A stretch of 64,000 nt of DNA from Muricauda sp. MAR_2010_75 (GTDB lineage: Bacteria; Bacteroidota; Bacteroidia; Flavobacteriales; Flavobacteriaceae): assembly GCF_000745185.1 (NCBI RefSeq), contig NZ_JQNJ01000001.1, forward strand, positions 3,144,501 through 3,208,500, given 5' to 3'. Within the stretch, counting starts at the first letter, position 1. Every line of letters starts with the position of its first letter. Positions 1-64,000 of the stretch are shown in pieces. The notes under the pieces were generated by a model, which worked only from the letters and a program-made list of their open reading frames with translations, was not told the origin of the DNA and did no database searches. The translations under genes and the position numbers were made by a program.

Positions 1-1
1 C

Positions 2-469
2 GATAAGAATGAGGAATTCCTATACATCGTTGAAACCACTGGAGGCTGTATTACCAGAATGCGGCTTACCGAAAATGGAGATTTGGTGGATAGAGAAGTT
101 TTTGGACCCTCCAAATTGGGAAAAGGTGCTTGGCCCGATGGTATCGCATTTGACGCCTATGGAAATTTGTGGGGAACTACGGTGTATTCAGACAAGTTAT
201 TTGTGCTGACCCCGGAGGGCGATATGAAAACCCTATTGGATGAGGGAGATCCCACAAAAGTTGATGCATTGGAGAAGGCATTTTATAACAATAATGTTAC
301 CGAAGATGTGCTGTTTGCCACAGGTCAAGGGATTGCACCTTGGATGGCCAGTGTTACCTTCGGGGGACCAGATTTGAGCACGGTTTATATTGGTTCCCTG
401 AAAGGCAAGAACATTCCCTATTTCAAATCTCCGGTACCAGGGTTGCCCATGGTTCACTGGAAAAAATAA
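2..469 (+). CDS. SMP-30/gluconolactonase-like protein, C-terminal part (5' end outside window)
   Basis: The reading frame is open from the first bases to a TAA at 467-469, so only the C-terminal ~155 residues are present. The stretch WPDGIAFDAYGNLW matches the SMP-30/gluconolactonase/LRE beta-propeller signature, whose Asp/Asn residues bind the catalytic metal in the family. Members hydrolyse sugar lactones to sugar acids. No start can be assigned. The next gene begins 17 bp downstream on the same strand and encodes a polyol/alcohol dehydrogenase, which fits a sugar oxidation pathway (dehydrogenase then lactonase). Substrate unknown. Confidence 0.75.
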   Translation, partial: DKNEEFLYIVETTGGCITRMRLTENGDLVDREVFGPSKLGKGAWPDGIAFDAYGNLWGTTVYSDKLFVLTPEGDMKTLLDEGDPTKVDALEKAFYNNNVTEDVLFATGQGIAPWMASVTFGGPDLSTVYIGSLKGKNIPYFKSPVPGLPMVHWKK

Positions 470-486
470 AAAACAAAAGAAAATTT

Positions 487-1557
487 ATGCAACTACCAAA
501 AGAAATGAACGCTCTTGTCCTAAAGGGAGTAAGAGATTTTTCAATAGAAACTGTTCCCGTACCCGTACCAGATGCGGATGAGGTCATTTGTAAAGTGGAT
601 ACCACTTTTATTTGTGGAACCGACCCTCACATTATCAATGGGGATTTCCCCGGATTTTGGCCTACCGGATTTCCATTTATCCCCGGCCATGAATGGTCAG
701 GAACGATTGTACAAACGGGTAAAAAATCCGCTGAACTGGGTTGGAAAGAAGGGGATAGGGTCTGCGGGATATCGCACTGCGGATGTGGTTATTGTGAAAT
801 GTGTCAAAAAGGGCGATATAACATCTGCCTTAATTATGGGCATGAAGAAAAGGGCCATCGGCAGTACGGTCACTACACCCCAGGAGCCTATGCACAATTC
901 ATGCGGACTTCGGTAAAGAGCATCTTCAAAGTACCTGATGGTATGGACTTGGAATATGCCGCCTGTGTGGATCCATTGAGTATTGCACTCTATACGGTTG
1001 AAAGGTCGAGGCTGAAACCTGGTGACGACATCCTGATATTGGGAACGGGACCTCAAGGACTCATGGCCATTCTTTGTGCCAAAGCTTTGGGTGCTGGAAG
1101 AATTATTGCAGCCGGAAGCGGTGAACGACTCAAAAAAGCTGAGGAGTTGGGAGCCATTCCCATCGATTACCGAACCGATGATGTAGTTTCTGTTGTAAAA
1201 GATATGACCAACGGAAGAGGCGTCCCAGCCGTTCTGGAATGTGCAGGAACTGCAAAGTCCATCAATACGGCCTGTTTGGCTGCTGGTAAGGGTGGTGTGG
1301 TTTCCATGATTGGAATTCCGCATTCCGATCCTTCCCTCCCCATAAAACGGATGGTGTTGGATGAAGTGGAACTGGTGGGAAATAGGGCCAACCCAAATAC
1401 GGCGCAACCTACCATAGAAATGTTGCTGAACAATAGAATTGATTTGAAGTCTTTGATGACGCATCGATTCGACCTAAAAGACTTTGCAACGGCACTGGAC
1501 ACTTTCGAAAACCGAAAAGATGGAGCCATTAAGATTGCCACAAAACCAAACGGATAA
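487..1557 (+). CDS. Zn-dependent alcohol/polyol dehydrogenase (MDR family)
   Basis: 356 aa from ATG 487; the frame extends further upstream, but that part overlaps the preceding gene and lacks family similarity. The catalytic zinc site is visible as Cys43 and the His68-Glu69 pair in PGHEW. The structural zinc lobe has Cys100, Cys103, Cys106 and Cys114. A Rossmann glycine motif (GTGPQG) sits near the middle. The layout is that of sorbitol/threonine/butanediol dehydrogenases, which oxidise secondary alcohols with NAD(P). It is the second gene of a five-gene plus-strand operon with tight spacing. The substrate cannot be read from sequence; a sugar or polyol is likely from the SMP-30, SDR and transketolase neighbours. 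Confidence 0.9.
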   Translation: MQLPKEMNALVLKGVRDFSIETVPVPVPDADEVICKVDTTFICGTDPHIINGDFPGFWPTGFPFIPGHEWSGTIVQTGKKSAELGWKEGDRVCGISHCGCGYCEMCQKGRYNICLNYGHEEKGHRQYGHYTPGAYAQFMRTSVKSIFKVPDGMDLEYAACVDPLSIALYTVERSRLKPGDDILILGTGPQGLMAILCAKALGAGRIIAAGSGERLKKAEELGAIPIDYRTDDVVSVVKDMTNGRGVPAVLECAGTAKSINTACLAAGKGGVVSMIGIPHSDPSLPIKRMVLDEVELVGNRANPNTAQPTIEMLLNNRIDLKSLMTHRFDLKDFATALDTFENRKDGAIKIATKPNG

Positions 1558-1582
1558 ATACGAACATTAAAAAACAATACCC

Positions 1583-2338
1583 ATGGATAGTAAAGTAATG
1601 ATTGTAAGTGGTGGTGCATCCGGACTAGGATTGGCCGCCGCTGAAAAATTTGCCGAAAACGGATACAATATTGTGATTGTTGATATTGATCAAGAAAAAG
1701 GGAAGATAGCGGTCGAGAAAATAGCGGCTTTGGGTAAAGAAGCCATTTTTTGCTACTGTGACATTTCCAACAAGGAACAAGTGCAGGATGCCGCCAAAAA
1801 GACCAAAGAAAAATTTGGCAGGGCAGATGTATTGATCAACAATGCTGGGTTGGAAGTTCGCGGAAGTATTCTGCAATGCACCGAAGAAGATTGGGTGAAA
1901 TTGTACAACATCAACCTTAAAGGAATTTATTACATGTCCAATGCCTTTGTTCCCATGATGGTAGAGCAGGGTGGAGGAGCCATTGTGAATACGGGTTCTA
2001 TTCTCGGGTATAGGGCCGTTGGGGAACGTGCTGCCTATTCATCTTCCAAAGGAGCGATTGATACCCTAACCAGAAGCATGGCCTTAGACTTGGCCGAAAA
2101 TAATATTAGAGTCAATTGTGTGGCCCCGGGAGCTATTGATACGCCTTTGTTGAGAGGCTCCATCAACGATTCACCAGATCCGGAAGAAACCGAAAAAGTA
2201 TTGGGCGCTAAGAGTGTGTTCCACAGATTGGGTACTTCGCGGGAGGTGGCCAATGTGATGTATTTCTTGGCATCGGATGAAGCCTCCTTTGTAACGGGAT
2301 CGACCTATTTTGTGGATGGTGGATGGTCCATGCTCTAA
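1583..2338 (+). CDS. Short-chain dehydrogenase/reductase (SDR)
   Basis: 251 aa, the normal length of a classical SDR. The cofactor motif GGASGLG is at residues 10-16, NNAG at 86-89, and the catalytic tetrad is present (Asn111, Ser139, Tyr152, Lys156 in YSSSK). Asp at the end of beta-2 (VDID) suggests NAD(H) preference. The C-terminal substrate-loop stretch VAPGAIDTPLL is typical of sugar/glucose-type SDRs. It lies 25 bp after the Zn-dehydrogenase and 54 bp before transketolase, so it is probably co-transcribed and acts on the same carbohydrate. Exact substrate unknown. Confidence 0.9.
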   Translation: MDSKVMIVSGGASGLGLAAAEKFAENGYNIVIVDIDQEKGKIAVEKIAALGKEAIFCYCDISNKEQVQDAAKKTKEKFGRADVLINNAGLEVRGSILQCTEEDWVKLYNINLKGIYYMSNAFVPMMVEQGGGAIVNTGSILGYRAVGERAAYSSSKGAIDTLTRSMALDLAENNIRVNCVAPGAIDTPLLRGSINDSPDPEETEKVLGAKSVFHRLGTSREVANVMYFLASDEASFVTGSTYFVDGGWSML

Positions 2339-2392
2339 AAATTGACCAAATCCAAAGAAGGATAAACTAAAGATCTAAAGAAGAAGAAACGC

Positions 2393-4474
2393 GTGGTGTA
2401 TTTAGAAGATAAAGATTCCCTTGTTAGAAAGGGCATTACACAATTACTGGAAATCAAAGATGCCGATATTCGGATGCTCAGTCTGTATCAATGTAGGCAT
2501 GCCATAGACAATGCCATTCATATCGGAGGGGCTTTTTCGGCCACCATTCCCATGGTGGGCCTTTTTTATGGCGGAATCATAGATATTGATGTGGAGAACC
2601 CGACCTCAATTCAACAAGATCAATTTGTGTTGAGCAAAGGGCATGCAGTGGCCACATTGGCTTCCATCTATTCCGATTTGGGGTATTTCGACAAAAAGAT
2701 ATTGGAGAATTCCCGTTCTATTGAAAGTATTTTAAATGGGCATCCTGGTCCTTTATTGCCTGGAGTGCATTTAGCGACAGGTCCTATGGGTCAAGGCATG
2801 GGAGTTGCCCAAGGAATGGCCATCGCTGGGCAGCATTTGCAAAAGTTTGATGTGTTTGCCCTTACTGGTGACGGCGAACTGCAGGAAGGGCCTATTTGGG
2901 AAGCGGTCATGTATGCTGGTGCACAAAAGTTGGAGAATCTTTGTGTGATGGTTGATAACAATGGTGGACAATTGGATTCTGTTTCTCGATTACATTACCC
3001 TTACCACGGTTTAGGAGCAAGTTTTGCAAGTTTTGGTTGGAGGGTCATTGAGGTGGATGCAACACGCTATCATGCCGTGTACGATGCCTTGCATTTGTTC
3101 AAATACGGTGCAAGGGATGGTCGCCCCACGGCAATTATCTGTAAATCGACCAAAGGACATGGTGGTTTTTCGGACCAGATGAACAACCACAAGGCCAAAA
3201 TCGACAATGTTATCCTTGATCAGGAAACAACCCAGCATGAAAAGGTCCGAAAAGAGCGGGTAGCCTATTTCTGCAATTTTTTTAATGCATTGGGAACCGA
3301 GGAAGGTCTAAGTGGAATTCAAGCCGTCATAAAAAAACATGCTGCCTCCATGGGATTGGAGTTGGTTGGAGGCAAGGAAATCAAAGCGGTGAAATCCAAT
3401 CCTTCCAAAGTCAAAACCAAAAAGGCACCTATACGAGATAAGAAAATAAGCTACGATTCCAGTGCGCTTCCTACTTTGGAAAAAGGAAGTTCCCACGCCG
3501 CCCATAAGGTCATTGAGAGTGCCATGAAGGTTTTTGCCAAGGACTCACGGATTTTTTCCGTGGATTCAGATTTGGCGTCCACCAGTGGACTTCAGGCGGG
3601 GATTGGATTTGTGGATAAGGCAAGGGCGCATAATGCCGGAGTTGCCGAAGCCAATATGATGTTGATAGGGGAGGCCTTGGGTATATTGGGTTCCAATGTT
3701 TGGGTAAGCACCTTTTGTCCCTTCTTTGATTGGAAGGTATTGCGGAGAATAGCCGTTGGCCACCAAGAACGATTGGAAATCATTGCTGAAAAGGGCTGGC
3801 TCTCCGAAGGGCACGGTATTGACTATACCATGTTGGCCACCGCAGCGGATTTGGAAACACAATCCAATGGAGCTACCCACATGGGCAACGACGACGTGTT
3901 GGTCATGAATGAAACAGCGCATGTGAAAATCATCAATGTGTCCTGTCCACAGCAATTGTTGGGCATCATGAAATGGATCATGGAAGGAAATAAGGGAATC
4001 ATCTACCTGCGAATCCTTCGAGCTCCTTCGAATGTATTATATGATAAGGATTTTACCTTCGAGTTTGGAAAGTCATACACCATAGCACCTAAGAAAAAAA
4101 TTGATGCCTACATAGTGAGTAGTGGGAGAGGAGTATCAGAAGCTCTGGAAGCCAGTAAACTTTTGGAAAAAGACGGTTTGAGCGTTGAGGTCATCGATAT
4201 GCCCTCTATTGATGCAGATACCATCCATACGTTGTATGAATCCGGAAAACCTGTTTTTATTGCAGAACAGAACAATGGTTTTATTTGGACACATTTCAGA
4301 AGGGTACTTTTTTCAACCAAGACAACTATTGATACGGCTAATTTGTATCCCATCAATTTGTCCAAAAATGGAGAAACAAACTATGTCCATTCCGGAACAT
4401 ATCCACAATTGGCAGCACATTTTGGTTTGGATGCGGCCAGTCTCAGTGAAACGATATCAAAAACATTAAAATAA
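2393..4474 (+). CDS. Transketolase, single-chain
   Basis: 693 aa carrying both the N-terminal TPP/diphosphate-binding half and the C-terminal pyrimidine/transketolase-C half in one chain. The thiamine diphosphate motif starts with GDGE at 159-162 and ends with NN at 189-190. Other family hallmarks are SKGHA (81-85) and GPMGQGMG (130-137). Start: no ATG fits, and a GTG at 2393 (or the next codon, GTG 2396) is the best choice. It transfers two-carbon ketol units between sugar phosphates; sitting inside a dehydrogenase operon it may be a pathway-dedicated paralog rather than the housekeeping enzyme. The cupin gene follows after 6 bp. Confidence 0.88.
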   Translation: MVYLEDKDSLVRKGITQLLEIKDADIRMLSLYQCRHAIDNAIHIGGAFSATIPMVGLFYGGIIDIDVENPTSIQQDQFVLSKGHAVATLASIYSDLGYFDKKILENSRSIESILNGHPGPLLPGVHLATGPMGQGMGVAQGMAIAGQHLQKFDVFALTGDGELQEGPIWEAVMYAGAQKLENLCVMVDNNGGQLDSVSRLHYPYHGLGASFASFGWRVIEVDATRYHAVYDALHLFKYGARDGRPTAIICKSTKGHGGFSDQMNNHKAKIDNVILDQETTQHEKVRKERVAYFCNFFNALGTEEGLSGIQAVIKKHAASMGLELVGGKEIKAVKSNPSKVKTKKAPIRDKKISYDSSALPTLEKGSSHAAHKVIESAMKVFAKDSRIFSVDSDLASTSGLQAGIGFVDKARAHNAGVAEANMMLIGEALGILGSNVWVSTFCPFFDWKVLRRIAVGHQERLEIIAEKGWLSEGHGIDYTMLATAADLETQSNGATHMGNDDVLVMNETAHVKIINVSCPQQLLGIMKWIMEGNKGIIYLRILRAPSNVLYDKDFTFEFGKSYTIAPKKKIDAYIVSSGRGVSEALEASKLLEKDGLSVEVIDMPSIDADTIHTLYESGKPVFIAEQNNGFIWTHFRRVLFSTKTTIDTANLYPINLSKNGETNYVHSGTYPQLAAHFGLDAASLSETISKTLK

Positions 4475-4480
4475 GAAATC

Positions 4481-4861
4481 ATGACCATATTGCATGAAAG
4501 TGAAGTAGAAGAGGTAAAACACCCAGGACGGTTTATGCGTTGGTTGGCCAATGAAGACTCCTTGCAAGCCAATAATCTTTCGGTGTGTGTCATTCGGGTA
4601 ATGCCCGGAGAAGCGGTTAGACCGGCCCATTCCCATCCCAAAAGTGAGGAATTGATATACATTATCACCGGTTCAGGAAAAGTAATGATTGAAAACGAAG
4701 TGGGTGATGTAAGAGCGGGTTCCGCCATTCTTTTTGAACAGGGAAAGGTGCACATGCTCAAAAATACAGGCGATGTTGAAATGAAAGTCATTTGCTTTTT
4801 TGCGCCTGCCACATCCATTGATAACTACAAGATGTTCGAAGAGATTGATTTTCCTGAATAA
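4481..4861 (+). CDS. Small cupin-domain protein
   Basis: 126 aa single-domain cupin. Motif 1 has His50, His52 and Glu56/57 (HSHPKSEE) with the glycine-rich turn GSGKVMIENE; motif 2 keeps a His near residue 90 (GKVHMLKN). These residues would bind one divalent metal. Small cupins like this act as isomerases, lyases or sugar-binding proteins; nothing in the sequence decides which. It is the last gene of the operon, 6 bp after transketolase and just before a strong hairpin terminator. Confidence 0.8.
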   Translation: MTILHESEVEEVKHPGRFMRWLANEDSLQANNLSVCVIRVMPGEAVRPAHSHPKSEELIYIITGSGKVMIENEVGDVRAGSAILFEQGKVHMLKNTGDVEMKVICFFAPATSIDNYKMFEEIDFPE

Positions 4862-4884
4862 AGAAAAGTTCAAATAATCAAAAC

Positions 4885-4913
4885 AAAAAGAGAGGTTTTC
4901 ACCTCTCTTTTTT
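4885..4913. terminator. Bidirectional rho-independent terminator between convergent operons
   Basis: A 12-bp perfect stem (4885-4896 with 4901-4912) has a 4-nt loop TTTC. The A-run on the left and T-run on the right make it able to stop transcription from both the cupin operon and the convergent DUF1080/FG-GAP gene. Confidence 0.9.
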
Positions 4914-4970
4914 ACTTGAACTAAAAAAACTACTAACTCAACTAACTCCTACTGGGTTAATTTTACTTTT

Positions 4971-6893
4971 CTATTTCTTATTCCAAAATATATAGGTTCC
5001 GGTATTGGTGGACGTAAGAATATCCACAGTTCCGTTATTGTCCAAATCAACGGCATCCACCTCCGAACCCACTCCAGAACGATTGTGAATCAATTCTGGA
5101 ACAAATCTTGCCCCTCCAGGAGCATTGGCATCCCGTACCGTCTTGTACCAATAGAGAACGGGTGCACCGTAGGTATCTGGATCATAATAATTGTCTAAAT
5201 GTGTAAACAACCGCTTTCCTACAATAAAATCCAAAAGTCCATCATTGTCCACATCGGCCGAGGTGGCCCCATGAAGTTGGGAAAAGGTGACACCTCCTGC
5301 ATTATCAAAGCCATAATCGTCGGCTATCATATGGCGGACAAAGCTAATTTCTCCATTGGTTCTTTTTTGCTCATACCATGCAAGCCCAAATCCATGGGAA
5401 TTTAAATTGGCAACCACATCGAGTAATCCATTTCCATTTACATCGTAAACGGCCATGTGGCTACTTCCAATGTTGGTACTTCGCTTGCCATATCTTCCAA
5501 AAGCTACAGGGTGATATTTCCACGTCTTGGTGCTGTCCAATATTTCAGGTTGTTCCCACCAGCCCAATGCGTTTAGAATGTCCACTCGACCATCTCCATT
5601 AATGTCTCCAGTACCAATGCCATGTGCAAGAGCATGTCCTGCCTCCGATACATTGTACACGGTCCACGGTTTGGTTGGGTCATTTTTATCAGGTTTGGCA
5701 TAGCGCACAAAGCCTTTGGCGCCATAAACCAATTCGGGTTTACCATCTTTATCAATGTCGGTGAACTCTGTAATCTCACTTTGGCCACCATCTGGAAGGA
5801 CATTATAACTTTCCCATCGCTTGTGGGCTCCTTTTGGATTGATGTAGAGGGTAGTGGCAAATGCACTGGAAGCCACATCGGGCCAGCCATCATTGTTGAA
5901 ATCGTATGCATCCTGAACACGATTGTAGGCAAACTCCTTGGAAGGGCCTGCGGCAATAGCTGGAAAGATTTCAATACGGTCAGTAAAGTCAGGTCCAAAA
6001 TAAATATATGGGCCAGCTACAATATCTACTTCGCCATCTTTGTTGAAATCGGCGGTATCCGTTCCCCATGAATAGTACATATCACTAATAGGTTGAATTT
6101 TAAATCGGTCTGAAACCTTTTCCAACGGCGTGTTTTTGACGTATGCATCCTTGAGCATGATGTTCTTGAACTGCACTTTACCCTTGCCACCAATATAAAG
6201 TGCAACAGGGCCATAACCATCATTGTTGGTTTCTTCTCCCGTGGTTCCGCCCACTTCACCACCATCATTTAAAAAGGAACGGATGACATTCACGTCCATA
6301 TATGCTTCCAACTGGTTCCATTCTCCTTCAACAAAGTCTGTGTTGGGTCGGGTCACCGGAAGGTCTTTAGGGGGTTCAGGTCTTGTATAACCTGAAAAGG
6401 AGTTCCCCTCTTCTTCTTTGATGGGAGGGGCTACGCGGTACCAAATTCCTCCTGCTCTTGCCAGTTTGGTACGACTTGTTTCACTCCCTTGGGTGTCAAA
6501 ACTGATGTTATAAGGAGTTACCGACCCATCAGCTGAAATGCTAACCAAGACGGCATCAATTTTATCTCCTTTCTTCTCAAAACGAAATAGAAAACCAGTT
6601 TCCACAGTGCTTTCCCGTTTAATGGATGCCTGAAAAGAAACATCCTGAAAAGATTGGTCAAACAATAAAATTCCGGGTTTTGTGCCATTGACATTACCGG
6701 TAATTACACCATTGCTGGCCGACCATTGATTTTCTCCATAAGACTTCCATCGATCCAGTGTTGAACCCGAAAACAAGTAGTCTGGGAGAAAGGTAATAGC
6801 TTTTACGTCTTGTAGTTTACTCAAATCCTGTGCATGTACAATCGCTATCAGGAAAAAGAACCATCCAAGGATACTGTATTTTTTCATCTTCAT
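4971..6893 (-). CDS. Secreted DUF1080 (3-keto-disaccharide hydrolase-like) + FG-GAP/VCBS repeat protein
   Basis: 640 aa with a clear signal peptide (residues 1-21, cleavage near VHAQD). Residues ~35-255 resemble DUF1080, a jelly-roll fold found in 3-keto-glycoside hydrolases. The rest contains repeated Asp/Asn-rich loops of the type DFNKDGEVDIV, DFNNDGWPDV, DINGDGRVDI, DVNGNGLLDV, DVDNDGLLDF and DLDNNGTVDI: six FG-GAP-like propeller blades with Ca-binding loops. It starts 21 bp downstream of the PQQ dehydrogenase stop, so the two are probably one transcript. Likely role: periplasmic or surface handling of an oxidised sugar; this is inferred from domain content and neighbour only. Confidence 0.82.
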   Translation of the reverse strand: MKMKKYSILGWFFFLIAIVHAQDLSKLQDVKAITFLPDYLFSGSTLDRWKSYGENQWSASNGVITGNVNGTKPGILLFDQSFQDVSFQASIKRESTVETGFLFRFEKKGDKIDAVLVSISADGSVTPYNISFDTQGSETSRTKLARAGGIWYRVAPPIKEEEGNSFSGYTRPEPPKDLPVTRPNTDFVEGEWNQLEAYMDVNVIRSFLNDGGEVGGTTGEETNNDGYGPVALYIGGKGKVQFKNIMLKDAYVKNTPLEKVSDRFKIQPISDMYYSWGTDTADFNKDGEVDIVAGPYIYFGPDFTDRIEIFPAIAAGPSKEFAYNRVQDAYDFNNDGWPDVASSAFATTLYINPKGAHKRWESYNVLPDGGQSEITEFTDIDKDGKPELVYGAKGFVRYAKPDKNDPTKPWTVYNVSEAGHALAHGIGTGDINGDGRVDILNALGWWEQPEILDSTKTWKYHPVAFGRYGKRSTNIGSSHMAVYDVNGNGLLDVVANLNSHGFGLAWYEQKRTNGEISFVRHMIADDYGFDNAGGVTFSQLHGATSADVDNDGLLDFIVGKRLFTHLDNYYDPDTYGAPVLYWYKTVRDANAPGGARFVPELIHNRSGVGSEVDAVDLDNNGTVDILTSTNTGTYIFWNKK

Positions 6894-6914
6894 TGTTTTA
6901 ACTGCTTCTTAAAG

Positions 6915-9245
6915 TTAGTCAGGCAAAGCATACACTACATAACCACCCTGTGCATTTGGGTCTTCACCTTCCTCGGGTACACCTTCTCGACCAAATTTGA
7001 TGGGAGTTGCTGCCGTTACCGCCAAATATTGTTTTCCATCCACTTCATACATGGCCGGTAAGCCTTCACTTCCTTTAGGAAGCTTGGATTTCCATAATTC
7101 CTCACCATTTTCTGCATCAAAAGCATAGACTCTGCCATCTTTTGAGGTTGAGAAAACCAAACCTGTTGAGGTAATGATCATCCCATTTCTTTGAGCTCTT
7201 AGCACACCTGTATTATCAAAGCCTTTTTTTAAGGCTTCAAGGTCTTGACCCAAGGGACGTTTCCATTTTACGGTACCGTCATTGAGGTCATACGCCATTA
7301 TCTGGGACCAGGGCGGGCTAATAATATAAGGAAATTCCAAACCCCACTGGTATAGATATAGGCGTTCATGCTCCACTTCAACACCTTCAGGATATGGTCC
7401 GCCATATCTTCCAGGATTACCTTCAAGCACCCTGTCTTCAAGACCTCCCGGAGCCCCACCTGAAGCAACCACCGGGCCTTCTGTTGGACTCTCTTCACTG
7501 CTTCCAAACTGTGAGCTATATCTACTTGCACCATCTTCGGCTAAAAATTCATACAGATCCTCTATTTGTTTACTCGTTAAATCTGTAAAAGCAGGCATAT
7601 CCCCTTGACCTGTCACGATAATATCCGTAAAGTCTTTTAAATTCATTCGTTCTTGTATATTGCTCAATGCTGGACCTACGAGTCCTTCACCTTCTTGTCC
7701 ATGGCACGCTGCACAATTTTGAATGTAGGATCGGGCATTTCCAAAAAAGCTACCGATGTTGGCTGTTTTCGCCTCGATTTGTTCCAAGGTTAACAGCTTG
7801 TCATAGACCGATGGATAATCCAGCGCTATGATATATAATATGCCTTTATTGGGGTCTGCGGCTGTATTTCCCCAATTTACTCCGCCCACAGCACCTGGCA
7901 TGGCCAAGGTTTCAAATTTATTGGATAGAGGCGTGAACAATCCTGTTTGAATACTGTCGCGTAATTTTCGGGCCCAGTCGGCACGTTCTTCTTTGGTAAG
8001 GAAAACTTCGCTGAGGTCATCTTCAGTAACCGCTAACCGCGTTGTAGGAGGCAGAACCGTAGGGATAGGCTGTGTGGGCCAAGCTTCTTCCCCTTCCACA
8101 TGACTTGGAGGTACAGGTTTTTCTTCTATGGGAAATAAAGGATCACCGGTATGTCTGTTGAAAACATAGACCAATCCATTTTTGCCGACTACGGCAACAG
8201 CTTCAATTTCTTGACCGTCATGATTTACCGTAAGTAATTGTGGAGCAGAAGTCAGATCATAATCCCAAATATCGTGGTGAACCGTTTGAAAATGCCAGAG
8301 ACGCTCACCGGTCCTGGCATCCAGTGCCAATAGCGAATTACCATAGAGGTTGCTACCAATTCGGTCTGCTCCATAATAATCAAAGGTGGGAGAACCCAAT
8401 GGATAGAATGCGATTCCATTTTTTGCATCCACCGTAATTTCTCCCCAAACATTTACACCACCTACATACTTGTAAGCATCTTTTGGCCAAGTATCATACC
8501 CAAACTCCCCCGGTCTTGGAATGGTATGAAAGGTCCAAGCCAGTTCACCGGTTCTAACATTGTAGGCGCGCAAAAAGCCGGGAGTGGAAAGATAGGATTC
8601 CCCGGTTCCTGTTCCCAATAATATCAAATCTTCAAAGATTTGACCTGGTGTACCCGATTGTGCCCTGTTGAGGGTTTTTGCGTCCCTGTCCAGACCTTGT
8701 CTTAAATCCACCAAACCATTATCCCCAAAGGTGAGAATGGATTTTCCGGTGGTTGCATCGATGGCCTGCAGGTAATTATTGATTTGAAAAAGCAACCGTT
8801 TATCTTTTCCATCCTCGCTTTCCCAATAGTTGATACCTCTTCGGGCAATTCGGGATAAATTGGCGTGGATCCATATTTCTTCTCCAGTTTTGGCATTGAG
8901 GGCCACCAAAGAATTGTTTTTGGCAAGTACGTACATCACCGTGTCAACCACAATAGGGTTGAACTGGTAAATTTTGTTATCCCCACTGGGATAGAACCAA
9001 GCCACTTCCAAATCCTTTACATTAGATTTGTTTATTTGGCTCAACTCAGTATATTTTGATTGGTCATTTCCACCACCGTAATTTCTCCATGTTTTGTGTT
9101 GATTAATTGTAGCTGTACCTTTTTCGTAATCGGTGCATGCTGTGAAAAGACTTACGAGGGCTAAAAGAACGAGTGGTCCTATGGAAGCGAAGGAGATTTG
9201 CCAATCCCCAACTGTAGATGGAATAAAGATGATTTTTTTCTTCAT
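6915..9245 (-). CDS. PQQ-dependent quinoprotein dehydrogenase with cytochrome c domain (lipoprotein)
   Basis: 776 aa from the ATG at 9245, which directly precedes a lipoprotein signal ending in LFTAC. Repeats such as ALNAKTGEEIW, LDARTGERLWHF and AFDAENGEELW are the tryptophan-docking blades of the eight-bladed PQQ propeller. Between blades is a class I cytochrome c insert with CAACH, so electrons can leave the enzyme through an attached heme. The family oxidises alcohols or aldoses (glucose/sorbosone/methanol dehydrogenase-like) in the periplasm. Position between a SusCD pair and a DUF1080 protein suggests oxidation of an imported or surface-released sugar. No PQQ synthesis genes are in the window. 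Confidence 0.9.
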   Translation of the reverse strand: MKKKIIFIPSTVGDWQISFASIGPLVLLALVSLFTACTDYEKGTATINQHKTWRNYGGGNDQSKYTELSQINKSNVKDLEVAWFYPSGDNKIYQFNPIVVDTVMYVLAKNNSLVALNAKTGEEIWIHANLSRIARRGINYWESEDGKDKRLLFQINNYLQAIDATTGKSILTFGDNGLVDLRQGLDRDAKTLNRAQSGTPGQIFEDLILLGTGTGESYLSTPGFLRAYNVRTGELAWTFHTIPRPGEFGYDTWPKDAYKYVGGVNVWGEITVDAKNGIAFYPLGSPTFDYYGADRIGSNLYGNSLLALDARTGERLWHFQTVHHDIWDYDLTSAPQLLTVNHDGQEIEAVAVVGKNGLVYVFNRHTGDPLFPIEEKPVPPSHVEGEEAWPTQPIPTVLPPTTRLAVTEDDLSEVFLTKEERADWARKLRDSIQTGLFTPLSNKFETLAMPGAVGGVNWGNTAADPNKGILYIIALDYPSVYDKLLTLEQIEAKTANIGSFFGNARSYIQNCAACHGQEGEGLVGPALSNIQERMNLKDFTDIIVTGQGDMPAFTDLTSKQIEDLYEFLAEDGASRYSSQFGSSEESPTEGPVVASGGAPGGLEDRVLEGNPGRYGGPYPEGVEVEHERLYLYQWGLEFPYIISPPWSQIMAYDLNDGTVKWKRPLGQDLEALKKGFDNTGVLRAQRNGMIITSTGLVFSTSKDGRVYAFDAENGEELWKSKLPKGSEGLPAMYEVDGKQYLAVTAATPIKFGREGVPEEGEDPNAQGGYVVYALPD

Positions 9246-9390
9246 GGTTTTTGTCCGGTCAAGGAATGACACTATGTTTTATGCTTTACTTTACTGTATT
9301 GGTTTAAAGGGTCGTAGATAAAATTACATCTATATAGCTCAGAAACATAGGGGTTGAAAGTTAATCTTCGATCGTACTAGTTTTTGGTTG

Positions 9391-9427
9391 TAAAAAAGGG
9401 TATGAAAGGTGAACCTCCATACCCTTT
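9391..9427 (-). terminator. Terminator downstream of susD-like gene
   Basis: Stem AAAGGGTATG (9395-9404) pairs with CATACCCTTT (9418-9427). Read on the minus strand it is followed by a T-run (complement of the A-run at 9392-9397). It lies immediately after the SusD stop and separates it from the PQQ operon. Confidence 0.8.
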
Positions 9428-9434
9428 ATTAATT

Positions 9435-10937
9435 TTAGTATCCCGGATTTTGGGTTATTTTTCCATCACTCAAATTTATTTCAGTCTGAGGTACGGGATA
9501 AATCTCATTGACACCATCACGGAAACCGGCTCCTTTGGCCGTATCATATGTTTCGGCGTAGTTTCGCATTACTTGTCCTGCTCTTCCTTGGCGTACAAGC
9601 TCCCAGAATCGTTCAAACTCCTGTCCGAATTCAACCCGTTGCTCATGCCAAATAATCTGTCTGAGAGCATCTTTATTAGTTTCGGTAATTTCTGGAAGCA
9701 CGGCTTCACCGCCTCTTGCACGGGCTCGAATTTCTTCCAGTGCCCATAGTGCTTCGTCTGTTTTGTTGTTTTCATTTGCAGCCTCAGCATACCAAAGCAA
9801 TACTTTCCCAAGGCGCATATAGATATCGTCCCTTCCAATTTGAATGGAACCACCCACACGTTCATATCCTGGCACATAGTATTTTTTGTTCATATACCCC
9901 GTTGTGCTGTTTCCTACATTGGCTATTTCACCATCGGGCATTACATCACCATTTTGATACACGGTATGTCCCAACCTTGGATCACCATCTTCAAAAGCAT
10001 CCACAAAATCTTGGGTAGGCAGGTTAAAGCCCCAGCCGTTTCTGGCCCTACTTCCAAAGACAGTGGTTAAAATGTTCCTAACCGGTGTTGCTCCTTGGTC
10101 ATGCAAGAACTGGACCTGAAAAATATGCTCCGGACTATTCTCGCCATCTCTAAGGAACATGCCCAAATAGTCAGGGTCCAATGAATATTCTCCCGAGTCT
10201 ATGACTTGTTTAAAATAGTTTTCAGCATTTACAAAGTCATCCAAATACAGGTATACTTTACCCAGATATGCCAACGCGGCACCTCTTGTGGCTCTTCCTC
10301 TATCCGCATCGCTATATGCGCTTTTATTGGGGAGTGCTTGGCTGGCTTCTTCCAAATCTTGAATGATCTGTGCATAGACCTCTGCTTTTGGAGTTCTTGC
10401 CATGTCATACGTTTCTAGATCATCACTAAGTATTAATGGCACATCTCCAAATGTCTTCACAAGGTTGAAGTAATACCAGGCTCTTAGGAATTTAGCTTCG
10501 GCCATGTATCTACTTTTTAATCCTTCATCCATTTCAATGTCGCCAATGTTATCCAAAACTAGATTGGCCCTGTGCACTCCTATGTATTGATTCTCCCATG
10601 CAAAACGTGTTGCATCGTTATCTGATGGAATGTTAAATAGGGATACTTGTTGCGCATATAGTTGGTCTGATCCTGACTCACCTCCTTTTTCGGTATCATC
10701 AGAAGCTACATTTCCCAGAACCCAGTGCATATACCCACCATTTCCATAATTACCGCAGCACCAGTTGTTTCCGGTCAAGGGGTGATAAGCGGCCGTAACT
10801 GCTTTTTCTGCATCTTCAGCTGTTACATAGGCGCTGCTTGTACTAATTGCTGCCAGTGGTTCCTTTTCAAGGATGTCTGAGCAGCCCATCGTTAACAGAC
10901 TTAACAAAACTGTTATTATTGACAATATATTTTTCAT
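9435..10937 (-). CDS. SusD/RagB-like glycan-binding lipoprotein
   Basis: 500 aa. The N-terminus is a lipoprotein signal with lipobox MGCSD, followed by the usual SusD start (LEKEPLAAISTSSAYVTAEDAE). Central helices (KFLRAWYYFNLVKTFGDVPL) are the conserved TPR-like core, and the C-terminal part ends in WELVRQGRAG and YPVPQTEI, both standard in the family. It is a surface lid that captures oligosaccharide (or another nutrient) for the SusC transporter encoded 24 bp upstream. Ligand unknown. Confidence 0.95.
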   Translation of the reverse strand: MKNILSIITVLLSLLTMGCSDILEKEPLAAISTSSAYVTAEDAEKAVTAAYHPLTGNNWCCGNYGNGGYMHWVLGNVASDDTEKGGESGSDQLYAQQVSLFNIPSDNDATRFAWENQYIGVHRANLVLDNIGDIEMDEGLKSRYMAEAKFLRAWYYFNLVKTFGDVPLILSDDLETYDMARTPKAEVYAQIIQDLEEASQALPNKSAYSDADRGRATRGAALAYLGKVYLYLDDFVNAENYFKQVIDSGEYSLDPDYLGMFLRDGENSPEHIFQVQFLHDQGATPVRNILTTVFGSRARNGWGFNLPTQDFVDAFEDGDPRLGHTVYQNGDVMPDGEIANVGNSTTGYMNKKYYVPGYERVGGSIQIGRDDIYMRLGKVLLWYAEAANENNKTDEALWALEEIRARARGGEAVLPEITETNKDALRQIIWHEQRVEFGQEFERFWELVRQGRAGQVMRNYAETYDTAKGAGFRDGVNEIYPVPQTEINLSDGKITQNPGY

Positions 10938-10961
10938 GATTTACTTTTAATAATTGATTTG

Positions 10962-13900
10962 TTATAAACCTACTTTTAAACCTATGGTGTAAATTCTTGG
11001 AACAGGATAATTGGTCTCATCAATACCAATGTACAGTGGGTTATTGGCATTATTGGTACCAATTTCAGGGTCAAATCCAGGATAGTTTGTAATGGTAAAG
11101 GCATTTTGTACCGAACCGTAAATGCTCACATTCACATCCTTGAACACATTTTCTGGGAAGCGATAGGCCAATTGAATGTTTCTGACCCTCAAATAATCGC
11201 CACTCTCAACGTAATATTCAGATGACCTCATGTTATTGTTGGGGTCATTTGTATTAACTCTTGGAACTGTGTTGCTGGTTCCAGGCCCAGTCCATCTATT
11301 GTCCCAGACATTTTTGGTGTAGTTGAAGAAGTTAGATCCCTCGGTCCTGAACTTCAATCCCATAAAGATGTCGTTTCCGGCCACCCCTTGAACTTGAACA
11401 CTGAAATCTAAGTTCTTATAGGACAAAGACCCATTGAAACCATAGGTGAACTTTGGCCAAGGGTTTCCTATAATGGTCTGGTCTTCTGCATCAACAACGC
11501 CATCTTCATTAAGGTCTACGAACCTAATGTCACCAGGAGCTGTTCCAGAACTTTGGAATGCGTGGTTATCCACTTCTTCCTGGGTTTGGAAAAGTCCATC
11601 AGTCTTCCATCCCCAAAAAGAAGCTATAGGTGCCCCAACTTGGGTTGTATTTACCAGACCTACAAAAGAAATAAACTGATTCAACGCAGAGCCTGCATTG
11701 CTTAAATCCAAAACCTCATTGGTGTTACGGGCCAAATTCCCTGAGAAACTATAGGTAAGCCCACTTGGTGTAGTGTTCTTGTAGCCAAGCATCACCTCAA
11801 AACCTTTATTAAGCACACTCCCCCCGTTTACAAAAGGTGATTCCTGAATTCCGGAATACCCTGCCAAAGGTACTTGCAACAGCATGTCTGAAGTTTCTTT
11901 TCGATACCAATCAAAGGAAGCCGTTATCTTACTGTCAAAACCGGTGAAATCAAACCCAAAGTTTATTTCTTCCGTGGATTCCCATTTCAAATCGGGGTTA
12001 CCCTTACCAGTAGGGGCCTGACCGTTGTATACCACCTGAGTGTCGCCAAAAACATAGTTGATGTTTGGCGTAACCAGGTTGGCAAAGGCATAGTTGGGCA
12101 AAGATCCTTGGTTACCCAAAGAACCCCAACCTCCTCTAAGCATTAAGTTGTTGATCCAATCTTTGTCCACCAAAAAGTTCTCTTCGGATAGTTTCCATCC
12201 CAAGGAGAATGAAGGGAAATACCCCCACTTGTTGTTTTCACCAAATCTTGATGAACCATCAACCCTAAAATTGACGGTAGTAAAATATTTACCGGCATAA
12301 TTGTAGTTGATACGCCCTAAATAAGATAAAATTCCAAAGGAACCAGCATTACCAGACGCATTATCTGATTGGGTAGCGAGGTCCAAATACCTCAGATCCT
12401 CATTGTCCGTGGCATTGGCAGGAAGACCTGCTGCGTATGCCGACACAAATTTGGTGTTTGATTCTTGTGTTGTGAAACCAGCAAGTGCATCCACACTGTG
12501 TTTGCCAAAGGTCTTGGCATACGTTAATGTATTGGCAAAACTGTTATCGTTAAAACGTGTGGAGTTCTCGGTCAAATCTGCCACATCCCTAAAGTTTCTT
12601 GAGGAAATAAAGAATTCAGGTAAAAAAACAACATTTTCGGAATAGCCCAAATTGAAATTATATTGTGAACGAAACACAAAATCCTTCAAGAACTTGATTT
12701 CGGCATACACATTTCCATTCACCACAGACCTTTTTGTGTCGTTGTTGGTGAAATGAATATTTGCCGCAGGGTTGGTAGAGTTCAACGAAGTTTCAGAATA
12801 GCCCCAAGAACCATCTGGAAACTTTACTGGAATTTCTGGGTTGGCCGTTAGGGTACTGCCCAATATGGATCCAAAGTTATACTCCGATATGTTATCGTAT
12901 GTGGATACGCTGGCAGATAGGTTCTGACCTACTTTTATAGCAGGAGTGATATCATGTGACGAGTTGATCCTTAAATTGACCCTATCAAAAGAAGAACCTT
13001 TTACAATCCCTTCCTGATCTACATAACCTCCTGAGAAAAAATAACGACTTGATTCGCTTCCGCCACTGGCAGAAACTGAAATGTTGGTCATGGGAGCCAT
13101 TCTAAATACAGCTTTCTGCCAATCAGTACCTTCACCCAAAGATTCGGGATTGGGATAGATGGGATCATCCCCGGCATTGATCAACCCCTCATTGTACAAG
13201 GTGGCGTACTGTGTGGCATTGGTCATGGGAATATTTCGTTGAAGCTGTTGGAATCCTTGCGAAAAGTTGATGTTCAACGTAGACTTGCCCGCTCTACCTT
13301 GTTTGGTAGTGATCAAGATAACACCATTGGCACCCTGTGCACCATAAATGGCAGCCGCACTTGCACTTTTCAGTACCTGGATACTTTCAATCTGTTCGGG
13401 AATCAAATCTATGGGATCCACATTTGGATTTCCGTCAACCACATACAATGGTTCCGAATTATTGACGGTACCTGTTCCCCGTACCCTAATCAAAAGGCCG
13501 GACCCAGGAGCACCGGAATTTTGGGATACTTGTAGACCGGCAACCTTACCTTGAAGCGCCTGACCCACTTGTAAAACAGGTTCATCTTCAAATTCCTCTG
13601 CAGAAACCACCCCGATGGCACCTGTGATATCACTTCTTTTTTGGCTACCATAACCCACAACCACAACTTCATTAAGTGCAGCAACATCTTCTTCCATGAC
13701 CACATTGATTACCGTCCTGTTTCCAATGGGAATATTTTGGGAGCTCATCCCAATAAAGGAAAATACCAAAACGGAACCTTCGGGAACGGTTAGGGTATAA
13801 TTTCCATCAAAATCGGTAACCGTACCCGTATCGCCTCCTTGCACCACAACAGAAACGCCCAATAATGGCACACCGTCTGTTCCGGTTACTTGTCCCGAGA

Positions 13901-14333
13901 CAACTACATCTGCTTGGGCCTCATCCGGGGAAGATTGTGGTTGTGATGAAGTAGGTTCGGCCAGTCTAACATTAATGTTGTTATTGACTTTTTTGAACCG
14001 TAATCTGGATTGTTGGGAAACTTTGTTCAACAGGGCATCAAAAGAAATACCCTTTTCTTTTAGGGTAAACCGTTTTTTGTAATCAAGAATTGATTTGTCA
14101 AAAACGAACTTGTAGCCCGAAATGGCTTCCAATTTTTCTAAAAGTTCTTTGGTGTCGATGTTTTTCTGACTGATATTCAGTCGTTCATCATCATTCTGGA
14201 TGGTCGCTTCCGTTTCATTGAAAGCAGTAAAATCGTCTTGCCCTGAGGCCATTTGCGTTACGGACACAAATGCCATGAGCAAAAGTAACCACCTACGCAT
14301 GTTGGATTGGCGCAGTACTGATTTTTTTTTCAT
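10962..14333 (-). CDS. SusC/RagA-like TonB-dependent outer-membrane transporter with STN domain
   Basis: 1123 aa. In order: signal peptide (to about MASGQ); an STN (secretin/TonB N-terminal) domain around 55-110; a CarboxypepD_reg-like domain around 145-230 (VSGQVTGTDGVPLLGVSV, DFDGNYTL); the plug starting GYGSQKRSDITGAIGVV; then a long beta-barrel. The STN domain marks it as a transducer that signals through FecR to an ECF sigma factor, and those two genes lie just upstream (14458-16385). It partners with the SusD-like protein 24 bp downstream. Substrate unknown; the adjacent PQQ and DUF1080 genes point to a sugar. Confidence 0.95.
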   Translation of the reverse strand: MKKKSVLRQSNMRRWLLLLMAFVSVTQMASGQDDFTAFNETEATIQNDDERLNISQKNIDTKELLEKLEAISGYKFVFDKSILDYKKRFTLKEKGISFDALLNKVSQQSRLRFKKVNNNINVRLAEPTSSQPQSSPDEAQADVVVSGQVTGTDGVPLLGVSVVVQGGDTGTVTDFDGNYTLTVPEGSVLVFSFIGMSSQNIPIGNRTVINVVMEEDVAALNEVVVVGYGSQKRSDITGAIGVVSAEEFEDEPVLQVGQALQGKVAGLQVSQNSGAPGSGLLIRVRGTGTVNNSEPLYVVDGNPNVDPIDLIPEQIESIQVLKSASAAAIYGAQGANGVILITTKQGRAGKSTLNINFSQGFQQLQRNIPMTNATQYATLYNEGLINAGDDPIYPNPESLGEGTDWQKAVFRMAPMTNISVSASGGSESSRYFFSGGYVDQEGIVKGSSFDRVNLRINSSHDITPAIKVGQNLSASVSTYDNISEYNFGSILGSTLTANPEIPVKFPDGSWGYSETSLNSTNPAANIHFTNNDTKRSVVNGNVYAEIKFLKDFVFRSQYNFNLGYSENVVFLPEFFISSRNFRDVADLTENSTRFNDNSFANTLTYAKTFGKHSVDALAGFTTQESNTKFVSAYAAGLPANATDNEDLRYLDLATQSDNASGNAGSFGILSYLGRINYNYAGKYFTTVNFRVDGSSRFGENNKWGYFPSFSLGWKLSEENFLVDKDWINNLMLRGGWGSLGNQGSLPNYAFANLVTPNINYVFGDTQVVYNGQAPTGKGNPDLKWESTEEINFGFDFTGFDSKITASFDWYRKETSDMLLQVPLAGYSGIQESPFVNGGSVLNKGFEVMLGYKNTTPSGLTYSFSGNLARNTNEVLDLSNAGSALNQFISFVGLVNTTQVGAPIASFWGWKTDGLFQTQEEVDNHAFQSSGTAPGDIRFVDLNEDGVVDAEDQTIIGNPWPKFTYGFNGSLSYKNLDFSVQVQGVAGNDIFMGLKFRTEGSNFFNYTKNVWDNRWTGPGTSNTVPRVNTNDPNNNMRSSEYYVESGDYLRVRNIQLAYRFPENVFKDVNVSIYGSVQNAFTITNYPGFDPEIGTNNANNPLYIGIDETNYPVPRIYTIGLKVGL

Positions 14334-14457
14334 AATTTTGAGTTGATTTTGATTAATACTAAATCTGGATATTGACCGTCACATCACATATTCAGAAATT
14401 TGGTTTTGATTTAACTACAGCGGCTGGCAATTTATATTGCTGGCCGTTTTTCTTTGA

Positions 14458-15528
14458 TCAAAAGCTTATTGTTATGTTTTTGCCTTCATGATCGTAATTG
14501 TATTTCATTCCATATATAAATTTTACACCTCTTAAAATATCTTCTATTTTTTCATTCTGATAGGTACCGTTAAGAGACCAGTCTTTTGGAGGGGTTCCTT
14601 CAATGTAAAAGTTTACGCCGTACCAGCGCTCCAACTTACTTATAAAGTCCTCAAACCCTACCTCCTCAAAGATTAAGGTCCCATTTTTCCAAGCAATTGC
14701 ACTTTCTACATCAAATTGATTCTTGACCATTTCTTGGGAAACTTTATTGAACTGGACCTGTTCTCCCGGATTAAGAAAAATACTGTCCGTAGCATGTGCA
14801 TCCTCAATGGTCTTTCTCACCTTTACTTTACCAGTGACCAATGAAATATCGAGTTCATCCAAATACGAGAAGGAGTTTATGTTAAAGGAGGTTCCGTAAA
14901 CCTCTGTTTCCAGCATTCCGGTCTTTACCACAAAGGGATGATCATCTATGTGGACCACATCAAAAAATGCCTCTCCATGAAGTTCCACCAATCTGGTTTT
15001 TGCATCAAATTTTTTCGGATACTTTAATGTACTTTCATAGTTGAGGTCTACCAAGGTGCCATCGGGCAGGGTCACTTTAGACCTTTTTCCCTTTGGATTG
15101 GAGATGATTTCCCACTCAACCACTTCAGCAACTTCAGTTGCAGTTTCTTTTGTTAGGGTATCGTATAATAAAACTGTGGTGATCACAATGGCAAAAACAG
15201 CTGCGTAATTGGCAAACTTTTTTAGAGCAGGGGTTACATGGGCGCTAAAAATTTTTCGCGAGTTACTTCTTTTTAAGTTCGATGTGGCCTCTTGTTGTAT
15301 TATTTTGCCCAACAAATCGTCCAATTCCGTATCGGTGAGTTTATCATCTTCATGCCACATTTTTTCAACAAAGGCTTTAGCCCTGTAAAATTCCTGAGTG
15401 TGGGCCGGTTTTTCCCTTAGCCACTTTTCCCAAAAGAAATCGCTGGCCTCATTGGGATTTCTTACCCATTCAATGAAGCCCTTATTGAGAATTAGATGGT
15501 TGAAAATGTTCTGATCTTGTTCTGCCAC
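14458..15528 (-). CDS. FecR-family anti-sigma factor / transmembrane regulator
   Basis: About 356 aa with a cytoplasmic N-terminus (NKGFIEWVRNPNEASDFFWEKW), one transmembrane helix (FANYAAVFAIVITTVLLYDTL), a FecR domain (NPKGKRSKVTLPDGTLVDLN) and a C-terminal DUF4974 (LERWYGVNFYIEG). It holds the ECF sigma factor until the STN domain of the occupied SusC transporter signals. Start is uncertain: no ATG fits; GTG 15528 gives the usual family N-terminus, while a TTG at 15567 adds 13 unfamiliar residues. Lies between sigma and susC on the minus strand. Confidence 0.9.
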   Translation of the reverse strand: MAEQDQNIFNHLILNKGFIEWVRNPNEASDFFWEKWLREKPAHTQEFYRAKAFVEKMWHEDDKLTDTELDDLLGKIIQQEATSNLKRSNSRKIFSAHVTPALKKFANYAAVFAIVITTVLLYDTLTKETATEVAEVVEWEIISNPKGKRSKVTLPDGTLVDLNYESTLKYPKKFDAKTRLVELHGEAFFDVVHIDDHPFVVKTGMLETEVYGTSFNINSFSYLDELDISLVTGKVKVRKTIEDAHATDSIFLNPGEQVQFNKVSQEMVKNQFDVESAIAWKNGTLIFEEVGFEDFISKLERWYGVNFYIEGTPPKDWSLNGTYQNEKIEDILRGVKFIYGMKYNYDHEGKNITISF

Positions 15529-15776
15529 GTAAAGCCTTTTATATATAAATAGGGGAAAATGTCGCAAATGATACCGACAATGTTATTTTTTAACAGAAAA
15601 AATTATCAATATCTCAAAAAGGCGTTTTTTAAGTGCTCTTTGAACCATAAGAAACCGTTCTATGGATTTGAATTCTATGGGATGTCGACTTAAAGGAAAA
15701 ATAAAAGTGATCCAAGAATAGGAGGGAGGATTCTCTCCTTATCTTAAAAAATGGTGAGTGTTATTGGGCTTGAAAC

Positions 15777-16385
15777 TTACAGGATGGCCTTCATTTTTTT
15801 CAGCGACCTATAAATAAGTCTACGTGCAGAAGAAATATAGGAAAAATCCAAAATCTCAGCGATTTGTTCATAGGATAGATTCTGGTAATAGAAATAATAG
15901 ATGGCTTCCCTTTCTTTGGCATTTAAGGATTTAAGCGCTTTTTCAAGATTGAGCAGTTTGGTTTCATCCTGTTGTTGGATAAACACTGTTTCATGCATTC
16001 TATTGCTGTAGAAACCATCCTTGATTACTTCTTGGCTCTTCTCTTTTTCTTTTTTGCCCTTGCGCAAATAATCCACGACTCGTCTTTTGAACGCTTTTAG
16101 CAGGTAAAATTTAACGGATGCCGGATTTCCCAAACCTTCTCTCTTTTCACGCAGGTAGACAAAAAAATCTTGGAGGCAGTCTTTTACAAGCTCATTGTCC
16201 GAGGTAAATCTGCAACCATATCCGTAGAGCAAATTGGCGTACTGCTCATATAAAAGCATGAAGGCTTTTTCGTCACCAGCTTTGAAGTCTTTCCAGATAA
16301 TCTGGTTGTCTTCTTTTGAAAGACTTCCCAAAGCATCACTGCCTAGGATTTCGGACTGATTCTTGTTTTGGAATTTTAACTGCAC
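15777..16385 (-). CDS. ECF RNA polymerase sigma-70 factor (FecI-like)
   Basis: 202 aa. Region 2 (EQYANLLYGYGCRFTSDNELVKDCLQD, interrupted here only for length) and region 4 (LNAKEREAIYYFYYQNLSYEQIAE) are both present, with the RRLIYRSLKKMK recognition helix at the C-terminus; no other domains. It should direct transcription of the SusCD locus when released by FecR. Start: GTG at 16385 is the only plausible in-frame start near the conserved part, so the first ~20 residues are uncertain. A 248-bp gap separates it from fecR; I see no gene there. Confidence 0.88.
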   Translation of the reverse strand: MQLKFQNKNQSEILGSDALGSLSKEDNQIIWKDFKAGDEKAFMLLYEQYANLLYGYGCRFTSDNELVKDCLQDFFVYLREKREGLGNPASVKFYLLKAFKRRVVDYLRKGKKEKEKSQEVIKDGFYSNRMHETVFIQQQDETKLLNLEKALKSLNAKEREAIYYFYYQNLSYEQIAEILDFSYISSARRLIYRSLKKMKAIL

Positions 16386-16859
16386 AAATATTACGGGGTT
16401 TTTTTAGCAAATCTTCATCAATTATACAATATTTTATCAATAACGCAATGCAGGTCTATTTGGTTGAATTTTTTTCAAATACCGTCAACAAGACGAATTA
16501 AAGGGAACAATTTTGTCCGTTTTCAACTACATTCCAAACTTATTTTGACCCATAAAATAGCCTTAAAAGTTGCAAGAAAATGTACCATCACTCCAGTAAA
16601 TCAAAAACTTGATTCCTGAGTAAGTTGCTGTTAGTCAAAGCATTTATTCCGTGTTTGTGGAATAAGACAATACCATTAAAGTAGCTGTGTCAAATCGGAA
16701 AAATAGCATTCCTTAAATAGATGGACTTTATAAACAAAAGACTTTACTATAACGTTTGAGTGAGGTGGAATACATCAAAAAATATCACAAAATGAATGAT
16801 TTTTGTTGTAATAGTAAAATGGCCAAACAGTGGTTTTGTCGTTTCTGTTATAAACAAAA
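16386..16859. other. 474-bp intergenic region between sigma factor and efflux operon
   Basis: No convincing coding frame on either strand. It contains the sigma-factor promoter region (AT-rich, near 16386-16440) and one clear hairpin, TTATTCC paired with GGAATAA across an 8-nt loop near 16646-16668. The left end is the 3' side of the TolC-like gene. I found no TGAY-N4-RTCA site here. Confidence 0.5.
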
Positions 16860-18170
16860 TCAGAGATCCAGATTACCGGCCAACTGTTTTAAGATGATTT
16901 CGGAGAGTTTGGCCTGAAATTTTGCATTGCTGTGCCGTACCCTGGCATTGATGTAGTTCAACTGTGCCGTTCTAAACTCGATAGTGGGAATAATTCCAAT
17001 CCTATATTTTTCAACCGTAATGTCCAAGTTTTCCTTAGCTATGGCTTCGTTTCTTTCCTCAAGTTCCATTAGGCTGATATTGGTCAGATAGGTCTGATAA
17101 GTGGTGTTTACCAACGAATTCAAGGCCTGTTCCTGTTGGGCAATGGCTATTTCTGCATTTTCCAAGGCTACTTTTCCCATTTTCTCCCTCCTGTTCTGGT
17201 TAAAACCATCAAATAGGTTGAGCGTGGCACCAAATCCATAATTGAAACCTTTTGATTCAGAACTTATGGCAAACCCCAACTCGGATTTGGAACTACCTAT
17301 ATTGTACCCCGAGGACACAAATACGGAAGGGTAACGAGCGGCCTTTATTTGTTTGAGTTCCAGTTCACTGATACGCTTGTTGATTTTTTCGGCCTGTAAC
17401 TGGGGATTTTCCGAAGCTACCATGTTTTCAAGTTCGTCCAATGTCAGTTCATGGTCCACAAAGATGTCAGGAATCACACTAAAATCAACCTTCAGGTCTC
17501 GCGCCAATTGTTCGTTCAACTGGATTTTGGTGTTCTTATACAGTTCTTGCTGCCGTTGCATCAGAGTTTGGTCGGTGTTCAAGTCCACTTGCGCATTCAA
17601 TACCTCCAGTTTGGACGCTTTTCCAATCGTAAATCTGTTCTGTGCAAGTTCCACCCGCTGTTCCGAAATGATGAGGGTACTGTCCAAGGCCGATAATTGT
17701 TGTTGCTGTTGAACTAGGTCGTAGTAGGTAATCATGATTTCACCCACGGTGGTCAATATGGCCTGTTTCAGTTCAGCTTCTCCCAATTTTTTGGTTTCCT
17801 TCAACTGCTCAAAATTGGCAAACATGCGAAGACCATCAAACACTGTCCATTCAAGTGCTACACCATAATTTAAGCTACTGTTCTTTACATTGTCGCGTTC
17901 CTGAAGGGTGCCATCGTTTCGTAGTTGGGATAAATTCTGAATGCTGTTATTGTCCGATAGATTGGCACCTAGTCTTGGGAGAACCCCTGCTTGCCCTGGG
18001 CTAACTCCCAACTCATCTATTTTCAGTTCGTTTTGCGCCGTTTTTATCTGATAATTGTTTTCCAAAGCTATTTTAACAGCTTCTTCAACCGTTAAAAGTT
18101 TCTGTGCACCACCAGAGATGATACCTGCCAAACTGAACAATAGGATGAGGATACGTTGGTATTTGCCCAT
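16860..18170 (-). CDS. TolC-family outer-membrane efflux protein
   Basis: 436 aa from ATG 18170, chosen because it opens a proper signal peptide (MGKYQRILILLFSLAGIISG); the longer frame would overlap the RND gene. Two long helical repeats carry TolC-like stretches (LTVEEAVKIALENNYQIKTAQNEL near the start, and VEKYRIGIIPTIEFRTAQLNYINA in the second half). It forms the outer-membrane channel of the tripartite pump encoded by the two genes upstream; only 1 bp separates it from the RND stop. Confidence 0.9.
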   Translation of the reverse strand: MGKYQRILILLFSLAGIISGGAQKLLTVEEAVKIALENNYQIKTAQNELKIDELGVSPGQAGVLPRLGANLSDNNSIQNLSQLRNDGTLQERDNVKNSSLNYGVALEWTVFDGLRMFANFEQLKETKKLGEAELKQAILTTVGEIMITYYDLVQQQQQLSALDSTLIISEQRVELAQNRFTIGKASKLEVLNAQVDLNTDQTLMQRQQELYKNTKIQLNEQLARDLKVDFSVIPDIFVDHELTLDELENMVASENPQLQAEKINKRISELELKQIKAARYPSVFVSSGYNIGSSKSELGFAISSESKGFNYGFGATLNLFDGFNQNRREKMGKVALENAEIAIAQQEQALNSLVNTTYQTYLTNISLMELEERNEAIAKENLDITVEKYRIGIIPTIEFRTAQLNYINARVRHSNAKFQAKLSEIILKQLAGNLDL

Positions 18171-18171
18171 A

Positions 18172-21100
18172 CTATGAAACTTCGAGGATTTTGAATTCGG
18201 GTCGTTGTACTTTTTTCCTTGACCACATAAAATACAATGCCGGGATAACAAATAGGGTAAGCACTAATGAAAACAGTGTTCCGCCAATGATCACAACTCC
18301 CATTCCAGTTCTACTTGCCGATGCGGCTCCAAGTGAAAGTGCGATGGGCAATGCACCCAGTGCAACGGTAAGACTGGTCATGAGGATGGGTCGCAACCTT
18401 GATACGGATGCCTTCATAATGGCATCCATTTTTGAGATGCTTTCATCTTCTTCTTGCAACTGATTGGCAAACTCAACAATCAAAATTCCATTTTTGGTCA
18501 CCAGTCCAATCAACATAATGGTTCCGATCTGACTGAAAATATTCCATGTTTCTCCAAAGAGCCAAAGCGAGAACATAGCTCCTGCTACGGCCATTGGCAC
18601 CGTTAATATAATAATGAATGGGTCGATGAAACTTTCAAATTGAGCGGCCAGAATGAGGAAAATCAACAAAAAGGCCAGTGCAAAAGCAAAAGCGGTGTTG
18701 GAACTACTTTCCACAAAATCACGGGATTCACCCCCAAGATCAGTGGTAAAGGTATCGTCGAGAACTCTATCTTTTATGGCATTCATGGCATCTATTCCAT
18801 CCCCAATGCTCATACCGGGGGCCAAATTGGCCGAAACTGTGGCAGACATATATCGATTGTTATGGAACAGTTGCGGGGGACTGCTGTGCTCGCTGGTCGT
18901 CACCAAATTATCCAACTGAATAAGACGTCCCTCCTTGTTTTTAACAAATATGGAGGTAAGGTCCATAGGCTCGTTACGGTCTTGCTTGTCGAATTGACCA
19001 ATAACCTGATATTGTTTTCCGTTCATCAAGAAATAGCCAAAGCGCTGGCCACTTAAAGACAGTTGAAGCGTTTGGGCCACATCCCGTACAGAAACGCCCA
19101 AGCTTTCCGCTTTTTCGCGATCAATGGTGACATAAATTTCCGGTTTGTTGAATTTTAGATTGACATCTGTAAAGGAAAAAGTAGGGTCTTTTTCGGCCTC
19201 GGCCATGAACTCAGGTACTTTTTCTTCTAGTTTTTGAAAATTTTTGGCCTGTATGATAAATTGAATCGGAGGTCCGCCACGACGGTTCACCGAGATGGTG
19301 GGGCGTTCCGATACATTGGTTTTTCCACCCACAAAGGCTTTGGCCCATCTTCCAAGGTCATCGGCAATTTCGCGTTGGGAACGGTCCCTTTCACCAGGTT
19401 CTACCAATGCAATATTGGCCCGACCACTGTTCACGGAGGAGGAGCCAAATCCTGGAGAGGTCAAGACCAAACTCACCTTTTTTTCTGGAATGGAGTCATT
19501 GATGAGTTCTGTGATTCCGGTCATCAAACGATCCATATATTCATAGGATGATCCCTCTGGGGCGGTAACGTTCAGTCTAACAAAACTTCTATCATCGTAG
19601 GGGGCTGTTTCTTTCTGAAGCAGGGTATAGAATAAAACTATTAGACCAATACAGCCAAAAAGTATGGGCAAACTCAGCCATTTCTTCTGCATGAACTTTT
19701 CCAAGGCACTGGCGTAGGATTGGTTCATGGCAACAAAATATTTTTCGGTAACCTGATAAAAACGCGATCTGCTTTGCTTGCCAGGTTTGGTCAAATAAGC
19801 ATTGAGCATGGGTGTAAGCGTTAGCGATACAAAGGCGGAAACCATTACTGCAGCTCCCAGAACAACCCCGAATTCCCTGAAAAGGCGACCTACAAATCCT
19901 TCCAAAAAGATAACGGGCAAGAACACAGCCGCGAGTGTAACGGATATGGAGATGACCGCAAAAAAGATTTCCTTGGAACCTTTTATGGCCGCTTCAATAG
20001 GACTCATCCCTTCTTCTATCTTTTTGTAGATGTTCTCCGTGACCACAATTCCATCATCCACCACAAGCCCGGTGGCCAAAACGATGGCCAAAAGGGTCAA
20101 TACGTTGATGGAAAAACCGAACAACCACATAAAAAAGAAGGTGGCAATTAAAGAGACGGGAATATCCAAAAGTGGACGAAGGGCCAATGACCAATTCCTG
20201 AAGAAGAGATAAATAACCAGAATAACCAAGATGATGGAAATTAATATGGTCTCGGCCACTTCGGTGACGGCTCTTTTTACAAAAACGGTATCGTCAATGA
20301 CCACATTTAATTTAAAATCTTCGGGAAGGTCTTTTTGAAGCTTTTCATATTCCTCATAAAAGGCATCTGCAATTTCAAGATAATTGGTACCGGGTTGTGG
20401 AACTACGGCCACTGCAATCATGGGTTGACCTGAGTCACTCATTTTGGTCTCCATGTTCTCTCCCTCCAAAGTAGCTTGTCCTATATCACGGAGTTGAACG
20501 AGTTTTTCGCCATCGGCCAGAATAATAATATTGTTGAATTCTTCCTCGGTATTCAGGTTTCCAATCGTCTTTACGGTCAATTCGGTATTATCACCTGTTA
20601 ATTTTCCAGACGGAAGTTCTACATTCTGGGCCAAAAGGGCCGCACGCACATCGGCAACAGTAAGTCCATAAGAGGCGAGTTTTATAGGATCTATCCATAA
20701 TCGCATCGCATACCTGCGTTGTCCCCATATTTGAACCCCACTTACGCCCGGAATGGTTTCAATACGCTGCGCAATGACATTTTCGGCATAGTCGGAGAGT
20801 TCCAAAATGTTTTTATTATCGCTTTGAACGGTCATGGAAATGATTCGCTGGGCATCTGCATCTGCCTTGGATACTACGGGAGGAGCATCCAAATCATCGG
20901 GTAGACTCCGCACCGCTTGGGAAACCTTGTCACGTACATCGTTCGCGGCGTCCTCCAAATTTTTGTCCAGATTAAACTCAATGTTTATGGAACTTGACCC
21001 TTGAACACTGTTGGAGGTAATATTGCGAATGCCATCAATGGAGTTTATGGCCTTTTCCAGAGGTTCGGTAATCTGGGATTCAATAATATCCGCATTGGCA

Positions 21101-21258
21101 CCCGAATAGCTGGTACGGACAGAAACTATGGCGGGATCAATGGAGGGAAATTCCCTGACACCCAAAAACGTATATCCAATGATTCCGAATAGGATAATGG
21201 TGATGTTCATTACTATGGTAAGAACGGGCCGCTTAATACATATCGCTGAGAGATTCAT
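18172..21258 (-). CDS. RND-type multidrug/solute efflux inner-membrane transporter (AcrB/HAE1-like)
   Basis: 1028 aa, full length. The N-terminal helix with RPVLTIVMN, the large porter domain, and the second half starting with another helix are all present. The proton-relay pair of acidic residues in TM4 is visible (LATGLVVDDGIVVTENIY). C-terminal helices include LVTKNGILIVEFANQL. It pumps small molecules from periplasm or membrane to the TolC channel using the proton gradient. Its start overlaps the adaptor stop by 4 bp (ATGA), so translation is probably coupled. Substrate unknown. Confidence 0.93.
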   Translation of the reverse strand: MNLSAICIKRPVLTIVMNITIILFGIIGYTFLGVREFPSIDPAIVSVRTSYSGANADIIESQITEPLEKAINSIDGIRNITSNSVQGSSSINIEFNLDKNLEDAANDVRDKVSQAVRSLPDDLDAPPVVSKADADAQRIISMTVQSDNKNILELSDYAENVIAQRIETIPGVSGVQIWGQRRYAMRLWIDPIKLASYGLTVADVRAALLAQNVELPSGKLTGDNTELTVKTIGNLNTEEEFNNIIILADGEKLVQLRDIGQATLEGENMETKMSDSGQPMIAVAVVPQPGTNYLEIADAFYEEYEKLQKDLPEDFKLNVVIDDTVFVKRAVTEVAETILISIILVILVIYLFFRNWSLALRPLLDIPVSLIATFFFMWLFGFSINVLTLLAIVLATGLVVDDGIVVTENIYKKIEEGMSPIEAAIKGSKEIFFAVISISVTLAAVFLPVIFLEGFVGRLFREFGVVLGAAVMVSAFVSLTLTPMLNAYLTKPGKQSRSRFYQVTEKYFVAMNQSYASALEKFMQKKWLSLPILFGCIGLIVLFYTLLQKETAPYDDRSFVRLNVTAPEGSSYEYMDRLMTGITELINDSIPEKKVSLVLTSPGFGSSSVNSGRANIALVEPGERDRSQREIADDLGRWAKAFVGGKTNVSERPTISVNRRGGPPIQFIIQAKNFQKLEEKVPEFMAEAEKDPTFSFTDVNLKFNKPEIYVTIDREKAESLGVSVRDVAQTLQLSLSGQRFGYFLMNGKQYQVIGQFDKQDRNEPMDLTSIFVKNKEGRLIQLDNLVTTSEHSSPPQLFHNNRYMSATVSANLAPGMSIGDGIDAMNAIKDRVLDDTFTTDLGGESRDFVESSSNTAFAFALAFLLIFLILAAQFESFIDPFIIILTVPMAVAGAMFSLWLFGETWNIFSQIGTIMLIGLVTKNGILIVEFANQLQEEDESISKMDAIMKASVSRLRPILMTSLTVALGALPIALSLGAASASRTGMGVVIIGGTLFSLVLTLFVIPALYFMWSRKKVQRPEFKILEVS

Positions 21259-22331
21259 TGTACTGCCGTCAAGGGTTCAAGCTCTTCTAGTATTACATCA
21301 ACAGGTGCACCGTCCTTCAATGCCATTACACCATAGGTCAATACGGTATCACCAGAATGAAGGTTGGTCAACACCCGGACAACACTGCCGGTGCGGGCAC
21401 CAATTTCAACATCGATTTCTTTGGCAAGCCCATTCCGGTATACGAAAATTTTCTTCCCATTCTGTACGGGAATCAAGGATTCGGTGGGTACCAATAGAGC
21501 ATCATCCACAGTTTCCAAGGGTAACTGTACACTAGCATAAGCCCCCGGATAAAGCCCCTTGCTTCTGTTATCCATTACGGCCCTCATTCTTAGGGTTCGG
21601 GTGGCAATGTCCACCTCGGGGTCAATGGCATAAATGGTGGCTTCATATTCTTCGTTCGAATCTGAGGTGGTAAAGGTCAGGACAGTACCCACACGAATTT
21701 GCGAAGCATATTTTTCGGGAACGGAAAAGGTGATTTTCAATTCATCAGTGTTCACCAATTTGGCAATGGTAGTGGAGGGGGTAACATAGGTTCCTTTTGA
21801 AATGGAACGCAATCCTATGGTACCGGAAAAGGGCGCACGAACCGTTGCTTTGGACAGTTGGGCATTAATCAGTTCTGATTCTGCGGAAGCGGATTGAAAG
21901 TCTGCACTGGCAATATCGTATTCTTCTTGGCTTATGGCCTGTTTTTCCAAAAGCAATTTGGCTCTTCGTTCATTTTCAGAAGCTAACTTTTTTGCGGTCA
22001 ACGCCTTGGAAAGCTGTGCTTGCAGTTCAATGTCATTTACCTTCAGAAGCACTTGTCCCTGCGATACCTTGGCACCTTCCTTAAAGTTGATGCTTTCAAT
22101 CACACCGGAAACCTCGCTGCGGATATCTATTTGTTCATCTGCTTCCAAAGTACCCGAAAGCGATATGTTATCCTTAAATATTTGAGGTTCTAGGACAATC
22201 CCAGAGACCGTGGGTATTACAGGACCAGTATTCGCTACTTTACCAATTTCAGCATTGGATTTTATCCTGTAGGCGATAAGGGCCAAAATTCCAATACCCA
22301 TTAGGGTGTAAACGATATGTTTTGTTTTCAT
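21255..22331 (-). CDS. RND efflux periplasmic adaptor (membrane fusion protein)
   Basis: 358 aa from ATG 22331 (MKTKHIVYTLMGIGILALIAY, a membrane anchor); the longer frame adds only six residues. The lipoyl/biotinyl-like halves flank an alpha-hairpin (LQAQLSKALTAKKLASENERRAK), followed by beta-barrel and membrane-proximal domains. It bridges the RND pump and the TolC channel encoded downstream in the same operon. Confidence 0.92.
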   Translation of the reverse strand: MKTKHIVYTLMGIGILALIAYRIKSNAEIGKVANTGPVIPTVSGIVLEPQIFKDNISLSGTLEADEQIDIRSEVSGVIESINFKEGAKVSQGQVLLKVNDIELQAQLSKALTAKKLASENERRAKLLLEKQAISQEEYDIASADFQSASAESELINAQLSKATVRAPFSGTIGLRSISKGTYVTPSTTIAKLVNTDELKITFSVPEKYASQIRVGTVLTFTTSDSNEEYEATIYAIDPEVDIATRTLRMRAVMDNRSKGLYPGAYASVQLPLETVDDALLVPTESLIPVQNGKKIFVYRNGLAKEIDVEIGARTGSVVRVLTNLHSGDTVLTYGVMALKDGAPVDVILEELEPLTAVQ

Positions 22332-22378
22332 GCGGTTGAAAAAAAGCAAACACCATTGGGGCCAAAAACGGGTTTCAG

Positions 22379-22386
22379 CAAATATA
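22379..22386 (-). promoter_or_regulatory. Probable -7 box of the efflux operon promoter
   Basis: Read on the minus strand this is TATATTTG, a full match to the Bacteroidota -7 consensus TAnnTTTG, about 50 bp before the adaptor start. No TGAY-N4-RTCA palindrome lies upstream, so this operon appears outside the island's regulon. Confidence 0.5.
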
Positions 22387-22568
22387 ATCCGAACGCATTA
22401 TTTTCTTAAAAAACGAAGTGTTATTAAACTCCCAAAATTTGGCGAACGGCCAAATGTTTGGGGCCAACGACAAAAAGGAAGCCTTTAACCGCAGCTATTT
22501 TGGTGTGACATGACCACAAGGTCAAATTCCCTGGAAATAGCATGCTTCTGCAGAAAATTTTCTTCTTT

Positions 22569-22955
22569 TTACAGGTATTTGGAAAGGAAACGGAAGAATT
22601 GTTTTTTCAGGTCATGGTAAATACCCCTTTCTGTTTCTATGCCCTCCCTGATTTTTTTATGGTGCTCAAAATGCAATCGATTTATGACATCCTCATGGGC
22701 TTCCAAATGTCTGGAGATATTGAGTTCATGGGCCTGAATTTTTTCCTTGAATTCTTCAATCTTGGATTTATGGATGAAAAATTGGTTTTGGAACTCACTT
22801 AATTCCGCCAAGACCTTTTCATCTGTCCAGCGGTTTACCAATTCATCAAGTCTATTTTGAAAAGATCTAAGCTCATCTTCCCAAAATTCAAGCTCTTTTT
22901 CCCATTGCTGGTGCTCAAAGTGTAAATCAGAGTTATACATTGCTTTTGTTTCCAT
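22569..22955 (-). CDS. Small coiled-coil protein, paralog 1 of 3
   Basis: 128 aa, soluble, no signal peptide, highly charged and predicted almost fully helical. Near the N-terminus it has an aromatic/acidic pattern (HQQWEKELEFWEDELRSFQNRLDEL) that recurs in the proteins at 51018-51422 (LQNWKSHLQFIEDEMSFIQKLL) and 51977-52420 (SKKWCSELKFAKDEQKFLDSMI). A second shared block is a long helix followed by a His/Glu-containing turn (IQAHELNIS here). Function unknown. Its promoter carries an island palindrome at 23010-23021 with a -7 box 33 bp away (centre to centre). Confidence 0.7.
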   Translation of the reverse strand: METKAMYNSDLHFEHQQWEKELEFWEDELRSFQNRLDELVNRWTDEKVLAELSEFQNQFFIHKSKIEEFKEKIQAHELNISRHLEAHEDVINRLHFEHHKKIREGIETERGIYHDLKKQFFRFLSKYL

Positions 22956-22978
22956 CTTGCTCGTTTTTATAGGATTCT

Positions 22979-23070
22979 TAAAGTTAGTTTCTAAAGCTTT
23001 TTGCCAAAATGATATCGGTCAGTATTATGATTTCAATCATTCCCATAACCTATCTCAAGTTTTACATTTG
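22979..23070. promoter_or_regulatory. Divergent promoter pair with two TGAY-N4-RTCA sites (coiled-coil gene / mla operon)
   Basis: Site 1, TGATATCGGTCA (23010-23021), ends 23 bp from the minus-strand box TAACTTTA (22979-22986). Site 2, TGATTTCAATCA (23028-23039), ends 23 bp from the plus-strand box TACATTTG (23063-23070, full -7 match). Each divergent gene thus has its own activator site at about -41. Confidence 0.75.
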
Positions 23071-23098
23071 AAAATGATTAGCTTCAAATGGTGAAATC

Positions 23099-23878
23099 AT
23101 GCATGCGTCACAGGTTACTTTTCGAATACGAAAGTTCTTCATGGAAATTGGGGAGCTGTCTTATTTTGCCGGACGTTTCTTTAAAGTTGGTTTTAGGCCA
23201 CCCTTTGAGTTCAAGGAGTTTTTACGGCAGTGCTATAATATGGGGAACCGGTCCTTGATTTTGGTGTTGGTCACGGGATTTATCATTGGCTTGGTACTCA
23301 CCCTGCAATCGCGCCCCACCCTTATTGAATTTGGAGCGGTTTCGTGGATGCCCAATATGGTTGGCATTTCCATTGTAAGGGAACTTGGACCTGTGATTAC
23401 GGCCTTGGTCTGCGCGGGACGTATTGCATCGGGTATTGGAGCTGAATTAGGGTCAATGCGGGTAACGGAACAGATTGATGCCATGGAGGTCTCAGGGACC
23501 AATCCTTTCAAATTTTTGGTCGTTACAAGAATCATGGCCACTACATTGATGCTTCCCCTTCTTGTTATTTTGGGTGATGCCGTCGCACTGTACGGTTCGG
23601 CACTTGTGGAGAATTTTAAGGGCAATGTCTCCTTTCAACTGTATTTTAATGCCGTTTTCAGTGCCCTTTCCTATGGAGATTTGATTCCTGCTACCATAAA
23701 GTCGTTCTTTTTTGGTTTTGCCATTGGTCTTGTAGGATGTTACAAAGGATATTACAGCAAAAAGGGAACTGCAGGGGTAGGTATGGCAGCAAATACCGCC
23801 GTGGTCTTTACTTCCATGTTGTTGTTTGTGATTGACTTTATTGCCGTGTTTATATCCGATATTTTTTATGAACTATGA
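23099..23878 (+). CDS. mlaE: MlaE-family lipid ABC transporter permease
   Basis: 259 aa integral membrane protein. The family core is plain: SLILVLVTGFIIGLVLTLQ, then VRELGPVITALVCAGRIASG with the conserved E-L-G-P, and MRVTEQIDAMEVSGTNPFKF, the coupling segment. MlaE-type permeases work with an MlaF ATPase and an MCE (MlaD) protein to move phospholipids between membranes; the two partners follow directly. The ATPase start overlaps this stop (ATGATG/TGA). Island palindrome 23028-23039 is placed to activate the operon. Confidence 0.92.
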   Translation: MHASQVTFRIRKFFMEIGELSYFAGRFFKVGFRPPFEFKEFLRQCYNMGNRSLILVLVTGFIIGLVLTLQSRPTLIEFGAVSWMPNMVGISIVRELGPVITALVCAGRIASGIGAELGSMRVTEQIDAMEVSGTNPFKFLVVTRIMATTLMLPLLVILGDAVALYGSALVENFKGNVSFQLYFNAVFSALSYGDLIPATIKSFFFGFAIGLVGCYKGYYSKKGTAGVGMAANTAVVFTSMLLFVIDFIAVFISDIFYEL

Positions 23879-24660
23879 TGTCAAGCGAAAAGAAAATAGC
23901 AACAACAACTGAATCGGGGCAACCTCTTAAAGAAGTCATTCATATTGAGGGATTGTACAAAAGCTTTGGCGACAACCATGTACTCAATGGTTTTAACATG
24001 AAGCTGCATGAAGGGGAAAATTTGGTGGTCATGGGCAAATCGGGCTCAGGCAAATCTGTAATGATTAAATGTCTTGTTGGTCTGGTAAAGCCTGATGCTG
24101 GTAAAATCATTGTCATGGGGCAGGATATCAGCGCACTCAACCAAGAAGCACTTGATGTTCTAAGGGCGGATATCGGATTTTTGTTTCAGGGAAGCGCGCT
24201 ATACGATTCCATGACTGTTAGGGAAAACCTGGAATTCCCCATGAGAAGGCACCAAAAGAAAATGGGTGTGGTTACGGATACTACACCCTTTGTTCTGGAG
24301 GCTCTTAAAAGTGTTGGGTTGGAACATACCATGGATTTAATGCCCGAAGAACTTTCAGGCGGTATGAAAAGGAGAGTAGCCTTGGCCCGGGCCATCATAT
24401 TGCGGCCTAAAATCATCTTATATGATGAGCCCACAAGTGGCTTGGACCCCATCACCTCAAAGGAAATCATTGAACTCATGCGCAACATCCAAAAGGAATA
24501 CGGCACGTCTTCATTGATCATCACGCACGATGTGGACTGTGCCCGGGTGATTTCTGAACGGATGATTTTATTGGTTGATGGCGTTAATTATGCTGAGGGC
24601 ACTTTCCGGGATCTTACCAATTCCAATGACCCAAAAGTGCAGGCATTCTTTAAAAAATAA
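23875..24660 (+). CDS. mlaF: MlaF-family ABC transporter ATP-binding protein
   Basis: 261 aa. Walker A GKSGSGKS, Q-loop (FLFQGSALYDSMTV), signature LSGGMKRR, Walker B ILYDEPTSGLDP and the H-switch (ITHDV) are intact. The Q-loop text and signature are typical for the Mla/Mkl subfamily. ATG 23875 and 23878 are both possible. It energises the lipid transporter with MlaE (upstream, overlapping) and MCE protein (downstream, 4 bp). Confidence 0.93.
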   Translation: MMSSEKKIATTTESGQPLKEVIHIEGLYKSFGDNHVLNGFNMKLHEGENLVVMGKSGSGKSVMIKCLVGLVKPDAGKIIVMGQDISALNQEALDVLRADIGFLFQGSALYDSMTVRENLEFPMRRHQKKMGVVTDTTPFVLEALKSVGLEHTMDLMPEELSGGMKRRVALARAIILRPKIILYDEPTSGLDPITSKEIIELMRNIQKEYGTSSLIITHDVDCARVISERMILLVDGVNYAEGTFRDLTNSNDPKVQAFFKK

Positions 24661-24664
24661 TGAA

Positions 24665-25645
24665 ATGGATAAAACAACAACAGAAAAAATAAGGCTAGGG
24701 GTTTTTGTCACCTTGGGAACCATTTTGCTGGTTCTTGCAGCCTACTTTATTGGGAATAGGCAAAATCTGTTTGGTAATACCTTTACCATCAATGCAGTTT
24801 TTAAGAATGTAAACGGCCTTCAAAAAGGCAATAATGTAAGATATTCTGGTATTGATATTGGCACGGTAAATTCCATAGAAATGTTTAATGACACCACCAT
24901 TGTAGTTACAATGGTCATTCAAGAGAAAATGTTGCAGCATATTAGAAAGAATGCCATAGCCAGTATTGGTTCAGATGGTTTGGTGGGGAGTATGATAGTG
25001 AACATTGTACCAGGACGTGGAGCAGGGGAGCCCATTGCATCCGGAGATCAAATTGTTTCATATAGCAAGATAGGGGCGGATGATATGTTGAGCACCCTGA
25101 ACGTTACCAACGAAAATGCGGCACTTTTAACAGCTGATTTATTGGAAATAACAGAGAAGTTAAAACATAATAAGGGAACCTTGGGAAGGTTGCTCAATGA
25201 CTCGGTGATGTCCAACAACCTTTTGCAAACTTCCATCAATTTAAAAAAGATAAGTGCCGAAGCAAACATTACCCTTGAAAAACTCAATGGCATCATAACC
25301 GACATTAATTTTGAAAATAGCGTGGCCGACGTATTGCTGAGTGACTCCATTTCTGGTCAGCAGATGAAAAGTATCCTATTAAACTTGGAGACTTCGAGCC
25401 AAAAAATGGCATCAATTTCCCATACGCTCGACAGTCTCTCCACAACGATTTCCAAGGGAAAAGGAACCATAAACTACTTGGCTACAGATACCGTTCTGGT
25501 GGACCAATTGGAACGAACCATGCAAAGCATTGAGGAAGGAACAGCACGTTTTAATGAAAATATGGAAGCTCTAAAGCATAATTTTTTGACCCGGAGGTAT
25601 TTTAGAAAGCAGGAAAAAGCGGCAAGCAAGGAAAACAAAGATTAG
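24665..25645 (+). CDS. mlaD: MCE/MlaD-family lipid-binding protein
   Basis: 326 aa from ATG 24665; the longer frame would overlap mlaF. One N-terminal transmembrane anchor (LGVFVTLGTILLVLAAYFIG), then an MCE domain at ~35-115 (VFKNVNGLQKGNNVRYSGIDIGTV, IGSDGLVGSMIVNI), followed by a long helical tail. It is the periplasmic substrate-binding ring of the Mla system. Follows mlaF by 4 bp. Confidence 0.92.
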   Translation: MDKTTTEKIRLGVFVTLGTILLVLAAYFIGNRQNLFGNTFTINAVFKNVNGLQKGNNVRYSGIDIGTVNSIEMFNDTTIVVTMVIQEKMLQHIRKNAIASIGSDGLVGSMIVNIVPGRGAGEPIASGDQIVSYSKIGADDMLSTLNVTNENAALLTADLLEITEKLKHNKGTLGRLLNDSVMSNNLLQTSINLKKISAEANITLEKLNGIITDINFENSVADVLLSDSISGQQMKSILLNLETSSQKMASISHTLDSLSTTISKGKGTINYLATDTVLVDQLERTMQSIEEGTARFNENMEALKHNFLTRRYFRKQEKAASKENKD

Positions 25646-25703
25646 ACCATTGTGGATTGCCATGCTGTTGAAACCATATTGGAATTGATGCTATTTTAGA
25701 GGA

Positions 25704-26546
25704 ATGAAAGAAAAGGAATTTGATATTATAAAATCCACAGGGGAGAAGACCCGATTTTCTGTTGAAAAACTGCGGAACTCCCTAAAGTCAAGTGGCGCCA
25801 CCCATAACGTAGTCAACGATATTGTGGACCAAGTAATGGACGAATTATATCCAGAGATTACCACGCGCGAAATCTATAATAGGGCATTTGCCTTATTAAA
25901 AAAGGCCAAATCGGTCTATGCATCCAAATACAAACTAAAAAAGGCTATCTACGAGTTAGGCCCCACAGGTTTTCCATTTGAACGTTTTGTCGCTGGAATT
26001 TTGCATTATTCTGGGTACCGGACCAAGGTTGGCGAAGTGCTCCAAGGAGATTGCGTCTCCCATGAAATTGATGTGCTGGCCATTAAAAATGGAACCCTGA
26101 ACATCATTGAATGCAAATTCCATGGAGAAGAAAGCCTCAACTGTAATATTAAAGTGCCTTTGTACATCAATTCTCGATACAATGATGTAAAAGGACCCCT
26201 GCATGCCCAAAAGAAAAAGGATTTTGAAGATACCTTGGGATGGGTGGTTACCAATACACGATTCACTGCTGATGCCTTACAATATGGTCAATGTGTTGGC
26301 CTTTACCTATTGAGTTGGGACTATCCAGAAGAAGATGGGCTAAAGGACCGGATTGACCGACTGGGGCTCTATCCAATAACCGTTTCCACGTTGCTGACCA
26401 ATAGGGAAAAGCAATTTCTTTTGGATAGAAATGTGGTGCTTTGTCGTCAATTATGGGAAGATATGTTCTATCTGGATCATTTAGGCGTTTCCAATGGAAG
26501 AAAGGAAAAAATTATAAAAGAAATGAAATCATTGTGCATTGCTTAA
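25704..26546 (+). CDS. ATP-cone domain fused to PD-(D/E)XK nuclease-like domain
   Basis: 280 aa. Residues 1-~88 form an ATP-cone (IIKSTGEKTRFSVEKLRNSLKSSG, ITTREIYNRAF), the nucleotide-sensing domain of NrdR and ribonucleotide reductases. Residues ~88-170 look like an Mrr/restriction-type nuclease fold with Glu93, Asp123 and the ECK triad (Glu136, Lys138) in HEIDVLAIKNGTLNIIECKFH (split by one loop). The remainder is helical. Such fusions exist in databases as putative restriction endonucleases with ATP-cone; biological role unknown. It is 58 bp after mlaD and 9 bp before a beta-CASP hydrolase, inside an island operon. Confidence 0.8.
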   Translation: MKEKEFDIIKSTGEKTRFSVEKLRNSLKSSGATHNVVNDIVDQVMDELYPEITTREIYNRAFALLKKAKSVYASKYKLKKAIYELGPTGFPFERFVAGILHYSGYRTKVGEVLQGDCVSHEIDVLAIKNGTLNIIECKFHGEESLNCNIKVPLYINSRYNDVKGPLHAQKKKDFEDTLGWVVTNTRFTADALQYGQCVGLYLLSWDYPEEDGLKDRIDRLGLYPITVSTLLTNREKQFLLDRNVVLCRQLWEDMFYLDHLGVSNGRKEKIIKEMKSLCIA

Positions 26547-26555
26547 ACGCGCTTT

Positions 26556-27926
26556 ATGAAAAAACTTAAAGTCCATTTTTTAGGGGGGTCGGAAACCGTA
26601 ACGGGATCCAAGTTCTATTTAGAAACAGAAGGCATTAACATATTGGTGGATTGCGGGGTGTTTCAAGGAGCAAAGGAGCTTCGGCAACAAAATTGGCAGC
26701 CCCTTCCCATAGATGTTCCCAAAATTGATGCGGTATTATTGACCCACGGGCATTTGGATCATTGCGGGTATCTACCCCTTTTGGTAAAACAAGGTTTTAA
26801 GGGAAATATTCTTGGTACGGCACCTACTTTGGCCATTGCAGAAATTATATTGAAGGACAGCGCCAAAATACATGAGGAAGAAGCTGAACGGGCCAATGAG
26901 GAAGGATATAGTAAACATAATCCTGCATTGCCGCTATACGATCAAGAGGATGTAAAGCGGACTTTGGGATATTTCAAGAGTATAGAAGAAGGGGAGAACA
27001 TTGAACTTGCTCCAGATTGTAGTGCATGTTTTAAATACAATGGACACATTATTGGGTCTACTTTTATTGAAATGAACATGCACGGGAAAGTATTTGTCTT
27101 TTCTGGTGATGTGGGCCGATTGAAAGATGACTTGTTGGATGCCCCTTTACAACCGGAATGGGCCGATTATCTTTTTGTGGAAAGCACCTACGGGGACAAA
27201 GATCATCCTGTGGAAGATTTGGAGGGTATTTTTAAGAATCTTGTTGAGCGGACGCTGCAAAACCGTGGTACTTTGATCATCCCATCCTTTGCGGTGGAGC
27301 GACTACAATCCTTAATGTATATGCTCTGGAAACTGTATGACAAAAACAAGATTCCCAACATTCCAATTTTTGTGGACAGTCCCATGGGCACCAATGTTTT
27401 GGAAGTATTTGGACGTTTTCCAGAGTGGCACAAGCTTTCCATGAGCGAATATCACAATATGTGCAATCATGTAAACTTGGTGAGTTCCTACCGTGAAACA
27501 TGGGAAACCATTGATGACCCAAGGCCCAAGGTTGTGATTGCTGGAAGTGGTATGGTCACAGGGGGCAGGGTGCTTACCTATTTAAAGCAATTGATGGATT
27601 TAAAATCCACTACCGTTTTGCTTGTGGGGTATCAGGCTGAAGAGACCCGCGGCAGAAAGTTATTGGAAGGTGCCCAAGAATTGAAGATGTTTGGAAAATA
27701 TATACCTGTGAACGCAAAAATTGAACACTTGGAAAGTTTGTCCGCGCATGCAGACCAAAGTGAACTACTACATTGGATGGGGCAAATCAAGAATATTCCC
27801 GAAAAGGTGTTTTTGGTACATGGGGAAACGGATGCATTGCATGCCTTCAAAGACAAAATACACGAAACGTATGGCTGGCGTTGCCATATTCCCTCACTTC
27901 ACGAAATGGTTGAAATCCTGTTATAG
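26556..27926 (+). CDS. Beta-CASP metallo-beta-lactamase-fold RNA hydrolase
   Basis: 456 aa. The metallo-beta-lactamase motif HGHLDH (His64, His66, Asp68, His69) and the beta-CASP features (FAVERLQSLMYML, then VIAGSGMVTGGRVL and the C-terminal SAHAD motif) are complete. Relatives are CPSF-73-like RNases that cut or trim RNA. No KH domain is visible. It is the last gene of the mla operon and overlaps the convergent upp gene by 6 bp. In an island operon it could help RNA turnover under stress; that is inference. Confidence 0.9.
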   Translation: MKKLKVHFLGGSETVTGSKFYLETEGINILVDCGVFQGAKELRQQNWQPLPIDVPKIDAVLLTHGHLDHCGYLPLLVKQGFKGNILGTAPTLAIAEIILKDSAKIHEEEAERANEEGYSKHNPALPLYDQEDVKRTLGYFKSIEEGENIELAPDCSACFKYNGHIIGSTFIEMNMHGKVFVFSGDVGRLKDDLLDAPLQPEWADYLFVESTYGDKDHPVEDLEGIFKNLVERTLQNRGTLIIPSFAVERLQSLMYMLWKLYDKNKIPNIPIFVDSPMGTNVLEVFGRFPEWHKLSMSEYHNMCNHVNLVSSYRETWETIDDPRPKVVIAGSGMVTGGRVLTYLKQLMDLKSTTVLLVGYQAEETRGRKLLEGAQELKMFGKYIPVNAKIEHLESLSAHADQSELLHWMGQIKNIPEKVFLVHGETDALHAFKDKIHETYGWRCHIPSLHEMVEILL

Positions 27927-28574
27927 TTTCTCTCCGTACGAAAGGTCTCCGGCATCACCAAGACCTGGTATGATGTAGCCCTTCCTGGTGAGCTCTTCAT
28001 CAACCGACGCTATCCATAATTCTGTTTCATCCGGAAAAATTTCTTGCACATGCGCCACTCCTGCCTTTGAGCCGATTACGGAAATAATATGGATTTTTTT
28101 TGGGGTTCCGTGGCCGCTAAGTGCTTTAAGGACGTTTTCCAAGGTTTTTCCCGTTGCCAACATGGGATCAGTTAAAATCAAGGTTTTGCCTTCCAGAGAA
28201 GGAGCGGCTAAATATTTAACAATGACCTCAAATGCATCACCATCATCAGGATGGTGTCTATACGCGGAGATGAATGCATTTTCAGCTCCATCAAAATAAT
28301 TCAAAAGTCCATGGTGCAGCGGCAGTCCCGCCCGAAGTACAGAGCAGAGTACCAAGGAATCTGTGGTTTTGGCACTTTTTTTTGAACCAAAAGGGGTATC
28401 AACCACAACAGCTTCATAATCCAAGGTTTTGCTCAGTTCATATCCCAATACCTCACCAATACGCTCAATGTTTCTTCGGAACCGCATTCCATCTTTTTGA
28501 ACGGTTTTGTCCCGGATTTCAGCTATAAAGGTGTTTAATATGGAATTTTTAAGATCAAATCGATGGATTATCAT
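27921..28574 (-). CDS. upp: Uracil phosphoribosyltransferase
   Basis: 217 aa. The PRPP-binding motif ILTDPMLATGKT and the C-terminal uracil-binding stretch GLGDAGDLSYGEKL are present. It converts uracil and PRPP to UMP (pyrimidine salvage). It lies 73 bp downstream of the flavodoxin gene with no promoter of its own that I can see, so it is probably read from the island promoter at 29196-29238. Convergent 6-bp overlap with the beta-CASP gene. Confidence 0.95.
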   Translation of the reverse strand: MIIHRFDLKNSILNTFIAEIRDKTVQKDGMRFRRNIERIGEVLGYELSKTLDYEAVVVDTPFGSKKSAKTTDSLVLCSVLRAGLPLHHGLLNYFDGAENAFISAYRHHPDDGDAFEVIVKYLAAPSLEGKTLILTDPMLATGKTLENVLKALSGHGTPKKIHIISVIGSKAGVAHVQEIFPDETELWIASVDEELTRKGYIIPGLGDAGDLSYGEKL

Positions 28575-28646
28575 GCAATGGTGTTTTAAGCAAGTTCAAA
28601 AAATTGAACAATGCCCCTAAAAGTAATCAGAAAATGGAAACCATCT

Positions 28647-29168
28647 TTATTTTGCAAAATCCAAGACAAAAGACCGTACCGCATCCCAATCGGTGTACTC
28701 ATGGTCTTTGGACGTATCTGTGGACCCACCTTCTTTTTTGGCAATCATACGCATGATAAGCTTTTTAAAGTAGTCGTATTGGGTGTATTTAAGTGCACCC
28801 GCAATATGATGGGTTTCATTGGGTTTCCATCCGGTTTGGTCCAAAAAGTGCTGAGCTATTTTCTCCACTTCCTTATGTTCTTCTTCGATATCTGATGCTA
28901 TGGCCATGGAAACCGAAAAGAAAGCGGAATGCTTAATATTGAGTTCATCCAGATTTTTCATGATGTAATCCTTGATGGAGGAATGGTACTTCTGGATGTG
29001 GATGGAACTCCCAATTAGCACAGCATCAAATTTTTCTGGAGATGGTGGGTCTTCGGTGGCATCGGCAATCACTACGCTATGGTTCTTTGCTTGTAGGACC
29101 TCTTCCATAAAACGGGAAATTTTTCGGGTCTGTCCTTCACTTGTGGCGTAAACGATAAGAATTTTCAT
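28647..29168 (-). CDS. Flavodoxin-domain protein (HemG/protoporphyrinogen oxidase-like)
   Basis: 173 aa. The FMN phosphate-binding loop is YATSEGQTRKIS near residue 8, followed by the fold GSSIHIQKYHSSIKDYIM seen in HemG-type flavodoxins. C-terminal helices follow. HemG converts protoporphyrinogen to protoporphyrin with quinones as acceptors, also without oxygen. A general redox flavoprotein is equally possible. Island palindrome 29227-29238 lies 23 bp from its -7 box. Confidence 0.8.
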   Translation of the reverse strand: MKILIVYATSEGQTRKISRFMEEVLQAKNHSVVIADATEDPPSPEKFDAVLIGSSIHIQKYHSSIKDYIMKNLDELNIKHSAFFSVSMAIASDIEEEHKEVEKIAQHFLDQTGWKPNETHHIAGALKYTQYDYFKKLIMRMIAKKEGGSTDTSKDHEYTDWDAVRSFVLDFAK

Positions 29169-29195
29169 TGGGTTAAGATTTTAATTGAATGATAG

Positions 29196-29304
29196 TAAAT
29201 GTAAGAGCTGTTGTTTGTTGCTGAAATGATAATCGTCAATTGAATAATTAAAGCATTGTACTGATGCAGGTCATTTCATTAACAGCTCATTATCAGGAAC
29301 TTTA
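29196..29304. promoter_or_regulatory. Divergent promoters with two TGAY-N4-RTCA sites (flavodoxin / bactofilin-like)
   Basis: TGATAATCGTCA (29227-29238) ends 23 bp from minus-strand box TACATTTA (29196-29203) for the flavodoxin-upp unit. TGATGCAGGTCA (29262-29273) ends 23 bp from plus-strand GAACTTTA (29297-29304, weaker) for the bactofilin-like gene. Confidence 0.65.
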
Positions 29305-29328
29305 AGGTGAATTCTAAAGAATAAACTC

Positions 29329-30513
29329 ATGAAAACACAACTAGTCTATTTGGCAGTTTTTGCACCATTGTTCTTATGGGGGCAATTCAAGGCAGATGAA
29401 ACCATTACCATTGTAGAAAATCAGGATGATGATTTCTATGCAGCAGGCGAAATCATTAACATGGAATCCAAAATCAATGGTGATTTTGTGGTGGCCGGAA
29501 GTGAAATCAGGGTTCGTGATAGCTTACAACAAGACCTTTTGGTGGCTGGGGGCGATGTATTCATTATGGGACCCATTGGGGATGATGTCAGGGCCATGGC
29601 CGGAAAATTGACCATTTCAAATGACGTGGCTGACGATGTCATTGTTTTTGGTGGAGAGGTATTTGTTACGGACAATGCCAAAATACATGGAAATCTGGTG
29701 AATTTCTCAGGAAAAATTACTGTGGAAGGTGATGTAGACGGTATGATAAAAGCCTATGGCGGGGACTTGGATTTTAATGGTTCGGTTGGTCAGGGTTTGG
29801 AAGTCTACGGAGGAGATATCAGTATTGATGGGCTAATACATGGAAAATCCAAAATTGTGGCCGATGAGGTTACGATAGGGGACAGAGCCCAATTTTATGG
29901 AGATGTGGACTACTGGACAGAGTCTGGGGAAATCGATTTTGGCAATGCATTGATCGGGTCTACTGCAAATTTCAATGAGGACTTAATGAAAGAACGCGAA
30001 GAATTTTCTTGGAAAGCACTTGGAATTGCATCATTGGGTTTCTGGATTTTTTATGTGCTATCTGCATTCTTGGTATTGTTGGTATTGCACTTGGCCTTTA
30101 GAAAATATTTTAAAAGAGCTGCTGACAGCTTGGAAGGTAATTTTTGGAAAGGATTTGGGTATGGACTGATTTACATTATTGGGTTTCCATTAGTGATAGG
30201 GCTTACATTTGCCTTAATTATTGGTATTCCCATTGGATTGTTTTTATTGTCATTCTACTTGTTCAGCATCTTTTTTGGACATTTGGTTGCCGCATCCATT
30301 GCTTCGCATTATTGGAATTTGGTGAACAAAGGTTCCATGGGTTTTTGGGGCGTTTTATTCCTTTCTCTTGCCATTGCAATGGTTCTACGATTGTTGACAT
30401 TGGTGCCTTTCCTCGGGTTTTTGCTTTCCGTTGTGGTATTGGCCATTGCTTATGGAGGAATTATGTTACTCTTTGTACAGAAGAAAGGTAATGGAAAAGC
30501 AGTTGTAGCATGA
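29329..30513 (+). CDS. Bactofilin-like (polymer-forming) membrane protein
   Basis: 394 aa. Signal peptide (to about LWGQF), then ~190 residues of short, regular beta turns (ADDVIVFGGEVFVTDNAKIHGNL, VEGDVDGMIKAYGGDLDFNG) typical of a right-handed beta-helix of the bactofilin/polymer-forming cytoskeletal type. The C-terminal third has about five or six hydrophobic helices. It is probably an envelope protein exposing the beta-helix outside the inner membrane. Promoter has an island site (29262-29273). A truncated hydrolase frame overlaps its stop codon. Confidence 0.72.
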   Translation: MKTQLVYLAVFAPLFLWGQFKADETITIVENQDDDFYAAGEIINMESKINGDFVVAGSEIRVRDSLQQDLLVAGGDVFIMGPIGDDVRAMAGKLTISNDVADDVIVFGGEVFVTDNAKIHGNLVNFSGKITVEGDVDGMIKAYGGDLDFNGSVGQGLEVYGGDISIDGLIHGKSKIVADEVTIGDRAQFYGDVDYWTESGEIDFGNALIGSTANFNEDLMKEREEFSWKALGIASLGFWIFYVLSAFLVLLVLHLAFRKYFKRAADSLEGNFWKGFGYGLIYIIGFPLVIGLTFALIIGIPIGLFLLSFYLFSIFFGHLVAASIASHYWNLVNKGSMGFWGVLFLSLAIAMVLRLLTLVPFLGFLLSVVVLAIAYGGIMLLFVQKKGNGKAVVA

Positions 30514-30704
30514 TGTCGCTAACTACAGAAAAATATTCCGTGACAATCAGGTTGGATGGATTGGTGCTGCAAGATAATCTCAGCATTTCAGAAGGTGCCA
30601 CAGATATTGTTATTTTTTCATACGGTAGCGGAAGTGGTAGGTTCAGTTCCAGAAACAACTTTGTCGTAGGGATATTACAAAGAGAGGGCCTTGCCACACT
30701 TTGA
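30510..30704 (+). pseudogene. Truncated alpha/beta-hydrolase (dienelactone hydrolase-like) remnant
   Basis: 64 codons starting at the ATGATG that overlaps the bactofilin-like stop. The sequence matches the start of small dienelactone-hydrolase-like proteins: a beta strand, then IVIFSYGSGSGRFSSRNNFVV (interrupted here), GILQREGLATL, where intact members read on into LLxDLLT. Here TGA follows ATL and none of the catalytic domain is present before the next gene, on any frame. The oxyanion-loop glycines are kept, the nucleophile, acid and His are gone. I read it as a decayed gene, not a functional small protein. Confidence 0.65.
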
Positions 30705-30786
30705 TTTATTAATGGATGAAGTGTTTATACGGTGTTTTTAGGAATCGCGAAATCTCAATTAGAAATAATAGGGCTTATTCACAGAA

Positions 30787-30826
30787 AAAAAATCGGGGCG
30801 CATTCCAAACTAAAAAGAATGCGCCC
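30787..30826 (-). terminator. Terminator of the dodecin transcript
   Basis: Stem GGGCGCATTC (30796-30805) with GAATGCGCCC (30817-30826), 11-nt loop. On the minus strand it is followed by a T-run (complement of the A-run 30785-30792). It sits just past the dodecin stop. Confidence 0.85.
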
Positions 30827-30833
30827 AAAATGG

Positions 30834-31049
30834 TTAATTATCCATCTCCTCAGAGATAGCGAAGGAGACCTTCGCATTTACACGATATTGGGAAATTTTA
30901 TTCTTATCCACAGTTACTTGCATGTCTTTGATATAGACAGATTTGATCTCTCTCACGGTTTTTGATGCTTCCGTGATAATGTTCTGGACGGCATCCTCAA
31001 AACTCACCGTTGAGTTTCCCAGGATTTCAATTACTTTTAATACTGACAT
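30834..31049 (-). CDS. Dodecin (flavin-storage protein)
   Basis: 71 aa, full dodecin length, starting MSVLKVIEILGNSTVSFEDAV; the core EIKSVYIKDMQV and VNAKVSFAI fit the three-strand/one-helix fold. Dodecins form hollow 12-mers that store or buffer FMN, riboflavin or similar ligands. It lies 34 bp downstream of the PepSY-like gene with no separate promoter visible, so it is probably in the island regulon through site 31688-31699. A second flavin link is the flavodoxin and FMN-binding lipoprotein nearby. Confidence 0.93.
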   Translation of the reverse strand: MSVLKVIEILGNSTVSFEDAVQNIITEASKTVREIKSVYIKDMQVTVDKNKISQYRVNAKVSFAISEEMDN

Positions 31050-31083
31050 TGTTTGCGCCTTTTAGGTTATTGTTTTGCAAAGA

Positions 31084-31593
31084 CTACAGGAAGTTTCCTC
31101 CAGCATCCAATTTTACCCGTAATACTTTGTCACCGTTGACCAACTTAAGTTTGTACTTTTTGTTGATGCCCTTGTCTTCATGGTAGGTTACCAAATAAAT
31201 ATCTTTGGTAATGGTCCATTCAGGAAATCTTTCCAATATGGCTTCCTTAACGGTAACAGGGAGGTTGATATCCTTGAATTTTTCGGCAGTTCTAATAATC
31301 TTGCCGTCTTTGTCATAAGCAGCCAAAATTTTCCCTTCGGGGATGTAGAAGGCCACTTCATAATAATCATACTCATCCATGTAGATGTCGGAGTTCTTGA
31401 TGTCATACGCCGCAACTTTTCGTTCCAATGCAGTAACTGGAATTGACGTAACCTCTTGCGAGTTTGCATTGCTGAGATACTTGTAGTTGGTAGCGTAGAC
31501 AATTACCTCTGAAAGCTCTTCAGTTTTAATGATTTGGGAATACGACGGAATGGTCAGTCCCATCAAAAATAGACCAAGGAATACTTTTTTCAT
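31084..31593 (-). CDS. Secreted PepSY-like domain protein
   Basis: 169 aa with signal peptide MKKVFLGLFLMGLTIPSYSQ. The C-terminal half has the PepSY-like pattern LPVTVKEAILERFPEWTITKDIYLV followed by a K-rich strand and a final VLRVKLDAGGNFL (split for length). Such periplasmic beta-lactamase-inhibitor-like PepSY domains have no established enzymatic role. Promoter: TGATTTATGTCA at 31688-31699, 23 bp from box TACATTGA on the minus strand. Dodecin follows in the same direction. Confidence 0.7.
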   Translation of the reverse strand: MKKVFLGLFLMGLTIPSYSQIIKTEELSEVIVYATNYKYLSNANSQEVTSIPVTALERKVAAYDIKNSDIYMDEYDYYEVAFYIPEGKILAAYDKDGKIIRTAEKFKDINLPVTVKEAILERFPEWTITKDIYLVTYHEDKGINKKYKLKLVNGDKVLRVKLDAGGNFL

Positions 31594-31656
31594 GGCACAA
31601 ATTTTTAATTATTAATTCAGTGAATCCGTGGACAATACCATTTTGCCCAAGACGAT

Positions 31657-31783
31657 TCAATGTATTGTGTATTATATTCATTTACAATGATTTATGTCAA
31701 TTTTGCTTTTAACTGAAGGGTTAAAAAAATCTTGTAAAACTGATTTAAATCATTATTTGTTTGCCCAAAGCATATTAACTTGC
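31657..31783. promoter_or_regulatory. Two TGAY-N4-RTCA sites: PepSY/dodecin promoter and an orphan plus-strand promoter
   Basis: TGATTTATGTCA (31688-31699) ends 23 bp from minus-strand TACATTGA (31657-31664). TGATTTAAATCA (31741-31752), a perfect palindrome, ends 23 bp from plus-strand TAACTTGC (31776-31783). The second would start a transcript near 31787, where no obvious gene follows. Confidence 0.6.
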
Positions 31784-31786
31784 ACT

Positions 31787-32173
31787 ATTATCAGTTCCTT
31801 GAAAGCATACGATTGACATTTTGGAAACCTTCGGCTACCAAAATTCAGTCTTAGAGAAGGTTGTGAAAAGCTTTTTTCGCATTGCGATTTTGAGTCGTAT
31901 CCGATACAGGATAAGTATTGAAAATTGCATTTGAAGATAAGATGCTGATCAAAGACCTTCTTAAAAAACTGGGGCATTCAGTTGCCCCAGTTTTCATAAC
32001 GAATTGGTCCAAATATCCAATGAAGGTTTGGACCATAGTGAAATGTTCTGGACTTTCATATAGAGTGTCCCTAGACTATTTTATAACTGAAGTGGAATAT
32101 GGATAAGATTATATAAAGAATACTTTTCGGAACATCACGGAAACAGGAAGTCTCAAGACTTCCTGTTTTTTTA
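31787..32173 (+). ncRNA. Predicted transcript: structured RNA or very small protein gene
   Basis: The orphan promoter (31741-31783) and a strong terminator (32141-32173) bound about 385 nt. Inside is a second stable hairpin with an 8-10 bp GC-rich stem (ACTGGGGCA with TGCCCCAGT, 31968-31992) preceded by A6 and followed by TTTTC, which could end a shorter ~210-nt form. A third stem pairs TGGTCCAAA with TTTGGACCA (32007-32036 region). One small frame exists (ATG 31942 to TAA 32104, 54 codons, MLIKDLLKKLGH...), without a recognised family. I favour an RNA but cannot exclude the small protein. Confidence 0.4.
32141..32173 (+). terminator. Rho-independent terminator of the orphan transcript
   Basis: Stem ACAGGAAGTC (32143-32152) with GACTTCCTGT (32157-32166), loop TCAA, then an uninterrupted T-run. 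No assigned gene ends just upstream on the plus strand, so its presence itself argues for a transcript here. Confidence 0.85.
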
Positions 32174-32205
32174 TTTTCTGCTTGCAAGTATCATGACCTC
32201 AATAC

Positions 32206-32248
32206 TGATGTAAGTCATTACCCTTCCTATCATGGAGTTGTATTTTTA
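32206..32248 (+). promoter_or_regulatory. TGAY-N4-RTCA site and -7 box of the ribonucleotide reductase gene
   Basis: TGATGTAAGTCA (32206-32217) ends 23 bp before TATTTTTA (32241-32248). Transcription would begin near 32252, which rules out starts upstream and supports ATG 32273. Confidence 0.7.
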
Positions 32249-32272
32249 AGGTTGGCACAAAACCTTAGTAGT

Positions 32273-34048
32273 ATGGACTTACTGGAAAAAGGTGAAGCAA
32301 GCGAAAAAGGAATGGGTAAATCTTTTCACAGCGGATTGAAACTTACCGCCAATGCCCAACAATTACTCAGTGCGAGATATTTTTTAAAAGATGCTCAAGG
32401 AAAGGTTTTGGAAAACCCACAACAATTGTTCAAGCGGGTGGCCAAAAATGTGGCAGGTGCTGAGGCACGACAGAATGGCGAATGGGAAGATAAGTTTTAC
32501 AGGGTAATGGCCAATCTGCTCTTTTTGCCCAATTCACCCACTTTAATGAACGCAGGATTGCCCAATGGACAACTGAGTGCATGCTTTGTTTTGCCCGTAG
32601 AGGACAGCTTGGTTAGCATCTTTACAACATTGAAGGACACTGCCATGATTCACCAGAGTGGGGGTGGTACAGGATATAATTTTTCCAAGCTTCGGCCTCA
32701 TGGGGATAGAATTGCATCATCTGGAGGAGTTTCTTCGGGACCTATGGCATTCATCAAGATTTATGATACAGCAACGGAACATGTAAGGCAAGGAGGAAAA
32801 AGAAGAGGTGCCAATATGGGAATCTTGAATGCGAACCATCCGGATATTGAAGAATTTATTCTTGCTAAGTCCGAAGGAACTAAACTTCAAAACTTTAATC
32901 TATCTGTTGGGATAACGGATGATTTTATGGAGGCTGTACAGGTTAATGGTAGTTGGCCTTTAATCAATCCTAGGACCAAAACGATTGCCAAGACCATCAA
33001 GGCAAAAAATATATGGAACCTAATCGTTTCACAAACATGGAAAACCGGTGATCCCGGGCTCATCTTCCTAAATACCATCAATAAACATAATCCAATTCCA
33101 AAAAGGAAGATACAGAGTACAAATCCCTGTGGAGAGGTACCCCTCTTTGAATATGAAAGCTGCAACCTGGGGTCTCTTAATCTATCCAAAATGTTGATTT
33201 CCGAAAACGACGTATGGAAGGTGGACTGGGATTTGCTGGAAGAGACCATTGAGGTGGCCATCCGTTTTTTGGACAATGTAATTTCTGTTAACCATTACTT
33301 GCTCCCCAAAGTAGAAACAGAAACAAAAAGGAACAGGAAAATAGGGCTGGGGGTTATGGGCTGGGCCGAAATGTTGGCTTTGTTAAATATCCCTTATGCT
33401 TCTGATGAGGCTATTGAACTAGGTGAAAGGTTGATGCAGTTTATTAAGTCTAAAAGCTATCAAACTTCACAACATCTTGCGGAGGAAAGAGGGGTGTTTC
33501 CCAGTTGGACGGAGAGCATCCACTATCCTGATAGACTCATGAGGAATGCCACATGCAACAGTATTGCACCAACAGGTAGCATTTCGGTCATTGCCAATAC
33601 GTCATATTCCATTGAGCCCCTATATGCACTGGCCTACAAACGAGTGGGAATCTTGGAGAACCAGACACAGTTGGAGATTAACCCTGTTTTTGTTTATAAA
33701 ATGAAAATGCTGGGGTTGTGGAACGATGAACTGAAGGATGAAGTGCTCAGAACGGGTACGATTCAACAGTTGGAAATTATTCCAAAAGAAGTGAAAAGAG
33801 TATTTGAAACCAGTTTGCAGATTCCTTGGAAATACCATTTGAAGCACCAAAGGGCATTTCAGAAGTATACGGACAATGCAGTCTCAAAAACGGTCAATTT
33901 ACGAGAGGATACTGACGAGGAAACTATCTCGGAAATCTATAGAACGGCATGGGAGTATGGACTCAAAGGCATTACCATCTACAGAGATGGTAGCAAGGCC
34001 AATCAGGTATTGCAGGCCTGCCACTTGAACAGGAGCTCCAATTGTTGA
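32273..34048 (+). CDS. nrdJ: Adenosylcobalamin-dependent (class II) ribonucleotide reductase
   Basis: 591 aa from ATG 32273. Landmarks: LPNSPTLMNAGLPNGQLSAC (first active-site Cys at the end), the HQSGGGTGYNFSKLRP loop, NPCGEVPL with the catalytic Cys and Glu, and APTGSIS. These are the class II pattern. It makes deoxynucleotides using cobalamin and needs no oxygen. The C-terminus is short (YRDGSKANQVLQACH, then ~6 residues) without the usual zinc-ribbon tail seen in longer class II enzymes, and there is no N-terminal ATP-cone. A TTG 21 bp upstream is excluded by the predicted start of transcription. In the mycobacterial DosR regulon nrdZ is the class II counterpart. Confidence 0.9.
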   Translation: MDLLEKGEASEKGMGKSFHSGLKLTANAQQLLSARYFLKDAQGKVLENPQQLFKRVAKNVAGAEARQNGEWEDKFYRVMANLLFLPNSPTLMNAGLPNGQLSACFVLPVEDSLVSIFTTLKDTAMIHQSGGGTGYNFSKLRPHGDRIASSGGVSSGPMAFIKIYDTATEHVRQGGKRRGANMGILNANHPDIEEFILAKSEGTKLQNFNLSVGITDDFMEAVQVNGSWPLINPRTKTIAKTIKAKNIWNLIVSQTWKTGDPGLIFLNTINKHNPIPKRKIQSTNPCGEVPLFEYESCNLGSLNLSKMLISENDVWKVDWDLLEETIEVAIRFLDNVISVNHYLLPKVETETKRNRKIGLGVMGWAEMLALLNIPYASDEAIELGERLMQFIKSKSYQTSQHLAEERGVFPSWTESIHYPDRLMRNATCNSIAPTGSISVIANTSYSIEPLYALAYKRVGILENQTQLEINPVFVYKMKMLGLWNDELKDEVLRTGTIQQLEIIPKEVKRVFETSLQIPWKYHLKHQRAFQKYTDNAVSKTVNLREDTDEETISEIYRTAWEYGLKGITIYRDGSKANQVLQACHLNRSSNC

Positions 34049-34098
34049 AATTTTAAAATGATTTGGATGTTATTTGCTGAAAGTTTACGTGGTTAACA

Positions 34099-34764
34099 TC
34101 AATTCAGATAGTGACTATATTTTTGTAGCCCTTCATTCATCATCCTTAATACCGCCTGACTGGTTACAGTGGCACCGGAAATCCCATCAATCGTTGTGTT
34201 GCCCTTAATGAGTGTTTTACCACTTTGATCAAGGCCAAAAGTATTTTCCGTCCAATTTATCTTGGTCCCAATGAATTGGCCTTCAAAAGAGGGCAGGGTG
34301 ATTCCATCAGCACCGTACTCATCAGATTCGGCTTTATGGCCAAATTCAACCTTTGTTATTTCAGTAGTTGACCTGTCTACCAATACTTTTCCCCAAATTT
34401 TTCCACCAAACCCCTTTTCAGAAACAATGAGCAAACTGTTTTGTGTGCCTTTAGATTCAAAAATGGGCAGTGCAACGTCCTTGTTGGATTCAATGGTTGT
34501 TTTGTAGAGCAAAAGTGCTTCCTCCATAGAAATTTCGGCCAAAATCCCAACTGAATCTATTGCTTTAAAATTTAATACAGTGTCTACATCAGTTGAATCC
34601 GTCAAGCTTAGATCCGCAAATTGGGCAATTTCTTTCATTTCCTTTGGCAATGAATAGGTAGGTGTAGGCTCTTGATTCACCTGATTGGATTTTGGTTTTT
34701 CTGTTTTTTGCTTGCAGCTTCCCAGAATGGCAGCAACAGCTAAAAGGATAAGTTTCATTTTCAT
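34099..34764 (-). CDS. FMN-binding domain lipoprotein
   Basis: 221 aa with lipobox ILGSCKQ. The C-terminal half is an FMN-binding (NqrC/RnfG-type) domain ending in DGISGATVTSQAV, where the motif D-x-x-S-G-A-T makes Thr199 the expected site of covalent FMN attachment by ApbE. So it is probably an extracytosolic flavoprotein in a redox chain. No ApbE or NQR/RNF genes are in the window. Island promoter 34825-34867. Confidence 0.8.
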   Translation of the reverse strand: MKMKLILLAVAAILGSCKQKTEKPKSNQVNQEPTPTYSLPKEMKEIAQFADLSLTDSTDVDTVLNFKAIDSVGILAEISMEEALLLYKTTIESNKDVALPIFESKGTQNSLLIVSEKGFGGKIWGKVLVDRSTTEITKVEFGHKAESDEYGADGITLPSFEGQFIGTKINWTENTFGLDQSGKTLIKGNTTIDGISGATVTSQAVLRMMNEGLQKYSHYLN

Positions 34765-34824
34765 GGCATATTGATTTTAAACTATTATTGATGATGTCCA
34801 TTATTCCAATGGTCATAATTCTAA

Positions 34825-34931
34825 CTAAGATATGCGAGAAGCAATTCCCCTAAAATGATGCCGATCAGATAAACCCACTTTCCTAGAATGATGAAGGTCA
34901 TTTCCTATACAGGGATTGTACAATACATTGT
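34825..34931. promoter_or_regulatory. Divergent promoters with two TGAY-N4-RTCA sites (FMN lipoprotein / lipoprotein 34980)
   Basis: TGATGCCGATCA (34856-34867) ends 23 bp from minus-strand TATCTTAG (34825-34832). TGATGAAGGTCA (34889-34900) ends 23 bp from plus-strand TACATTGT (34924-34931). Confidence 0.65.
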
Positions 34932-34979
34932 ATCGAAATAGTTAAGTAACCCGTGTGTATTTCATTAAAAGAAGTTGTT

Positions 34980-35612
34980 ATGAAAAAAATAGTTGTCGTA
35001 TTGGCTGCATGGCTGTTGGCTTCCTGCTCCAGTACCCGATTTGTGGATAGTTGGAAAAATAAAGAGATTACTTCCTTCAACCCCGAAAAGCTTTTAGTGG
35101 TTGGAATGACCAGTAATTTGACGGCCCGCAAGATTTTTGAAGATGAGCTTCGTTTGGCATTTATTCAAAATGGCATAAATGCGTATGTTAGTAATGGTGT
35201 CATCGATCAAGAATTTACCGATACCCAAAGAAATATGGAAGAAATTGAGGGAATGACCCATAAGTTGGTTGATGAAGGGTTTGATGCGGTGGTGATATCC
35301 GCGGTCAAGGGAGTGGATAATGAGATGGATTACCGTTCCAGTTATTATGATGTGGGATACAGAAGATATCACTTTGGTCGATATTGGTACACCTATCAAG
35401 GTATTTATTATACCCCTGAATATTATTCAAACTACAAAGTGTACCATGTTGAGACCGCAATTTATAATTTGGTTGGGGGAGAGGACCGGTCTTTGGTCTG
35501 GGTAGGCTCTTTTGATATTGTGGATCCCCAACAGATCACTACAACAGTGGATGATTATGTGGCCAGAATAGTTGAGCAGTTAAAACGGGAAAATATAATA
35601 GGCCAGCGATGA
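34980..35612 (+). CDS. Hypothetical lipoprotein of the island regulon
   Basis: 210 aa from ATG 34980, which opens a lipoprotein signal MKKIVVVLAAWLLASCSS (lipobox LASC). The body alternates strands and helices (LLVVGMTSNLTARKIFEDELRLAF, then FDAVVISAVKG) with a Tyr-rich loop (about 12 Tyr between residues 118 and 155), and ends in a conserved-looking WVGSFDIVDPQQITTTVDDY. It resembles uncharacterised Bacteroidota lipoproteins; I cannot assign a function. Promoter site 34889-34900. Convergent to deoD, 17 bp between stops. Confidence 0.7.
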   Translation: MKKIVVVLAAWLLASCSSTRFVDSWKNKEITSFNPEKLLVVGMTSNLTARKIFEDELRLAFIQNGINAYVSNGVIDQEFTDTQRNMEEIEGMTHKLVDEGFDAVVISAVKGVDNEMDYRSSYYDVGYRRYHFGRYWYTYQGIYYTPEYYSNYKVYHVETAIYNLVGGEDRSLVWVGSFDIVDPQQITTTVDDYVARIVEQLKRENIIGQR

Positions 35613-35629
35613 AGCGCTTCAAATAATTT

Positions 35630-36337
35630 TCACTGGGGTAGGGACGCCGCCAATGCAATTTCCACCATATTGGTAAAGGAAGTTTCCCGTTCGTGGGCGG
35701 AAAGCCGCTCTCCGGTGACCAAGGAATCCGAGATGGTCAAAATAGTAAGGGCACGCACATTATATTTAGATGCAATGGTGTACAATCCGGCAGTTTCCAT
35801 TTCCACGCATAAAATACCGTATTGGGCCCAGAGCTTATATTCTTCGGGATCATCCACATAAAATTCATCGGAGGAGAGTATATTGCCGGCTTTTATGGGA
35901 ATGTTTTGTTGTTGCGCATAATCCACTGCTTTCTGGAAGAGTTCAAAATTGGCCGTAGGTGAATAATCGGAATTGATGAATCTTGAATTGTTCATTCCAG
36001 AAGTTGTGGATGCGGCCATGGCCAACACCACATCGTTTAATTTTACATCTTCTTGATAGGATCCCGCGGATCCCACCCGGATGATGTTCTGAACGCCATA
36101 ATCTTTGATGAGTTCATGAAAATAGATCATGGAAGAGGGCATGCCCATACCACTTCCTTGAACGGAAATCCTCATTCCTTTGTAGGTTCCTGTATAGCCC
36201 AACATGCCACGAATTTTGTTATAGCAGAAGGGATTTTCCAAAAAAGTTTCTGCAATCCATTTGGCCCGCAAAGGGTCTCCTGGCATCAAGACCGTTTCAG
36301 CAATTTCTCCTTTTTTGGCTTCAATGTGTATGCTCAT
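35630..36337 (-). CDS. deoD: Purine nucleoside phosphorylase (DeoD type)
   Basis: 235 aa, the usual length of hexameric DeoD. Phosphate-binding motifs PGDPLRAK and RVGSAGS, and the active-site stretch VEMETAGLYTIASKYNVRAL with the catalytic Asp in TISDSLVTGE, are present. It splits purine (deoxy)nucleosides with phosphate. It follows deoC by 9 bp and would share its island promoter. Confidence 0.95.
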   Translation of the reverse strand: MSIHIEAKKGEIAETVLMPGDPLRAKWIAETFLENPFCYNKIRGMLGYTGTYKGMRISVQGSGMGMPSSMIYFHELIKDYGVQNIIRVGSAGSYQEDVKLNDVVLAMAASTTSGMNNSRFINSDYSPTANFELFQKAVDYAQQQNIPIKAGNILSSDEFYVDDPEEYKLWAQYGILCVEMETAGLYTIASKYNVRALTILTISDSLVTGERLSAHERETSFTNMVEIALAASLPQ

Positions 36338-36346
36338 GGGTATGAC

Positions 36347-36985
36347 TTAGTTCAACAATGATGGACCGGATGAGGTACCTATTCTAGATACGCCCAGTTC
36401 AATGTATTTTAGGGCAGTCTCTTTGTCTTTTATTCCTCCTGAGGCTTTGATTTTTGCTTTGTCCCCAACAACTCTTTTCATTAAAATCACATCCTCAAAA
36501 GCGGCCCCGGCACTTCCAAAGCCTGTTGAGGTTTTTACAAAATCGGCACCAGCTTCAACGGCCAAGGCACAGGCTTTTTCTTTTTCTTTGGTGGTAAGGT
36601 AACAGGTTTCCAGAATCACTTTTAAAATGGTATCTCCGATATCCTGTTTTATGGACTTGATTTCGCTGCGAACCCAATCATCGTGATTGGATTTTAACCA
36701 TCCCAAATTAATGACCATGTCTATTTCGTCCGCCCCGTTTTCCATGCAGTTTTTGGCCTCGAACACCTTTGCATTGGTGGACATGGCCCCCAAAGGAAAA
36801 CCTATCACGGCTGCAACTTTTACCTTCGTATTCTCAAGTTCTTTTTTCGCCAACGATACATGGCACCCATTGACACAAACGGCATAAAAACCATGGGTTA
36901 TGGCCTCTTCACAGAGCGTTTTAATATCCGATGGAAGTGCGGTGGGCTTTAGGTTGGTGTGGTCGATAAAATCCGGTAAAAACAT
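36347..36985 (-). CDS. deoC: Deoxyribose-phosphate aldolase
   Basis: 212 aa. DHTNLKPTA at the start, the Schiff-base Lys in ADFVKTSTGF and the second Lys in KASGGIKD are diagnostic. It cleaves deoxyribose-5-phosphate to glyceraldehyde-3-phosphate and acetaldehyde. It starts 1 bp after the TerB-like gene, so all three are one operon; with DeoD the pair would release sugar carbon and bases from deoxynucleosides. Confidence 0.95.
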   Translation of the reverse strand: MFLPDFIDHTNLKPTALPSDIKTLCEEAITHGFYAVCVNGCHVSLAKKELENTKVKVAAVIGFPLGAMSTNAKVFEAKNCMENGADEIDMVINLGWLKSNHDDWVRSEIKSIKQDIGDTILKVILETCYLTTKEKEKACALAVEAGADFVKTSTGFGSAGAAFEDVILMKRVVGDKAKIKASGGIKDKETALKYIELGVSRIGTSSGPSLLN

Positions 36986-36986
36986 A

Positions 36987-37391
36987 TCAATGGTTAAAGA
37001 GCTGTTTCAATCTAAAGATAATCAACATCTCCGACTTGTTTTTTCCAGCAAAGGAATAAGCGATGCTCTCTGCGGTTTCTAAGATCAAGGCCTTCACTTT
37101 TGGTGAGAACTTTTCAGGATGGTCTTTATAAAATTCCTTAAATTCATTAAAATATTCTTCTCCGTCTTTCTCTTCACCTTCCAACCAATCAAAGACAATT
37201 TCTATCTGATAGGCCGCATCGGTATGAAACTCGTCCTCAAACCCATCCAGATCCAACCAATATTGCCGAACATACTTCCGCAGTCGTTCAACTTCGGCAG
37301 GTCTCACATAGTTGTCAACCATGGCCACTGCATAAAAAAGCATGCCAAGGTTTTGATAGAATTCGTTTCCTATTTTTTCAGAATTAAGCAT
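36987..37391 (-). CDS. TerB-like small protein, paralog 1 of 2
   Basis: 134 aa, soluble, mostly helical. From GNEFYQNLGMLFYAVAMVDNYV onward (split) it aligns along the whole length with the protein at 39983-40387, sharing DAAYQIE.VFDW, KDGEE and the C-terminal FAGKNKSEM. The N-terminal acidic/helical block resembles the TerB tellurite-resistance fold, which is tentative. First gene of the deoC-deoD operon. GTG 37394 is possible but ATG 37391 fits the paralog better. Function unknown. Confidence 0.65.
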   Translation of the reverse strand: MLNSEKIGNEFYQNLGMLFYAVAMVDNYVRPAEVERLRKYVRQYWLDLDGFEDEFHTDAAYQIEIVFDWLEGEEKDGEEYFNEFKEFYKDHPEKFSPKVKALILETAESIAYSFAGKNKSEMLIIFRLKQLFNH

Positions 37392-37414
37392 CACAAAAGG
37401 GTTTTACTTTCAAT

Positions 37415-37457
37415 TAAAGGTAGCACCAATCCCCATTGTTTTTTATGACAATGATCA
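37415..37457 (-). promoter_or_regulatory. TGAY-N4-RTCA site and -7 box of the terB-like/deoC/deoD operon
   Basis: TGACAATGATCA (37446-37457) ends 23 bp from minus-strand box TACCTTTA (37415-37422). The site lies between convergent-reading neighbours, so this direction is the only one served. Confidence 0.65.
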
Positions 37458-37481
37458 TTGTCTTCCCCCTCGATTGATGGT

Positions 37482-37862
37482 CTAGTTGTTCCTTCGTTGT
37501 ACAGTTCTGTTGCTACGGCCTCTATTTATATTGTTCTGCTGGTGATAACGTTGAATGTCATCGTCATAATAATTCCGGATGCGTTCATAACGCGAACGAT
37601 TCAAATTGTAGGAGCGATAATGCGAAGGAAGGGCATTTCGCCGTACCCAAACACCACTATCCAAATACAAATAGGTTCTTGTGGATAGATCATAATAAAT
37701 GGTCAACTCAGGAAAGAAAATATAGCGTACCGTTTCAACTCGGTGAGGGTAAAACCATGGTGGCGGAGGGTCTGCCAATCTGTGGGATACGATTACAGGG
37801 CCACAGGCCTGAAACCCCAATAAGGCAAGAAACAAAACGGGATAAAAAACAAACTTTTTCAT
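37482..37862 (-). CDS. Small hypothetical lipoprotein, Arg/Tyr/Asn-rich C-terminus
   Basis: 126 aa with lipobox GFQAC. After the anchor comes a Pro-rich segment (ADPPPPWFYP), a strand-rich core (FFPELTIYYDLSTRTYLYLDSGVW) and an extremely basic, low-complexity tail (RNYYDDDIQRYHQQNN then RGRSNRTVQRRNN). No enzyme motif. Probably an envelope-associated structural or nucleic-acid/polyanion-binding protein, but that is speculation. Shares a bidirectional island site with the AhpD-like gene. Confidence 0.65.
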   Translation of the reverse strand: MKKFVFYPVLFLALLGFQACGPVIVSHRLADPPPPWFYPHRVETVRYIFFPELTIYYDLSTRTYLYLDSGVWVRRNALPSHYRSYNLNRSRYERIRNYYDDDIQRYHQQNNINRGRSNRTVQRRNN

Positions 37863-37880
37863 GACACACTATTTAATACA

Positions 37881-37954
37881 ACAAGGTAGTTTACAGGCAG
37901 TTCCCAATAAATGATTTGCGTCATTACACAACACAATGCTTAACGATAGCTTTG
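37881..37954. promoter_or_regulatory. Bidirectional promoter sharing one TGAY-N4-RTCA site
   Basis: The single palindrome TGATTTGCGTCA (37912-37923) is 23 bp from plus-strand TAGCTTTG (37947-37954, full match; AhpD-like gene) and 23 bp from minus-strand TACCTTGT (37881-37888, weaker; small lipoprotein). Confidence 0.7.
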
Positions 37955-37985
37955 ATAAGAAAACGTAACCTAAAAACAATTTGCC

Positions 37986-38336
37986 ATGTTAAAGGATCAT
38001 CCAAAAAAATATCACGAGCTCATCGGGTTGATGGAGCAATTGGGAAGTAAAATTCCCAATACAATGGGAGCTTTTGAACAACTTCATATATCTGGTATTG
38101 CAGATGGAATGCTCAATAAGAAAACCAAGGAACTGATTGCTTTGGGCATAGCCATTACCGTGAGATGTGATGGATGCATTGCTTTCCATGTGCATGATGC
38201 CCTTGAGTCAGGCGCAACCTCCAATGAAATTGTAGAGACCATTGGGGTGGCCGTTCTTATGGGTGGTGGACCGGCAGTGGTCTATGGTTGTGAGGCCTTG
38301 GAAGCCCTTGAGCAGTTTTCAATACTTTCTGATTAG
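37986..38336 (+). CDS. Carboxymuconolactone decarboxylase/AhpD-like protein
   Basis: 116 aa single CMD domain. The redox motif C-x2-C with a downstream His is intact (Cys61, Cys64, His68 in CDGCIAFHVH), as in AhpD, which supports a peroxidase or disulfide-reductase role rather than decarboxylase. The C-terminal helix GVAVLMGGGPAVVYG is typical. Overlaps the convergent WG-repeat gene by 4 bp. Confidence 0.88.
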   Translation: MLKDHPKKYHELIGLMEQLGSKIPNTMGAFEQLHISGIADGMLNKKTKELIALGIAITVRCDGCIAFHVHDALESGATSNEIVETIGVAVLMGGGPAVVYGCEALEALEQFSILSD

Positions 38337-38953
38337 AGATCCAGTTTCTTGATTTCCCAGTTTTTGTCCTTTTTTACAGCTATCAATTTATCATTGAGCA
38401 TTTTGGATAAAATAAGGGGCATTGTATAACGCCTTTTGGTCATTTGAATGTTGTATCGGCGGTTCAAAAATTCAAGAATGTTTCCATCTATATCCATCAA
38501 TACTTCATGGAACTTATATTCATAAATATCAAGATTGAATTCGTTTTTACCCCTGAGGACTTTTTCAAAAATGATGCCTGTTGTCATCCCATTTTCAAAG
38601 GGACGTACATTTAAGAATTGATGGTCAATGACCAAACTTCCGTCAGTGTTGATGAATCCAAAAACGGGGATTTCGTCGACCATTTTTTGAACAATGCAAA
38701 GACCATTGGAGAATTTGGGATAGTGGACCGATCTAACATCATCATAGGTCTCGGCGGTATCTTTGTTCCAATAGAGGTCATCCCTAAAATCAATGACGAT
38801 ATGGCCCATATCATTTATAAATGCCCACTCATTTCCTTTTTGTACAGCAGCTAACCCTTCATTGAAGGGAGATACAAAATCCAAATCTTTTGGAAGTTGG
38901 GCATAAATCCCTAAAGAGAAAAAGGCTATTAGTACTGCGAACAGTGTTTTCAT
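38333..38953 (-). CDS. Secreted WG-repeat-like protein
   Basis: 206 aa with signal peptide MKTLFAVLIAFFSLGIYAQ. Repeating units of the type FNEGLAAVQKGNEWAFINDMGHIVI and KFSNGLCIVQKMVDEIPVFGFINTDGSLVI match WG/KWG repeats (two to three units). Function of such proteins is not established. Probably driven by the shared island site at 39009-39020, using the weaker minus-strand box. Confidence 0.7.
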   Translation of the reverse strand: MKTLFAVLIAFFSLGIYAQLPKDLDFVSPFNEGLAAVQKGNEWAFINDMGHIVIDFRDDLYWNKDTAETYDDVRSVHYPKFSNGLCIVQKMVDEIPVFGFINTDGSLVIDHQFLNVRPFENGMTTGIIFEKVLRGKNEFNLDIYEYKFHEVLMDIDGNILEFLNRRYNIQMTKRRYTMPLILSKMLNDKLIAVKKDKNWEIKKLDL

Positions 38954-38977
38954 GACTTAAAATTTTAGATTCCTATA

Positions 38978-39051
38978 TAAAGGTCGTTCCTACAAAAGGG
39001 TTTTGAAATGATTTACGTCATGGAAAAAGTTGTTTGCAGCTTCTACATTTG
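38978..39051. promoter_or_regulatory. Bidirectional promoter sharing one TGAY-N4-RTCA site (usp1 / WG-repeat gene)
   Basis: TGATTTACGTCA (39009-39020) is 23 bp from plus-strand TACATTTG (39044-39051, full match) and 23 bp from minus-strand GACCTTTA (38978-38985, weaker). Confidence 0.7.
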
Positions 39052-39160
39052 GTGTAAAATCCTAAACAAAACAATCATGGCTTCTGGAGTCAAAACTTTG
39101 GAGTCCACTTTTTCATTTCCTTGGAAAAGTCAAGTTCATTTAACAGCAGATATGAGCATC

Positions 39161-39982
39161 ATGAAAAACATATTGGTACCAGTCGATTTTTCTGAACATT
39201 CAGCCTATGCCTTGGAAGTTGCCTCACAGATTGCGAAGAAACACGGAGCGGGAATCATTATTTTGCACATGTTGGGATTGTCGGAATCCGTCCTGGCCAA
39301 ATCTGAAGAAGAGGAATTGAAAGAAGCAAAATATTATATGAACTTGGCCAGGGAGAGAATAAAAGAGTTTACAAAGAAAGAATTTCTTGAAAACATTTCT
39401 GTGGACGCCATCATCCAGAATTATAAAATATTCAGTGAAGTGGATCATGTGGCCCAAGAGCATAATTGTGACCTCATTGTAATGGGTTCCCACGGAGCCA
39501 GTGGTTTGAGCAAGCTTTTTGTCGGTTCCAATACAGAAAAGGTAATCCGAACCTCAAAAGTCCCGGTTTTGGTGATCAAACAACCGCATAAGGATTTCAA
39601 CATCAAAAAAATGGCTTTTGCCTGTGATCTAGACGTGGAGAATATTCCAGCATATACCAAAGCTGTTGCATTTGCCCAACTGTTTTCGGCCAAATTGGAA
39701 ACTTTTTATGTGAATACCCTGGGAGCCAATTATATGGGGTATTCCGATATTGAAAAGAAAATTAAATACTTCACCCATAAACTGGGAGAGGAGATTCCCA
39801 TTCGGGTTTATAACCACTATAGTGTTGAAAAGGGCATTTTTAATTTTTGTGTTGAGCACAACATAGACCTGTTGGTCATTCCAACCCATGGGAGAAAAGG
39901 GATTGCCCATTTCTTGGCAGGCAGTACGGCCGAAAATGTTTCCAACCATGCCAAGTTGCCCGTGCTTACCCTAAAACTTTGA
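39161..39982 (+). CDS. Universal stress protein, tandem UspA domains (USP 1 of 9)
   Basis: 273 aa from ATG 39161 (MKNILVPVDFSEHS, the normal USP start); ATG 39152 or 39077 would add unrelated residues. Domain 1 keeps the ATP-binding motif G-x2-G-x9-GS (GSHGASGLSKLFVGS). Domain 2 has a near motif (PTHGRKGIAHFLAGS), so unlike its paralogs it keeps both. USPs bind nucleotides and help survival in growth arrest; mechanism is unclear. Transcribed from its own site, separate from the 43-50 kb cluster. Confidence 0.93.
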   Translation: MKNILVPVDFSEHSAYALEVASQIAKKHGAGIIILHMLGLSESVLAKSEEEELKEAKYYMNLARERIKEFTKKEFLENISVDAIIQNYKIFSEVDHVAQEHNCDLIVMGSHGASGLSKLFVGSNTEKVIRTSKVPVLVIKQPHKDFNIKKMAFACDLDVENIPAYTKAVAFAQLFSAKLETFYVNTLGANYMGYSDIEKKIKYFTHKLGEEIPIRVYNHYSVEKGIFNFCVEHNIDLLVIPTHGRKGIAHFLAGSTAENVSNHAKLPVLTLKL

Positions 39983-40387
39983 TCAGATCCGGAACAATAG
40001 CTCAATTCTACCCAATAGTATAAGCTCGGATTTATTGCTGCCGGCGAAGGCTGAGGTTATGGCCCTTGATGTGGACATGATGAGTTGTTTCACATGGTCT
40101 GGGAACAGGATTTTATGTTCGGTATAAAATGCTGCAAACTCCTCGAAGATTTCCTCACCGTCCTTTCCATATTCCAAAAACCAATCAAAAACGCTCTCTA
40201 TCTGAAAAGCGGCATCGGTCCCATATTCATCCTCAATGTCGTCTACCTTTAACCAATGATCGCGCACCACTTCTTTTAATCGGTCTATTTCTTTTACGTG
40301 GATACTGTGGTCTGCCATGGCCACGGCATAGAAAAGTTTCCCCAAATTTTGATAAAACTCATTCCCAAGCTTCTTTTTTGAATCCAT
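39983..40387 (-). CDS. TerB-like small protein, paralog 2 of 2
   Basis: 134 aa from ATG 40387. The frame continues upstream to 40444, but the regulatory site and -7 box (40413-40455) lie in that extension, so ATG 40387 must be the start. It is homologous over its full length to 36987-37391. It abuts the stop of USP 1 (convergent, 0 bp). Function unknown; tentative TerB-like fold. Confidence 0.65.
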   Translation of the reverse strand: MDSKKKLGNEFYQNLGKLFYAVAMADHSIHVKEIDRLKEVVRDHWLKVDDIEDEYGTDAAFQIESVFDWFLEYGKDGEEIFEEFAAFYTEHKILFPDHVKQLIMSTSRAITSAFAGSNKSELILLGRIELLFRI

Positions 40388-40412
40388 GATCTTGATGTTT
40401 TTAGGATTTGAA

Positions 40413-40470
40413 TAAATATAAATATGTATGGCACTTTCTCCCATGATCTAAATCAGTTTTTTTAACTTTA
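40413..40470. promoter_or_regulatory. TGAY-N4-RTCA site between terB-like 2 and the sensor kinase; possible autoregulation
   Basis: TGATCTAAATCA (40444-40455) ends 23 bp from minus-strand TATATTTA (40413-40420). Toward the kinase the only -7 candidate is TAACTTTA (40463-40470), just 7 bp from the palindrome, so a bound regulator would overlap that promoter and may repress it. Confidence 0.55.
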
Positions 40471-40474
40471 GTCT

Positions 40475-42004
40475 GTGAAACTTTTAGAAAAAAACGAAGT
40501 ACTCAGAATCTTAACGGAAGTCATTTCCGAAGGAATTCTTATTGTTGATGATCAACAGTTTATTGTGGCCAGCAATGCGGTGGCCAACCGAATGTTTGGT
40601 TACCCGGAAGGGGAGCTAAGTGGCAAGCCCTTGGAAATTTTGATTCCCAAAAATATAAGGGGTCAGCATAAGGGAGACGCAGGGGCATTCATACAAAAAG
40701 GACGCAGAAGGAAGATGGGACAGGGCTTGGATCTTGTTGGCCTTCAGAGAGATGGTGGAGAGTTTCCCCTTGAAATAAGCCTTAATCCGTTTACACTGCT
40801 GCAAAGGAGGTATGTAATGGCCATTATTGTGGATATTTCGGAGCGAAAAAAATCTGAGCAGACTATAGACCATTGGTTTCAGGTCTTTAACGAGTCCCTT
40901 AACGAGATCTATATTTTTGAGGCGGAATCCCTTGTGTTCATTAATGTAAACCGTGGTGCACAGCTTAATTTGGGGTATACCATGAAGGAATTGAACCAGA
41001 TGTCCATTCTCGACATTAAAACCGATCTTACCCAAAAAAGCTTTCAAAAATTAATATCCCCACTGGTCAATAAAACGAGGGAAAAGGTTGATTTTGAGAC
41101 CATACACCAGCGAAAAGACGGCACTACATATCCCGTGGAAGTGCACTTGCAATTGTCTTCAATAGGCAAAAAGGAAGTATTTCTTGCCATAGTGTTAGAC
41201 ATTACGGAGCGGAAAAATTATACCCAGCATTTGGAGAACACGGTGGAAGAACGCACCGAACAGCTCAGGGAAGCTCTAAAAGCAGAAAAGCAGTTGAATG
41301 AACTAAAAACAAAGTTCCTGTCCTTGGTCTCACACGAGTTTAAAACACCCTTGTCCAGTATTTTGACCTCCAATTCCTTGCTCTCTAAATATACCAAGAC
41401 CGATCAACAGGAAAAACGGGATAAGCACATCAATACCATTAAGGAAAAAGTAAAGTATTTAGACAACATTCTTACCGACTTCCTGTCCATAGAACGGTTG
41501 GATACGGGCAAGGTAAAATACAATATCAGCACTTTTCCCCTGAGCAAAATCATCAATGAAGTGGTCTATAACTCCAACACGCTTTTAAAGGAAGGTCAGC
41601 GAATTCAGTACCCAAAAGATATTGATGGCATAACGGTATCCTTTGATGAAAAGATCATGGAACTGGCACTTTCCAATTTGTTGCACAACGCCATAAAGTA
41701 TTCCAAAGAAGATACCAATATAGAGCTTCGGGTTACAGAAGAGGATGAAAAACTGTATATTGATATCATTGATCAGGGGCTTGGCATTCCGGAGGAAGAT
41801 CAACCGTTTATTTTTGAGCGCTATTTTAGGGCAAGCAATGTGCTTACCGACCAAGGCACGGGAATTGGGCTTAATATTGTAAAGCAGCACATGCAAAATC
41901 TAGAAGCCGACATTAGTTTTAAAAGTGAATCGGGTGTTGGCTCAACATTTACATTGACCATACCCAAAAACAAAAGTGAAGATGAAAAAAATTCTATTGG
42001 TTGA
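40475..42004 (+). CDS. PAS-PAS sensor histidine kinase (no transmembrane segment)
   Basis: 509 aa, soluble. GTG 40475 is the only start that keeps the first PAS domain whole. PAS1 (~10-125) has a FixL-like text with His65 in IRGQHKGDAGAF, at the position of the heme-ligand His in FixL; but the FixL arginine is replaced by Leu and this His occurs in many non-heme PAS domains. PAS2 (~130-250) is followed by a coiled coil, the H-box with His287 (SHEFKTP), then N, G1 and G2 boxes (HNAIKYS, DQGLGIP, GTGIGL). It overlaps its response regulator gene, so the two form a two-component pair. Confidence 0.92.
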   Translation: MKLLEKNEVLRILTEVISEGILIVDDQQFIVASNAVANRMFGYPEGELSGKPLEILIPKNIRGQHKGDAGAFIQKGRRRKMGQGLDLVGLQRDGGEFPLEISLNPFTLLQRRYVMAIIVDISERKKSEQTIDHWFQVFNESLNEIYIFEAESLVFINVNRGAQLNLGYTMKELNQMSILDIKTDLTQKSFQKLISPLVNKTREKVDFETIHQRKDGTTYPVEVHLQLSSIGKKEVFLAIVLDITERKNYTQHLENTVEERTEQLREALKAEKQLNELKTKFLSLVSHEFKTPLSSILTSNSLLSKYTKTDQQEKRDKHINTIKEKVKYLDNILTDFLSIERLDTGKVKYNISTFPLSKIINEVVYNSNTLLKEGQRIQYPKDIDGITVSFDEKIMELALSNLLHNAIKYSKEDTNIELRVTEEDEKLYIDIIDQGLGIPEEDQPFIFERYFRASNVLTDQGTGIGLNIVKQHMQNLEADISFKSESGVGSTFTLTIPKNKSEDEKNSIG

Positions 42005-43028
42005 GGACGATACCTCTTTACGGGAAAATGTAGAGGAACTCCTAGATCTATCTGGTTTCCAGGTTTTTTCAACCCCAAATGGGCGACTGGCCCACGAAAT
42101 TGCCAAAAAAGAAGGGCCCGATATTGTGCTATGTGATATTATGATGCCCGAGGTTGATGGTTACGAGGTACTTGAGCAGTTTTCCTCTTGCGAGAGTACC
42201 AGACACATCCCCTTTATTTTCGTTTCGGCAAAAACAGAACGCAATGACGTAAGAAGAGGGATGGACCTTGGAGCCGACGATTATTTGACCAAGCCTTTTG
42301 AAGAGGACGAACTGCTGAGGGCCATTCACACCCGTTTGGAAAAAGCAACACAGTTGGAAAGCGTTTTTTCAAAACGCAATGAGCACAACAAACAGCACGA
42401 TATACGATCGTTGAATGAGCTGAAGAATTTTTTTGATGACCATGGACAACTGTTTTCCTTTAAGAAAGATGAGACCATCTTTACAATGGGAGAACACTCC
42501 AATATGGTGTACCTTGTTCTAAAAGGAGTGGCAAAGTGTTGTGGATTGGATGAGGAGGGCAAGGAACTTATCACTTCTGTGTATTCAGAGGACGACTTTT
42601 TGGGATTCACCTCCCTGACAGAAAATCTTCCGTACCGCGAATATGCCATAGCCATTGAAGATGTGGAACTTGCGGGAATCTCCAAAACCCATGTCAAGTC
42701 CATTCTAGAAGAAAATCAAAGTGTTTCTTTGGAATTGCTCAATGTTATGGCCGAAGATTTGGTTCACATAAAAAAACAGTTGTTGCAAATGGCCTATAGT
42801 TCTGTCCGAAAAAAAACGGCCCAGACCCTGTTGCTGTATGCCCAGGCAATGCATAAAGGCAAGGAAGGCCCATTAAAAATTGCAAGAAGCGATTTGGCAG
42901 GGGTGGCCGGTATTGCTACGGAAAGCTTGATCAGAACCTTGTCCGATTTCAAGAATGAAGGTCTTATTGCCATTGAAAACCGTAATATTAGGGTCTTGGA
43001 CAAAGAGGCCCTCGCCCAAGTCCACTAG
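41982..43028 (+). CDS. Response regulator with receiver domain fused to CRP/FNR-type module (REC-cNMP-HTH)
   Basis: 348 aa from ATG 41982 (GTG 41976 adds two residues). Receiver 1-120 has Asp8/Asp9 (EDD), the phospho-acceptor Asp52 (LCDIMMP) and a conserved Lys (TKPF). Residues ~150-265 are a cNMP-binding/CRP barrel; ~275-340 are a CRP-type winged HTH. In the recognition helix (GIATESLIRTLSDF) Glu314 and Arg318 match the E and R with which CRP/FNR contact the TGA core. No FNR-type cysteine cluster. It is the best candidate to bind the TGAY-N4-RTCA sites. Most response regulators carry LuxR, OmpR or NtrC outputs; REC-CRP is rare. Confidence 0.92.
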   Translation: MKKILLVEDDTSLRENVEELLDLSGFQVFSTPNGRLAHEIAKKEGPDIVLCDIMMPEVDGYEVLEQFSSCESTRHIPFIFVSAKTERNDVRRGMDLGADDYLTKPFEEDELLRAIHTRLEKATQLESVFSKRNEHNKQHDIRSLNELKNFFDDHGQLFSFKKDETIFTMGEHSNMVYLVLKGVAKCCGLDEEGKELITSVYSEDDFLGFTSLTENLPYREYAIAIEDVELAGISKTHVKSILEENQSVSLELLNVMAEDLVHIKKQLLQMAYSSVRKKTAQTLLLYAQAMHKGKEGPLKIARSDLAGVAGIATESLIRTLSDFKNEGLIAIENRNIRVLDKEALAQVH

Positions 43029-43035
43029 ACGGAAA

Positions 43036-43077
43036 TGATATTTATCATTCCATCTTTTTTTTGGAATGATAAACTTG
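43036..43077 (+). promoter_or_regulatory. TGAY-N4-RTCA site and -7 box upstream of USP 2
   Basis: TGATATTTATCA (43036-43047), a near-perfect palindrome, ends 22 bp before TAAACTTG (43070-43077). This is the only case with 22 rather than 23 bp. Confidence 0.65.
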
Positions 43078-43096
43078 CACCGTCATTTAGTGGAAT

Positions 43097-43939
43097 ATGA
43101 AAAACATTTTGATCCCCATAGATTTTTCAGAAAACTCCAAGAGAGCTTTGCAGTATGCCCAAATATTGTACAGTTCCATGGAGTGCAATTTCTATGTGCT
43201 TAATGTTGGGACCCTCCTGGATACTAAGGCAGACGCTCTCAGCACATCCCAAAAAATAGGTCAGGACACGCCTACCGAAAACACCAAGGAAAAATTACAG
43301 GACTTGGTAGACGAATGCAAAAGGCAGAGCACGGACGCCGGCCATTATTTCTATGCCGTGCACAAATATGGATTTTTTATACAAAGCCTTAAAAAGAGTC
43401 TGGAAGAACATCAGATCAACTTAATTGTTATGGGGACCAAAGGCGCTTCCGGGCTTATGGAAAAAGTTGTGGGGAGCAATGCCGGAGACGTTATCACCAA
43501 AGTGCAGTGCAATACGTTGGTAATCCCCGAAGAGGTCGTTTTTTCCAAACCTAAGGAGATAGCTTTCCCCACGGACTTCAATATTTTTTATTCACATGGT
43601 ATTTTAAGTACAATGGCCGAAGTATTGAAATTGGGGACAGGTAAGCTTCGAATAATGAATGTTACAAAAAATGAAGACGAGCTCCATCTAGAACAAAAAA
43701 AGAACAGGGATTACCTGTTTGATTATTTGGAGGAGACATTTCCAGATAGGTACAGTTTTCATACCATCACCAACAAAAGTGTAAAATCTGCCATTCAATG
43801 TTTTGTGGAGAGCAGGGATATTGAAATGATCATAATGGTGGCCAAAAACCTGAATTTTATCCAACAAATATTATTTGATTCCATTGTGGAAAAAATCAGC
43901 TTTCATACCAAAATTCCATTTTATGTGATTCACGAATAG
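43097..43939 (+). CDS. Universal stress protein, tandem domains (USP 2 of 9)
   Basis: 280 aa. Domain 1 keeps the ATP motif GTKGASGLMEKVVGS. Domain 2 lacks it and instead has the cluster's altered C-terminus (IIMVAKNLNFIQQILFDSIVEK...). First of eight nearly contiguous USPs; starts 68 bp after the regulator gene and has its own site, 43036-43047. Confidence 0.93.
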   Translation: MKNILIPIDFSENSKRALQYAQILYSSMECNFYVLNVGTLLDTKADALSTSQKIGQDTPTENTKEKLQDLVDECKRQSTDAGHYFYAVHKYGFFIQSLKKSLEEHQINLIVMGTKGASGLMEKVVGSNAGDVITKVQCNTLVIPEEVVFSKPKEIAFPTDFNIFYSHGILSTMAEVLKLGTGKLRIMNVTKNEDELHLEQKKNRDYLFDYLEETFPDRYSFHTITNKSVKSAIQCFVESRDIEMIIMVAKNLNFIQQILFDSIVEKISFHTKIPFYVIHE

Positions 43940-43960
43940 GTATTGACGGCCGTTCCGTAT

Positions 43961-44003
43961 TGACCAAAATCATTTCTTACTGTTTTCAGCACCGCTATCT
44001 TTG
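43961..44003 (+). promoter_or_regulatory. TGAY-N4-RTCA site and -7 box of the USP 3-6 operon
   Basis: TGACCAAAATCA (43961-43972) ends 23 bp before TATCTTTG (43996-44003, full match). Transcription would start near 44009, so ATG 44019 is the start and the TTG at 44001 cannot be. Confidence 0.75.
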
Positions 44004-44018
44004 GAAAAAGAGGTCACT

Positions 44019-44864
44019 ATGAGAACCGTACTTATTCCCACAGATTTTTCAAAGAACGCATTACATGCATTACAGTACGCGCAGGAACTCTATAAATGTG
44101 AGCGCACCTGTTTTTTTATTCTACATACCTATATGGATGAGGTGTACGGAGACTTTAAATCCTCTTCTGCAGAAAATAGGGAGGCACAAAAGGAGGCAAA
44201 GGGGAAGGAATCGGAAAAAAAACTGGACAATCTGCTACAGTCTGTAGTGGGGAACCCTCCAAACCCATTGCACAACTTTGAGATGGTGGCTTCTTTTGAT
44301 AGCCTTGTGGATGGAATCAATGATTTTGTCAATGAAATGAACATTGACTTGGTCATTATGGGGACAAAAGGGGGCACCAGTGACCATAAAACTACTTTTG
44401 GCAGTTATACCATAGAAGTTTTTAAATATGTAAAATGTCCTGTGTTGGCCATTCCAGAGGACTTTGAATACAAACAACCCAAGGCCATTCTTTTCCCAAC
44501 AGATTATATGTTGCCCTATAAACGCAGGGAGTTAAAACTCTTGGGTGATTTGGCCGGCAAGTTCAAATCTGAGGTGCACTGCCTTTATTTTACAGATTTT
44601 GATGAGCTGAGCACCAGACAGGAAGACAACAAAAGGTTTTTGGAAGAGGCACTTTCAAAGGCTTACCTTTTTTTTGAAACCACCTCGGTAAAAAATAAGG
44701 CGAATGCCATTCTGGAGTACATAGAAAAAAAGGAAGTGGGCATGTTGGTCATGGTAAATTCAAGGCACTCTTTTTTTGAGGACATGCTCTACCGTTCCAC
44801 TGTTGATTTGCTTGGATTGAAAGTGAAGATTCCATTTTTGGTCATGCAAAATCTCAATCGATGA
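44019..44864 (+). CDS. Universal stress protein (USP 3 of 9)
   Basis: 281 aa from ATG 44019, which gives MRTVLIPTDFSKNALHAL. Domain 1 keeps G-x2-G-x9-GS (GTKGGTSDHKTTFGS). Domain 2 carries the variant block LVMVNSRHSFFEDMLYRSTVDLLG in place of an ATP motif, shared with USPs 4-9. First gene of a four-gene USP operon (20 bp to USP 4). Confidence 0.92.
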   Translation: MRTVLIPTDFSKNALHALQYAQELYKCERTCFFILHTYMDEVYGDFKSSSAENREAQKEAKGKESEKKLDNLLQSVVGNPPNPLHNFEMVASFDSLVDGINDFVNEMNIDLVIMGTKGGTSDHKTTFGSYTIEVFKYVKCPVLAIPEDFEYKQPKAILFPTDYMLPYKRRELKLLGDLAGKFKSEVHCLYFTDFDELSTRQEDNKRFLEEALSKAYLFFETTSVKNKANAILEYIEKKEVGMLVMVNSRHSFFEDMLYRSTVDLLGLKVKIPFLVMQNLNR

Positions 44865-44884
44865 ACATTTAAAAAATCACAAAG

Positions 44885-45772
44885 ATGAAAAAGATATTGT
44901 TGCCCACCGATTTTTCCAAGAACGCTTGGAATGCCATTGATTATGCACTCAACTTTTTCAAAAATGAAAAATGCAAATTTTATTTGTTGAATGCCTATAC
45001 TCCATCCTTTTATAGAGTAGATTATATGTTTGGAGGGCCGGCACAAAGTGCCATTCCGGATATTGGTGTCGATCTTTCGCTCGAAGGGTTGGAACATGCC
45101 ATGGAACGCATCAAAAAAGAATATAAAAACCCCAACCACCAATTTAAGGCCTTGTCAGCTTTTAATACATTAACAGATGAAGTTCGGGAAGTCTGTGAGG
45201 ACAAAAAAATAGATATGGTGGTTATGGGAACCCAGGGAGCATCTGGTGCCAAAGAATTTTTCTTAGGTTCCAATACCATTCATGTCATTAGAAAGGCCAG
45301 TGTTCCTGTCCTGGCGGTTCCTACAAAATATGCTTTCAAGGAAATAAAAAAAGTTCTTTTGCCTACGGGATATTGGTCCAAGTACAAATCGAAGGAGATA
45401 GCACCTTTGCTAGATCTTGTTAAGACATTCGGAGCCACCTTACATGTTGTGCATGTGGTTGAAGAACATGACTTGACTAAGGTACAGATGGAAAATAAAA
45501 AACATTTGGAGCGATTATTGGAAGGGGTTCCAACAGTTTTTAAGGACATTACCGATGATTACATGCCCAATGGCCTACATACCTATATTGAAAAGAATGC
45601 TATTGGACTCATTGCCATGATGAACCGAAAACATTCTTTTTTGGAGCGGCTTGTGCTCAAACAAAATGTAGATGCTATAGGGTACCATAGTGCAGTGCCC
45701 TTTTTGGTGTTGCCCGACACAGCTGAAATATCAAAAATTGGAAATAATGAAAAATATACTCTTGCCCACTGA
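44885..45772 (+). CDS. Universal stress protein (USP 4 of 9)
   Basis: 295 aa, starting MKKILLPTDFSKNAWNAI. ATP motif GTQGASGAKEFFLGS in domain 1; domain 2 has the variant IAMMNRKHSFLERLVLKQNVDAIG. It is closest in sequence to USP 7 (47907), with nearly the same YTPxxYRVDY segment. Its end overlaps the start of USP 5 by 26 bp. Confidence 0.93.
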   Translation: MKKILLPTDFSKNAWNAIDYALNFFKNEKCKFYLLNAYTPSFYRVDYMFGGPAQSAIPDIGVDLSLEGLEHAMERIKKEYKNPNHQFKALSAFNTLTDEVREVCEDKKIDMVVMGTQGASGAKEFFLGSNTIHVIRKASVPVLAVPTKYAFKEIKKVLLPTGYWSKYKSKEIAPLLDLVKTFGATLHVVHVVEEHDLTKVQMENKKHLERLLEGVPTVFKDITDDYMPNGLHTYIEKNAIGLIAMMNRKHSFLERLVLKQNVDAIGYHSAVPFLVLPDTAEISKIGNNEKYTLAH

Positions 45773-46598
45773 TTTTTCCAAAGATGCTTGGAATGCCATT
45801 TTCATGGCGGTTAAACTTTATGCCGATTTGGAATGCAAATTTTATGTATTGCATGCCTATGAGCCCAAAAAAGAAAACATTGCAGGGTTTAAGAGCAGCA
45901 CTAGGGCAGGAGTGGTATATCAATCCCTTTCGGAAGCCTCATCGGGTCAACTTGGAGAGGTCATGGACTACCTGGAGGAAAACCACAAGAACCCAAAGCA
46001 TACTTTTGAAATGCTGTCCATGGCCGGAGGGCTGGTAGAGGCCATTCGGGACCTCATTCCAAAGTACGATATAGATACGATTGTCATGGGAACCAAAGGT
46101 TCAACCGGTGCCAAGGAAATTTTTATGGGCAGTAATGCCGTAAAAGTTTTAAAGCATATTAAAAACTGTACCACTGTAGTGGTTCCTGAATTGTATGATT
46201 TCCAAAAACTGGAATCGCTGGTTTTCCCAACAGAGTATGCCCATTTTTTTCCGAAAAATGTGCTCCGTCCTTTATTGCAATTGGTTAAACTGTGGGGCTC
46301 CAAGGTTAAAATACTCCATGTGGCACAAACCTTCAGTCTATTGGATAGACAAAAAGCAAATAAGGAAATCTTGAAAAAACGGTTTGAAGCCCATCCCACC
46401 TCGTTCCACAAAGTGGTGATAAAGACCACAGTGGCCGAGGCCATTCGGCAATTTGCGCAAGAGGAGAGGGCCGACTTGATTGTGCTCACCAACTATTCCC
46501 ATGATTTTTTTGATAAACTAACGCAGGAACCCGTGGTAAAAAATGTAACTTTTAGAACCGAAATCCCTTTGATGGTACTACCGGACTTTCAGGGATAG
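45747..46598 (+). CDS. Universal stress protein (USP 5 of 9)
   Basis: 283 aa from ATG 45747 (MKNILLPTDFSKDAWNAI). A longer frame starts at 45690 but lies inside USP 4. ATP motif GTKGSTGAKEIFMGS in domain 1. In domain 2 the variant is IVLTNYSHDFFDKLTQEPVVK. Third gene of the operon; 26-bp overlap with USP 4 suggests coupled translation. Confidence 0.92.
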   Translation: MKNILLPTDFSKDAWNAIFMAVKLYADLECKFYVLHAYEPKKENIAGFKSSTRAGVVYQSLSEASSGQLGEVMDYLEENHKNPKHTFEMLSMAGGLVEAIRDLIPKYDIDTIVMGTKGSTGAKEIFMGSNAVKVLKHIKNCTTVVVPELYDFQKLESLVFPTEYAHFFPKNVLRPLLQLVKLWGSKVKILHVAQTFSLLDRQKANKEILKKRFEAHPTSFHKVVIKTTVAEAIRQFAQEERADLIVLTNYSHDFFDKLTQEPVVKNVTFRTEIPLMVLPDFQG

Positions 46599-46616
46599 CA
46601 CAGAAACCATAAAGAC

Positions 46617-47471
46617 ATGAAACGAATTGTATTGCCCACCGATTTTTCCAAAAATGCATGGAATGCCATTGCCTATGCACTTTCCATCTTCAAAGGTGTG
46701 GAGTGCGAATTTTTCATTGTCAACGCCTACCAAGTGGGGTCTTCCGGCTTGGCAACCAAAATGGGCAGGGCCAATGATACCCGTTTGTACCGATTGATGA
46801 AGGAGCAATCTGAACGGGAACTCAACAGAGTCCTGGAAAAAGTCAAAGAAACCGACAACAATCCCAAGCATAGCTTCAATACGTTGTCCATTGTGGATAA
46901 CCTTGTCAATGCCGTTGGGAAAACGGTCTACAATAAAGAGATCGATTACATTGTTATGGGAACCAAAGGGGCATCTGGACTAAAAGAAGTATTTATGGGC
47001 AGCAATACGTACAAAATCATCAATGAAATTGATTTCTGTCCCATTATAGCCGTACCAGACGAATTTCAGGTCAAGGATTCTATCGACACTATTGTATTGG
47101 CCACGGGCTACGAGCATCTTTTTGAGACCTACGAACTGAATCCTCTTTTTAAATTGGCAAAGCTTTTTGATTCTGAAATATGGGTGACCTATGCCGGAGA
47201 TCCAACTGAGTTGACACCTCAACAGCTTGCATCTAAAAAAGTCATGGAAAAGAAGTTGAAAAGCATAAAGCACAAATTTGTTGAAGTGGAAAAGGGTAGC
47301 TCAATATACAGTGCCATTCAAAAGACCATAGTCGAAAACGAGGAAGTGGACATGGTGGCCATGATAAATTATGGGCACGGTTTTTTTGAAAAGCTCACCC
47401 ATGAGGCCGTGATTAAAAAAATCTCCTTCAATACCCAAGTGCCTTTTTTAGTGATGCATCTGTTTGAGTAA
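46617..47471 (+). CDS. Universal stress protein (USP 6 of 9)
   Basis: 284 aa, MKRIVLPTDFSKNAWNAI. ATP motif GTKGASGLKEVFMGS. The domain 2 variant is VAMINYGHGFFEKLTHEAVIKK, nearly the same as USP 5. Last gene of the USP 3-6 operon, convergent with thioredoxin (23 bp between stops). Confidence 0.93.
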   Translation: MKRIVLPTDFSKNAWNAIAYALSIFKGVECEFFIVNAYQVGSSGLATKMGRANDTRLYRLMKEQSERELNRVLEKVKETDNNPKHSFNTLSIVDNLVNAVGKTVYNKEIDYIVMGTKGASGLKEVFMGSNTYKIINEIDFCPIIAVPDEFQVKDSIDTIVLATGYEHLFETYELNPLFKLAKLFDSEIWVTYAGDPTELTPQQLASKKVMEKKLKSIKHKFVEVEKGSSIYSAIQKTIVENEEVDMVAMINYGHGFFEKLTHEAVIKKISFNTQVPFLVMHLFE

Positions 47472-47494
47472 ACGGAGAGGTGGTACGGAATAGG

Positions 47495-47794
47495 TTACAT
47501 GAAGGATCTTACCACTTGAACAATCTCGGATTTTTGCAATACACCAGATTGACGCCATAGCTGTTGTCCCTTTCTAAAGAGCAGCATGGTGGGCACTCCC
47601 CGCACTTGGTATTGGTTGGCCAAAGACTGATTTTTATCCACATCAATTTTCACGATTTTTACTGAATTCCCCAACTCATCCTTCACTTCTTTTAGAATGG
47701 GAGCCAACATTTTGCATGGTCCGCACCATTCTGCGGAAAAATCGATCAATACCAGTTGGTCGGCGTCTATCAGTGCGCTAAAATTTCCTTTCAT
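47495..47794 (-). CDS. trxA: Thioredoxin
   Basis: 99 aa from ATG 47794; the seven extra upstream codons are in the promoter-side leader. WCGPC active site with Cys24 and Cys27, then cis-Pro (VRGVPTMLLF). It reduces protein disulfides in the cytoplasm. It may be driven by the shared island site 47848-47859 in the minus direction, with a weaker box. Confidence 0.95.
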   Translation of the reverse strand: MKGNFSALIDADQLVLIDFSAEWCGPCKMLAPILKEVKDELGNSVKIVKIDVDKNQSLANQYQVRGVPTMLLFRKGQQLWRQSGVLQKSEIVQVVRSFM

Positions 47795-47816
47795 CAGTAC
47801 AATATTTATATACAAT

Positions 47817-47890
47817 GCAATTTATGAAATCCCATCTTTTTGGGAATTGATGAAAATCATGGTATAAGATTGGAGCCAGATGTAGCTTTG
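47817..47890. promoter_or_regulatory. Bidirectional promoter sharing one TGAY-N4-RTCA site (thioredoxin / USP 7)
   Basis: TGATGAAAATCA (47848-47859) is 23 bp from plus-strand TAGCTTTG (47883-47890, full match) and 23 bp from minus-strand TAAATTGC (47817-47824, weaker). Confidence 0.7.
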
Positions 47891-47906
47891 TTAAAATTAA
47901 CACGCC

Positions 47907-48749
47907 ATGATTAGGATAGTAGTGCCCACTGATTTTTCGGAGAACGCATTCAATGCCATTGAGTATGCGGCCATATTGTTTAAGGATACCACTTGTATCT
48001 TTTACCTGTTACATGCCTATACACCGCCCATTTATCGTGTTGACTATGCGTTGGGCAGTCCTGGCCAGCTAGGGCTTCCTGATGGCCATAAATACAGCGC
48101 GGAGGCTGCTTTGGACAAAACCCGAAAACGAATTAAGGCAAAATATGATAATCCCATACATGAATATGTGACCCATGCGGCATTCAATACCTTGGGAGAT
48201 GAAATGAAGACCATGATCAATAAAGAGAATATAGATTTGGTCATCATGGGGACCCAAGGCGCAACAGGGGCCAAAGAGATATTGTTCGGCTCAAATACGG
48301 TCCAGGTACTTAACAAAGCCATTGTTCCGGTTTTGGCCGTTCCATCCGATTATGGTTTCAACCCACCAAAAAGAATATTGTTTCCCACAGATTATGAAGT
48401 GGACTATGCAAAAACCGATTTCGGGTTTTTGTTGGAGCTGTCAAAATCATGGGGCTCTAGACTTCATGTGATGCATGTTTCCCCTCCCGATGGACTTACA
48501 CCACAACAGAAAAAGAACAAAGCCAATCTTGAGAAACTGATGTTGGAAAGTGACCATCTGATGCACGATCTTCCCGATCAGGAGCTTATTGAGGCCATAA
48601 ATCTATTTCAGGAAGAGTTGCCCGTTGATATGTTGGCCATGATTAAAAACAAGCACTCCTTTTTGGAACGCCTATTTGTGGAACCAGTGATCAGAAATAT
48701 AGGACTGCATAGCAAAATCCCATTTTTGGTGCTTCCGTACAACCTTTAA
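47907..48749 (+). CDS. Universal stress protein (USP 7 of 9)
   Basis: 280 aa. ATP motif GTQGATGAKEILFGS; domain 2 variant LAMIKNKHSFLERLFVEPVIRNIG. High similarity to USP 4 suggests a duplication skipping over USPs 5-6. First gene of a two-gene unit with USP 8 (10 bp gap). Confidence 0.93.
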   Translation: MIRIVVPTDFSENAFNAIEYAAILFKDTTCIFYLLHAYTPPIYRVDYALGSPGQLGLPDGHKYSAEAALDKTRKRIKAKYDNPIHEYVTHAAFNTLGDEMKTMINKENIDLVIMGTQGATGAKEILFGSNTVQVLNKAIVPVLAVPSDYGFNPPKRILFPTDYEVDYAKTDFGFLLELSKSWGSRLHVMHVSPPDGLTPQQKKNKANLEKLMLESDHLMHDLPDQELIEAINLFQEELPVDMLAMIKNKHSFLERLFVEPVIRNIGLHSKIPFLVLPYNL

Positions 48750-48759
48750 CCAATAAGCC

Positions 48760-49575
48760 ATGTTACAGATTCTAGTGCCCACCGATTTTTCCAACAATTC
48801 ATACAATGCACTGTTTTATGCCGCCCAACTGTTTAAAGAGGAGAAATGTAATTTTCATATTGTGAATGTTTGCGGCAACGAAGGCGATTCAAAAATTGAG
48901 GAAGCCAAGATAGAGTCCGCCCAAGGTCTTGACTCCATCTGCCATAGGCTAATCCGGGATGTTGGGAATAACAAAAAACACCAACTGAAAAAAGTCTCGT
49001 TATGCTCAAGTGTAACCAAAGGTATTTGCGATTATGCCGAAAAGCATAAGGTAGGCCTCATGGTAATCGGAAATAAAGCAAAAGAGGAGGTAAAACATAT
49101 TTTGTTCGGTACAAATGCCATGCAATTGGTGCGGGAAGTAACCACTTGCCCCATTCTCATCGTTCCCTTGGAAATTGACTTTAAAAAGGTGGAAAAGATT
49201 GCTTTTATCTCCAACTACGCCAACCCTATTTCAAAGGAGAACATCCACACCCTGCAATTTTTTCAAACAGTGACGCAAAGTGCCATGGTGCCCATGAGCA
49301 TTGATGATGGAAAATTGGATAAAGATGGTCTGGAAAACAAGAACAGTTTTTTTAAAGCGTTTTCCAAAATTATTTCCAAAGAGGTGGTATTGCCCGTTTT
49401 TGAAGATAAAACAAAGACCATTTTAGAGTTTGTGGACCTTTGGAGCATAGATATGCTCTGTATGGTGTATTATCCGCATCATTTTTTCTTGGAGTTTATC
49501 GGCAATGGAATCATTAAGGAATTGAACACTAAACTATCCGTCCCTTTTTTGATTTTGCCCAATCGGGCAAATTGA
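48760..49575 (+). CDS. Universal stress protein with degenerate ATP motif (USP 8 of 9)
   Basis: 271 aa, shortest of the array. The nucleotide motif is broken: IGNKAKEEVKHILFGTN lacks the second glycine of G-x2-G. Domain 2 has LCMVYYPHHFFLEFIGNGIIKE. It may have lost ATP binding, as UspA-type (non-ATP) proteins have. Its stop codon TGA is also the first half of the palindrome serving USP 9. Confidence 0.88.
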   Translation: MLQILVPTDFSNNSYNALFYAAQLFKEEKCNFHIVNVCGNEGDSKIEEAKIESAQGLDSICHRLIRDVGNNKKHQLKKVSLCSSVTKGICDYAEKHKVGLMVIGNKAKEEVKHILFGTNAMQLVREVTTCPILIVPLEIDFKKVEKIAFISNYANPISKENIHTLQFFQTVTQSAMVPMSIDDGKLDKDGLENKNSFFKAFSKIISKEVVLPVFEDKTKTILEFVDLWSIDMLCMVYYPHHFFLEFIGNGIIKELNTKLSVPFLILPNRAN

Positions 49576-49615
49576 CCTAAATCATGGCATAGGATAACAA
49601 CCTGATGTAGCTTTA
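49573..49615 (+). promoter_or_regulatory. TGAY-N4-RTCA site and -7 box of the USP 9/baeRF-like unit
   Basis: TGACCTAAATCA (49573-49584) ends 23 bp before TAGCTTTA (49608-49615). The TGA of the site is the stop codon of USP 8. Confidence 0.7.
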
Positions 49616-49635
49616 AGGTAAAAAGAAAGCCAATC

Positions 49636-50487
49636 ATGGACAAAAGAGTGTTGTTACCCACCGATTATTCAAAAAATGCATTGAATGCCATTAGATATGC
49701 TTTAGATCTTTATAAAGACATTCGTTGTGATTTTTATATTTTGAATGCTTTTCACGTTTCAAACTATACTTTGGACAGCATGATGGTCCCCGAACCCGGC
49801 GAACGTTTTTACGATTTGGCCAAAAAAGAATCGGAGGAAGGCATGAAGCGGCTCATGGAAATCATAAAACTTCACCCCGAAAATCCAAAACACAGGTTCC
49901 ATACCATTTCAACCTTTAACAGTTTAGTAGAAGCCATTAAGAATGTAATTGCAAAGCAGGACATTGACATAATTGTTATGGGAACCAAAGGCCTGACCGA
50001 ATCAAAGGCCAGGATTTTTGGCACCAACACGGTATCTGTGATGGAAAGCATAAAAAAATGCCCTGTTATTGCCGTACCCAGTGATTATTTATACGCTCCA
50101 CCCAAAGAGATTGTTTTTCCAACTGATTATAAAACGGACTACAAAAAGACAGAGATGGCCCAATTGGTGGAAATTGCAAAGCTTCACGGGTCAAAAATCA
50201 ATGTGGTGCATATTGATAAGAACAAGGATGGAAAACTCAACAAACAAGAAAAGACCAACAAACAGTTGTTGCAAGATATCTTGGATGGCACCGATTATGA
50301 AATTCATTTTTTGTCAGCTGTAAAAATAAGCAAGGGCATCAACCTTTTTATTGAAAGCAAGGATTGTGATATGATTGCCTTTTTGAACAGAAAGCACCTG
50401 TTTTTTGGGAGCATACTTTCCAATCCTTTGGTCAAGGAAATTGGGTACGATCCCAAAATACCCATTTTGGAACTGAATGATAATTGA
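49636..50487 (+). CDS. Universal stress protein (USP 9 of 9)
   Basis: 283 aa, MDKRVLLPTDYSKNALNAI. ATP motif GTKGLTESKARIFGT in domain 1 (T in place of S). Domain 2 variant MIAFLNRKHLFFGSILSNPLVKEIG. Probably co-transcribed with the small gene 12 bp downstream. Confidence 0.92.
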   Translation: MDKRVLLPTDYSKNALNAIRYALDLYKDIRCDFYILNAFHVSNYTLDSMMVPEPGERFYDLAKKESEEGMKRLMEIIKLHPENPKHRFHTISTFNSLVEAIKNVIAKQDIDIIVMGTKGLTESKARIFGTNTVSVMESIKKCPVIAVPSDYLYAPPKEIVFPTDYKTDYKKTEMAQLVEIAKLHGSKINVVHIDKNKDGKLNKQEKTNKQLLQDILDGTDYEIHFLSAVKISKGINLFIESKDCDMIAFLNRKHLFFGSILSNPLVKEIGYDPKIPILELNDN

Positions 50488-50499
50488 AAATAGGAAAGC

Positions 50500-50919
50500 A
50501 TGAAACAGATCGGAATTTGGATGGATAAACAGGAAGCCAAGGGCGTGGTCTTCGAAAACGGAAAGGAAAGTAGTTTTCACATTCCTTCGGAAATGGATTT
50601 TTTTAACCCCAAAGGCGGTGCACGTTCCAAAACCAAGTGGGGACCACAAGATGTGGTTCAGGACAGCAAATATCTGGAAACGGAAAAGCACCAGTTCAGA
50701 CGCTATTTTCAAAAAATCGTGGAAGCTATCCAAGATGCGGACCAATTGGCACTTTATGGGCCCGCGGAGGCTTCGGAAAAATTTGAAAAGGAATTGGAAG
50801 AAAACCACCGGCAATTGGCCGATAAGGTGAAAATTCGGGAAAAGGCGGATAGCATGACCGATAACCAATTCAAGGCAATGGTGAAACGTTTTTTTAAAAT
50901 AGATGATCAACCTCAATGA
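50500..50919 (+). CDS. baeRF/eRF1-like small protein
   Basis: 139 aa. It begins KQIGIWMDKQEAKGVVFENG, and mid-protein has ILE-like text ALYGPAEASEKFEKELEENHRQLADK; this pattern is like the bacterial/archaeal eRF1-related (baeRF) family with the strand-helix 'L.GPG.AK..F...L' motif. Members are thought to act on ribosomes, often under stress. Identification is moderate. Same operon as USP 9 (12 bp). Confidence 0.55.
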   Translation: MKQIGIWMDKQEAKGVVFENGKESSFHIPSEMDFFNPKGGARSKTKWGPQDVVQDSKYLETEKHQFRRYFQKIVEAIQDADQLALYGPAEASEKFEKELEENHRQLADKVKIREKADSMTDNQFKAMVKRFFKIDDQPQ

Positions 50920-50942
50920 ACCTTTTGGACAAAGGACCAAAT

Positions 50943-50985
50943 TGACTTATATCATTTCATAGCAACCAACCAAACCGTATTTTCA
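50943..50985 (+). promoter_or_regulatory. TGAY-N4-RTCA site and -7 box of the coiled-coil/Hsp20 unit
   Basis: TGACTTATATCA (50943-50954) ends 23 bp before TATTTTCA (50978-50985, 4 of 6 informative bases). Confidence 0.6.
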
Positions 50986-51017
50986 TGATTAAATTAAATC
51001 GATGAAAGAATAGGGTC

Positions 51018-51422
51018 ATGGTTGTACAGAACAAAATAGAAGATCTTCACATTGAGCTACAAAACTGGAAGTCCCATCTGCAGTTCATCGAGGATGAAAT
51101 GTCCTTCATTCAGAAGTTGTTGAATTCATATGTTTTTGAACCTAGAACCCCCAATTTGTTTGAGCGATTGGAACTGTTCAAACAAGAGTTCATGGAATCA
51201 AAAAAAGAGAAGGAACGACTTAAAAAGATGATTTGTGGCCATGAAAGCCATTTAGGGGGCATCTTTGAGTGTACCACTAAGACCTGTGATGAGAGCTACT
51301 ACGAAAAGCATAACAAATTGCAGAATAGGGTCTCGCAATTTCTGGACAATTACCTAAATCTCAAAACCAAGGTGTACAGTTATGCGGGGTCTGTATTGAA
51401 AAGAAGGAAGCCCGTGGATTGA
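51018..51422 (+). CDS. Small coiled-coil protein, paralog 2 of 3
   Basis: 134 aa, charged and helical. Shares the W-x3-L-x-F-x-x-(D/E)E block with the proteins at 22569 and 51977 (LQNWKSHLQFIEDEMSFIQKLL). Two Cys (CGHESHL and CTTKTC) occur here only. Starts the operon that contains Hsp20 (61 bp gap). Function unknown. Confidence 0.7.
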   Translation: MVVQNKIEDLHIELQNWKSHLQFIEDEMSFIQKLLNSYVFEPRTPNLFERLELFKQEFMESKKEKERLKKMICGHESHLGGIFECTTKTCDESYYEKHNKLQNRVSQFLDNYLNLKTKVYSYAGSVLKRRKPVD

Positions 51423-51483
51423 TGTTCATCTTTCTACGTTGATCAATTTAAAAACTAAGTTCATTAATCTAAAACCTATCATT

Positions 51484-51924
51484 ATGTCACTTGTTAAATT
51501 TAATGGAAAACGATTTCCATGGAACGAAAGCTTGGTCGATTTCTTTAATCGCGATGCATTTATTGATGATGATTTTTTTAATTTGGAAAAGTCACATCCC
51601 TCAATGAATGTGAAGGAGCATGATGGTGATTTTGAAATTGAGATCGCGGCCCCAGGGTTCGATAAAAAAGATTTTGAGATCACTATCAAGGATGACATCT
51701 TGGAAGTTTCCGCCAAAAAAAGCAAAGAGGAGACCGAAAAAGATGAGGATTACACCCGAAGGGAGTTCAATTACAGTGCGTTTACCAGAACCATGCAGTT
51801 GCCCAACTCGGTGGACCAATCTAAAGATGTAAAAGCAACCTATAAAAACGGTATTCTAAAGCTGAACCTTCTTAAAATGGAGGAAGCCAAAGAAAACCAA
51901 AAAAAGGTCATTGAGGTTGTTTAA
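51484..51924 (+). CDS. Hsp20/alpha-crystallin small heat-shock protein
   Basis: 146 aa from ATG 51484 (MSLVKFNGKRFPWNESLVDF); a longer frame to 51439 starts from TTG and is unneeded. The alpha-crystallin domain covers ~40-130 with VKEHDGDFEIEIAAPGFDKKDFEIT (split), DDILEVSA and the C-terminal A-x-x-x-NGILKLNL. ATP-independent holdase. It sits between the two coiled-coil paralogs, as HspX sits within DosR operons. Confidence 0.93.
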   Translation: MSLVKFNGKRFPWNESLVDFFNRDAFIDDDFFNLEKSHPSMNVKEHDGDFEIEIAAPGFDKKDFEITIKDDILEVSAKKSKEETEKDEDYTRREFNYSAFTRTMQLPNSVDQSKDVKATYKNGILKLNLLKMEEAKENQKKVIEVV

Positions 51925-51976
51925 ATGAGAACACGCGGCAAATGGGTTCCCATTTGCCGCAACAATACCAAAAGCT

Positions 51977-52420
51977 ATGAAATCAAAAACCCAAAAAGGA
52001 ACGTTCAGGGAGTGGTTCAGTGCAGGGGAACTGCACGAAGAGTCCAAAAAATGGTGCTCTGAACTCAAATTTGCCAAGGACGAACAAAAATTCTTGGACA
52101 GCATGATCAAGGATTATACGTTGGACATATTGGATTCTGATATGTTCAATACCGTGCAGCCCATTGTTGAATCCTTGAAAAATTCCGAGTCTGAATTGAT
52201 TAAAATATTCAAAAAAGTCCAATTGCACGAGAATCAACTGGAGATCATGGTCGATGATGTGGACCAGGGCAAAATGGAGAATGCCTATTTGGACACCCAT
52301 TCAGAATTGGCCAAAGAAATGGAAGCCTATTTTTCACAATACCGGGATGCCAAAACCAAGATTTTTGATATCGTGTCCAAGGTCATTAAAAGAAAAAAAC
52401 AGAAAAAGCTTCTCAACTAG
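51977..52420 (+). CDS. Small coiled-coil protein, paralog 3 of 3
   Basis: 147 aa, charged, helical. Block SKKWCSELKFAKDEQKFLDSMI matches paralogs 1 and 2. A later part (VQLHENQLEIMVDD) resembles IQAHELNIS / ICGHESHLG of the others. 52 bp after hsp20 on the same strand. Function unknown; the repeated co-occurrence with Hsp20 and envelope genes suggests a stress role. Confidence 0.7.
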   Translation: MKSKTQKGTFREWFSAGELHEESKKWCSELKFAKDEQKFLDSMIKDYTLDILDSDMFNTVQPIVESLKNSESELIKIFKKVQLHENQLEIMVDDVDQGKMENAYLDTHSELAKEMEAYFSQYRDAKTKIFDIVSKVIKRKKQKKLLN

Positions 52421-52522
52421 ATAGCCGAGAATACTATTCAAAGTACCTAGATTTTATTATTGTGGATGCTTTTTTAAGTCTGCACCCGATAGTATGTGAG
52501 TTCCATTTGTAATAAACCAAAG

Positions 52523-53530
52523 ATGAAAGTACTAGTTTACAGCGCAAAGCATTTTGAGATTGATAACATTAAAAAGGCCAATGACGGCAAACACAAGATT
52601 ACCTTTGTGCCAGATGCATTGAATCCGAATACGGCGGTCTTGGCAGCGGGCTACGAGGCCATTTCCATCTTTTCCAATGACGATGCCTCTTTGGTAGTGC
52701 TTGAAATCTTGAAGGATTTGGGAGTAAAGTACATCACCTTAAGGGCAACCGGCTACAACAATGTCAGCATTAAATCCGCAAAGCGAATAGGTCTTAGAGT
52801 GGCTTATGCCCCAGAATATTCCCCACATGCCATTGCGGAACACACTGTGGGACTATTGTTGGCTTTGAACCGTAAACTGATTCAGGCTGATGCACAGGTC
52901 CACAAACACAACTTTTTATTGGATGATTTAGTGGGATTTGATTTAAACGGAAAAACTGTGGGTGTGTTTGGAACTGGGCGGATAGGTTCCATCGTAGTGA
53001 AGATTCTCCATGCATTTGGATGCAAGCTATTGGCCAATGATGTTCAAAAGAACCAATTTTTGGAGAACCATTATGACCTAGAGTATGTAAGTTTGGAAGA
53101 ATTGTGCAAAAGATCGGATATTGTAAGCATCAATGCTCCACTTACTTACGATACCCACCATGTTTTTAGAAACTCCTTGCTAAAAGTAATGAAGAAGGAT
53201 GCCCTGCTCATCAATACGGCCCGGGGTGCCATTGTAAAGACGAAGGACGTTATCCATGCGCTTAAAAAAGGAAATCTGGCAGGCTATGCCGCCGATGTTT
53301 ATGAGGCAGAAGAAGGTATTTTTTTCAAAGACAACAGTTCAACCGGAATAAAAGACGAGCAACTTTTGGAGCTCCTTTCTTTGCCCAATGTACTGCTTAC
53401 GCCACACCAAGCCTTTGCCACCAAGGAAGCCTTGGCCCGGATTGCTGAAACCACCATATACAACCTAGATTGCTGGCAAGAGGGGAGAAGCTGTAAGAAT
53501 GAGTTGGGTTATGAAACCTTTGTCTCATAA
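52523..53530 (+). CDS. D-lactate/2-hydroxyacid dehydrogenase
   Basis: 335 aa from ATG 52523. NAD motif GTGRIG, catalytic Arg in NTARGAIV, Glu in the DVYEAEEGIF region and His in TPHQAF are intact; the sequence order is that of fermentative D-lactate dehydrogenase (LdhA-like). It would reduce pyruvate to D-lactate, regenerating NAD+ when respiration stops. Upstream 100 bp contain no exact island palindrome; it may be read through from the coiled-coil/Hsp20 operon or have its own promoter (TCCATTTG, 52502-52509). Overlaps the convergent cls by 6 bp. Confidence 0.88.
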   Translation: MKVLVYSAKHFEIDNIKKANDGKHKITFVPDALNPNTAVLAAGYEAISIFSNDDASLVVLEILKDLGVKYITLRATGYNNVSIKSAKRIGLRVAYAPEYSPHAIAEHTVGLLLALNRKLIQADAQVHKHNFLLDDLVGFDLNGKTVGVFGTGRIGSIVVKILHAFGCKLLANDVQKNQFLENHYDLEYVSLEELCKRSDIVSINAPLTYDTHHVFRNSLLKVMKKDALLINTARGAIVKTKDVIHALKKGNLAGYAADVYEAEEGIFFKDNSSTGIKDEQLLELLSLPNVLLTPHQAFATKEALARIAETTIYNLDCWQEGRSCKNELGYETFVS

Positions 53531-54940
53531 AAGTGGGCTCAACAATTTGGCAAAGCCCTCTATCAACTTTTTGAACCAATGCCTTTGTTTGTGTTTTTCA
53601 TAATCCGCAAGAATGACGGATTTTTCACAATCGTTCAAAAAATTGGATTTCATTTGTTGGCAAAGGGCTTCGTCATACACAAAGACTTGGGCCTCGTAAT
53701 TTTGTTGTAGACTTCTATTGTCCAAGTTGGCCGTCCCAATACTGGCTATCTCATCATCGCACAGCATTACTTTACTATGCAGAAAACCATCGGCATACAT
53801 GTAAATTTTGATGCCTGCCTTTAGGTAGGATTCAAAGTAGGCCCTAACGCACCAATCCACCAGTTTGATATCTGTTGTGGTAGACATGAGAATCCTGACA
53901 TCCACCCCGCTCAATGCCGCGGTTATAAGGGCCTGTAAAATGGCATGGTTGGGTATAATGTATGGGTTTACAATGTAGAGATACCTTTCTGCGCTGTTTA
54001 TGATGGAAAAATAGGCCTGCTCCATCACATCAAAATCATCATCCGGACCACTTGGGACGATTTGTAACGAATACCCTTTTTCTGAAGTGGGAAATGTTTT
54101 AAAGGTTGAAGTATCCACATTGTTTCCACTGGCGAGAAACCAATCTTTAATAAAGGTTTTGTTCAAGAAATCAACGGCCTCACCTTCAATTTTTAGATGC
54201 GTGTCGTGCCACTTGCCAAGAGCGGGGTCTCCCTTTAAATACTTATCGGATATATTTATTCCTCCGGTGAATCCCACTTTATTGTCAATTACGATGATTT
54301 TTCTATGGTTCCTGTAATTTAGGGAACTCAGGAACCTTCCAAATTTAAAGGGAAGAAACTGTGCAGTTTCCACACCTATTGCCTTAAGTTTTTTCAGATA
54401 TTTTTTGCTCAGCGAGTAACTGCCAATACCATCGTACAAAAGTCGGATGGTAACATTTTCAGCTATTTTCTTTTCAAATACTTGGAGAAGTTTGTTTGCC
54501 AATTCTCCGTCCTCAAAGATGTAATATTGAAGATGAATGTGTTCCTTGGCATCCTCCAATGCCTCAAAAATGCTCTCAAAGGTGTTTTTCCCATCTTTGA
54601 GCAATTCCAGATGATTATGGCAGGTAACCGGGCACCAAGAGGTATTGTTGATGAGTTGGGTAATTTTAAGTTTGTTTGCCGAAACCTCTGGAGCACAATG
54701 TATCGCACCGTTGTTATTTTTAGAGTCAAACCGGTTCTTTAAGGAAAACATCTTGTTTTTTCTCCTATTTCGTCCAAATAAGATGTAGAGAAGAACGCCT
54801 CCAACCGGAATTGTGAAAATGGCCAAAAGCCAAGCTAAGGTCTTACTTGGCCTGACCCCATTGAACAATAAGCTTACCACCATGGTCAAGGCAATAAGAA
54901 CATAAAGGGCAATAAGAATAGGTATCAGCATCTGATTCAT
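53525..54940 (-). CDS. cls: Cardiolipin synthase (phospholipase D type)
   Basis: 471 aa from ATG 54940. Two N-terminal transmembrane helices (PILIALYVLIALTMVVSLL and LAWLLAIFTIPVGGVLLYILF) then two HKD motifs: HRKIIVID with GFTGG, and HSKVMLCDD with GTANLDNRS. It condenses phosphatidylglycerol into cardiolipin. An earlier codon at 54958 is excluded because the -7 box is at 54945-54952. The start would leave almost no leader; ATG 54931 is an alternative. Confidence 0.92.
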   Translation of the reverse strand: MNQMLIPILIALYVLIALTMVVSLLFNGVRPSKTLAWLLAIFTIPVGGVLLYILFGRNRRKNKMFSLKNRFDSKNNNGAIHCAPEVSANKLKITQLINNTSWCPVTCHNHLELLKDGKNTFESIFEALEDAKEHIHLQYYIFEDGELANKLLQVFEKKIAENVTIRLLYDGIGSYSLSKKYLKKLKAIGVETAQFLPFKFGRFLSSLNYRNHRKIIVIDNKVGFTGGINISDKYLKGDPALGKWHDTHLKIEGEAVDFLNKTFIKDWFLASGNNVDTSTFKTFPTSEKGYSLQIVPSGPDDDFDVMEQAYFSIINSAERYLYIVNPYIIPNHAILQALITAALSGVDVRILMSTTTDIKLVDWCVRAYFESYLKAGIKIYMYADGFLHSKVMLCDDEIASIGTANLDNRSLQQNYEAQVFVYDEALCQQMKSNFLNDCEKSVILADYEKHKQRHWFKKLIEGFAKLLSPLL

Positions 54941-54944
54941 AAAA

Positions 54945-54987
54945 CAAATATAAATCACTTAGGGCTGGCTTACATTGAGATGCGTCA
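54945..54987 (-). promoter_or_regulatory. TGA-N6-TCA site and -7 box of cls
   Basis: TGAGATGCGTCA (54976-54987) ends 23 bp from minus-strand TATATTTG (54945-54952, full match). The site fits TGA-N6-TCA but has G instead of Y at position 4. Confidence 0.6.
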
Positions 54988-55029
54988 GTAGGGCACAGAT
55001 TGCCTTATTTTCTACAGCATTGAAGTATT

Positions 55030-56760
55030 CTATTGGTATCTCCAACTCGTTAGATCGGCACCTTGCGGCGCACTTTCGGCAATACGTTTCATGATTTTTG
55101 GAACGTACATGGAATTATACCGTAAACGGCTTATGGCATTGGGCAGCTCTGGGTCTCCATTCCAGCAGTGTTCGGCACGGTCACCGTACAACACTTCGCC
55201 CTCATAATACGGTTCGGTGGTGCTCTCCAAAAAATCTTCCATTAGATAGACCGCATTATTGAGATAGTAGTTGTCCATATCACCACAGTAAATATGGATT
55301 TTCCCCTTTAACTGTGGTCCCAATTTGTCCCAATCACGTTGTAAAATGTGCCGAAGGTCGTAGTTTTCTTTCCAGTATTCCGCTACTTCATGGTCAATGT
55401 CTCCCGTCATTTTATCCCAAATACGCACTGGGTAACCATCATCACCTTGTGGTGAATAGGTGGCTTCCCAAATATCCCATTGTTGACCTGACCTGGATTT
55501 ATCACCCAAAACCAACTCCAAATGGTTGCCTTGCAATAAGGTGGATTGAATATCCCCTAAATAATTTCGATGGGAAGGAACCTCCAATCTTTTGTGGGGG
55601 GCATCGTAATAATAGGCATTATCATCTTCATAAATATTGGTAAGGCAATAGGCCCTAAAATCGATGGGGTCCGGGCAGGCGGCAAAACAGCCGTTGTATT
55701 CTTCGGGATATTTAACCTGTACGGCCAAAGCTTCCCAACCACCGGTTGAACCTCCATAAAGAAAACGGGACCACCCTTCACCCATGCCGCGAAATTGTTT
55801 TTCAATTTCCGGGATGAGTTCGTAGGTAATGGCATCGCCATAGGGGCCCTGACTTGCAGAGTTCACGGCGTAGGAATCATCATAATAGGGGGTGGGATGT
55901 TGAATCTCTATTATGAGGAAACGTGGAAAATCAGGCTCGTTCCAGCGCTTGTAAAAATCATAGGCTTCTTGTTGTTGTATGATGTTGTAGCCCTCCAAAT
56001 CAAATCGTGCCGAATATTCAGGTTCCAAGTTAGGGTCCGGTGGCGTAGTTCGGAAGCCACCAAAATCACTGGGGAAATGTCCGTGAAAGACCATCAACGG
56101 ATATTTTGCTTCAGGATGTTCCGCAAAACCTTTGGGCAACAACACATGGGCGCCTAAATACATATCCCTTCCGTAGAATTCCGATAATTTTTCGGATTTC
56201 ACCTTGACATGCTTTATCCATTCCGTATCCTCTGGCTCTGGAATGGATGGGATTTCTTGGTCCATGACCACCGATACATTTTCAATTCCATCCCCCCCAA
56301 TCTTAATTTTGAACGGTTTGCTGTATAAATTACCGGGTGAAGTGTTCCACTGTTGTCCCTCACCATTGTCCATGGGCAGTTTTACGGTATGCCCAGTGGA
56401 TAAATTGAAGGTCTCGTACACATGTAAAAGCGCCTGCACGTTGTATTCCCCGGGAGGAACATCGCTTAAACTAGGGTAGGGGTAACCAAAAATGGATTCA
56501 TCGAATACAATGGATTCGCCGGGAGCCATGCCATCCACGTTCATCCCAAAGATGAGTTGTGTGTTTAGCCCATCATTGATTTGGAAACGGGGTTCTTTAC
56601 TGTCGTCTGTAGAAAGCATCAATAGCAATCTGCCGTCTTTGTTTTCCGGGCTTTCGGTTGCATCAAAACTTATAGCGATATTGTATTTTGATTTTTCAGT
56701 TGGACCGCAGGAAATCAATAAAAGGATACAACTGCAAAGGAAAAAATGAATCTTGGTCAT
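55030..56760 (-). CDS. Lipoprotein esterase-like alpha/beta hydrolase
   Basis: 576 aa with lipobox LISCG. N-terminal ~180 residues are a beta-rich domain (PPGEYNVQALLHVYETF). The C-terminal part is an alpha/beta hydrolase with the nucleophile elbow GGSTGGWEAL (Ser in G-x-S-x-G), HGHFPSD near the oxyanion hole and ...AEHCWNGDPE with a likely catalytic His. It resembles the putative esterase family (PF00756-like); substrate unknown. It has no island site of its own; 60 bp downstream of the CDF gene on the same strand. Confidence 0.75.
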   Translation of the reverse strand: MTKIHFFLCSCILLLISCGPTEKSKYNIAISFDATESPENKDGRLLLMLSTDDSKEPRFQINDGLNTQLIFGMNVDGMAPGESIVFDESIFGYPYPSLSDVPPGEYNVQALLHVYETFNLSTGHTVKLPMDNGEGQQWNTSPGNLYSKPFKIKIGGDGIENVSVVMDQEIPSIPEPEDTEWIKHVKVKSEKLSEFYGRDMYLGAHVLLPKGFAEHPEAKYPLMVFHGHFPSDFGGFRTTPPDPNLEPEYSARFDLEGYNIIQQQEAYDFYKRWNEPDFPRFLIIEIQHPTPYYDDSYAVNSASQGPYGDAITYELIPEIEKQFRGMGEGWSRFLYGGSTGGWEALAVQVKYPEEYNGCFAACPDPIDFRAYCLTNIYEDDNAYYYDAPHKRLEVPSHRNYLGDIQSTLLQGNHLELVLGDKSRSGQQWDIWEATYSPQGDDGYPVRIWDKMTGDIDHEVAEYWKENYDLRHILQRDWDKLGPQLKGKIHIYCGDMDNYYLNNAVYLMEDFLESTTEPYYEGEVLYGDRAEHCWNGDPELPNAISRLRYNSMYVPKIMKRIAESAPQGADLTSWRYQ

Positions 56761-56820
56761 GTTGGTGGGTTTAGATGAAAAAGATAGTTCATTTTATCAA
56801 CTAACCCAAAGTATAAAGGC

Positions 56821-57702
56821 TTATTTATAGGTGTATTCATTAGGTTCTATATGGATGAGAACATGCCCCAGTTCGGGAATTTCATCCCTTAAATGGTCTT
56901 TTAGCTGATGGGCGATCCAATGACTCTTTTCCACCGTGATTTTGGCATCCACAATGGCATGCAGGTCTACATGGTATTTCATTCCAGATTTACGGATGAA
57001 ACATTTTTCCGTACCCAAAATTCCTTCCACTTCGGAGGATTTTTTTCTGATTTCCAAAATCAAATCATCATATAGGTGTTCGTCCATGATTTCACCTAGC
57101 GCCGGACGAAAAATCAAATAACTGTTATACAGAATAAAGACCGACGCCAGAAGGGCGGCCCAATCATCGGCCGTTTCAAACCCTTTTCCAAAAATGAGCG
57201 CTATGGAAATGCCCAAAAATGCCATTACCGAAGTTATTGCATCACTTCTATGATGCCATGCGTCCGCACGAAGGGAAGAGCTTTGGGTTTGTTTGCTTTT
57301 TCTGATGACCACTTGATATGAAATTTCTTTCCAAAGAATGATACCTCCCAAAACTATCAATGTCCATGGTTCTGGAACTTTGTGTGGCGTTTGTATGTGC
57401 TGAATGCTTTCATAGGCTATGATGGTTGCAGAGGTTACCAAAAAAGCTACGACAATGAAGGTGATCAACGGTTCAATTTTACCATGACCATACGGATGGT
57501 TTTCATCTGGGGGCTTTTCCGCATATTTAAAGCCCAACAAGACCAAAAAGGAAGAAAAAATATCCGTGGTCGATTCTATGGCATCCGCAATCAGCGCATA
57601 GGAGTTTCCGAAAAAACCAGCTAAACCTTTTATCAGGGCCAAACTAACATTTCCAAGGAGACTGAAATAGGTGGTTCGTATCGCCGTTTTTTCGTTGCTC
57701 AT
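56821..57702 (-). CDS. Cation diffusion facilitator (CDF) metal transporter
   Basis: 293 aa. About six transmembrane helices; metal-site residues in ALIADAIESTTD (Asp-x3 type) and DAWHHRSDAITS (HxxxD) are intact, and a C-terminal cytoplasmic domain with HVDLHAIVDAKITV follows. Exports Zn, Fe, Mn or similar. Not in the island regulon as far as I can see. Divergent or convergent link: its stop lies 60 bp before the lipoprotein gene. Confidence 0.92.
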   Translation of the reverse strand: MSNEKTAIRTTYFSLLGNVSLALIKGLAGFFGNSYALIADAIESTTDIFSSFLVLLGFKYAEKPPDENHPYGHGKIEPLITFIVVAFLVTSATIIAYESIQHIQTPHKVPEPWTLIVLGGIILWKEISYQVVIRKSKQTQSSSLRADAWHHRSDAITSVMAFLGISIALIFGKGFETADDWAALLASVFILYNSYLIFRPALGEIMDEHLYDDLILEIRKKSSEVEGILGTEKCFIRKSGMKYHVDLHAIVDAKITVEKSHWIAHQLKDHLRDEIPELGHVLIHIEPNEYTYK

Positions 57703-57761
57703 ACCTTTTTGTTGAGACTGTGCTAAGTTCGTGAATACAAATTAAAATTTTGAGCATAAAA

Positions 57762-57798
57762 AATCCCCGGCTTTTTAATTATTCCAAAACCGGGGATT
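57762..57798 (-). terminator. Terminator of ppdK
   Basis: Stem AATCCCCGG (57762-57770) with CCGGGGATT (57790-57798), 19-nt loop, followed on the minus strand by a T-run (complement of the A-run at 57758-57763). Confidence 0.85.
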
Positions 57799-57820
57799 CA
57801 ACCAAGTAAAAGTCGATTGG

Positions 57821-60574
57821 TCAATTATTGTTCAAGGCCGCTTGTGCTGCGGCAACCCGGGCAATGGGCACCCTAAAGGGTGAGCAGCTCACATAGTTCA
57901 TGCCCACTTTTTGACAGAAGCCCACGGAGCTGGGTTCGCCACCATGTTCCCCACAAATGCCTACCTTAAGGCCTGGATGGCTTTCCCTACCCCTTTGGGT
58001 GCCTAGCTCAATTAATTGTCCAACACCTTCTTGATCCAATATTTCAAAAGGATCTGCTTTTAGGATGCCTTTTTCAAGATATATAGGGAGAAATTTTCCT
58101 GAATCATCCCTTGAATAGCCAAAAGTCATCTGGGTAAGGTCATTGGTTCCAAAAGAGAAGAAATCGGCATTTTCCGCAATTTTATCTGCGATCAACGTGG
58201 CCCTTGGGGTTTCCATCATTGTACCAACGGTATACTCCACCGTATCCTTGCGTTTTTTGAAAACTTCTTCAGCTGTTGCATCAATGATTGCTTTTTGCTG
58301 CATAAACTCTTCCACGGTGCCTACCAATGGCACCATGATTTCAGGTTTAACGGTGATACCATCCTTTTTCACTTTTAGGGCAGCTTCCAAAATGGCTTGT
58401 GTCTGCATCTCGGTAATTTCAGGATAGGTATTTCCCAATCTACATCCTCTATGGCCCATCATAGGGTTAAACTCTTCCAATTCGGCCACTTTGCTTTTTA
58501 CGGCAGCTAAGGAAATATGCAATTCTTCGGCCAATTCTTTTTGTGTGGCCAATTGATGGGGCACAAACTCGTGCAAAGGTGGATCCAATAGTCGTATTGT
58601 TACAGGATAGCCTTCCATCGCCCTAAAGATTCCCTCAAAGTCGTTGCGTTGCATGGGCAATAATTCTTTCAAGGCTTGTTTACGACCTTTAATGGTATCG
58701 GCCAAAATCATTTCCCGCATGGCCTTGATACGGTCCACTTCAAAGAACATGTGCTCAGTACGGGTCAAACCGATACCTTTTGCCCCAAAATTCCGTGCAA
58801 TAAGGGCATCTTTAGGGGTGTCGGCATTGGTACGTACCTCCATGGTGGCATAATTATCGGATAGTTCCATCAACTCGGCAAATTCACCGCTTAATTCGGG
58901 TTCCTTGGTGGCAACTTTACCTTCCAAGATATTTCCTGTGGAGCCATTGATGGATATCCAATCTCCTTCATGGTATTCGTGGTCACCCACTTTAAGGGTT
59001 CTTGTCTTATAGTTGATTTTTAAGGCACCCGCTCCAGAGACACAGCATTTACCAATACCTCTGGCAACCACAGCGGCGTGGGAGGTCATTCCCCCACGGG
59101 CGGTAACAATACCTTTGGCTATGTTCATACCTTCTACATCTTCGGGAGAGGTTTCAATACGGACCAAAATACTGTTCTTGAATTTATCCGCCTCATCGGC
59201 AAAGAACACAATTTGACCAGTGGCCGCACCGGGAGAGGCAGGTAAACCTTGGGCAATGACATCGGCTTCTTGTAAAGCTTCAGGGTCAAAGATGGGATGC
59301 AAGAGTTCGTTCAGTTTGTTGGGCTCTATGCGCATCATTGCCTTTTTTTCATCTATAAGGCCTTCTTTGAGCAAATCCATGGCAATTTTTACCATGGCGG
59401 CACCGGTACGTTTACCGTTACGGGTCTGCAAGATCCAGAGTTTACCTTGTTGAATGGTAAATTCCATGTCTTGCATATCTTGGTAATGTGTTTCCAGTTT
59501 ATTTTGATATTCAAAAAGTTCCTTGTAGATATCGGGCATCAACTCTTCCAAGGAAGGATATTTTTCCTTGCGTTCTTCCTCCTCCACTTGGGCAAGTTTG
59601 GCCCAACGTTGGGAGCCTAACAAAGTAATTTGTTGCGGGGTTCGGACTCCGGCGACCACATCCTCACCTTGGGCGTTGATAAGATATTCCCCGTTGAACA
59701 CATTTTCCCCGGTCCCGGCATCCCGGGTAAAGCATACCCCGGTTCCCGAATCTTCTCCCATATTGCCAAATACCATGGCCTGAACGTTCACCGCGGTACC
59801 CCAATCTTCTGGGTATCCGTGCATTTTTCGGTAATAGATGGCGCGAGCACCGTTCCAACTATCGAATACGGCGGTAATGGCGCCCCAAAGCTGGTCCCAT
59901 GGATTGTTGGGGAAGGGTTTTCCGGTTCTTTTTTTAACAATATCCTTAAAATCGTATACCAGATCTTGAAGATCTTGAACAGTAAATTGGGTATCCTGCT
60001 CAATCCTTCTTTTATCCTTTAAATGATCGATAATCTCTTCAAAGGGATCAAGGTCATCCTTGGATTCTGGTTTGAGCCCCATGACCACACTACTGTACAT
60101 TTGAATGAATCGGCGGTAGGAATCCCAGGCAAAACGCTCATTGCCTGTCATTTTAATGACTCCTTTAATGGACTCATCGTTCAACCCAAGGTTGAGAACG
60201 GTATCCATCATGCCGGGCATGGAGACGCGTGCTCCAGAACGAACCGAAATCAATAAAGGATTATCATCATCGCCAAAAATGGCCCCCATGGTTTCTTCAA
60301 TGTTGGTAATTGCGGAACGTACCTCAGGTTCAATTCGAGCAATGACGGCTTCTTTGCCTTCTTCGTTGTATTGTGTACAAACTTCAGTGGTGATGGTAAA
60401 TCCGGGGGGCACAGGAATACCTATTCGGCTCATTTCAGCCAAATTGGCGCCCTTACCTCCCAATAGATTTTTCATTTTGCGACTCCCATCCGCTTTTTTG
60501 TTGCCGAAGGTGTACACGCTGAGGTTTTTATCAGTAAGTGTTTCCATTGTTTGTCTATTATGATTGTACTTCAT
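57821..60574 (-). CDS. ppdK: Pyruvate, phosphate dikinase
   Basis: 917 aa. N-terminal ATP-grasp starts KNLLGGKGANLAEM; the phospho-carrier His is in GGMTSHAAVVARGIG; the C-terminal PEP domain has GFTRTEHMF-like text (GLTRTEHMF) and CGEHGGEPSSV. It interconverts pyruvate, ATP and Pi with PEP, AMP and PPi, useful for PEP formation or for ATP-sparing glycolysis. Start 60574 fits the predicted transcription start near 60587; ATG 60547 is an alternative. Island site 60622-60633. Confidence 0.97.
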   Translation of the reverse strand: MKYNHNRQTMETLTDKNLSVYTFGNKKADGSRKMKNLLGGKGANLAEMSRIGIPVPPGFTITTEVCTQYNEEGKEAVIARIEPEVRSAITNIEETMGAIFGDDDNPLLISVRSGARVSMPGMMDTVLNLGLNDESIKGVIKMTGNERFAWDSYRRFIQMYSSVVMGLKPESKDDLDPFEEIIDHLKDKRRIEQDTQFTVQDLQDLVYDFKDIVKKRTGKPFPNNPWDQLWGAITAVFDSWNGARAIYYRKMHGYPEDWGTAVNVQAMVFGNMGEDSGTGVCFTRDAGTGENVFNGEYLINAQGEDVVAGVRTPQQITLLGSQRWAKLAQVEEEERKEKYPSLEELMPDIYKELFEYQNKLETHYQDMQDMEFTIQQGKLWILQTRNGKRTGAAMVKIAMDLLKEGLIDEKKAMMRIEPNKLNELLHPIFDPEALQEADVIAQGLPASPGAATGQIVFFADEADKFKNSILVRIETSPEDVEGMNIAKGIVTARGGMTSHAAVVARGIGKCCVSGAGALKINYKTRTLKVGDHEYHEGDWISINGSTGNILEGKVATKEPELSGEFAELMELSDNYATMEVRTNADTPKDALIARNFGAKGIGLTRTEHMFFEVDRIKAMREMILADTIKGRKQALKELLPMQRNDFEGIFRAMEGYPVTIRLLDPPLHEFVPHQLATQKELAEELHISLAAVKSKVAELEEFNPMMGHRGCRLGNTYPEITEMQTQAILEAALKVKKDGITVKPEIMVPLVGTVEEFMQQKAIIDATAEEVFKKRKDTVEYTVGTMMETPRATLIADKIAENADFFSFGTNDLTQMTFGYSRDDSGKFLPIYLEKGILKADPFEILDQEGVGQLIELGTQRGRESHPGLKVGICGEHGGEPSSVGFCQKVGMNYVSCSPFRVPIARVAAAQAALNNN

Positions 60575-60590
60575 GTTAAAAATCTACGTG

Positions 60591-60633
60591 TAAAAGTAGC
60601 AGCTATGTACACTTCAGAACATGATAAAAATCA
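60591..60633 (-). promoter_or_regulatory. TGAY-N4-RTCA site and -7 box of ppdK
   Basis: TGATAAAAATCA (60622-60633) ends 23 bp from minus-strand TACTTTTA (60591-60598). Confidence 0.65.
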
Positions 60634-60786
60634 GGGTTTTACCTATTAAGCTTTCATGCACCTAAATTCAAGGTGCTGCAAGAAGGGAAAACCTTTCATT
60701 TGTTATGAAGGGTTTGACTTTTAAGTGACGATAAGAAAAATATTGAAATGTAATAAGTTGTAAATCAAATAACTATAGGATTTATA

Positions 60787-60834
60787 TGATTTAGATCAGT
60801 AAAAACCAGCAATTTGGGAAAACACTGACATTTA
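60787..60834 (+). promoter_or_regulatory. TGAY-N4-RTCA site upstream of yceI, non-standard spacing
   Basis: TGATTTAGATCA (60787-60798) is a good palindrome, but the closest -7-like box, GACATTTA (60827-60834), is 28 bp away rather than 23. Either the true box was missed or the geometry differs. Confidence 0.45.
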
Positions 60835-60891
60835 TCATCTTTTAGGAATATTCGGTGTATGAACTTTGTCCCGATTAAAAAACCTAATACT

Positions 60892-61494
60892 ATGCAATCA
60901 CACATTAAAAATCGTCAGTTTTCACTGCATGCAGTTATCCTTGTAATGGCATTGGGCCTGTTTCCAATAGCAACCTCCGCACAGAGCCATAAGCTCAGCA
61001 ATGGAGAAGGAGAAGTTACGGTAACAGGAACTTCCACCCTCCATGATTGGGAAGAAGTTGCTGAACAGAAATCAGGTTCCATTTCATTGGATAATACAGG
61101 TGAACTCCCAAAAATCAATTCCCTAAAATTTACGGTGGAAGCCGAGAGTTTAAAGAGTGGAAAAGGGGCCATGGACAAGAACACGTATAAAGCACTCAAT
61201 ACAGATGACTATAAGCAAATTGTATTTGAGTTGAAACAAGTGAAAAGTATTTCACCTGTTGTATCCACAGCCAACAAATACAGGGTTGTTGCCACGGGCA
61301 ACCTCACCATTTCGGGGACCACCAATACCATAGACCTGCCTTTTAACCTAACCGTTACCGATAGCAAGGTATTGTTGGAGGGCAAGAAACCTTTAAAAAT
61401 GACAGATTACAACATTGAACCTCCAAAAGCACTTTTGGGAACCATTACCACCGGTGATGAGATCGAGGTTCACTTTAATACAGTTTGGAAATAA
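60892..61494 (+). CDS. YceI-family periplasmic protein
   Basis: 200 aa from ATG 60892, giving signal peptide MQSHIKNRQFSLHAVILVMALGL... ending near SAQS; a frame to 60859 adds 11 codons. The lipocalin-like YceI fold is visible in VTVTGTSTLHDWEE, MDKNTYKALNTDDY (normally 'm...yFdvekyP' region) and GNLTISGTTNTIDLPFNL. Family members bind isoprenoid-type lipids such as polyprenyl quinones. First gene of the yceI-porin unit (36 bp gap). Confidence 0.85.
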   Translation: MQSHIKNRQFSLHAVILVMALGLFPIATSAQSHKLSNGEGEVTVTGTSTLHDWEEVAEQKSGSISLDNTGELPKINSLKFTVEAESLKSGKGAMDKNTYKALNTDDYKQIVFELKQVKSISPVVSTANKYRVVATGNLTISGTTNTIDLPFNLTVTDSKVLLEGKKPLKMTDYNIEPPKALLGTITTGDEIEVHFNTVWK

Positions 61495-61530
61495 TTTAAT
61501 CTTAATACTCAACTAAATAAATCTACAACA

Positions 61531-62793
61531 ATGAAAAATTTTGCGAAATATGGATTATTGGCTGCTACTTTTATAGTAGGCCTATCGGGGTATTCACAAA
61601 GTCGTCAATTGGACAACTTTAGATCGCCCGACAAAAATGGGATCAATGTTTTTGAAGCTCCCAAGGATACAGTAAGCACCTTTGATGGTGTAAAAGTAAG
61701 GGTGGGAGGTTCATCTACCTTACAGTTTCAAGCATTGGACCATGAGAACTCAGGAGCCGTAGAGCTTATTCCCATAGGCGATAACTTCAACCTGGCAACA
61801 GCAAACTTGGACCTGGATGTGGCCTTGGCCAAAGGTGTGAGGATGCACTTGAGAACCTATTTGTCTTCTCGTCACCACCCAGAACCTTATGTAAAAGGAG
61901 GATATTTTCAAGTAGATAACTTGGACTTCATAAGCCCTGGGTTCTTGGAAGAAGCCATGAAGTACTTGACCATTAAAGTGGGTCACATGGAAAACAACTA
62001 TGGCGATGCTCACTTTAGAAGAAGTGATAACTCCCAGGCGATGTACAATCCTTTTGTAGGCAACTTGATCATGGATGCATTTACCACAGAGGTTGGTGGT
62101 GAGGTGTACTTCAGAAAAAATGGGTTCATTGGTATGTTTGGGCTATCCAATGGAAAATTGAACCAAGCAGTGAACAATCCAGAGACCACTGGAGCATCAA
62201 TATTAGCTAAGTTGGGCTATGATGGTCAAGTGAACGAAGACTTGAGATTACGACTCACAGGTTCTGTCTATAGCACAAATAAATCGGCTAGGACTTATCT
62301 TTACAGTGCAGACCGTGCAGGTTCTAGATATTACTTAGTGATGGAAGATGTTGATGCTTCAGCAACCAGCAATTTTAGATCTGGTAGATACAACCCAGGA
62401 TTTAACAATGAGATCACTGCCTTTATGATCAATCCATTTGTAAAATGGAAAGGATTGGAGTTCTTTGGAACCTTTGAGACTGCTTCAGGTAAGACTGATG
62501 CGGAAACTGATGATAGGAAAGCAACCCAATTGGCCGGTGAATTGATTTACAGGTTTGGAAACAATGAAAACTTCTACTTGGGTACTCGCTACAACACAGT
62601 TAATTCAGATGACCCATCCGGTTCGGAAATAACAATTGATAGGTTCCAACTTGGTGGCGGTGTATTCTTGACCAAGAATATTTTGGCCAAATTGGAATAC
62701 GTAAACCAACAATACGACGGATACGATACCACAAGTATCTTCCATGACGGTGAATTTAAAGGAGTTTTACTGGAAGCTGTAATCAGTTTCTAA
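61531..62793 (+). CDS. Outer-membrane beta-barrel protein (porin-like)
   Basis: 420 aa with signal peptide MKNFAKYGLLAATFIVGLSGYSQ. Long run of alternating amphipathic strands and a terminal Phe (LLEAVISF) typical of an outer-membrane barrel. The segment MKYLTIKVGHMENNYGDAHFRRSDN resembles phosphate-selective porin O/P-like proteins. Follows yceI; a strong hairpin lies 20 bp after the stop. Confidence 0.75.
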   Translation: MKNFAKYGLLAATFIVGLSGYSQSRQLDNFRSPDKNGINVFEAPKDTVSTFDGVKVRVGGSSTLQFQALDHENSGAVELIPIGDNFNLATANLDLDVALAKGVRMHLRTYLSSRHHPEPYVKGGYFQVDNLDFISPGFLEEAMKYLTIKVGHMENNYGDAHFRRSDNSQAMYNPFVGNLIMDAFTTEVGGEVYFRKNGFIGMFGLSNGKLNQAVNNPETTGASILAKLGYDGQVNEDLRLRLTGSVYSTNKSARTYLYSADRAGSRYYLVMEDVDASATSNFRSGRYNPGFNNEITAFMINPFVKWKGLEFFGTFETASGKTDAETDDRKATQLAGELIYRFGNNENFYLGTRYNTVNSDDPSGSEITIDRFQLGGGVFLTKNILAKLEYVNQQYDGYDTTSIFHDGEFKGVLLEAVISF

Positions 62794-62813
62794 ACTTCCA
62801 ATGTTAGTTGATC

Positions 62814-62841
62814 AGACCTAGGGCAGCATTGCCCTAGGTCT
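62814..62841 (+). terminator. Hairpin after the porin gene
   Basis: 12-bp perfect stem (62814-62825 with 62830-62841) and a 4-nt loop. The following bases are TTAAAATG, not a T-run, so it may be a weak terminator, an RNA-stability element or an attenuator before the next gene. Confidence 0.6.
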
Positions 62842-62871
62842 TAAAATGTAAAAATTGTATATTTAAGTATC

Positions 62872-63471
62872 ATGATACCTTTGGTTCCACATACCATCAA
62901 AAGCTTTTCGGCAGCATCCATTCTTGTACTGGCTGTGGGGTTTTCAGACCCTGAACGAGAAATGATGGTTTCAGTAGCCTCAGAAAGTGAGGTGGTCATT
63001 TCAGGAACCACCAATGTAAACACTTTCAATTGTAAGTATAATTTACAAAGGCTTGAGTTGCCCATCCGTATGATCTACAATGAGCGATCCGACCGTATTC
63101 TTTTTGAGAATGCAAAACTCGAACTGGAAAATGATTGTTTTGACTGCGGCGGTAAAATGATAAACAAGGATTTTAGGGAGTTGCTCAAGACCGAATCGCA
63201 TCCCCAAGTGGAATTACGCCTTTTGTATGTTGAACCTCCAAAACAGGAAACCAACGAAATTGGTGTTGGGATGGAAATCATCATCGCGGGAGTTACTCGT
63301 CAATATAAAGCAAACCTAAAATGCGAGGATCAAAAGAATATCTGTGTAAGCGGTACTTTGCAGCTCCGTTTGAGCGATTTTGGCCTAGAGCCGCCCCGCA
63401 AGGCACTGGGTATGATCAAGGTGGACAATGATATTAAAGTAAATGTTACCTTGGTAATCAAGGAAACTTAG
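62872..63471 (+). CDS. Secreted YceI-like protein, divergent second copy
   Basis: 199 aa, with a hydrophobic N-terminus (TIKSFSAASILVLAVGF). The body reads VVISGTTNVNTFNCKYN (compare VTVTGTSTLHDWEE in the upstream paralog), VGMEIIIAGVTRQYKANLKC and LEPPRKALGMIKVDNDIKVNV, the YceI end motif. Four Cys are concentrated in the middle (DCFDCGG) and near CEDQKNIC, absent from copy 1, so disulfides or metal are possible. It lies 78 bp after the porin, with the hairpin between. Confidence 0.75.
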   Translation: MIPLVPHTIKSFSAASILVLAVGFSDPEREMMVSVASESEVVISGTTNVNTFNCKYNLQRLELPIRMIYNERSDRILFENAKLELENDCFDCGGKMINKDFRELLKTESHPQVELRLLYVEPPKQETNEIGVGMEIIIAGVTRQYKANLKCEDQKNICVSGTLQLRLSDFGLEPPRKALGMIKVDNDIKVNVTLVIKET

Positions 63472-63501
63472 AATTTCATAACGTTTTTTTATAATTTATG
63501 G

Positions 63502-63530
63502 CATCGTCAATGATTCATTGACGATGTTTT
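63502..63530 (+). terminator. Terminator after the second yceI-like gene
   Basis: Stem CATCGTCAATG (63502-63512) with CATTGACGATG (63516-63526), 3-nt loop, then a T-run. Confidence 0.9.
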
Positions 63531-63672
63531 TGTGTTTCAGCACTATTACGATTTTTACACCTTAAACCTTAAGTTTATAAATAGTACTATTCTCAATCCA
63601 TACAAAAGAATTTAGCAAGGAAAGCAGTATATTGTTGCCATATTAAACTTCAATTAACTACAAACAATAGCA

Positions 63673-64000
63673 ATGAACAGGATTTTATCTACAAAAGGAA
63701 TGCTAACCCTTTTTTTGGCATTTTTTACGATTACAATTTTTGCGCAGGAAAACTTTGGCGGACTGGCACTCTATACGGTGAGGGACAATATGGGTAAAGA
63801 CCCCAAAACAACCTTAAAGAAGGTGGCCGATGCAGGGTATGCCTATATTGAGGCGGCCGGATATAATGAAGGAAAATTCTATGGAATGTCGCCGGAAGAT
63901 TTTAAGGCCTATCTGGAAAGTTTAGGGTTAAAACCCGTTAGTACTCACCAAGGGTCCGCAACTTTAGATAATATTGATGAGGAAATTAAAGCAGTAAAAG
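63673..64000 (+). CDS. Secreted sugar phosphate isomerase/epimerase-like protein (3' end outside window)
   Basis: ATG 63673 opens a signal peptide (LTLFLAFFTITIFAQE) followed by a TIM-barrel start (GLALYTVRDNMGKDPKTTLKKVADAGYAYIEAAGY), as in xylose-isomerase-like/IolE-type proteins of Bacteroidota. 109 codons are visible and the frame is open at 64000. Secreted versions are common near DUF1080 genes. Not linked to an island site. Confidence 0.8.
   Translation, partial: MNRILSTKGMLTLFLAFFTITIFAQENFGGLALYTVRDNMGKDPKTTLKKVADAGYAYIEAAGYNEGKFYGMSPEDFKAYLESLGLKPVSTHQGSATLDNIDEEIKAVK

What the first reader, a model, noticed from the sequence alone, without database searches (positions are those of the whole stretch)
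23010..60798. A hidden regulon: 21 copies of TGAY-N4-RTCA set a fixed distance from -7 boxes
Starts of the 12-bp sites: 23010, 23028, 29227, 29262, 31688, 31741, 32206, 34856, 34889, 37446, 37912, 39009, 40444, 43036, 43961, 47848, 49573, 50943, 54976, 60622, 60787. In 22 promoter directions the site ends exactly 23 bp from an 8-nt box resembling TAnnTTTG (6 of these match all six informative bases, 8 match five, 8 match four); one direction (43036) has 22 bp, one site (60787) does not fit. Centre-to-centre that is 33 bp, so the palindrome sits near -41, the class II position where CRP/FNR proteins activate. I found none at genes of the first 22 kb. A caveat: I chose the weaker boxes by position, so only the strong ones are independent evidence.
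Basis: partly seen in the sequence, partly recalled or inferred. Interest (0 to 1): 0.95.

Follow-up and report, generated by a model that had tools for sequence, protein, structure and literature searches.

The report
FixL-type switch running a dormancy-like regulon
In a flavobacterium, about twenty stress, energy and nucleotide gene units packed into 38 kb carry one switch sequence at one exact distance from promoter-like boxes, and the fused regulator encoded among them, probably driven by a predicted heme-based oxygen sensor, likely turns them on together.

Summary
Of 22 sites beyond 22 kb, 15 promoter directions match TAnnTTTG in at least 5 of 6 bases at exactly 23 bp; every other spacing from 12 to 35 has 0 or 1. 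Genome-wide, 16 of 34 pairs over 31 spacings lie at 23 bp; around 80 relatives of the local regulator, 132 of 176 over spacings 5-60. With starts mapped in a relative (box at -12 to -5) the site centres at -41.5, the class II position.

A correction: the architecture is not private to this locus. Family genomes without the regulator have it too, and the genome's own FNR-like protein sits in a second site cluster. In this genus the two site sets differ at two central bases. The local subtype occurs 8 times in the genome, all in this block. In 13 other genus genomes with the regulator, 62 of 96 such sites lie within 30 kb of it (FNR-type: 3 of 78); three genomes without it have 3 in all.

The likely regulator is a receiver domain fused to a CRP/FNR protein, beside a FixL-like kinase: FixL-FixJ-FixK compressed into two proteins, over a DosR/lxa-like gene set. 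Binding, heme and oxygen response are untested.

The parts
41982..43028 (+). Likely regulator: receiver domain + cNMP-binding-type domain + Crp-type helix-turn-helix (ATG at 41982; ORF opens at GTG 41976)
   Evidence: Pfam Response_reg, cNMP_binding, HTH_Crp_2, all over cut-off; Asp54, Lys106, Glu316, Arg320 invariant in 18 homologues
40475..42004 (+). Sensor kinase, PAS-PAS-HisKA-HATPase
   Evidence: Pfam; homologue in 77 of 80 loci, directly upstream of the regulator in 75 by its coordinates
40475..40849 (+). First PAS domain, FixL-like, predicted to bind heme (His at residue 65)
   Evidence: 14 of 14 PDB matches at E <= 1e-4 are FixL, DosP/Ec DOS or 10jx; His in 66 of 70 kinases; model matches FixL first
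23010..23021 (-). Site; box TAACTTTA (5 of 6) towards ORF 22569-22955
23028..23039 (+). Site; box TACATTTG (6 of 6) at 23063-23070 towards MlaE-F-D, ATP-cone, beta-CASP genes
   Evidence: genes
29227..29238 (-). Site; box TACATTTA (5 of 6) towards HemG-like gene 28647-29168
29262..29273 (+). Site; box GAACTTTA (4 of 6) towards ORF 29329-30513
31688..31699 (-). Site; box TACATTGA (4 of 6) towards ORF 31084-31593
31741..31752 (+). Site; box TAACTTGC (4 of 6), no listed gene start within 200 nt
32206..32217 (+). Site; box TATTTTTA (5 of 6) towards B12-dependent ribonucleotide reductase 32252-34048
   Evidence: NrdJ_Z over cut-off
34856..34867 (-). Site; box TATCTTAG (5 of 6) towards FMN-binding protein 34099-34764
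34889..34900 (+). Site; box TACATTGT (4 of 6) towards ORF 34953-35612
37446..37457 (-). Site; box TACCTTTA (5 of 6) towards ORF 36987-37394, DeoC-like and nucleoside phosphorylase genes
37912..37923 (+). Site; box TAGCTTTG (6 of 6) towards AhpD/CMD-like gene 37986-38336; other side TACCTTGT (4 of 6) towards ORF 37482-37862
39009..39020 (+). Site; box TACATTTG (6 of 6) towards Usp gene 39008-39982 (listed start lies before the box, so the real start is probably later); other side GACCTTTA (4 of 6) towards ORF 38333-38953
40444..40455 (-). Site between ORF 39983-40444 and the kinase; box TATATTTA (5 of 6) towards the ORF, AACTTTTA (4 of 6) towards the kinase
43036..43047 (+). Site; 5-of-6 box at 22 bp towards Usp gene 43097-43939
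43961..43972 (+). Site; box TATCTTTG (6 of 6) towards four Usp genes 44001-47471
47848..47859 (+). Site; box TAGCTTTG (6 of 6) towards two Usp genes 47907-49575
49573..49584 (+). Site; box TAGCTTTA (5 of 6) towards Usp gene 49636-50487
50943..50954 (+). Site; box TATTTTCA (4 of 6) towards ORF 51018-51422, Hsp20 51439-51924 and following genes
54976..54987 (-). Site with one mismatch; box TATATTTG (6 of 6) towards phospholipase D-family gene 53525-54958
60622..60633 (-). Site; box TACTTTTA (5 of 6) towards pyruvate phosphate dikinase 57821-60574
60787..60798 (.). Palindrome without a fitting box
   Evidence: 1 of 6 on both sides
60826..60837 (+).

Best explanation
The palindromes sit 23 bp from promoter-like boxes, which would centre them at -41.5, and they are most likely class II operators of one local regulon that the fused receiver-CRP/FNR protein at 41982 is predicted to switch on when the neighbouring FixL-like kinase, probably a heme sensor, would phosphorylate it at low oxygen. 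Shown by sequence: the sites, the exact spacing, the domain fusion, the conserved kinase-regulator-Usp neighbourhood and the two operator subtypes. Inferred: that this protein binds the sites, that it activates, that phosphorylation at Asp54 drives it, and that heme and oxygen are the input. Mechanism proposed: a phosphorylated dimer takes the place of a -33 element and recruits polymerase to TAnnTTTG boxes. In this genus its operators have drifted from the FNR type (A and T at the outer bases of the central N4) to non-A/non-T, which would keep the stress regulon apart from the FNR/cbb3 regulon.
For: Spacing: 15 directions against 0-1; 16 of 34; 132 of 176; with TTTR box 313, no other spacing above 9. 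Position: box at -12 to -5 in a relative. Regulator; kinase homologue in 77 of 80 loci, Usp homologues in 76 of 80. Link of regulator to sites: local operator subtype 8 of 8 in this block of the genome; 26 of 35 near against 11 of 102 elsewhere in six related genomes; 62 of 96 within 30 kb of a regulator copy against 3 of 78 FNR-type in 13 genus genomes other than the own one; 104 local-type sites in 14 genomes with the regulator, 3 in 3 without, while FNR-type sites number 86 and 17. Sensor.
Against: The site and spacing also occur in family genomes without the regulator (6.6 per genome in 17, against 10.3 in 23 with it). Outside the window's clade most sites near the regulator look FNR-like (34 of 282 of the local subtype). 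The subtype was first seen in the window's own 12 sites. The three genus genomes without the regulator number only three, and at least part of the target island is gone in the one I looked at. The FixL Arg220 position is Leu in the window's kinase and in the 6 others of its clade that were extracted, so the ligand response may differ. The kinase gene itself has only a 4-of-6 box after its listed start, so autoregulation is not supported.
Confidence: 0.7

Rival explanations
1. The window operators belong to the genome's FNR-like protein (gene near 2166 kb, cysteine-rich start), or to it and the fused regulator together, and the fused regulator alone does not define the regulon.
For: Nearly the same recognition helix (GTATESAIRII against GIATESLIRTL); same palindrome and 23-bp spacing; family genomes without the regulator still have such pairs; near-regulator sites outside the clade look FNR-like; in G209, which lacks the regulator at E <= 1e-60, the site before the Usp8 orthologue is of FNR type, with a 4-of-6 box.
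Against: In this genus the two site sets differ at bases 4 and 7 and are apart in the genome; local-type sites nearly vanish where the regulator is missing while FNR-type sites do not.
Confidence: 0.2
2. The fused regulator does bind these sites but the signal is not oxygen: the PAS domain senses redox state, NO or CO, or another cofactor.
For: The FixL Arg220 position is Leu in 7 of 7 extracted kinases of this clade. PAS folds are alike: LOV domains also match the model lower down. No spectrum exists.
Against: By sequence the only PDB matches at E <= 1e-4 are FixL, DosP/Ec DOS and 10jx; the heme histidine is kept in 66 of 70 kinases, and Arg at the 220 position in 46 of 70; the gene set resembles low-oxygen regulons.
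Confidence: 0.3
3. The pattern is chance: short degenerate motifs in AT-rich DNA, with boxes chosen by position.
Against: 0 of 100 shuffles reach 25 palindromes; 15 directions at 23 bp against 0-1 elsewhere; 16 of 34 genome-wide; 132 of 176 in relatives, and 539 palindromes against 63-122 for five control half-sites.
Confidence: 0.01

Closest known systems
FixL-FixJ-FixK cascade of rhizobia; FixLJ controlling FixK in Burkholderia (passage of PMC6127331; the rhizobial case is recalled)
   Same: FixL-like first PAS with the heme histidine on a cytoplasmic-looking kinase; a receiver; a CRP/FNR protein with a TGAT-N4-ATCA-like operator.
   Different: Receiver and CRP/FNR protein are one polypeptide, so no intermediate fixK gene; class II promoters with TAnnTTTG; FixL Arg220 replaced by Leu in this clade.
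FNR of Escherichia coli and the FNR-like protein of this genome
   Same: TGA..TCA operator with centre at -41.5 by inference; Glu and Arg of the recognition helix kept (roles recalled).
   Different: No N-terminal cysteine cluster in the fused protein; central operator bases differ from the genome's FNR-type sites.
lxa locus of Burkholderia cenocepacia and DosR regulon of Mycobacterium tuberculosis
   Same: Many Usp genes with an Hsp20/alpha-crystallin-type chaperone and metabolic genes in one low-oxygen set (passages of PMC6127331).
   Different: DosR is a LuxR-type response regulator and lxa has been tied to an Anr/FixK-type protein (DosR type recalled; Anr/FixK). Low-oxygen induction is not known here.

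Membership tests
CRP/FNR superfamily | cNMP-binding-type domain followed by a Crp-type helix-turn-helix | tested here: met
   Pfam PF00027 and PF13545 over cut-off; phmmer to CRP/FNR structures, E 4e-16
CRP/FNR superfamily | Glu and Arg in the recognition helix that read TGA | tested here: met
   Glu316 and Arg320 invariant in 18 homologues; the roles are recalled
cAMP-dependent CRP | Glu and Arg of the phosphate-binding cassette | tested here: not met
   By reading the alignment to the M. tuberculosis CRP the two positions are Phe and Tyr; which residues hold cAMP is recalled
FNR (Fe-S) | N-terminal cysteine cluster | tested here: not met
   No cysteine in the stretch between receiver and cNMP-type domain; the two cysteines further on are not invariant
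Response regulators | Receiver domain with acidic pocket, phospho-acceptor Asp, Ser/Thr and Lys | tested here: met
   Asp11, Asp12, Asp54, Ser84, Lys106 invariant in 18 homologues
FixL-type sensor kinases | Heme-PAS with proximal histidine | tested here: met
   His65 aligns with the FixL histidine and is kept in 66 of 70 kinases; heme binding itself not testable here
FixL-type sensor kinases | Regulatory Arg at the FixL 220 position | tested here: not met
   Leu in the window kinase; Arg in 46 of 70 kinases
FixL-type sensor kinases | Oxygen-controlled autophosphorylation | not testable with these tools
   Needs protein
FixL-FixJ-FixK cascade | Separate FixJ protein that switches on a fixK gene | tested here: not met
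   Receiver and CRP/FNR parts are one ORF
DosR/lxa-type low-oxygen regulons | Several Usp genes with an Hsp20 gene under one regulator | tested here: inconclusive
   Nine Usp genes and Hsp20 are present with sites upstream; control by one regulator is inferred
DosR/lxa-type low-oxygen regulons | Induction by low oxygen | not testable with these tools
   No expression data held

The most novel reading that the evidence does not exclude
A FixL-like sensor with a fused FixJ-FixK protein runs a dormancy-type regulon in Flavobacteriaceae. In one genus its operator has split from FNR's at two central bases, so one ancestral oxygen regulon became two insulated ones, and where the regulator was lost the surviving genes' operators went back toward FNR.
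Probability: 0.5. Interest if true: 0.82.

Novelty: new variant of a known kind. Interest (0 to 1): 0.74.

Why it matters
It would give Flavobacteriaceae a defined low-oxygen or dormancy-type regulon with sensor, regulator, operator and promoter geometry. It also gives a positional rule for these promoters (a CRP/FNR site ends 23 bp before TAnnTTTG), so regulons can be read from raw sequence in a poorly mapped group. The operator split between two CRP/FNR proteins within one genus, with species that lack one of them, would make the question of how paralogous regulators become insulated directly testable.

Tried and rejected
Chance was rejected. A motif private to the fused regulator was rejected: 124 of 196 order genomes have at least one exact 23-bp pair, while 29 of 196 have the regulator at E <= 1e-60. 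Control spacings 26-35 in the same 196 genomes, tallied for three families only (117 of 196 genomes; typed from the tables): own family f1 349 pairs at 23 bp against 17.8 per control spacing (40 genomes), f4 138 against 40.3 (38 genomes), f6 109 against 6.9 (39 genomes). The f4 excess is weaker because its control spacings are themselves well filled; not followed. cAMP control was rejected on pocket residues and FNR-type Fe-S control of the fused protein on missing cysteines. Covariation of operator subtype with regulator residues: outside the clade the best of 247 variable positions is residue 311 in the helix-turn-helix (p 4.5e-9 by locus), but relatedness was not corrected for and only 3 of the top 15 positions lie in that domain (24 of 247 overall), so I do not lean on it. 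Papers: PMC12531629, word search only, no hit for response regulator, receiver or Bacteroid. Searches for this system in print were (listings and abstract starts); none listed a receiver-CRP fusion or this regulon in Flavobacteriaceae, but the library lacks most subscription journals, so this is no proof of novelty. Not used: the second structure job and two of three protein searches. I did not check whether some of the genus genomes are the same as the six.

Full report
What is there. The window is G000:C1:3144501-3208500 of a single 4,424,696-base contig. The nearest named regulator homologues are from Muricauda, Allomuricauda and Flagellimonas, so this is a member of Flavobacteriaceae. One search finds 25 exact TGAY-N4-RTCA sites against 5.7 expected. 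Beyond 22 kb there are 21 exact sites plus 54976 with one mismatch. For these 22 sites in both directions the box at 23 bp matches TAnnTTTG in at least 5 of 6 bases in 15 directions and in 6 of 6 in 6; every other spacing from 12 to 35 gives 0 or 1.

Over spacings 8-38 the whole genome holds 34 exact palindrome-box pairs: 16 at 23 bp, 4 at 24 bp, 14 over the other 29 spacings. Around relatives of the regulator (the best 80 of 582 confirmed stretches, 1.5 Mb), 132 of 176 pairs over spacings 5-60 lie at 23 bp; with the box loosened to TTTR 313 lie at 23 bp and no other spacing exceeds 9. The palindrome occurs 539 times there, against 63-122 for five other half-sites of the same form. 312 such sites give (A/C)TGAY-N-W-W-T-RTCAT followed by a T-rich stretch; the first ATG lies 16-26 nt after the box in 200 of 324 sites, the window's 12 included.

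Promoter geometry. In Flavobacterium psychrophilum, where starts were mapped, TAnnTTTG lies at -12 to -5 (PMC9723704: outline, passages and part 1 of 2 of section 15 seen). A palindrome ending 23 bp before the box then spans -47 to -36, centre -41.5, the class II position of CRP and FNR (recalled). The conserved T after TCA and the T-rich bases fall where a -33 element would be, which fits an activator that replaces it; this is inference.

Regulator and sensor. The gene at 41982 encodes a receiver domain, a cNMP-binding-type domain and a Crp-type helix-turn-helix. Asp54, Lys106, Glu316 and Arg320 are invariant in 18 homologues, and there is no FNR-type cysteine cluster. The residues that would hold cAMP are Phe and Tyr by alignment. 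Just upstream is a PAS-PAS kinase; a kinase homologue is found in 77 of the 80 loci, directly upstream of the regulator in 75 by the coordinates printed. The first PAS domain's PDB matches at E <= 1e-4 are 14 sequences, all FixL, DosP/Ec DOS or 10jx, which titles a heme-binding PAS domain. The FixL heme histidine is kept in 66 of 70 kinases with a residue there (71 kinases extracted, one gap; ten of the 80 loci gave none). The predicted fold (mean pLDDT 83.9, 25 sequences) matches FixL first, with LOV domains further down. The FixL Arg220 position is Arg in 46 of 70, but Leu in the 7 extracted kinases of the window's clade (two further clade loci gave no kinase ORF) and in 4 others. Heme and oxygen remain predictions.

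Gene set. The boxes point at MlaE-F-D with ATP-cone and beta-CASP genes behind, a HemG-like flavodoxin (Pfam over cut-off, NCBIfam 141.7 bits against 142), a B12-dependent ribonucleotide reductase (NrdJ_Z over cut-off), an FMN-binding protein, a DeoC-like and a nucleoside phosphorylase gene, an AhpD-like protein, nine Usp genes, Hsp20 with a 2-hydroxyacid dehydrogenase behind, a phospholipase D-family protein, pyruvate phosphate dikinase and a YceI-like protein. Operon extents are inferred from gene order. Nine ORFs matched nothing in NCBIfam. Many Usp with an Hsp20 recalls the lxa locus and the DosR regulon, which passages of PMC6127331 compare with each other; the same passages mention FixLJ controlling FixK in Burkholderia.

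What goes against a simple reading. In 196 genomes of the order 29 have the regulator at E <= 1e-60, but 124 have at least one exact 23-bp pair. In the own family (40 genomes) there are 349 pairs at 23 bp against 17.8 per control spacing; genomes with the regulator average 10.3 (23 genomes), those without 6.6 (17 genomes). The own genome has three other Crp-type proteins over the Pfam cut-off. One, near 2166 kb, has a cysteine-rich start and a nearly identical recognition helix, and stands in a second site cluster whose neighbours I recognise by eye as cbb3-oxidase assembly and subunit genes (no family search was run on them).

Two operator subtypes. Counting from 0, bases 4 and 7 of the palindrome separate the sets. 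Fifteen own-genome sites in the nine stretches fetched outside the window have A4 in 11 and T7 in 13; the 12 window sites with a TAnnTTTR box have A4 in 0 and T7 in 4. A whole-genome search for non-A4, non-T7 sites (followed by T) with the box at 23 bp gives 8 matches, all in the block 3167528-3194115; A4/T7 sites number 8, none in the window. In six related genomes 26 of 35 sites near the regulator are of the local subtype against 11 of 102 elsewhere; 8 of those 11 lie in second clusters that I set apart after seeing them (8 of 15 there, 3 of 87 in the rest). In the second clusters, orthologues of MlaE, ORF 31084, the FMN-binding protein, the phosphorylase group and the AhpD-like gene sit away from the first regulator and keep sites upstream, though of mixed subtype (MlaE sites have A4); in one of the two genomes a second kinase-regulator pair (39-40% identical) lies among them. 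In the genus sample (17 genomes, 14 with the regulator) local-type sites number 104 in the 14 and 3 in the 3 without it; A4/T7 sites number 86 and 17. Leaving out the own genome, 62 of 96 local-type sites lie within 30 kb of a regulator copy against 3 of 78 A4/T7 sites. One regulator-free genome (G209) keeps a remnant from the ATP-cone gene to the phospholipase gene; there the site before the Usp8 orthologue is TGACAATTATCA (A4/T7, box 4 of 6) and that before Usp6 TGATATAAGTCA (A4 only, box 6 of 6), where the window has TGACCTAAATCA and TGATGAAAATCA. This is one genome and two sites.

Limits. The subtype was first seen in the 12 window sites, so its concentration there is by construction; its absence elsewhere in the genome and its behaviour in other genomes are not. 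Outside the clade 34 of 282 sites near the regulator are of the local subtype and most look like FNR sites, so in most of the family the two proteins may share operators. Absence of the regulator means no match at E <= 1e-60. Only three genus genomes lack it, and in the one inspected the kinase, regulator and several targets are gone too. P values here ignore relatedness.

Conclusion. The best explanation is a local regulon of a fused receiver-CRP/FNR activator fed by a FixL-like kinase, at class II promoters, in a stress and oxygen-limitation gene island. It is a new variant of the FixL-FixJ-FixK kind of circuit; its most interesting part is the operator split from FNR within one genus.

Noticed in passing
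G000:C1:2166056-2190178 (L146, L147): Second cluster of 23-bp-spaced sites, of the A4/T7 subtype, around a cysteine-rich FNR-like gene with Usp genes and, by eye, cbb3-oxidase genes.
   Followed up: partly
40475-40849: In the window's clade the residue at the FixL Arg220 position of the kinase PAS domain is Leu (7 of 7 extracted), in the same clade whose operators diverged.
   Followed up: partly
L156:8286-10317 and genus genomes: Relatives carry a second kinase-regulator pair or regulator copy (37-52% identical to the window's) inside a second cluster of local-type sites; the window genome has one copy at E <= 1e-60.
   Followed up: partly
G000:C1:3086492-3086704 (L142): A third CRP/FNR-type protein with a cysteine-rich start lies between a transporter-like ORF and a substrate-binding-protein-like ORF; its sites were not sought.
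   Followed up: no
family f4 genomes: Spacings 26-35 are well filled there (403 pairs in 38 genomes) although the reversed-pattern control is near zero in most, which suggests another fixed spacing in that family.
   Followed up: no
G045: A 2.0-Mb genome of another family has 9 exact 23-bp pairs, 7 of them with TCATATT after the palindrome, and no regulator at E <= 1e-60.
   Followed up: no
26556-27926: Beta-CASP protein whose best NCBIfam matches are Cas14 of type VII CRISPR and archaeal aCPSF1, both below cut-off; a 56% identical copy lies at G000:C1:27963-29324.
   Followed up: no
39008, 44001, 54958, 60859: Listed ORF starts lie before or inside the predicted boxes, so the real start codons are probably further downstream.
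   Followed up: no
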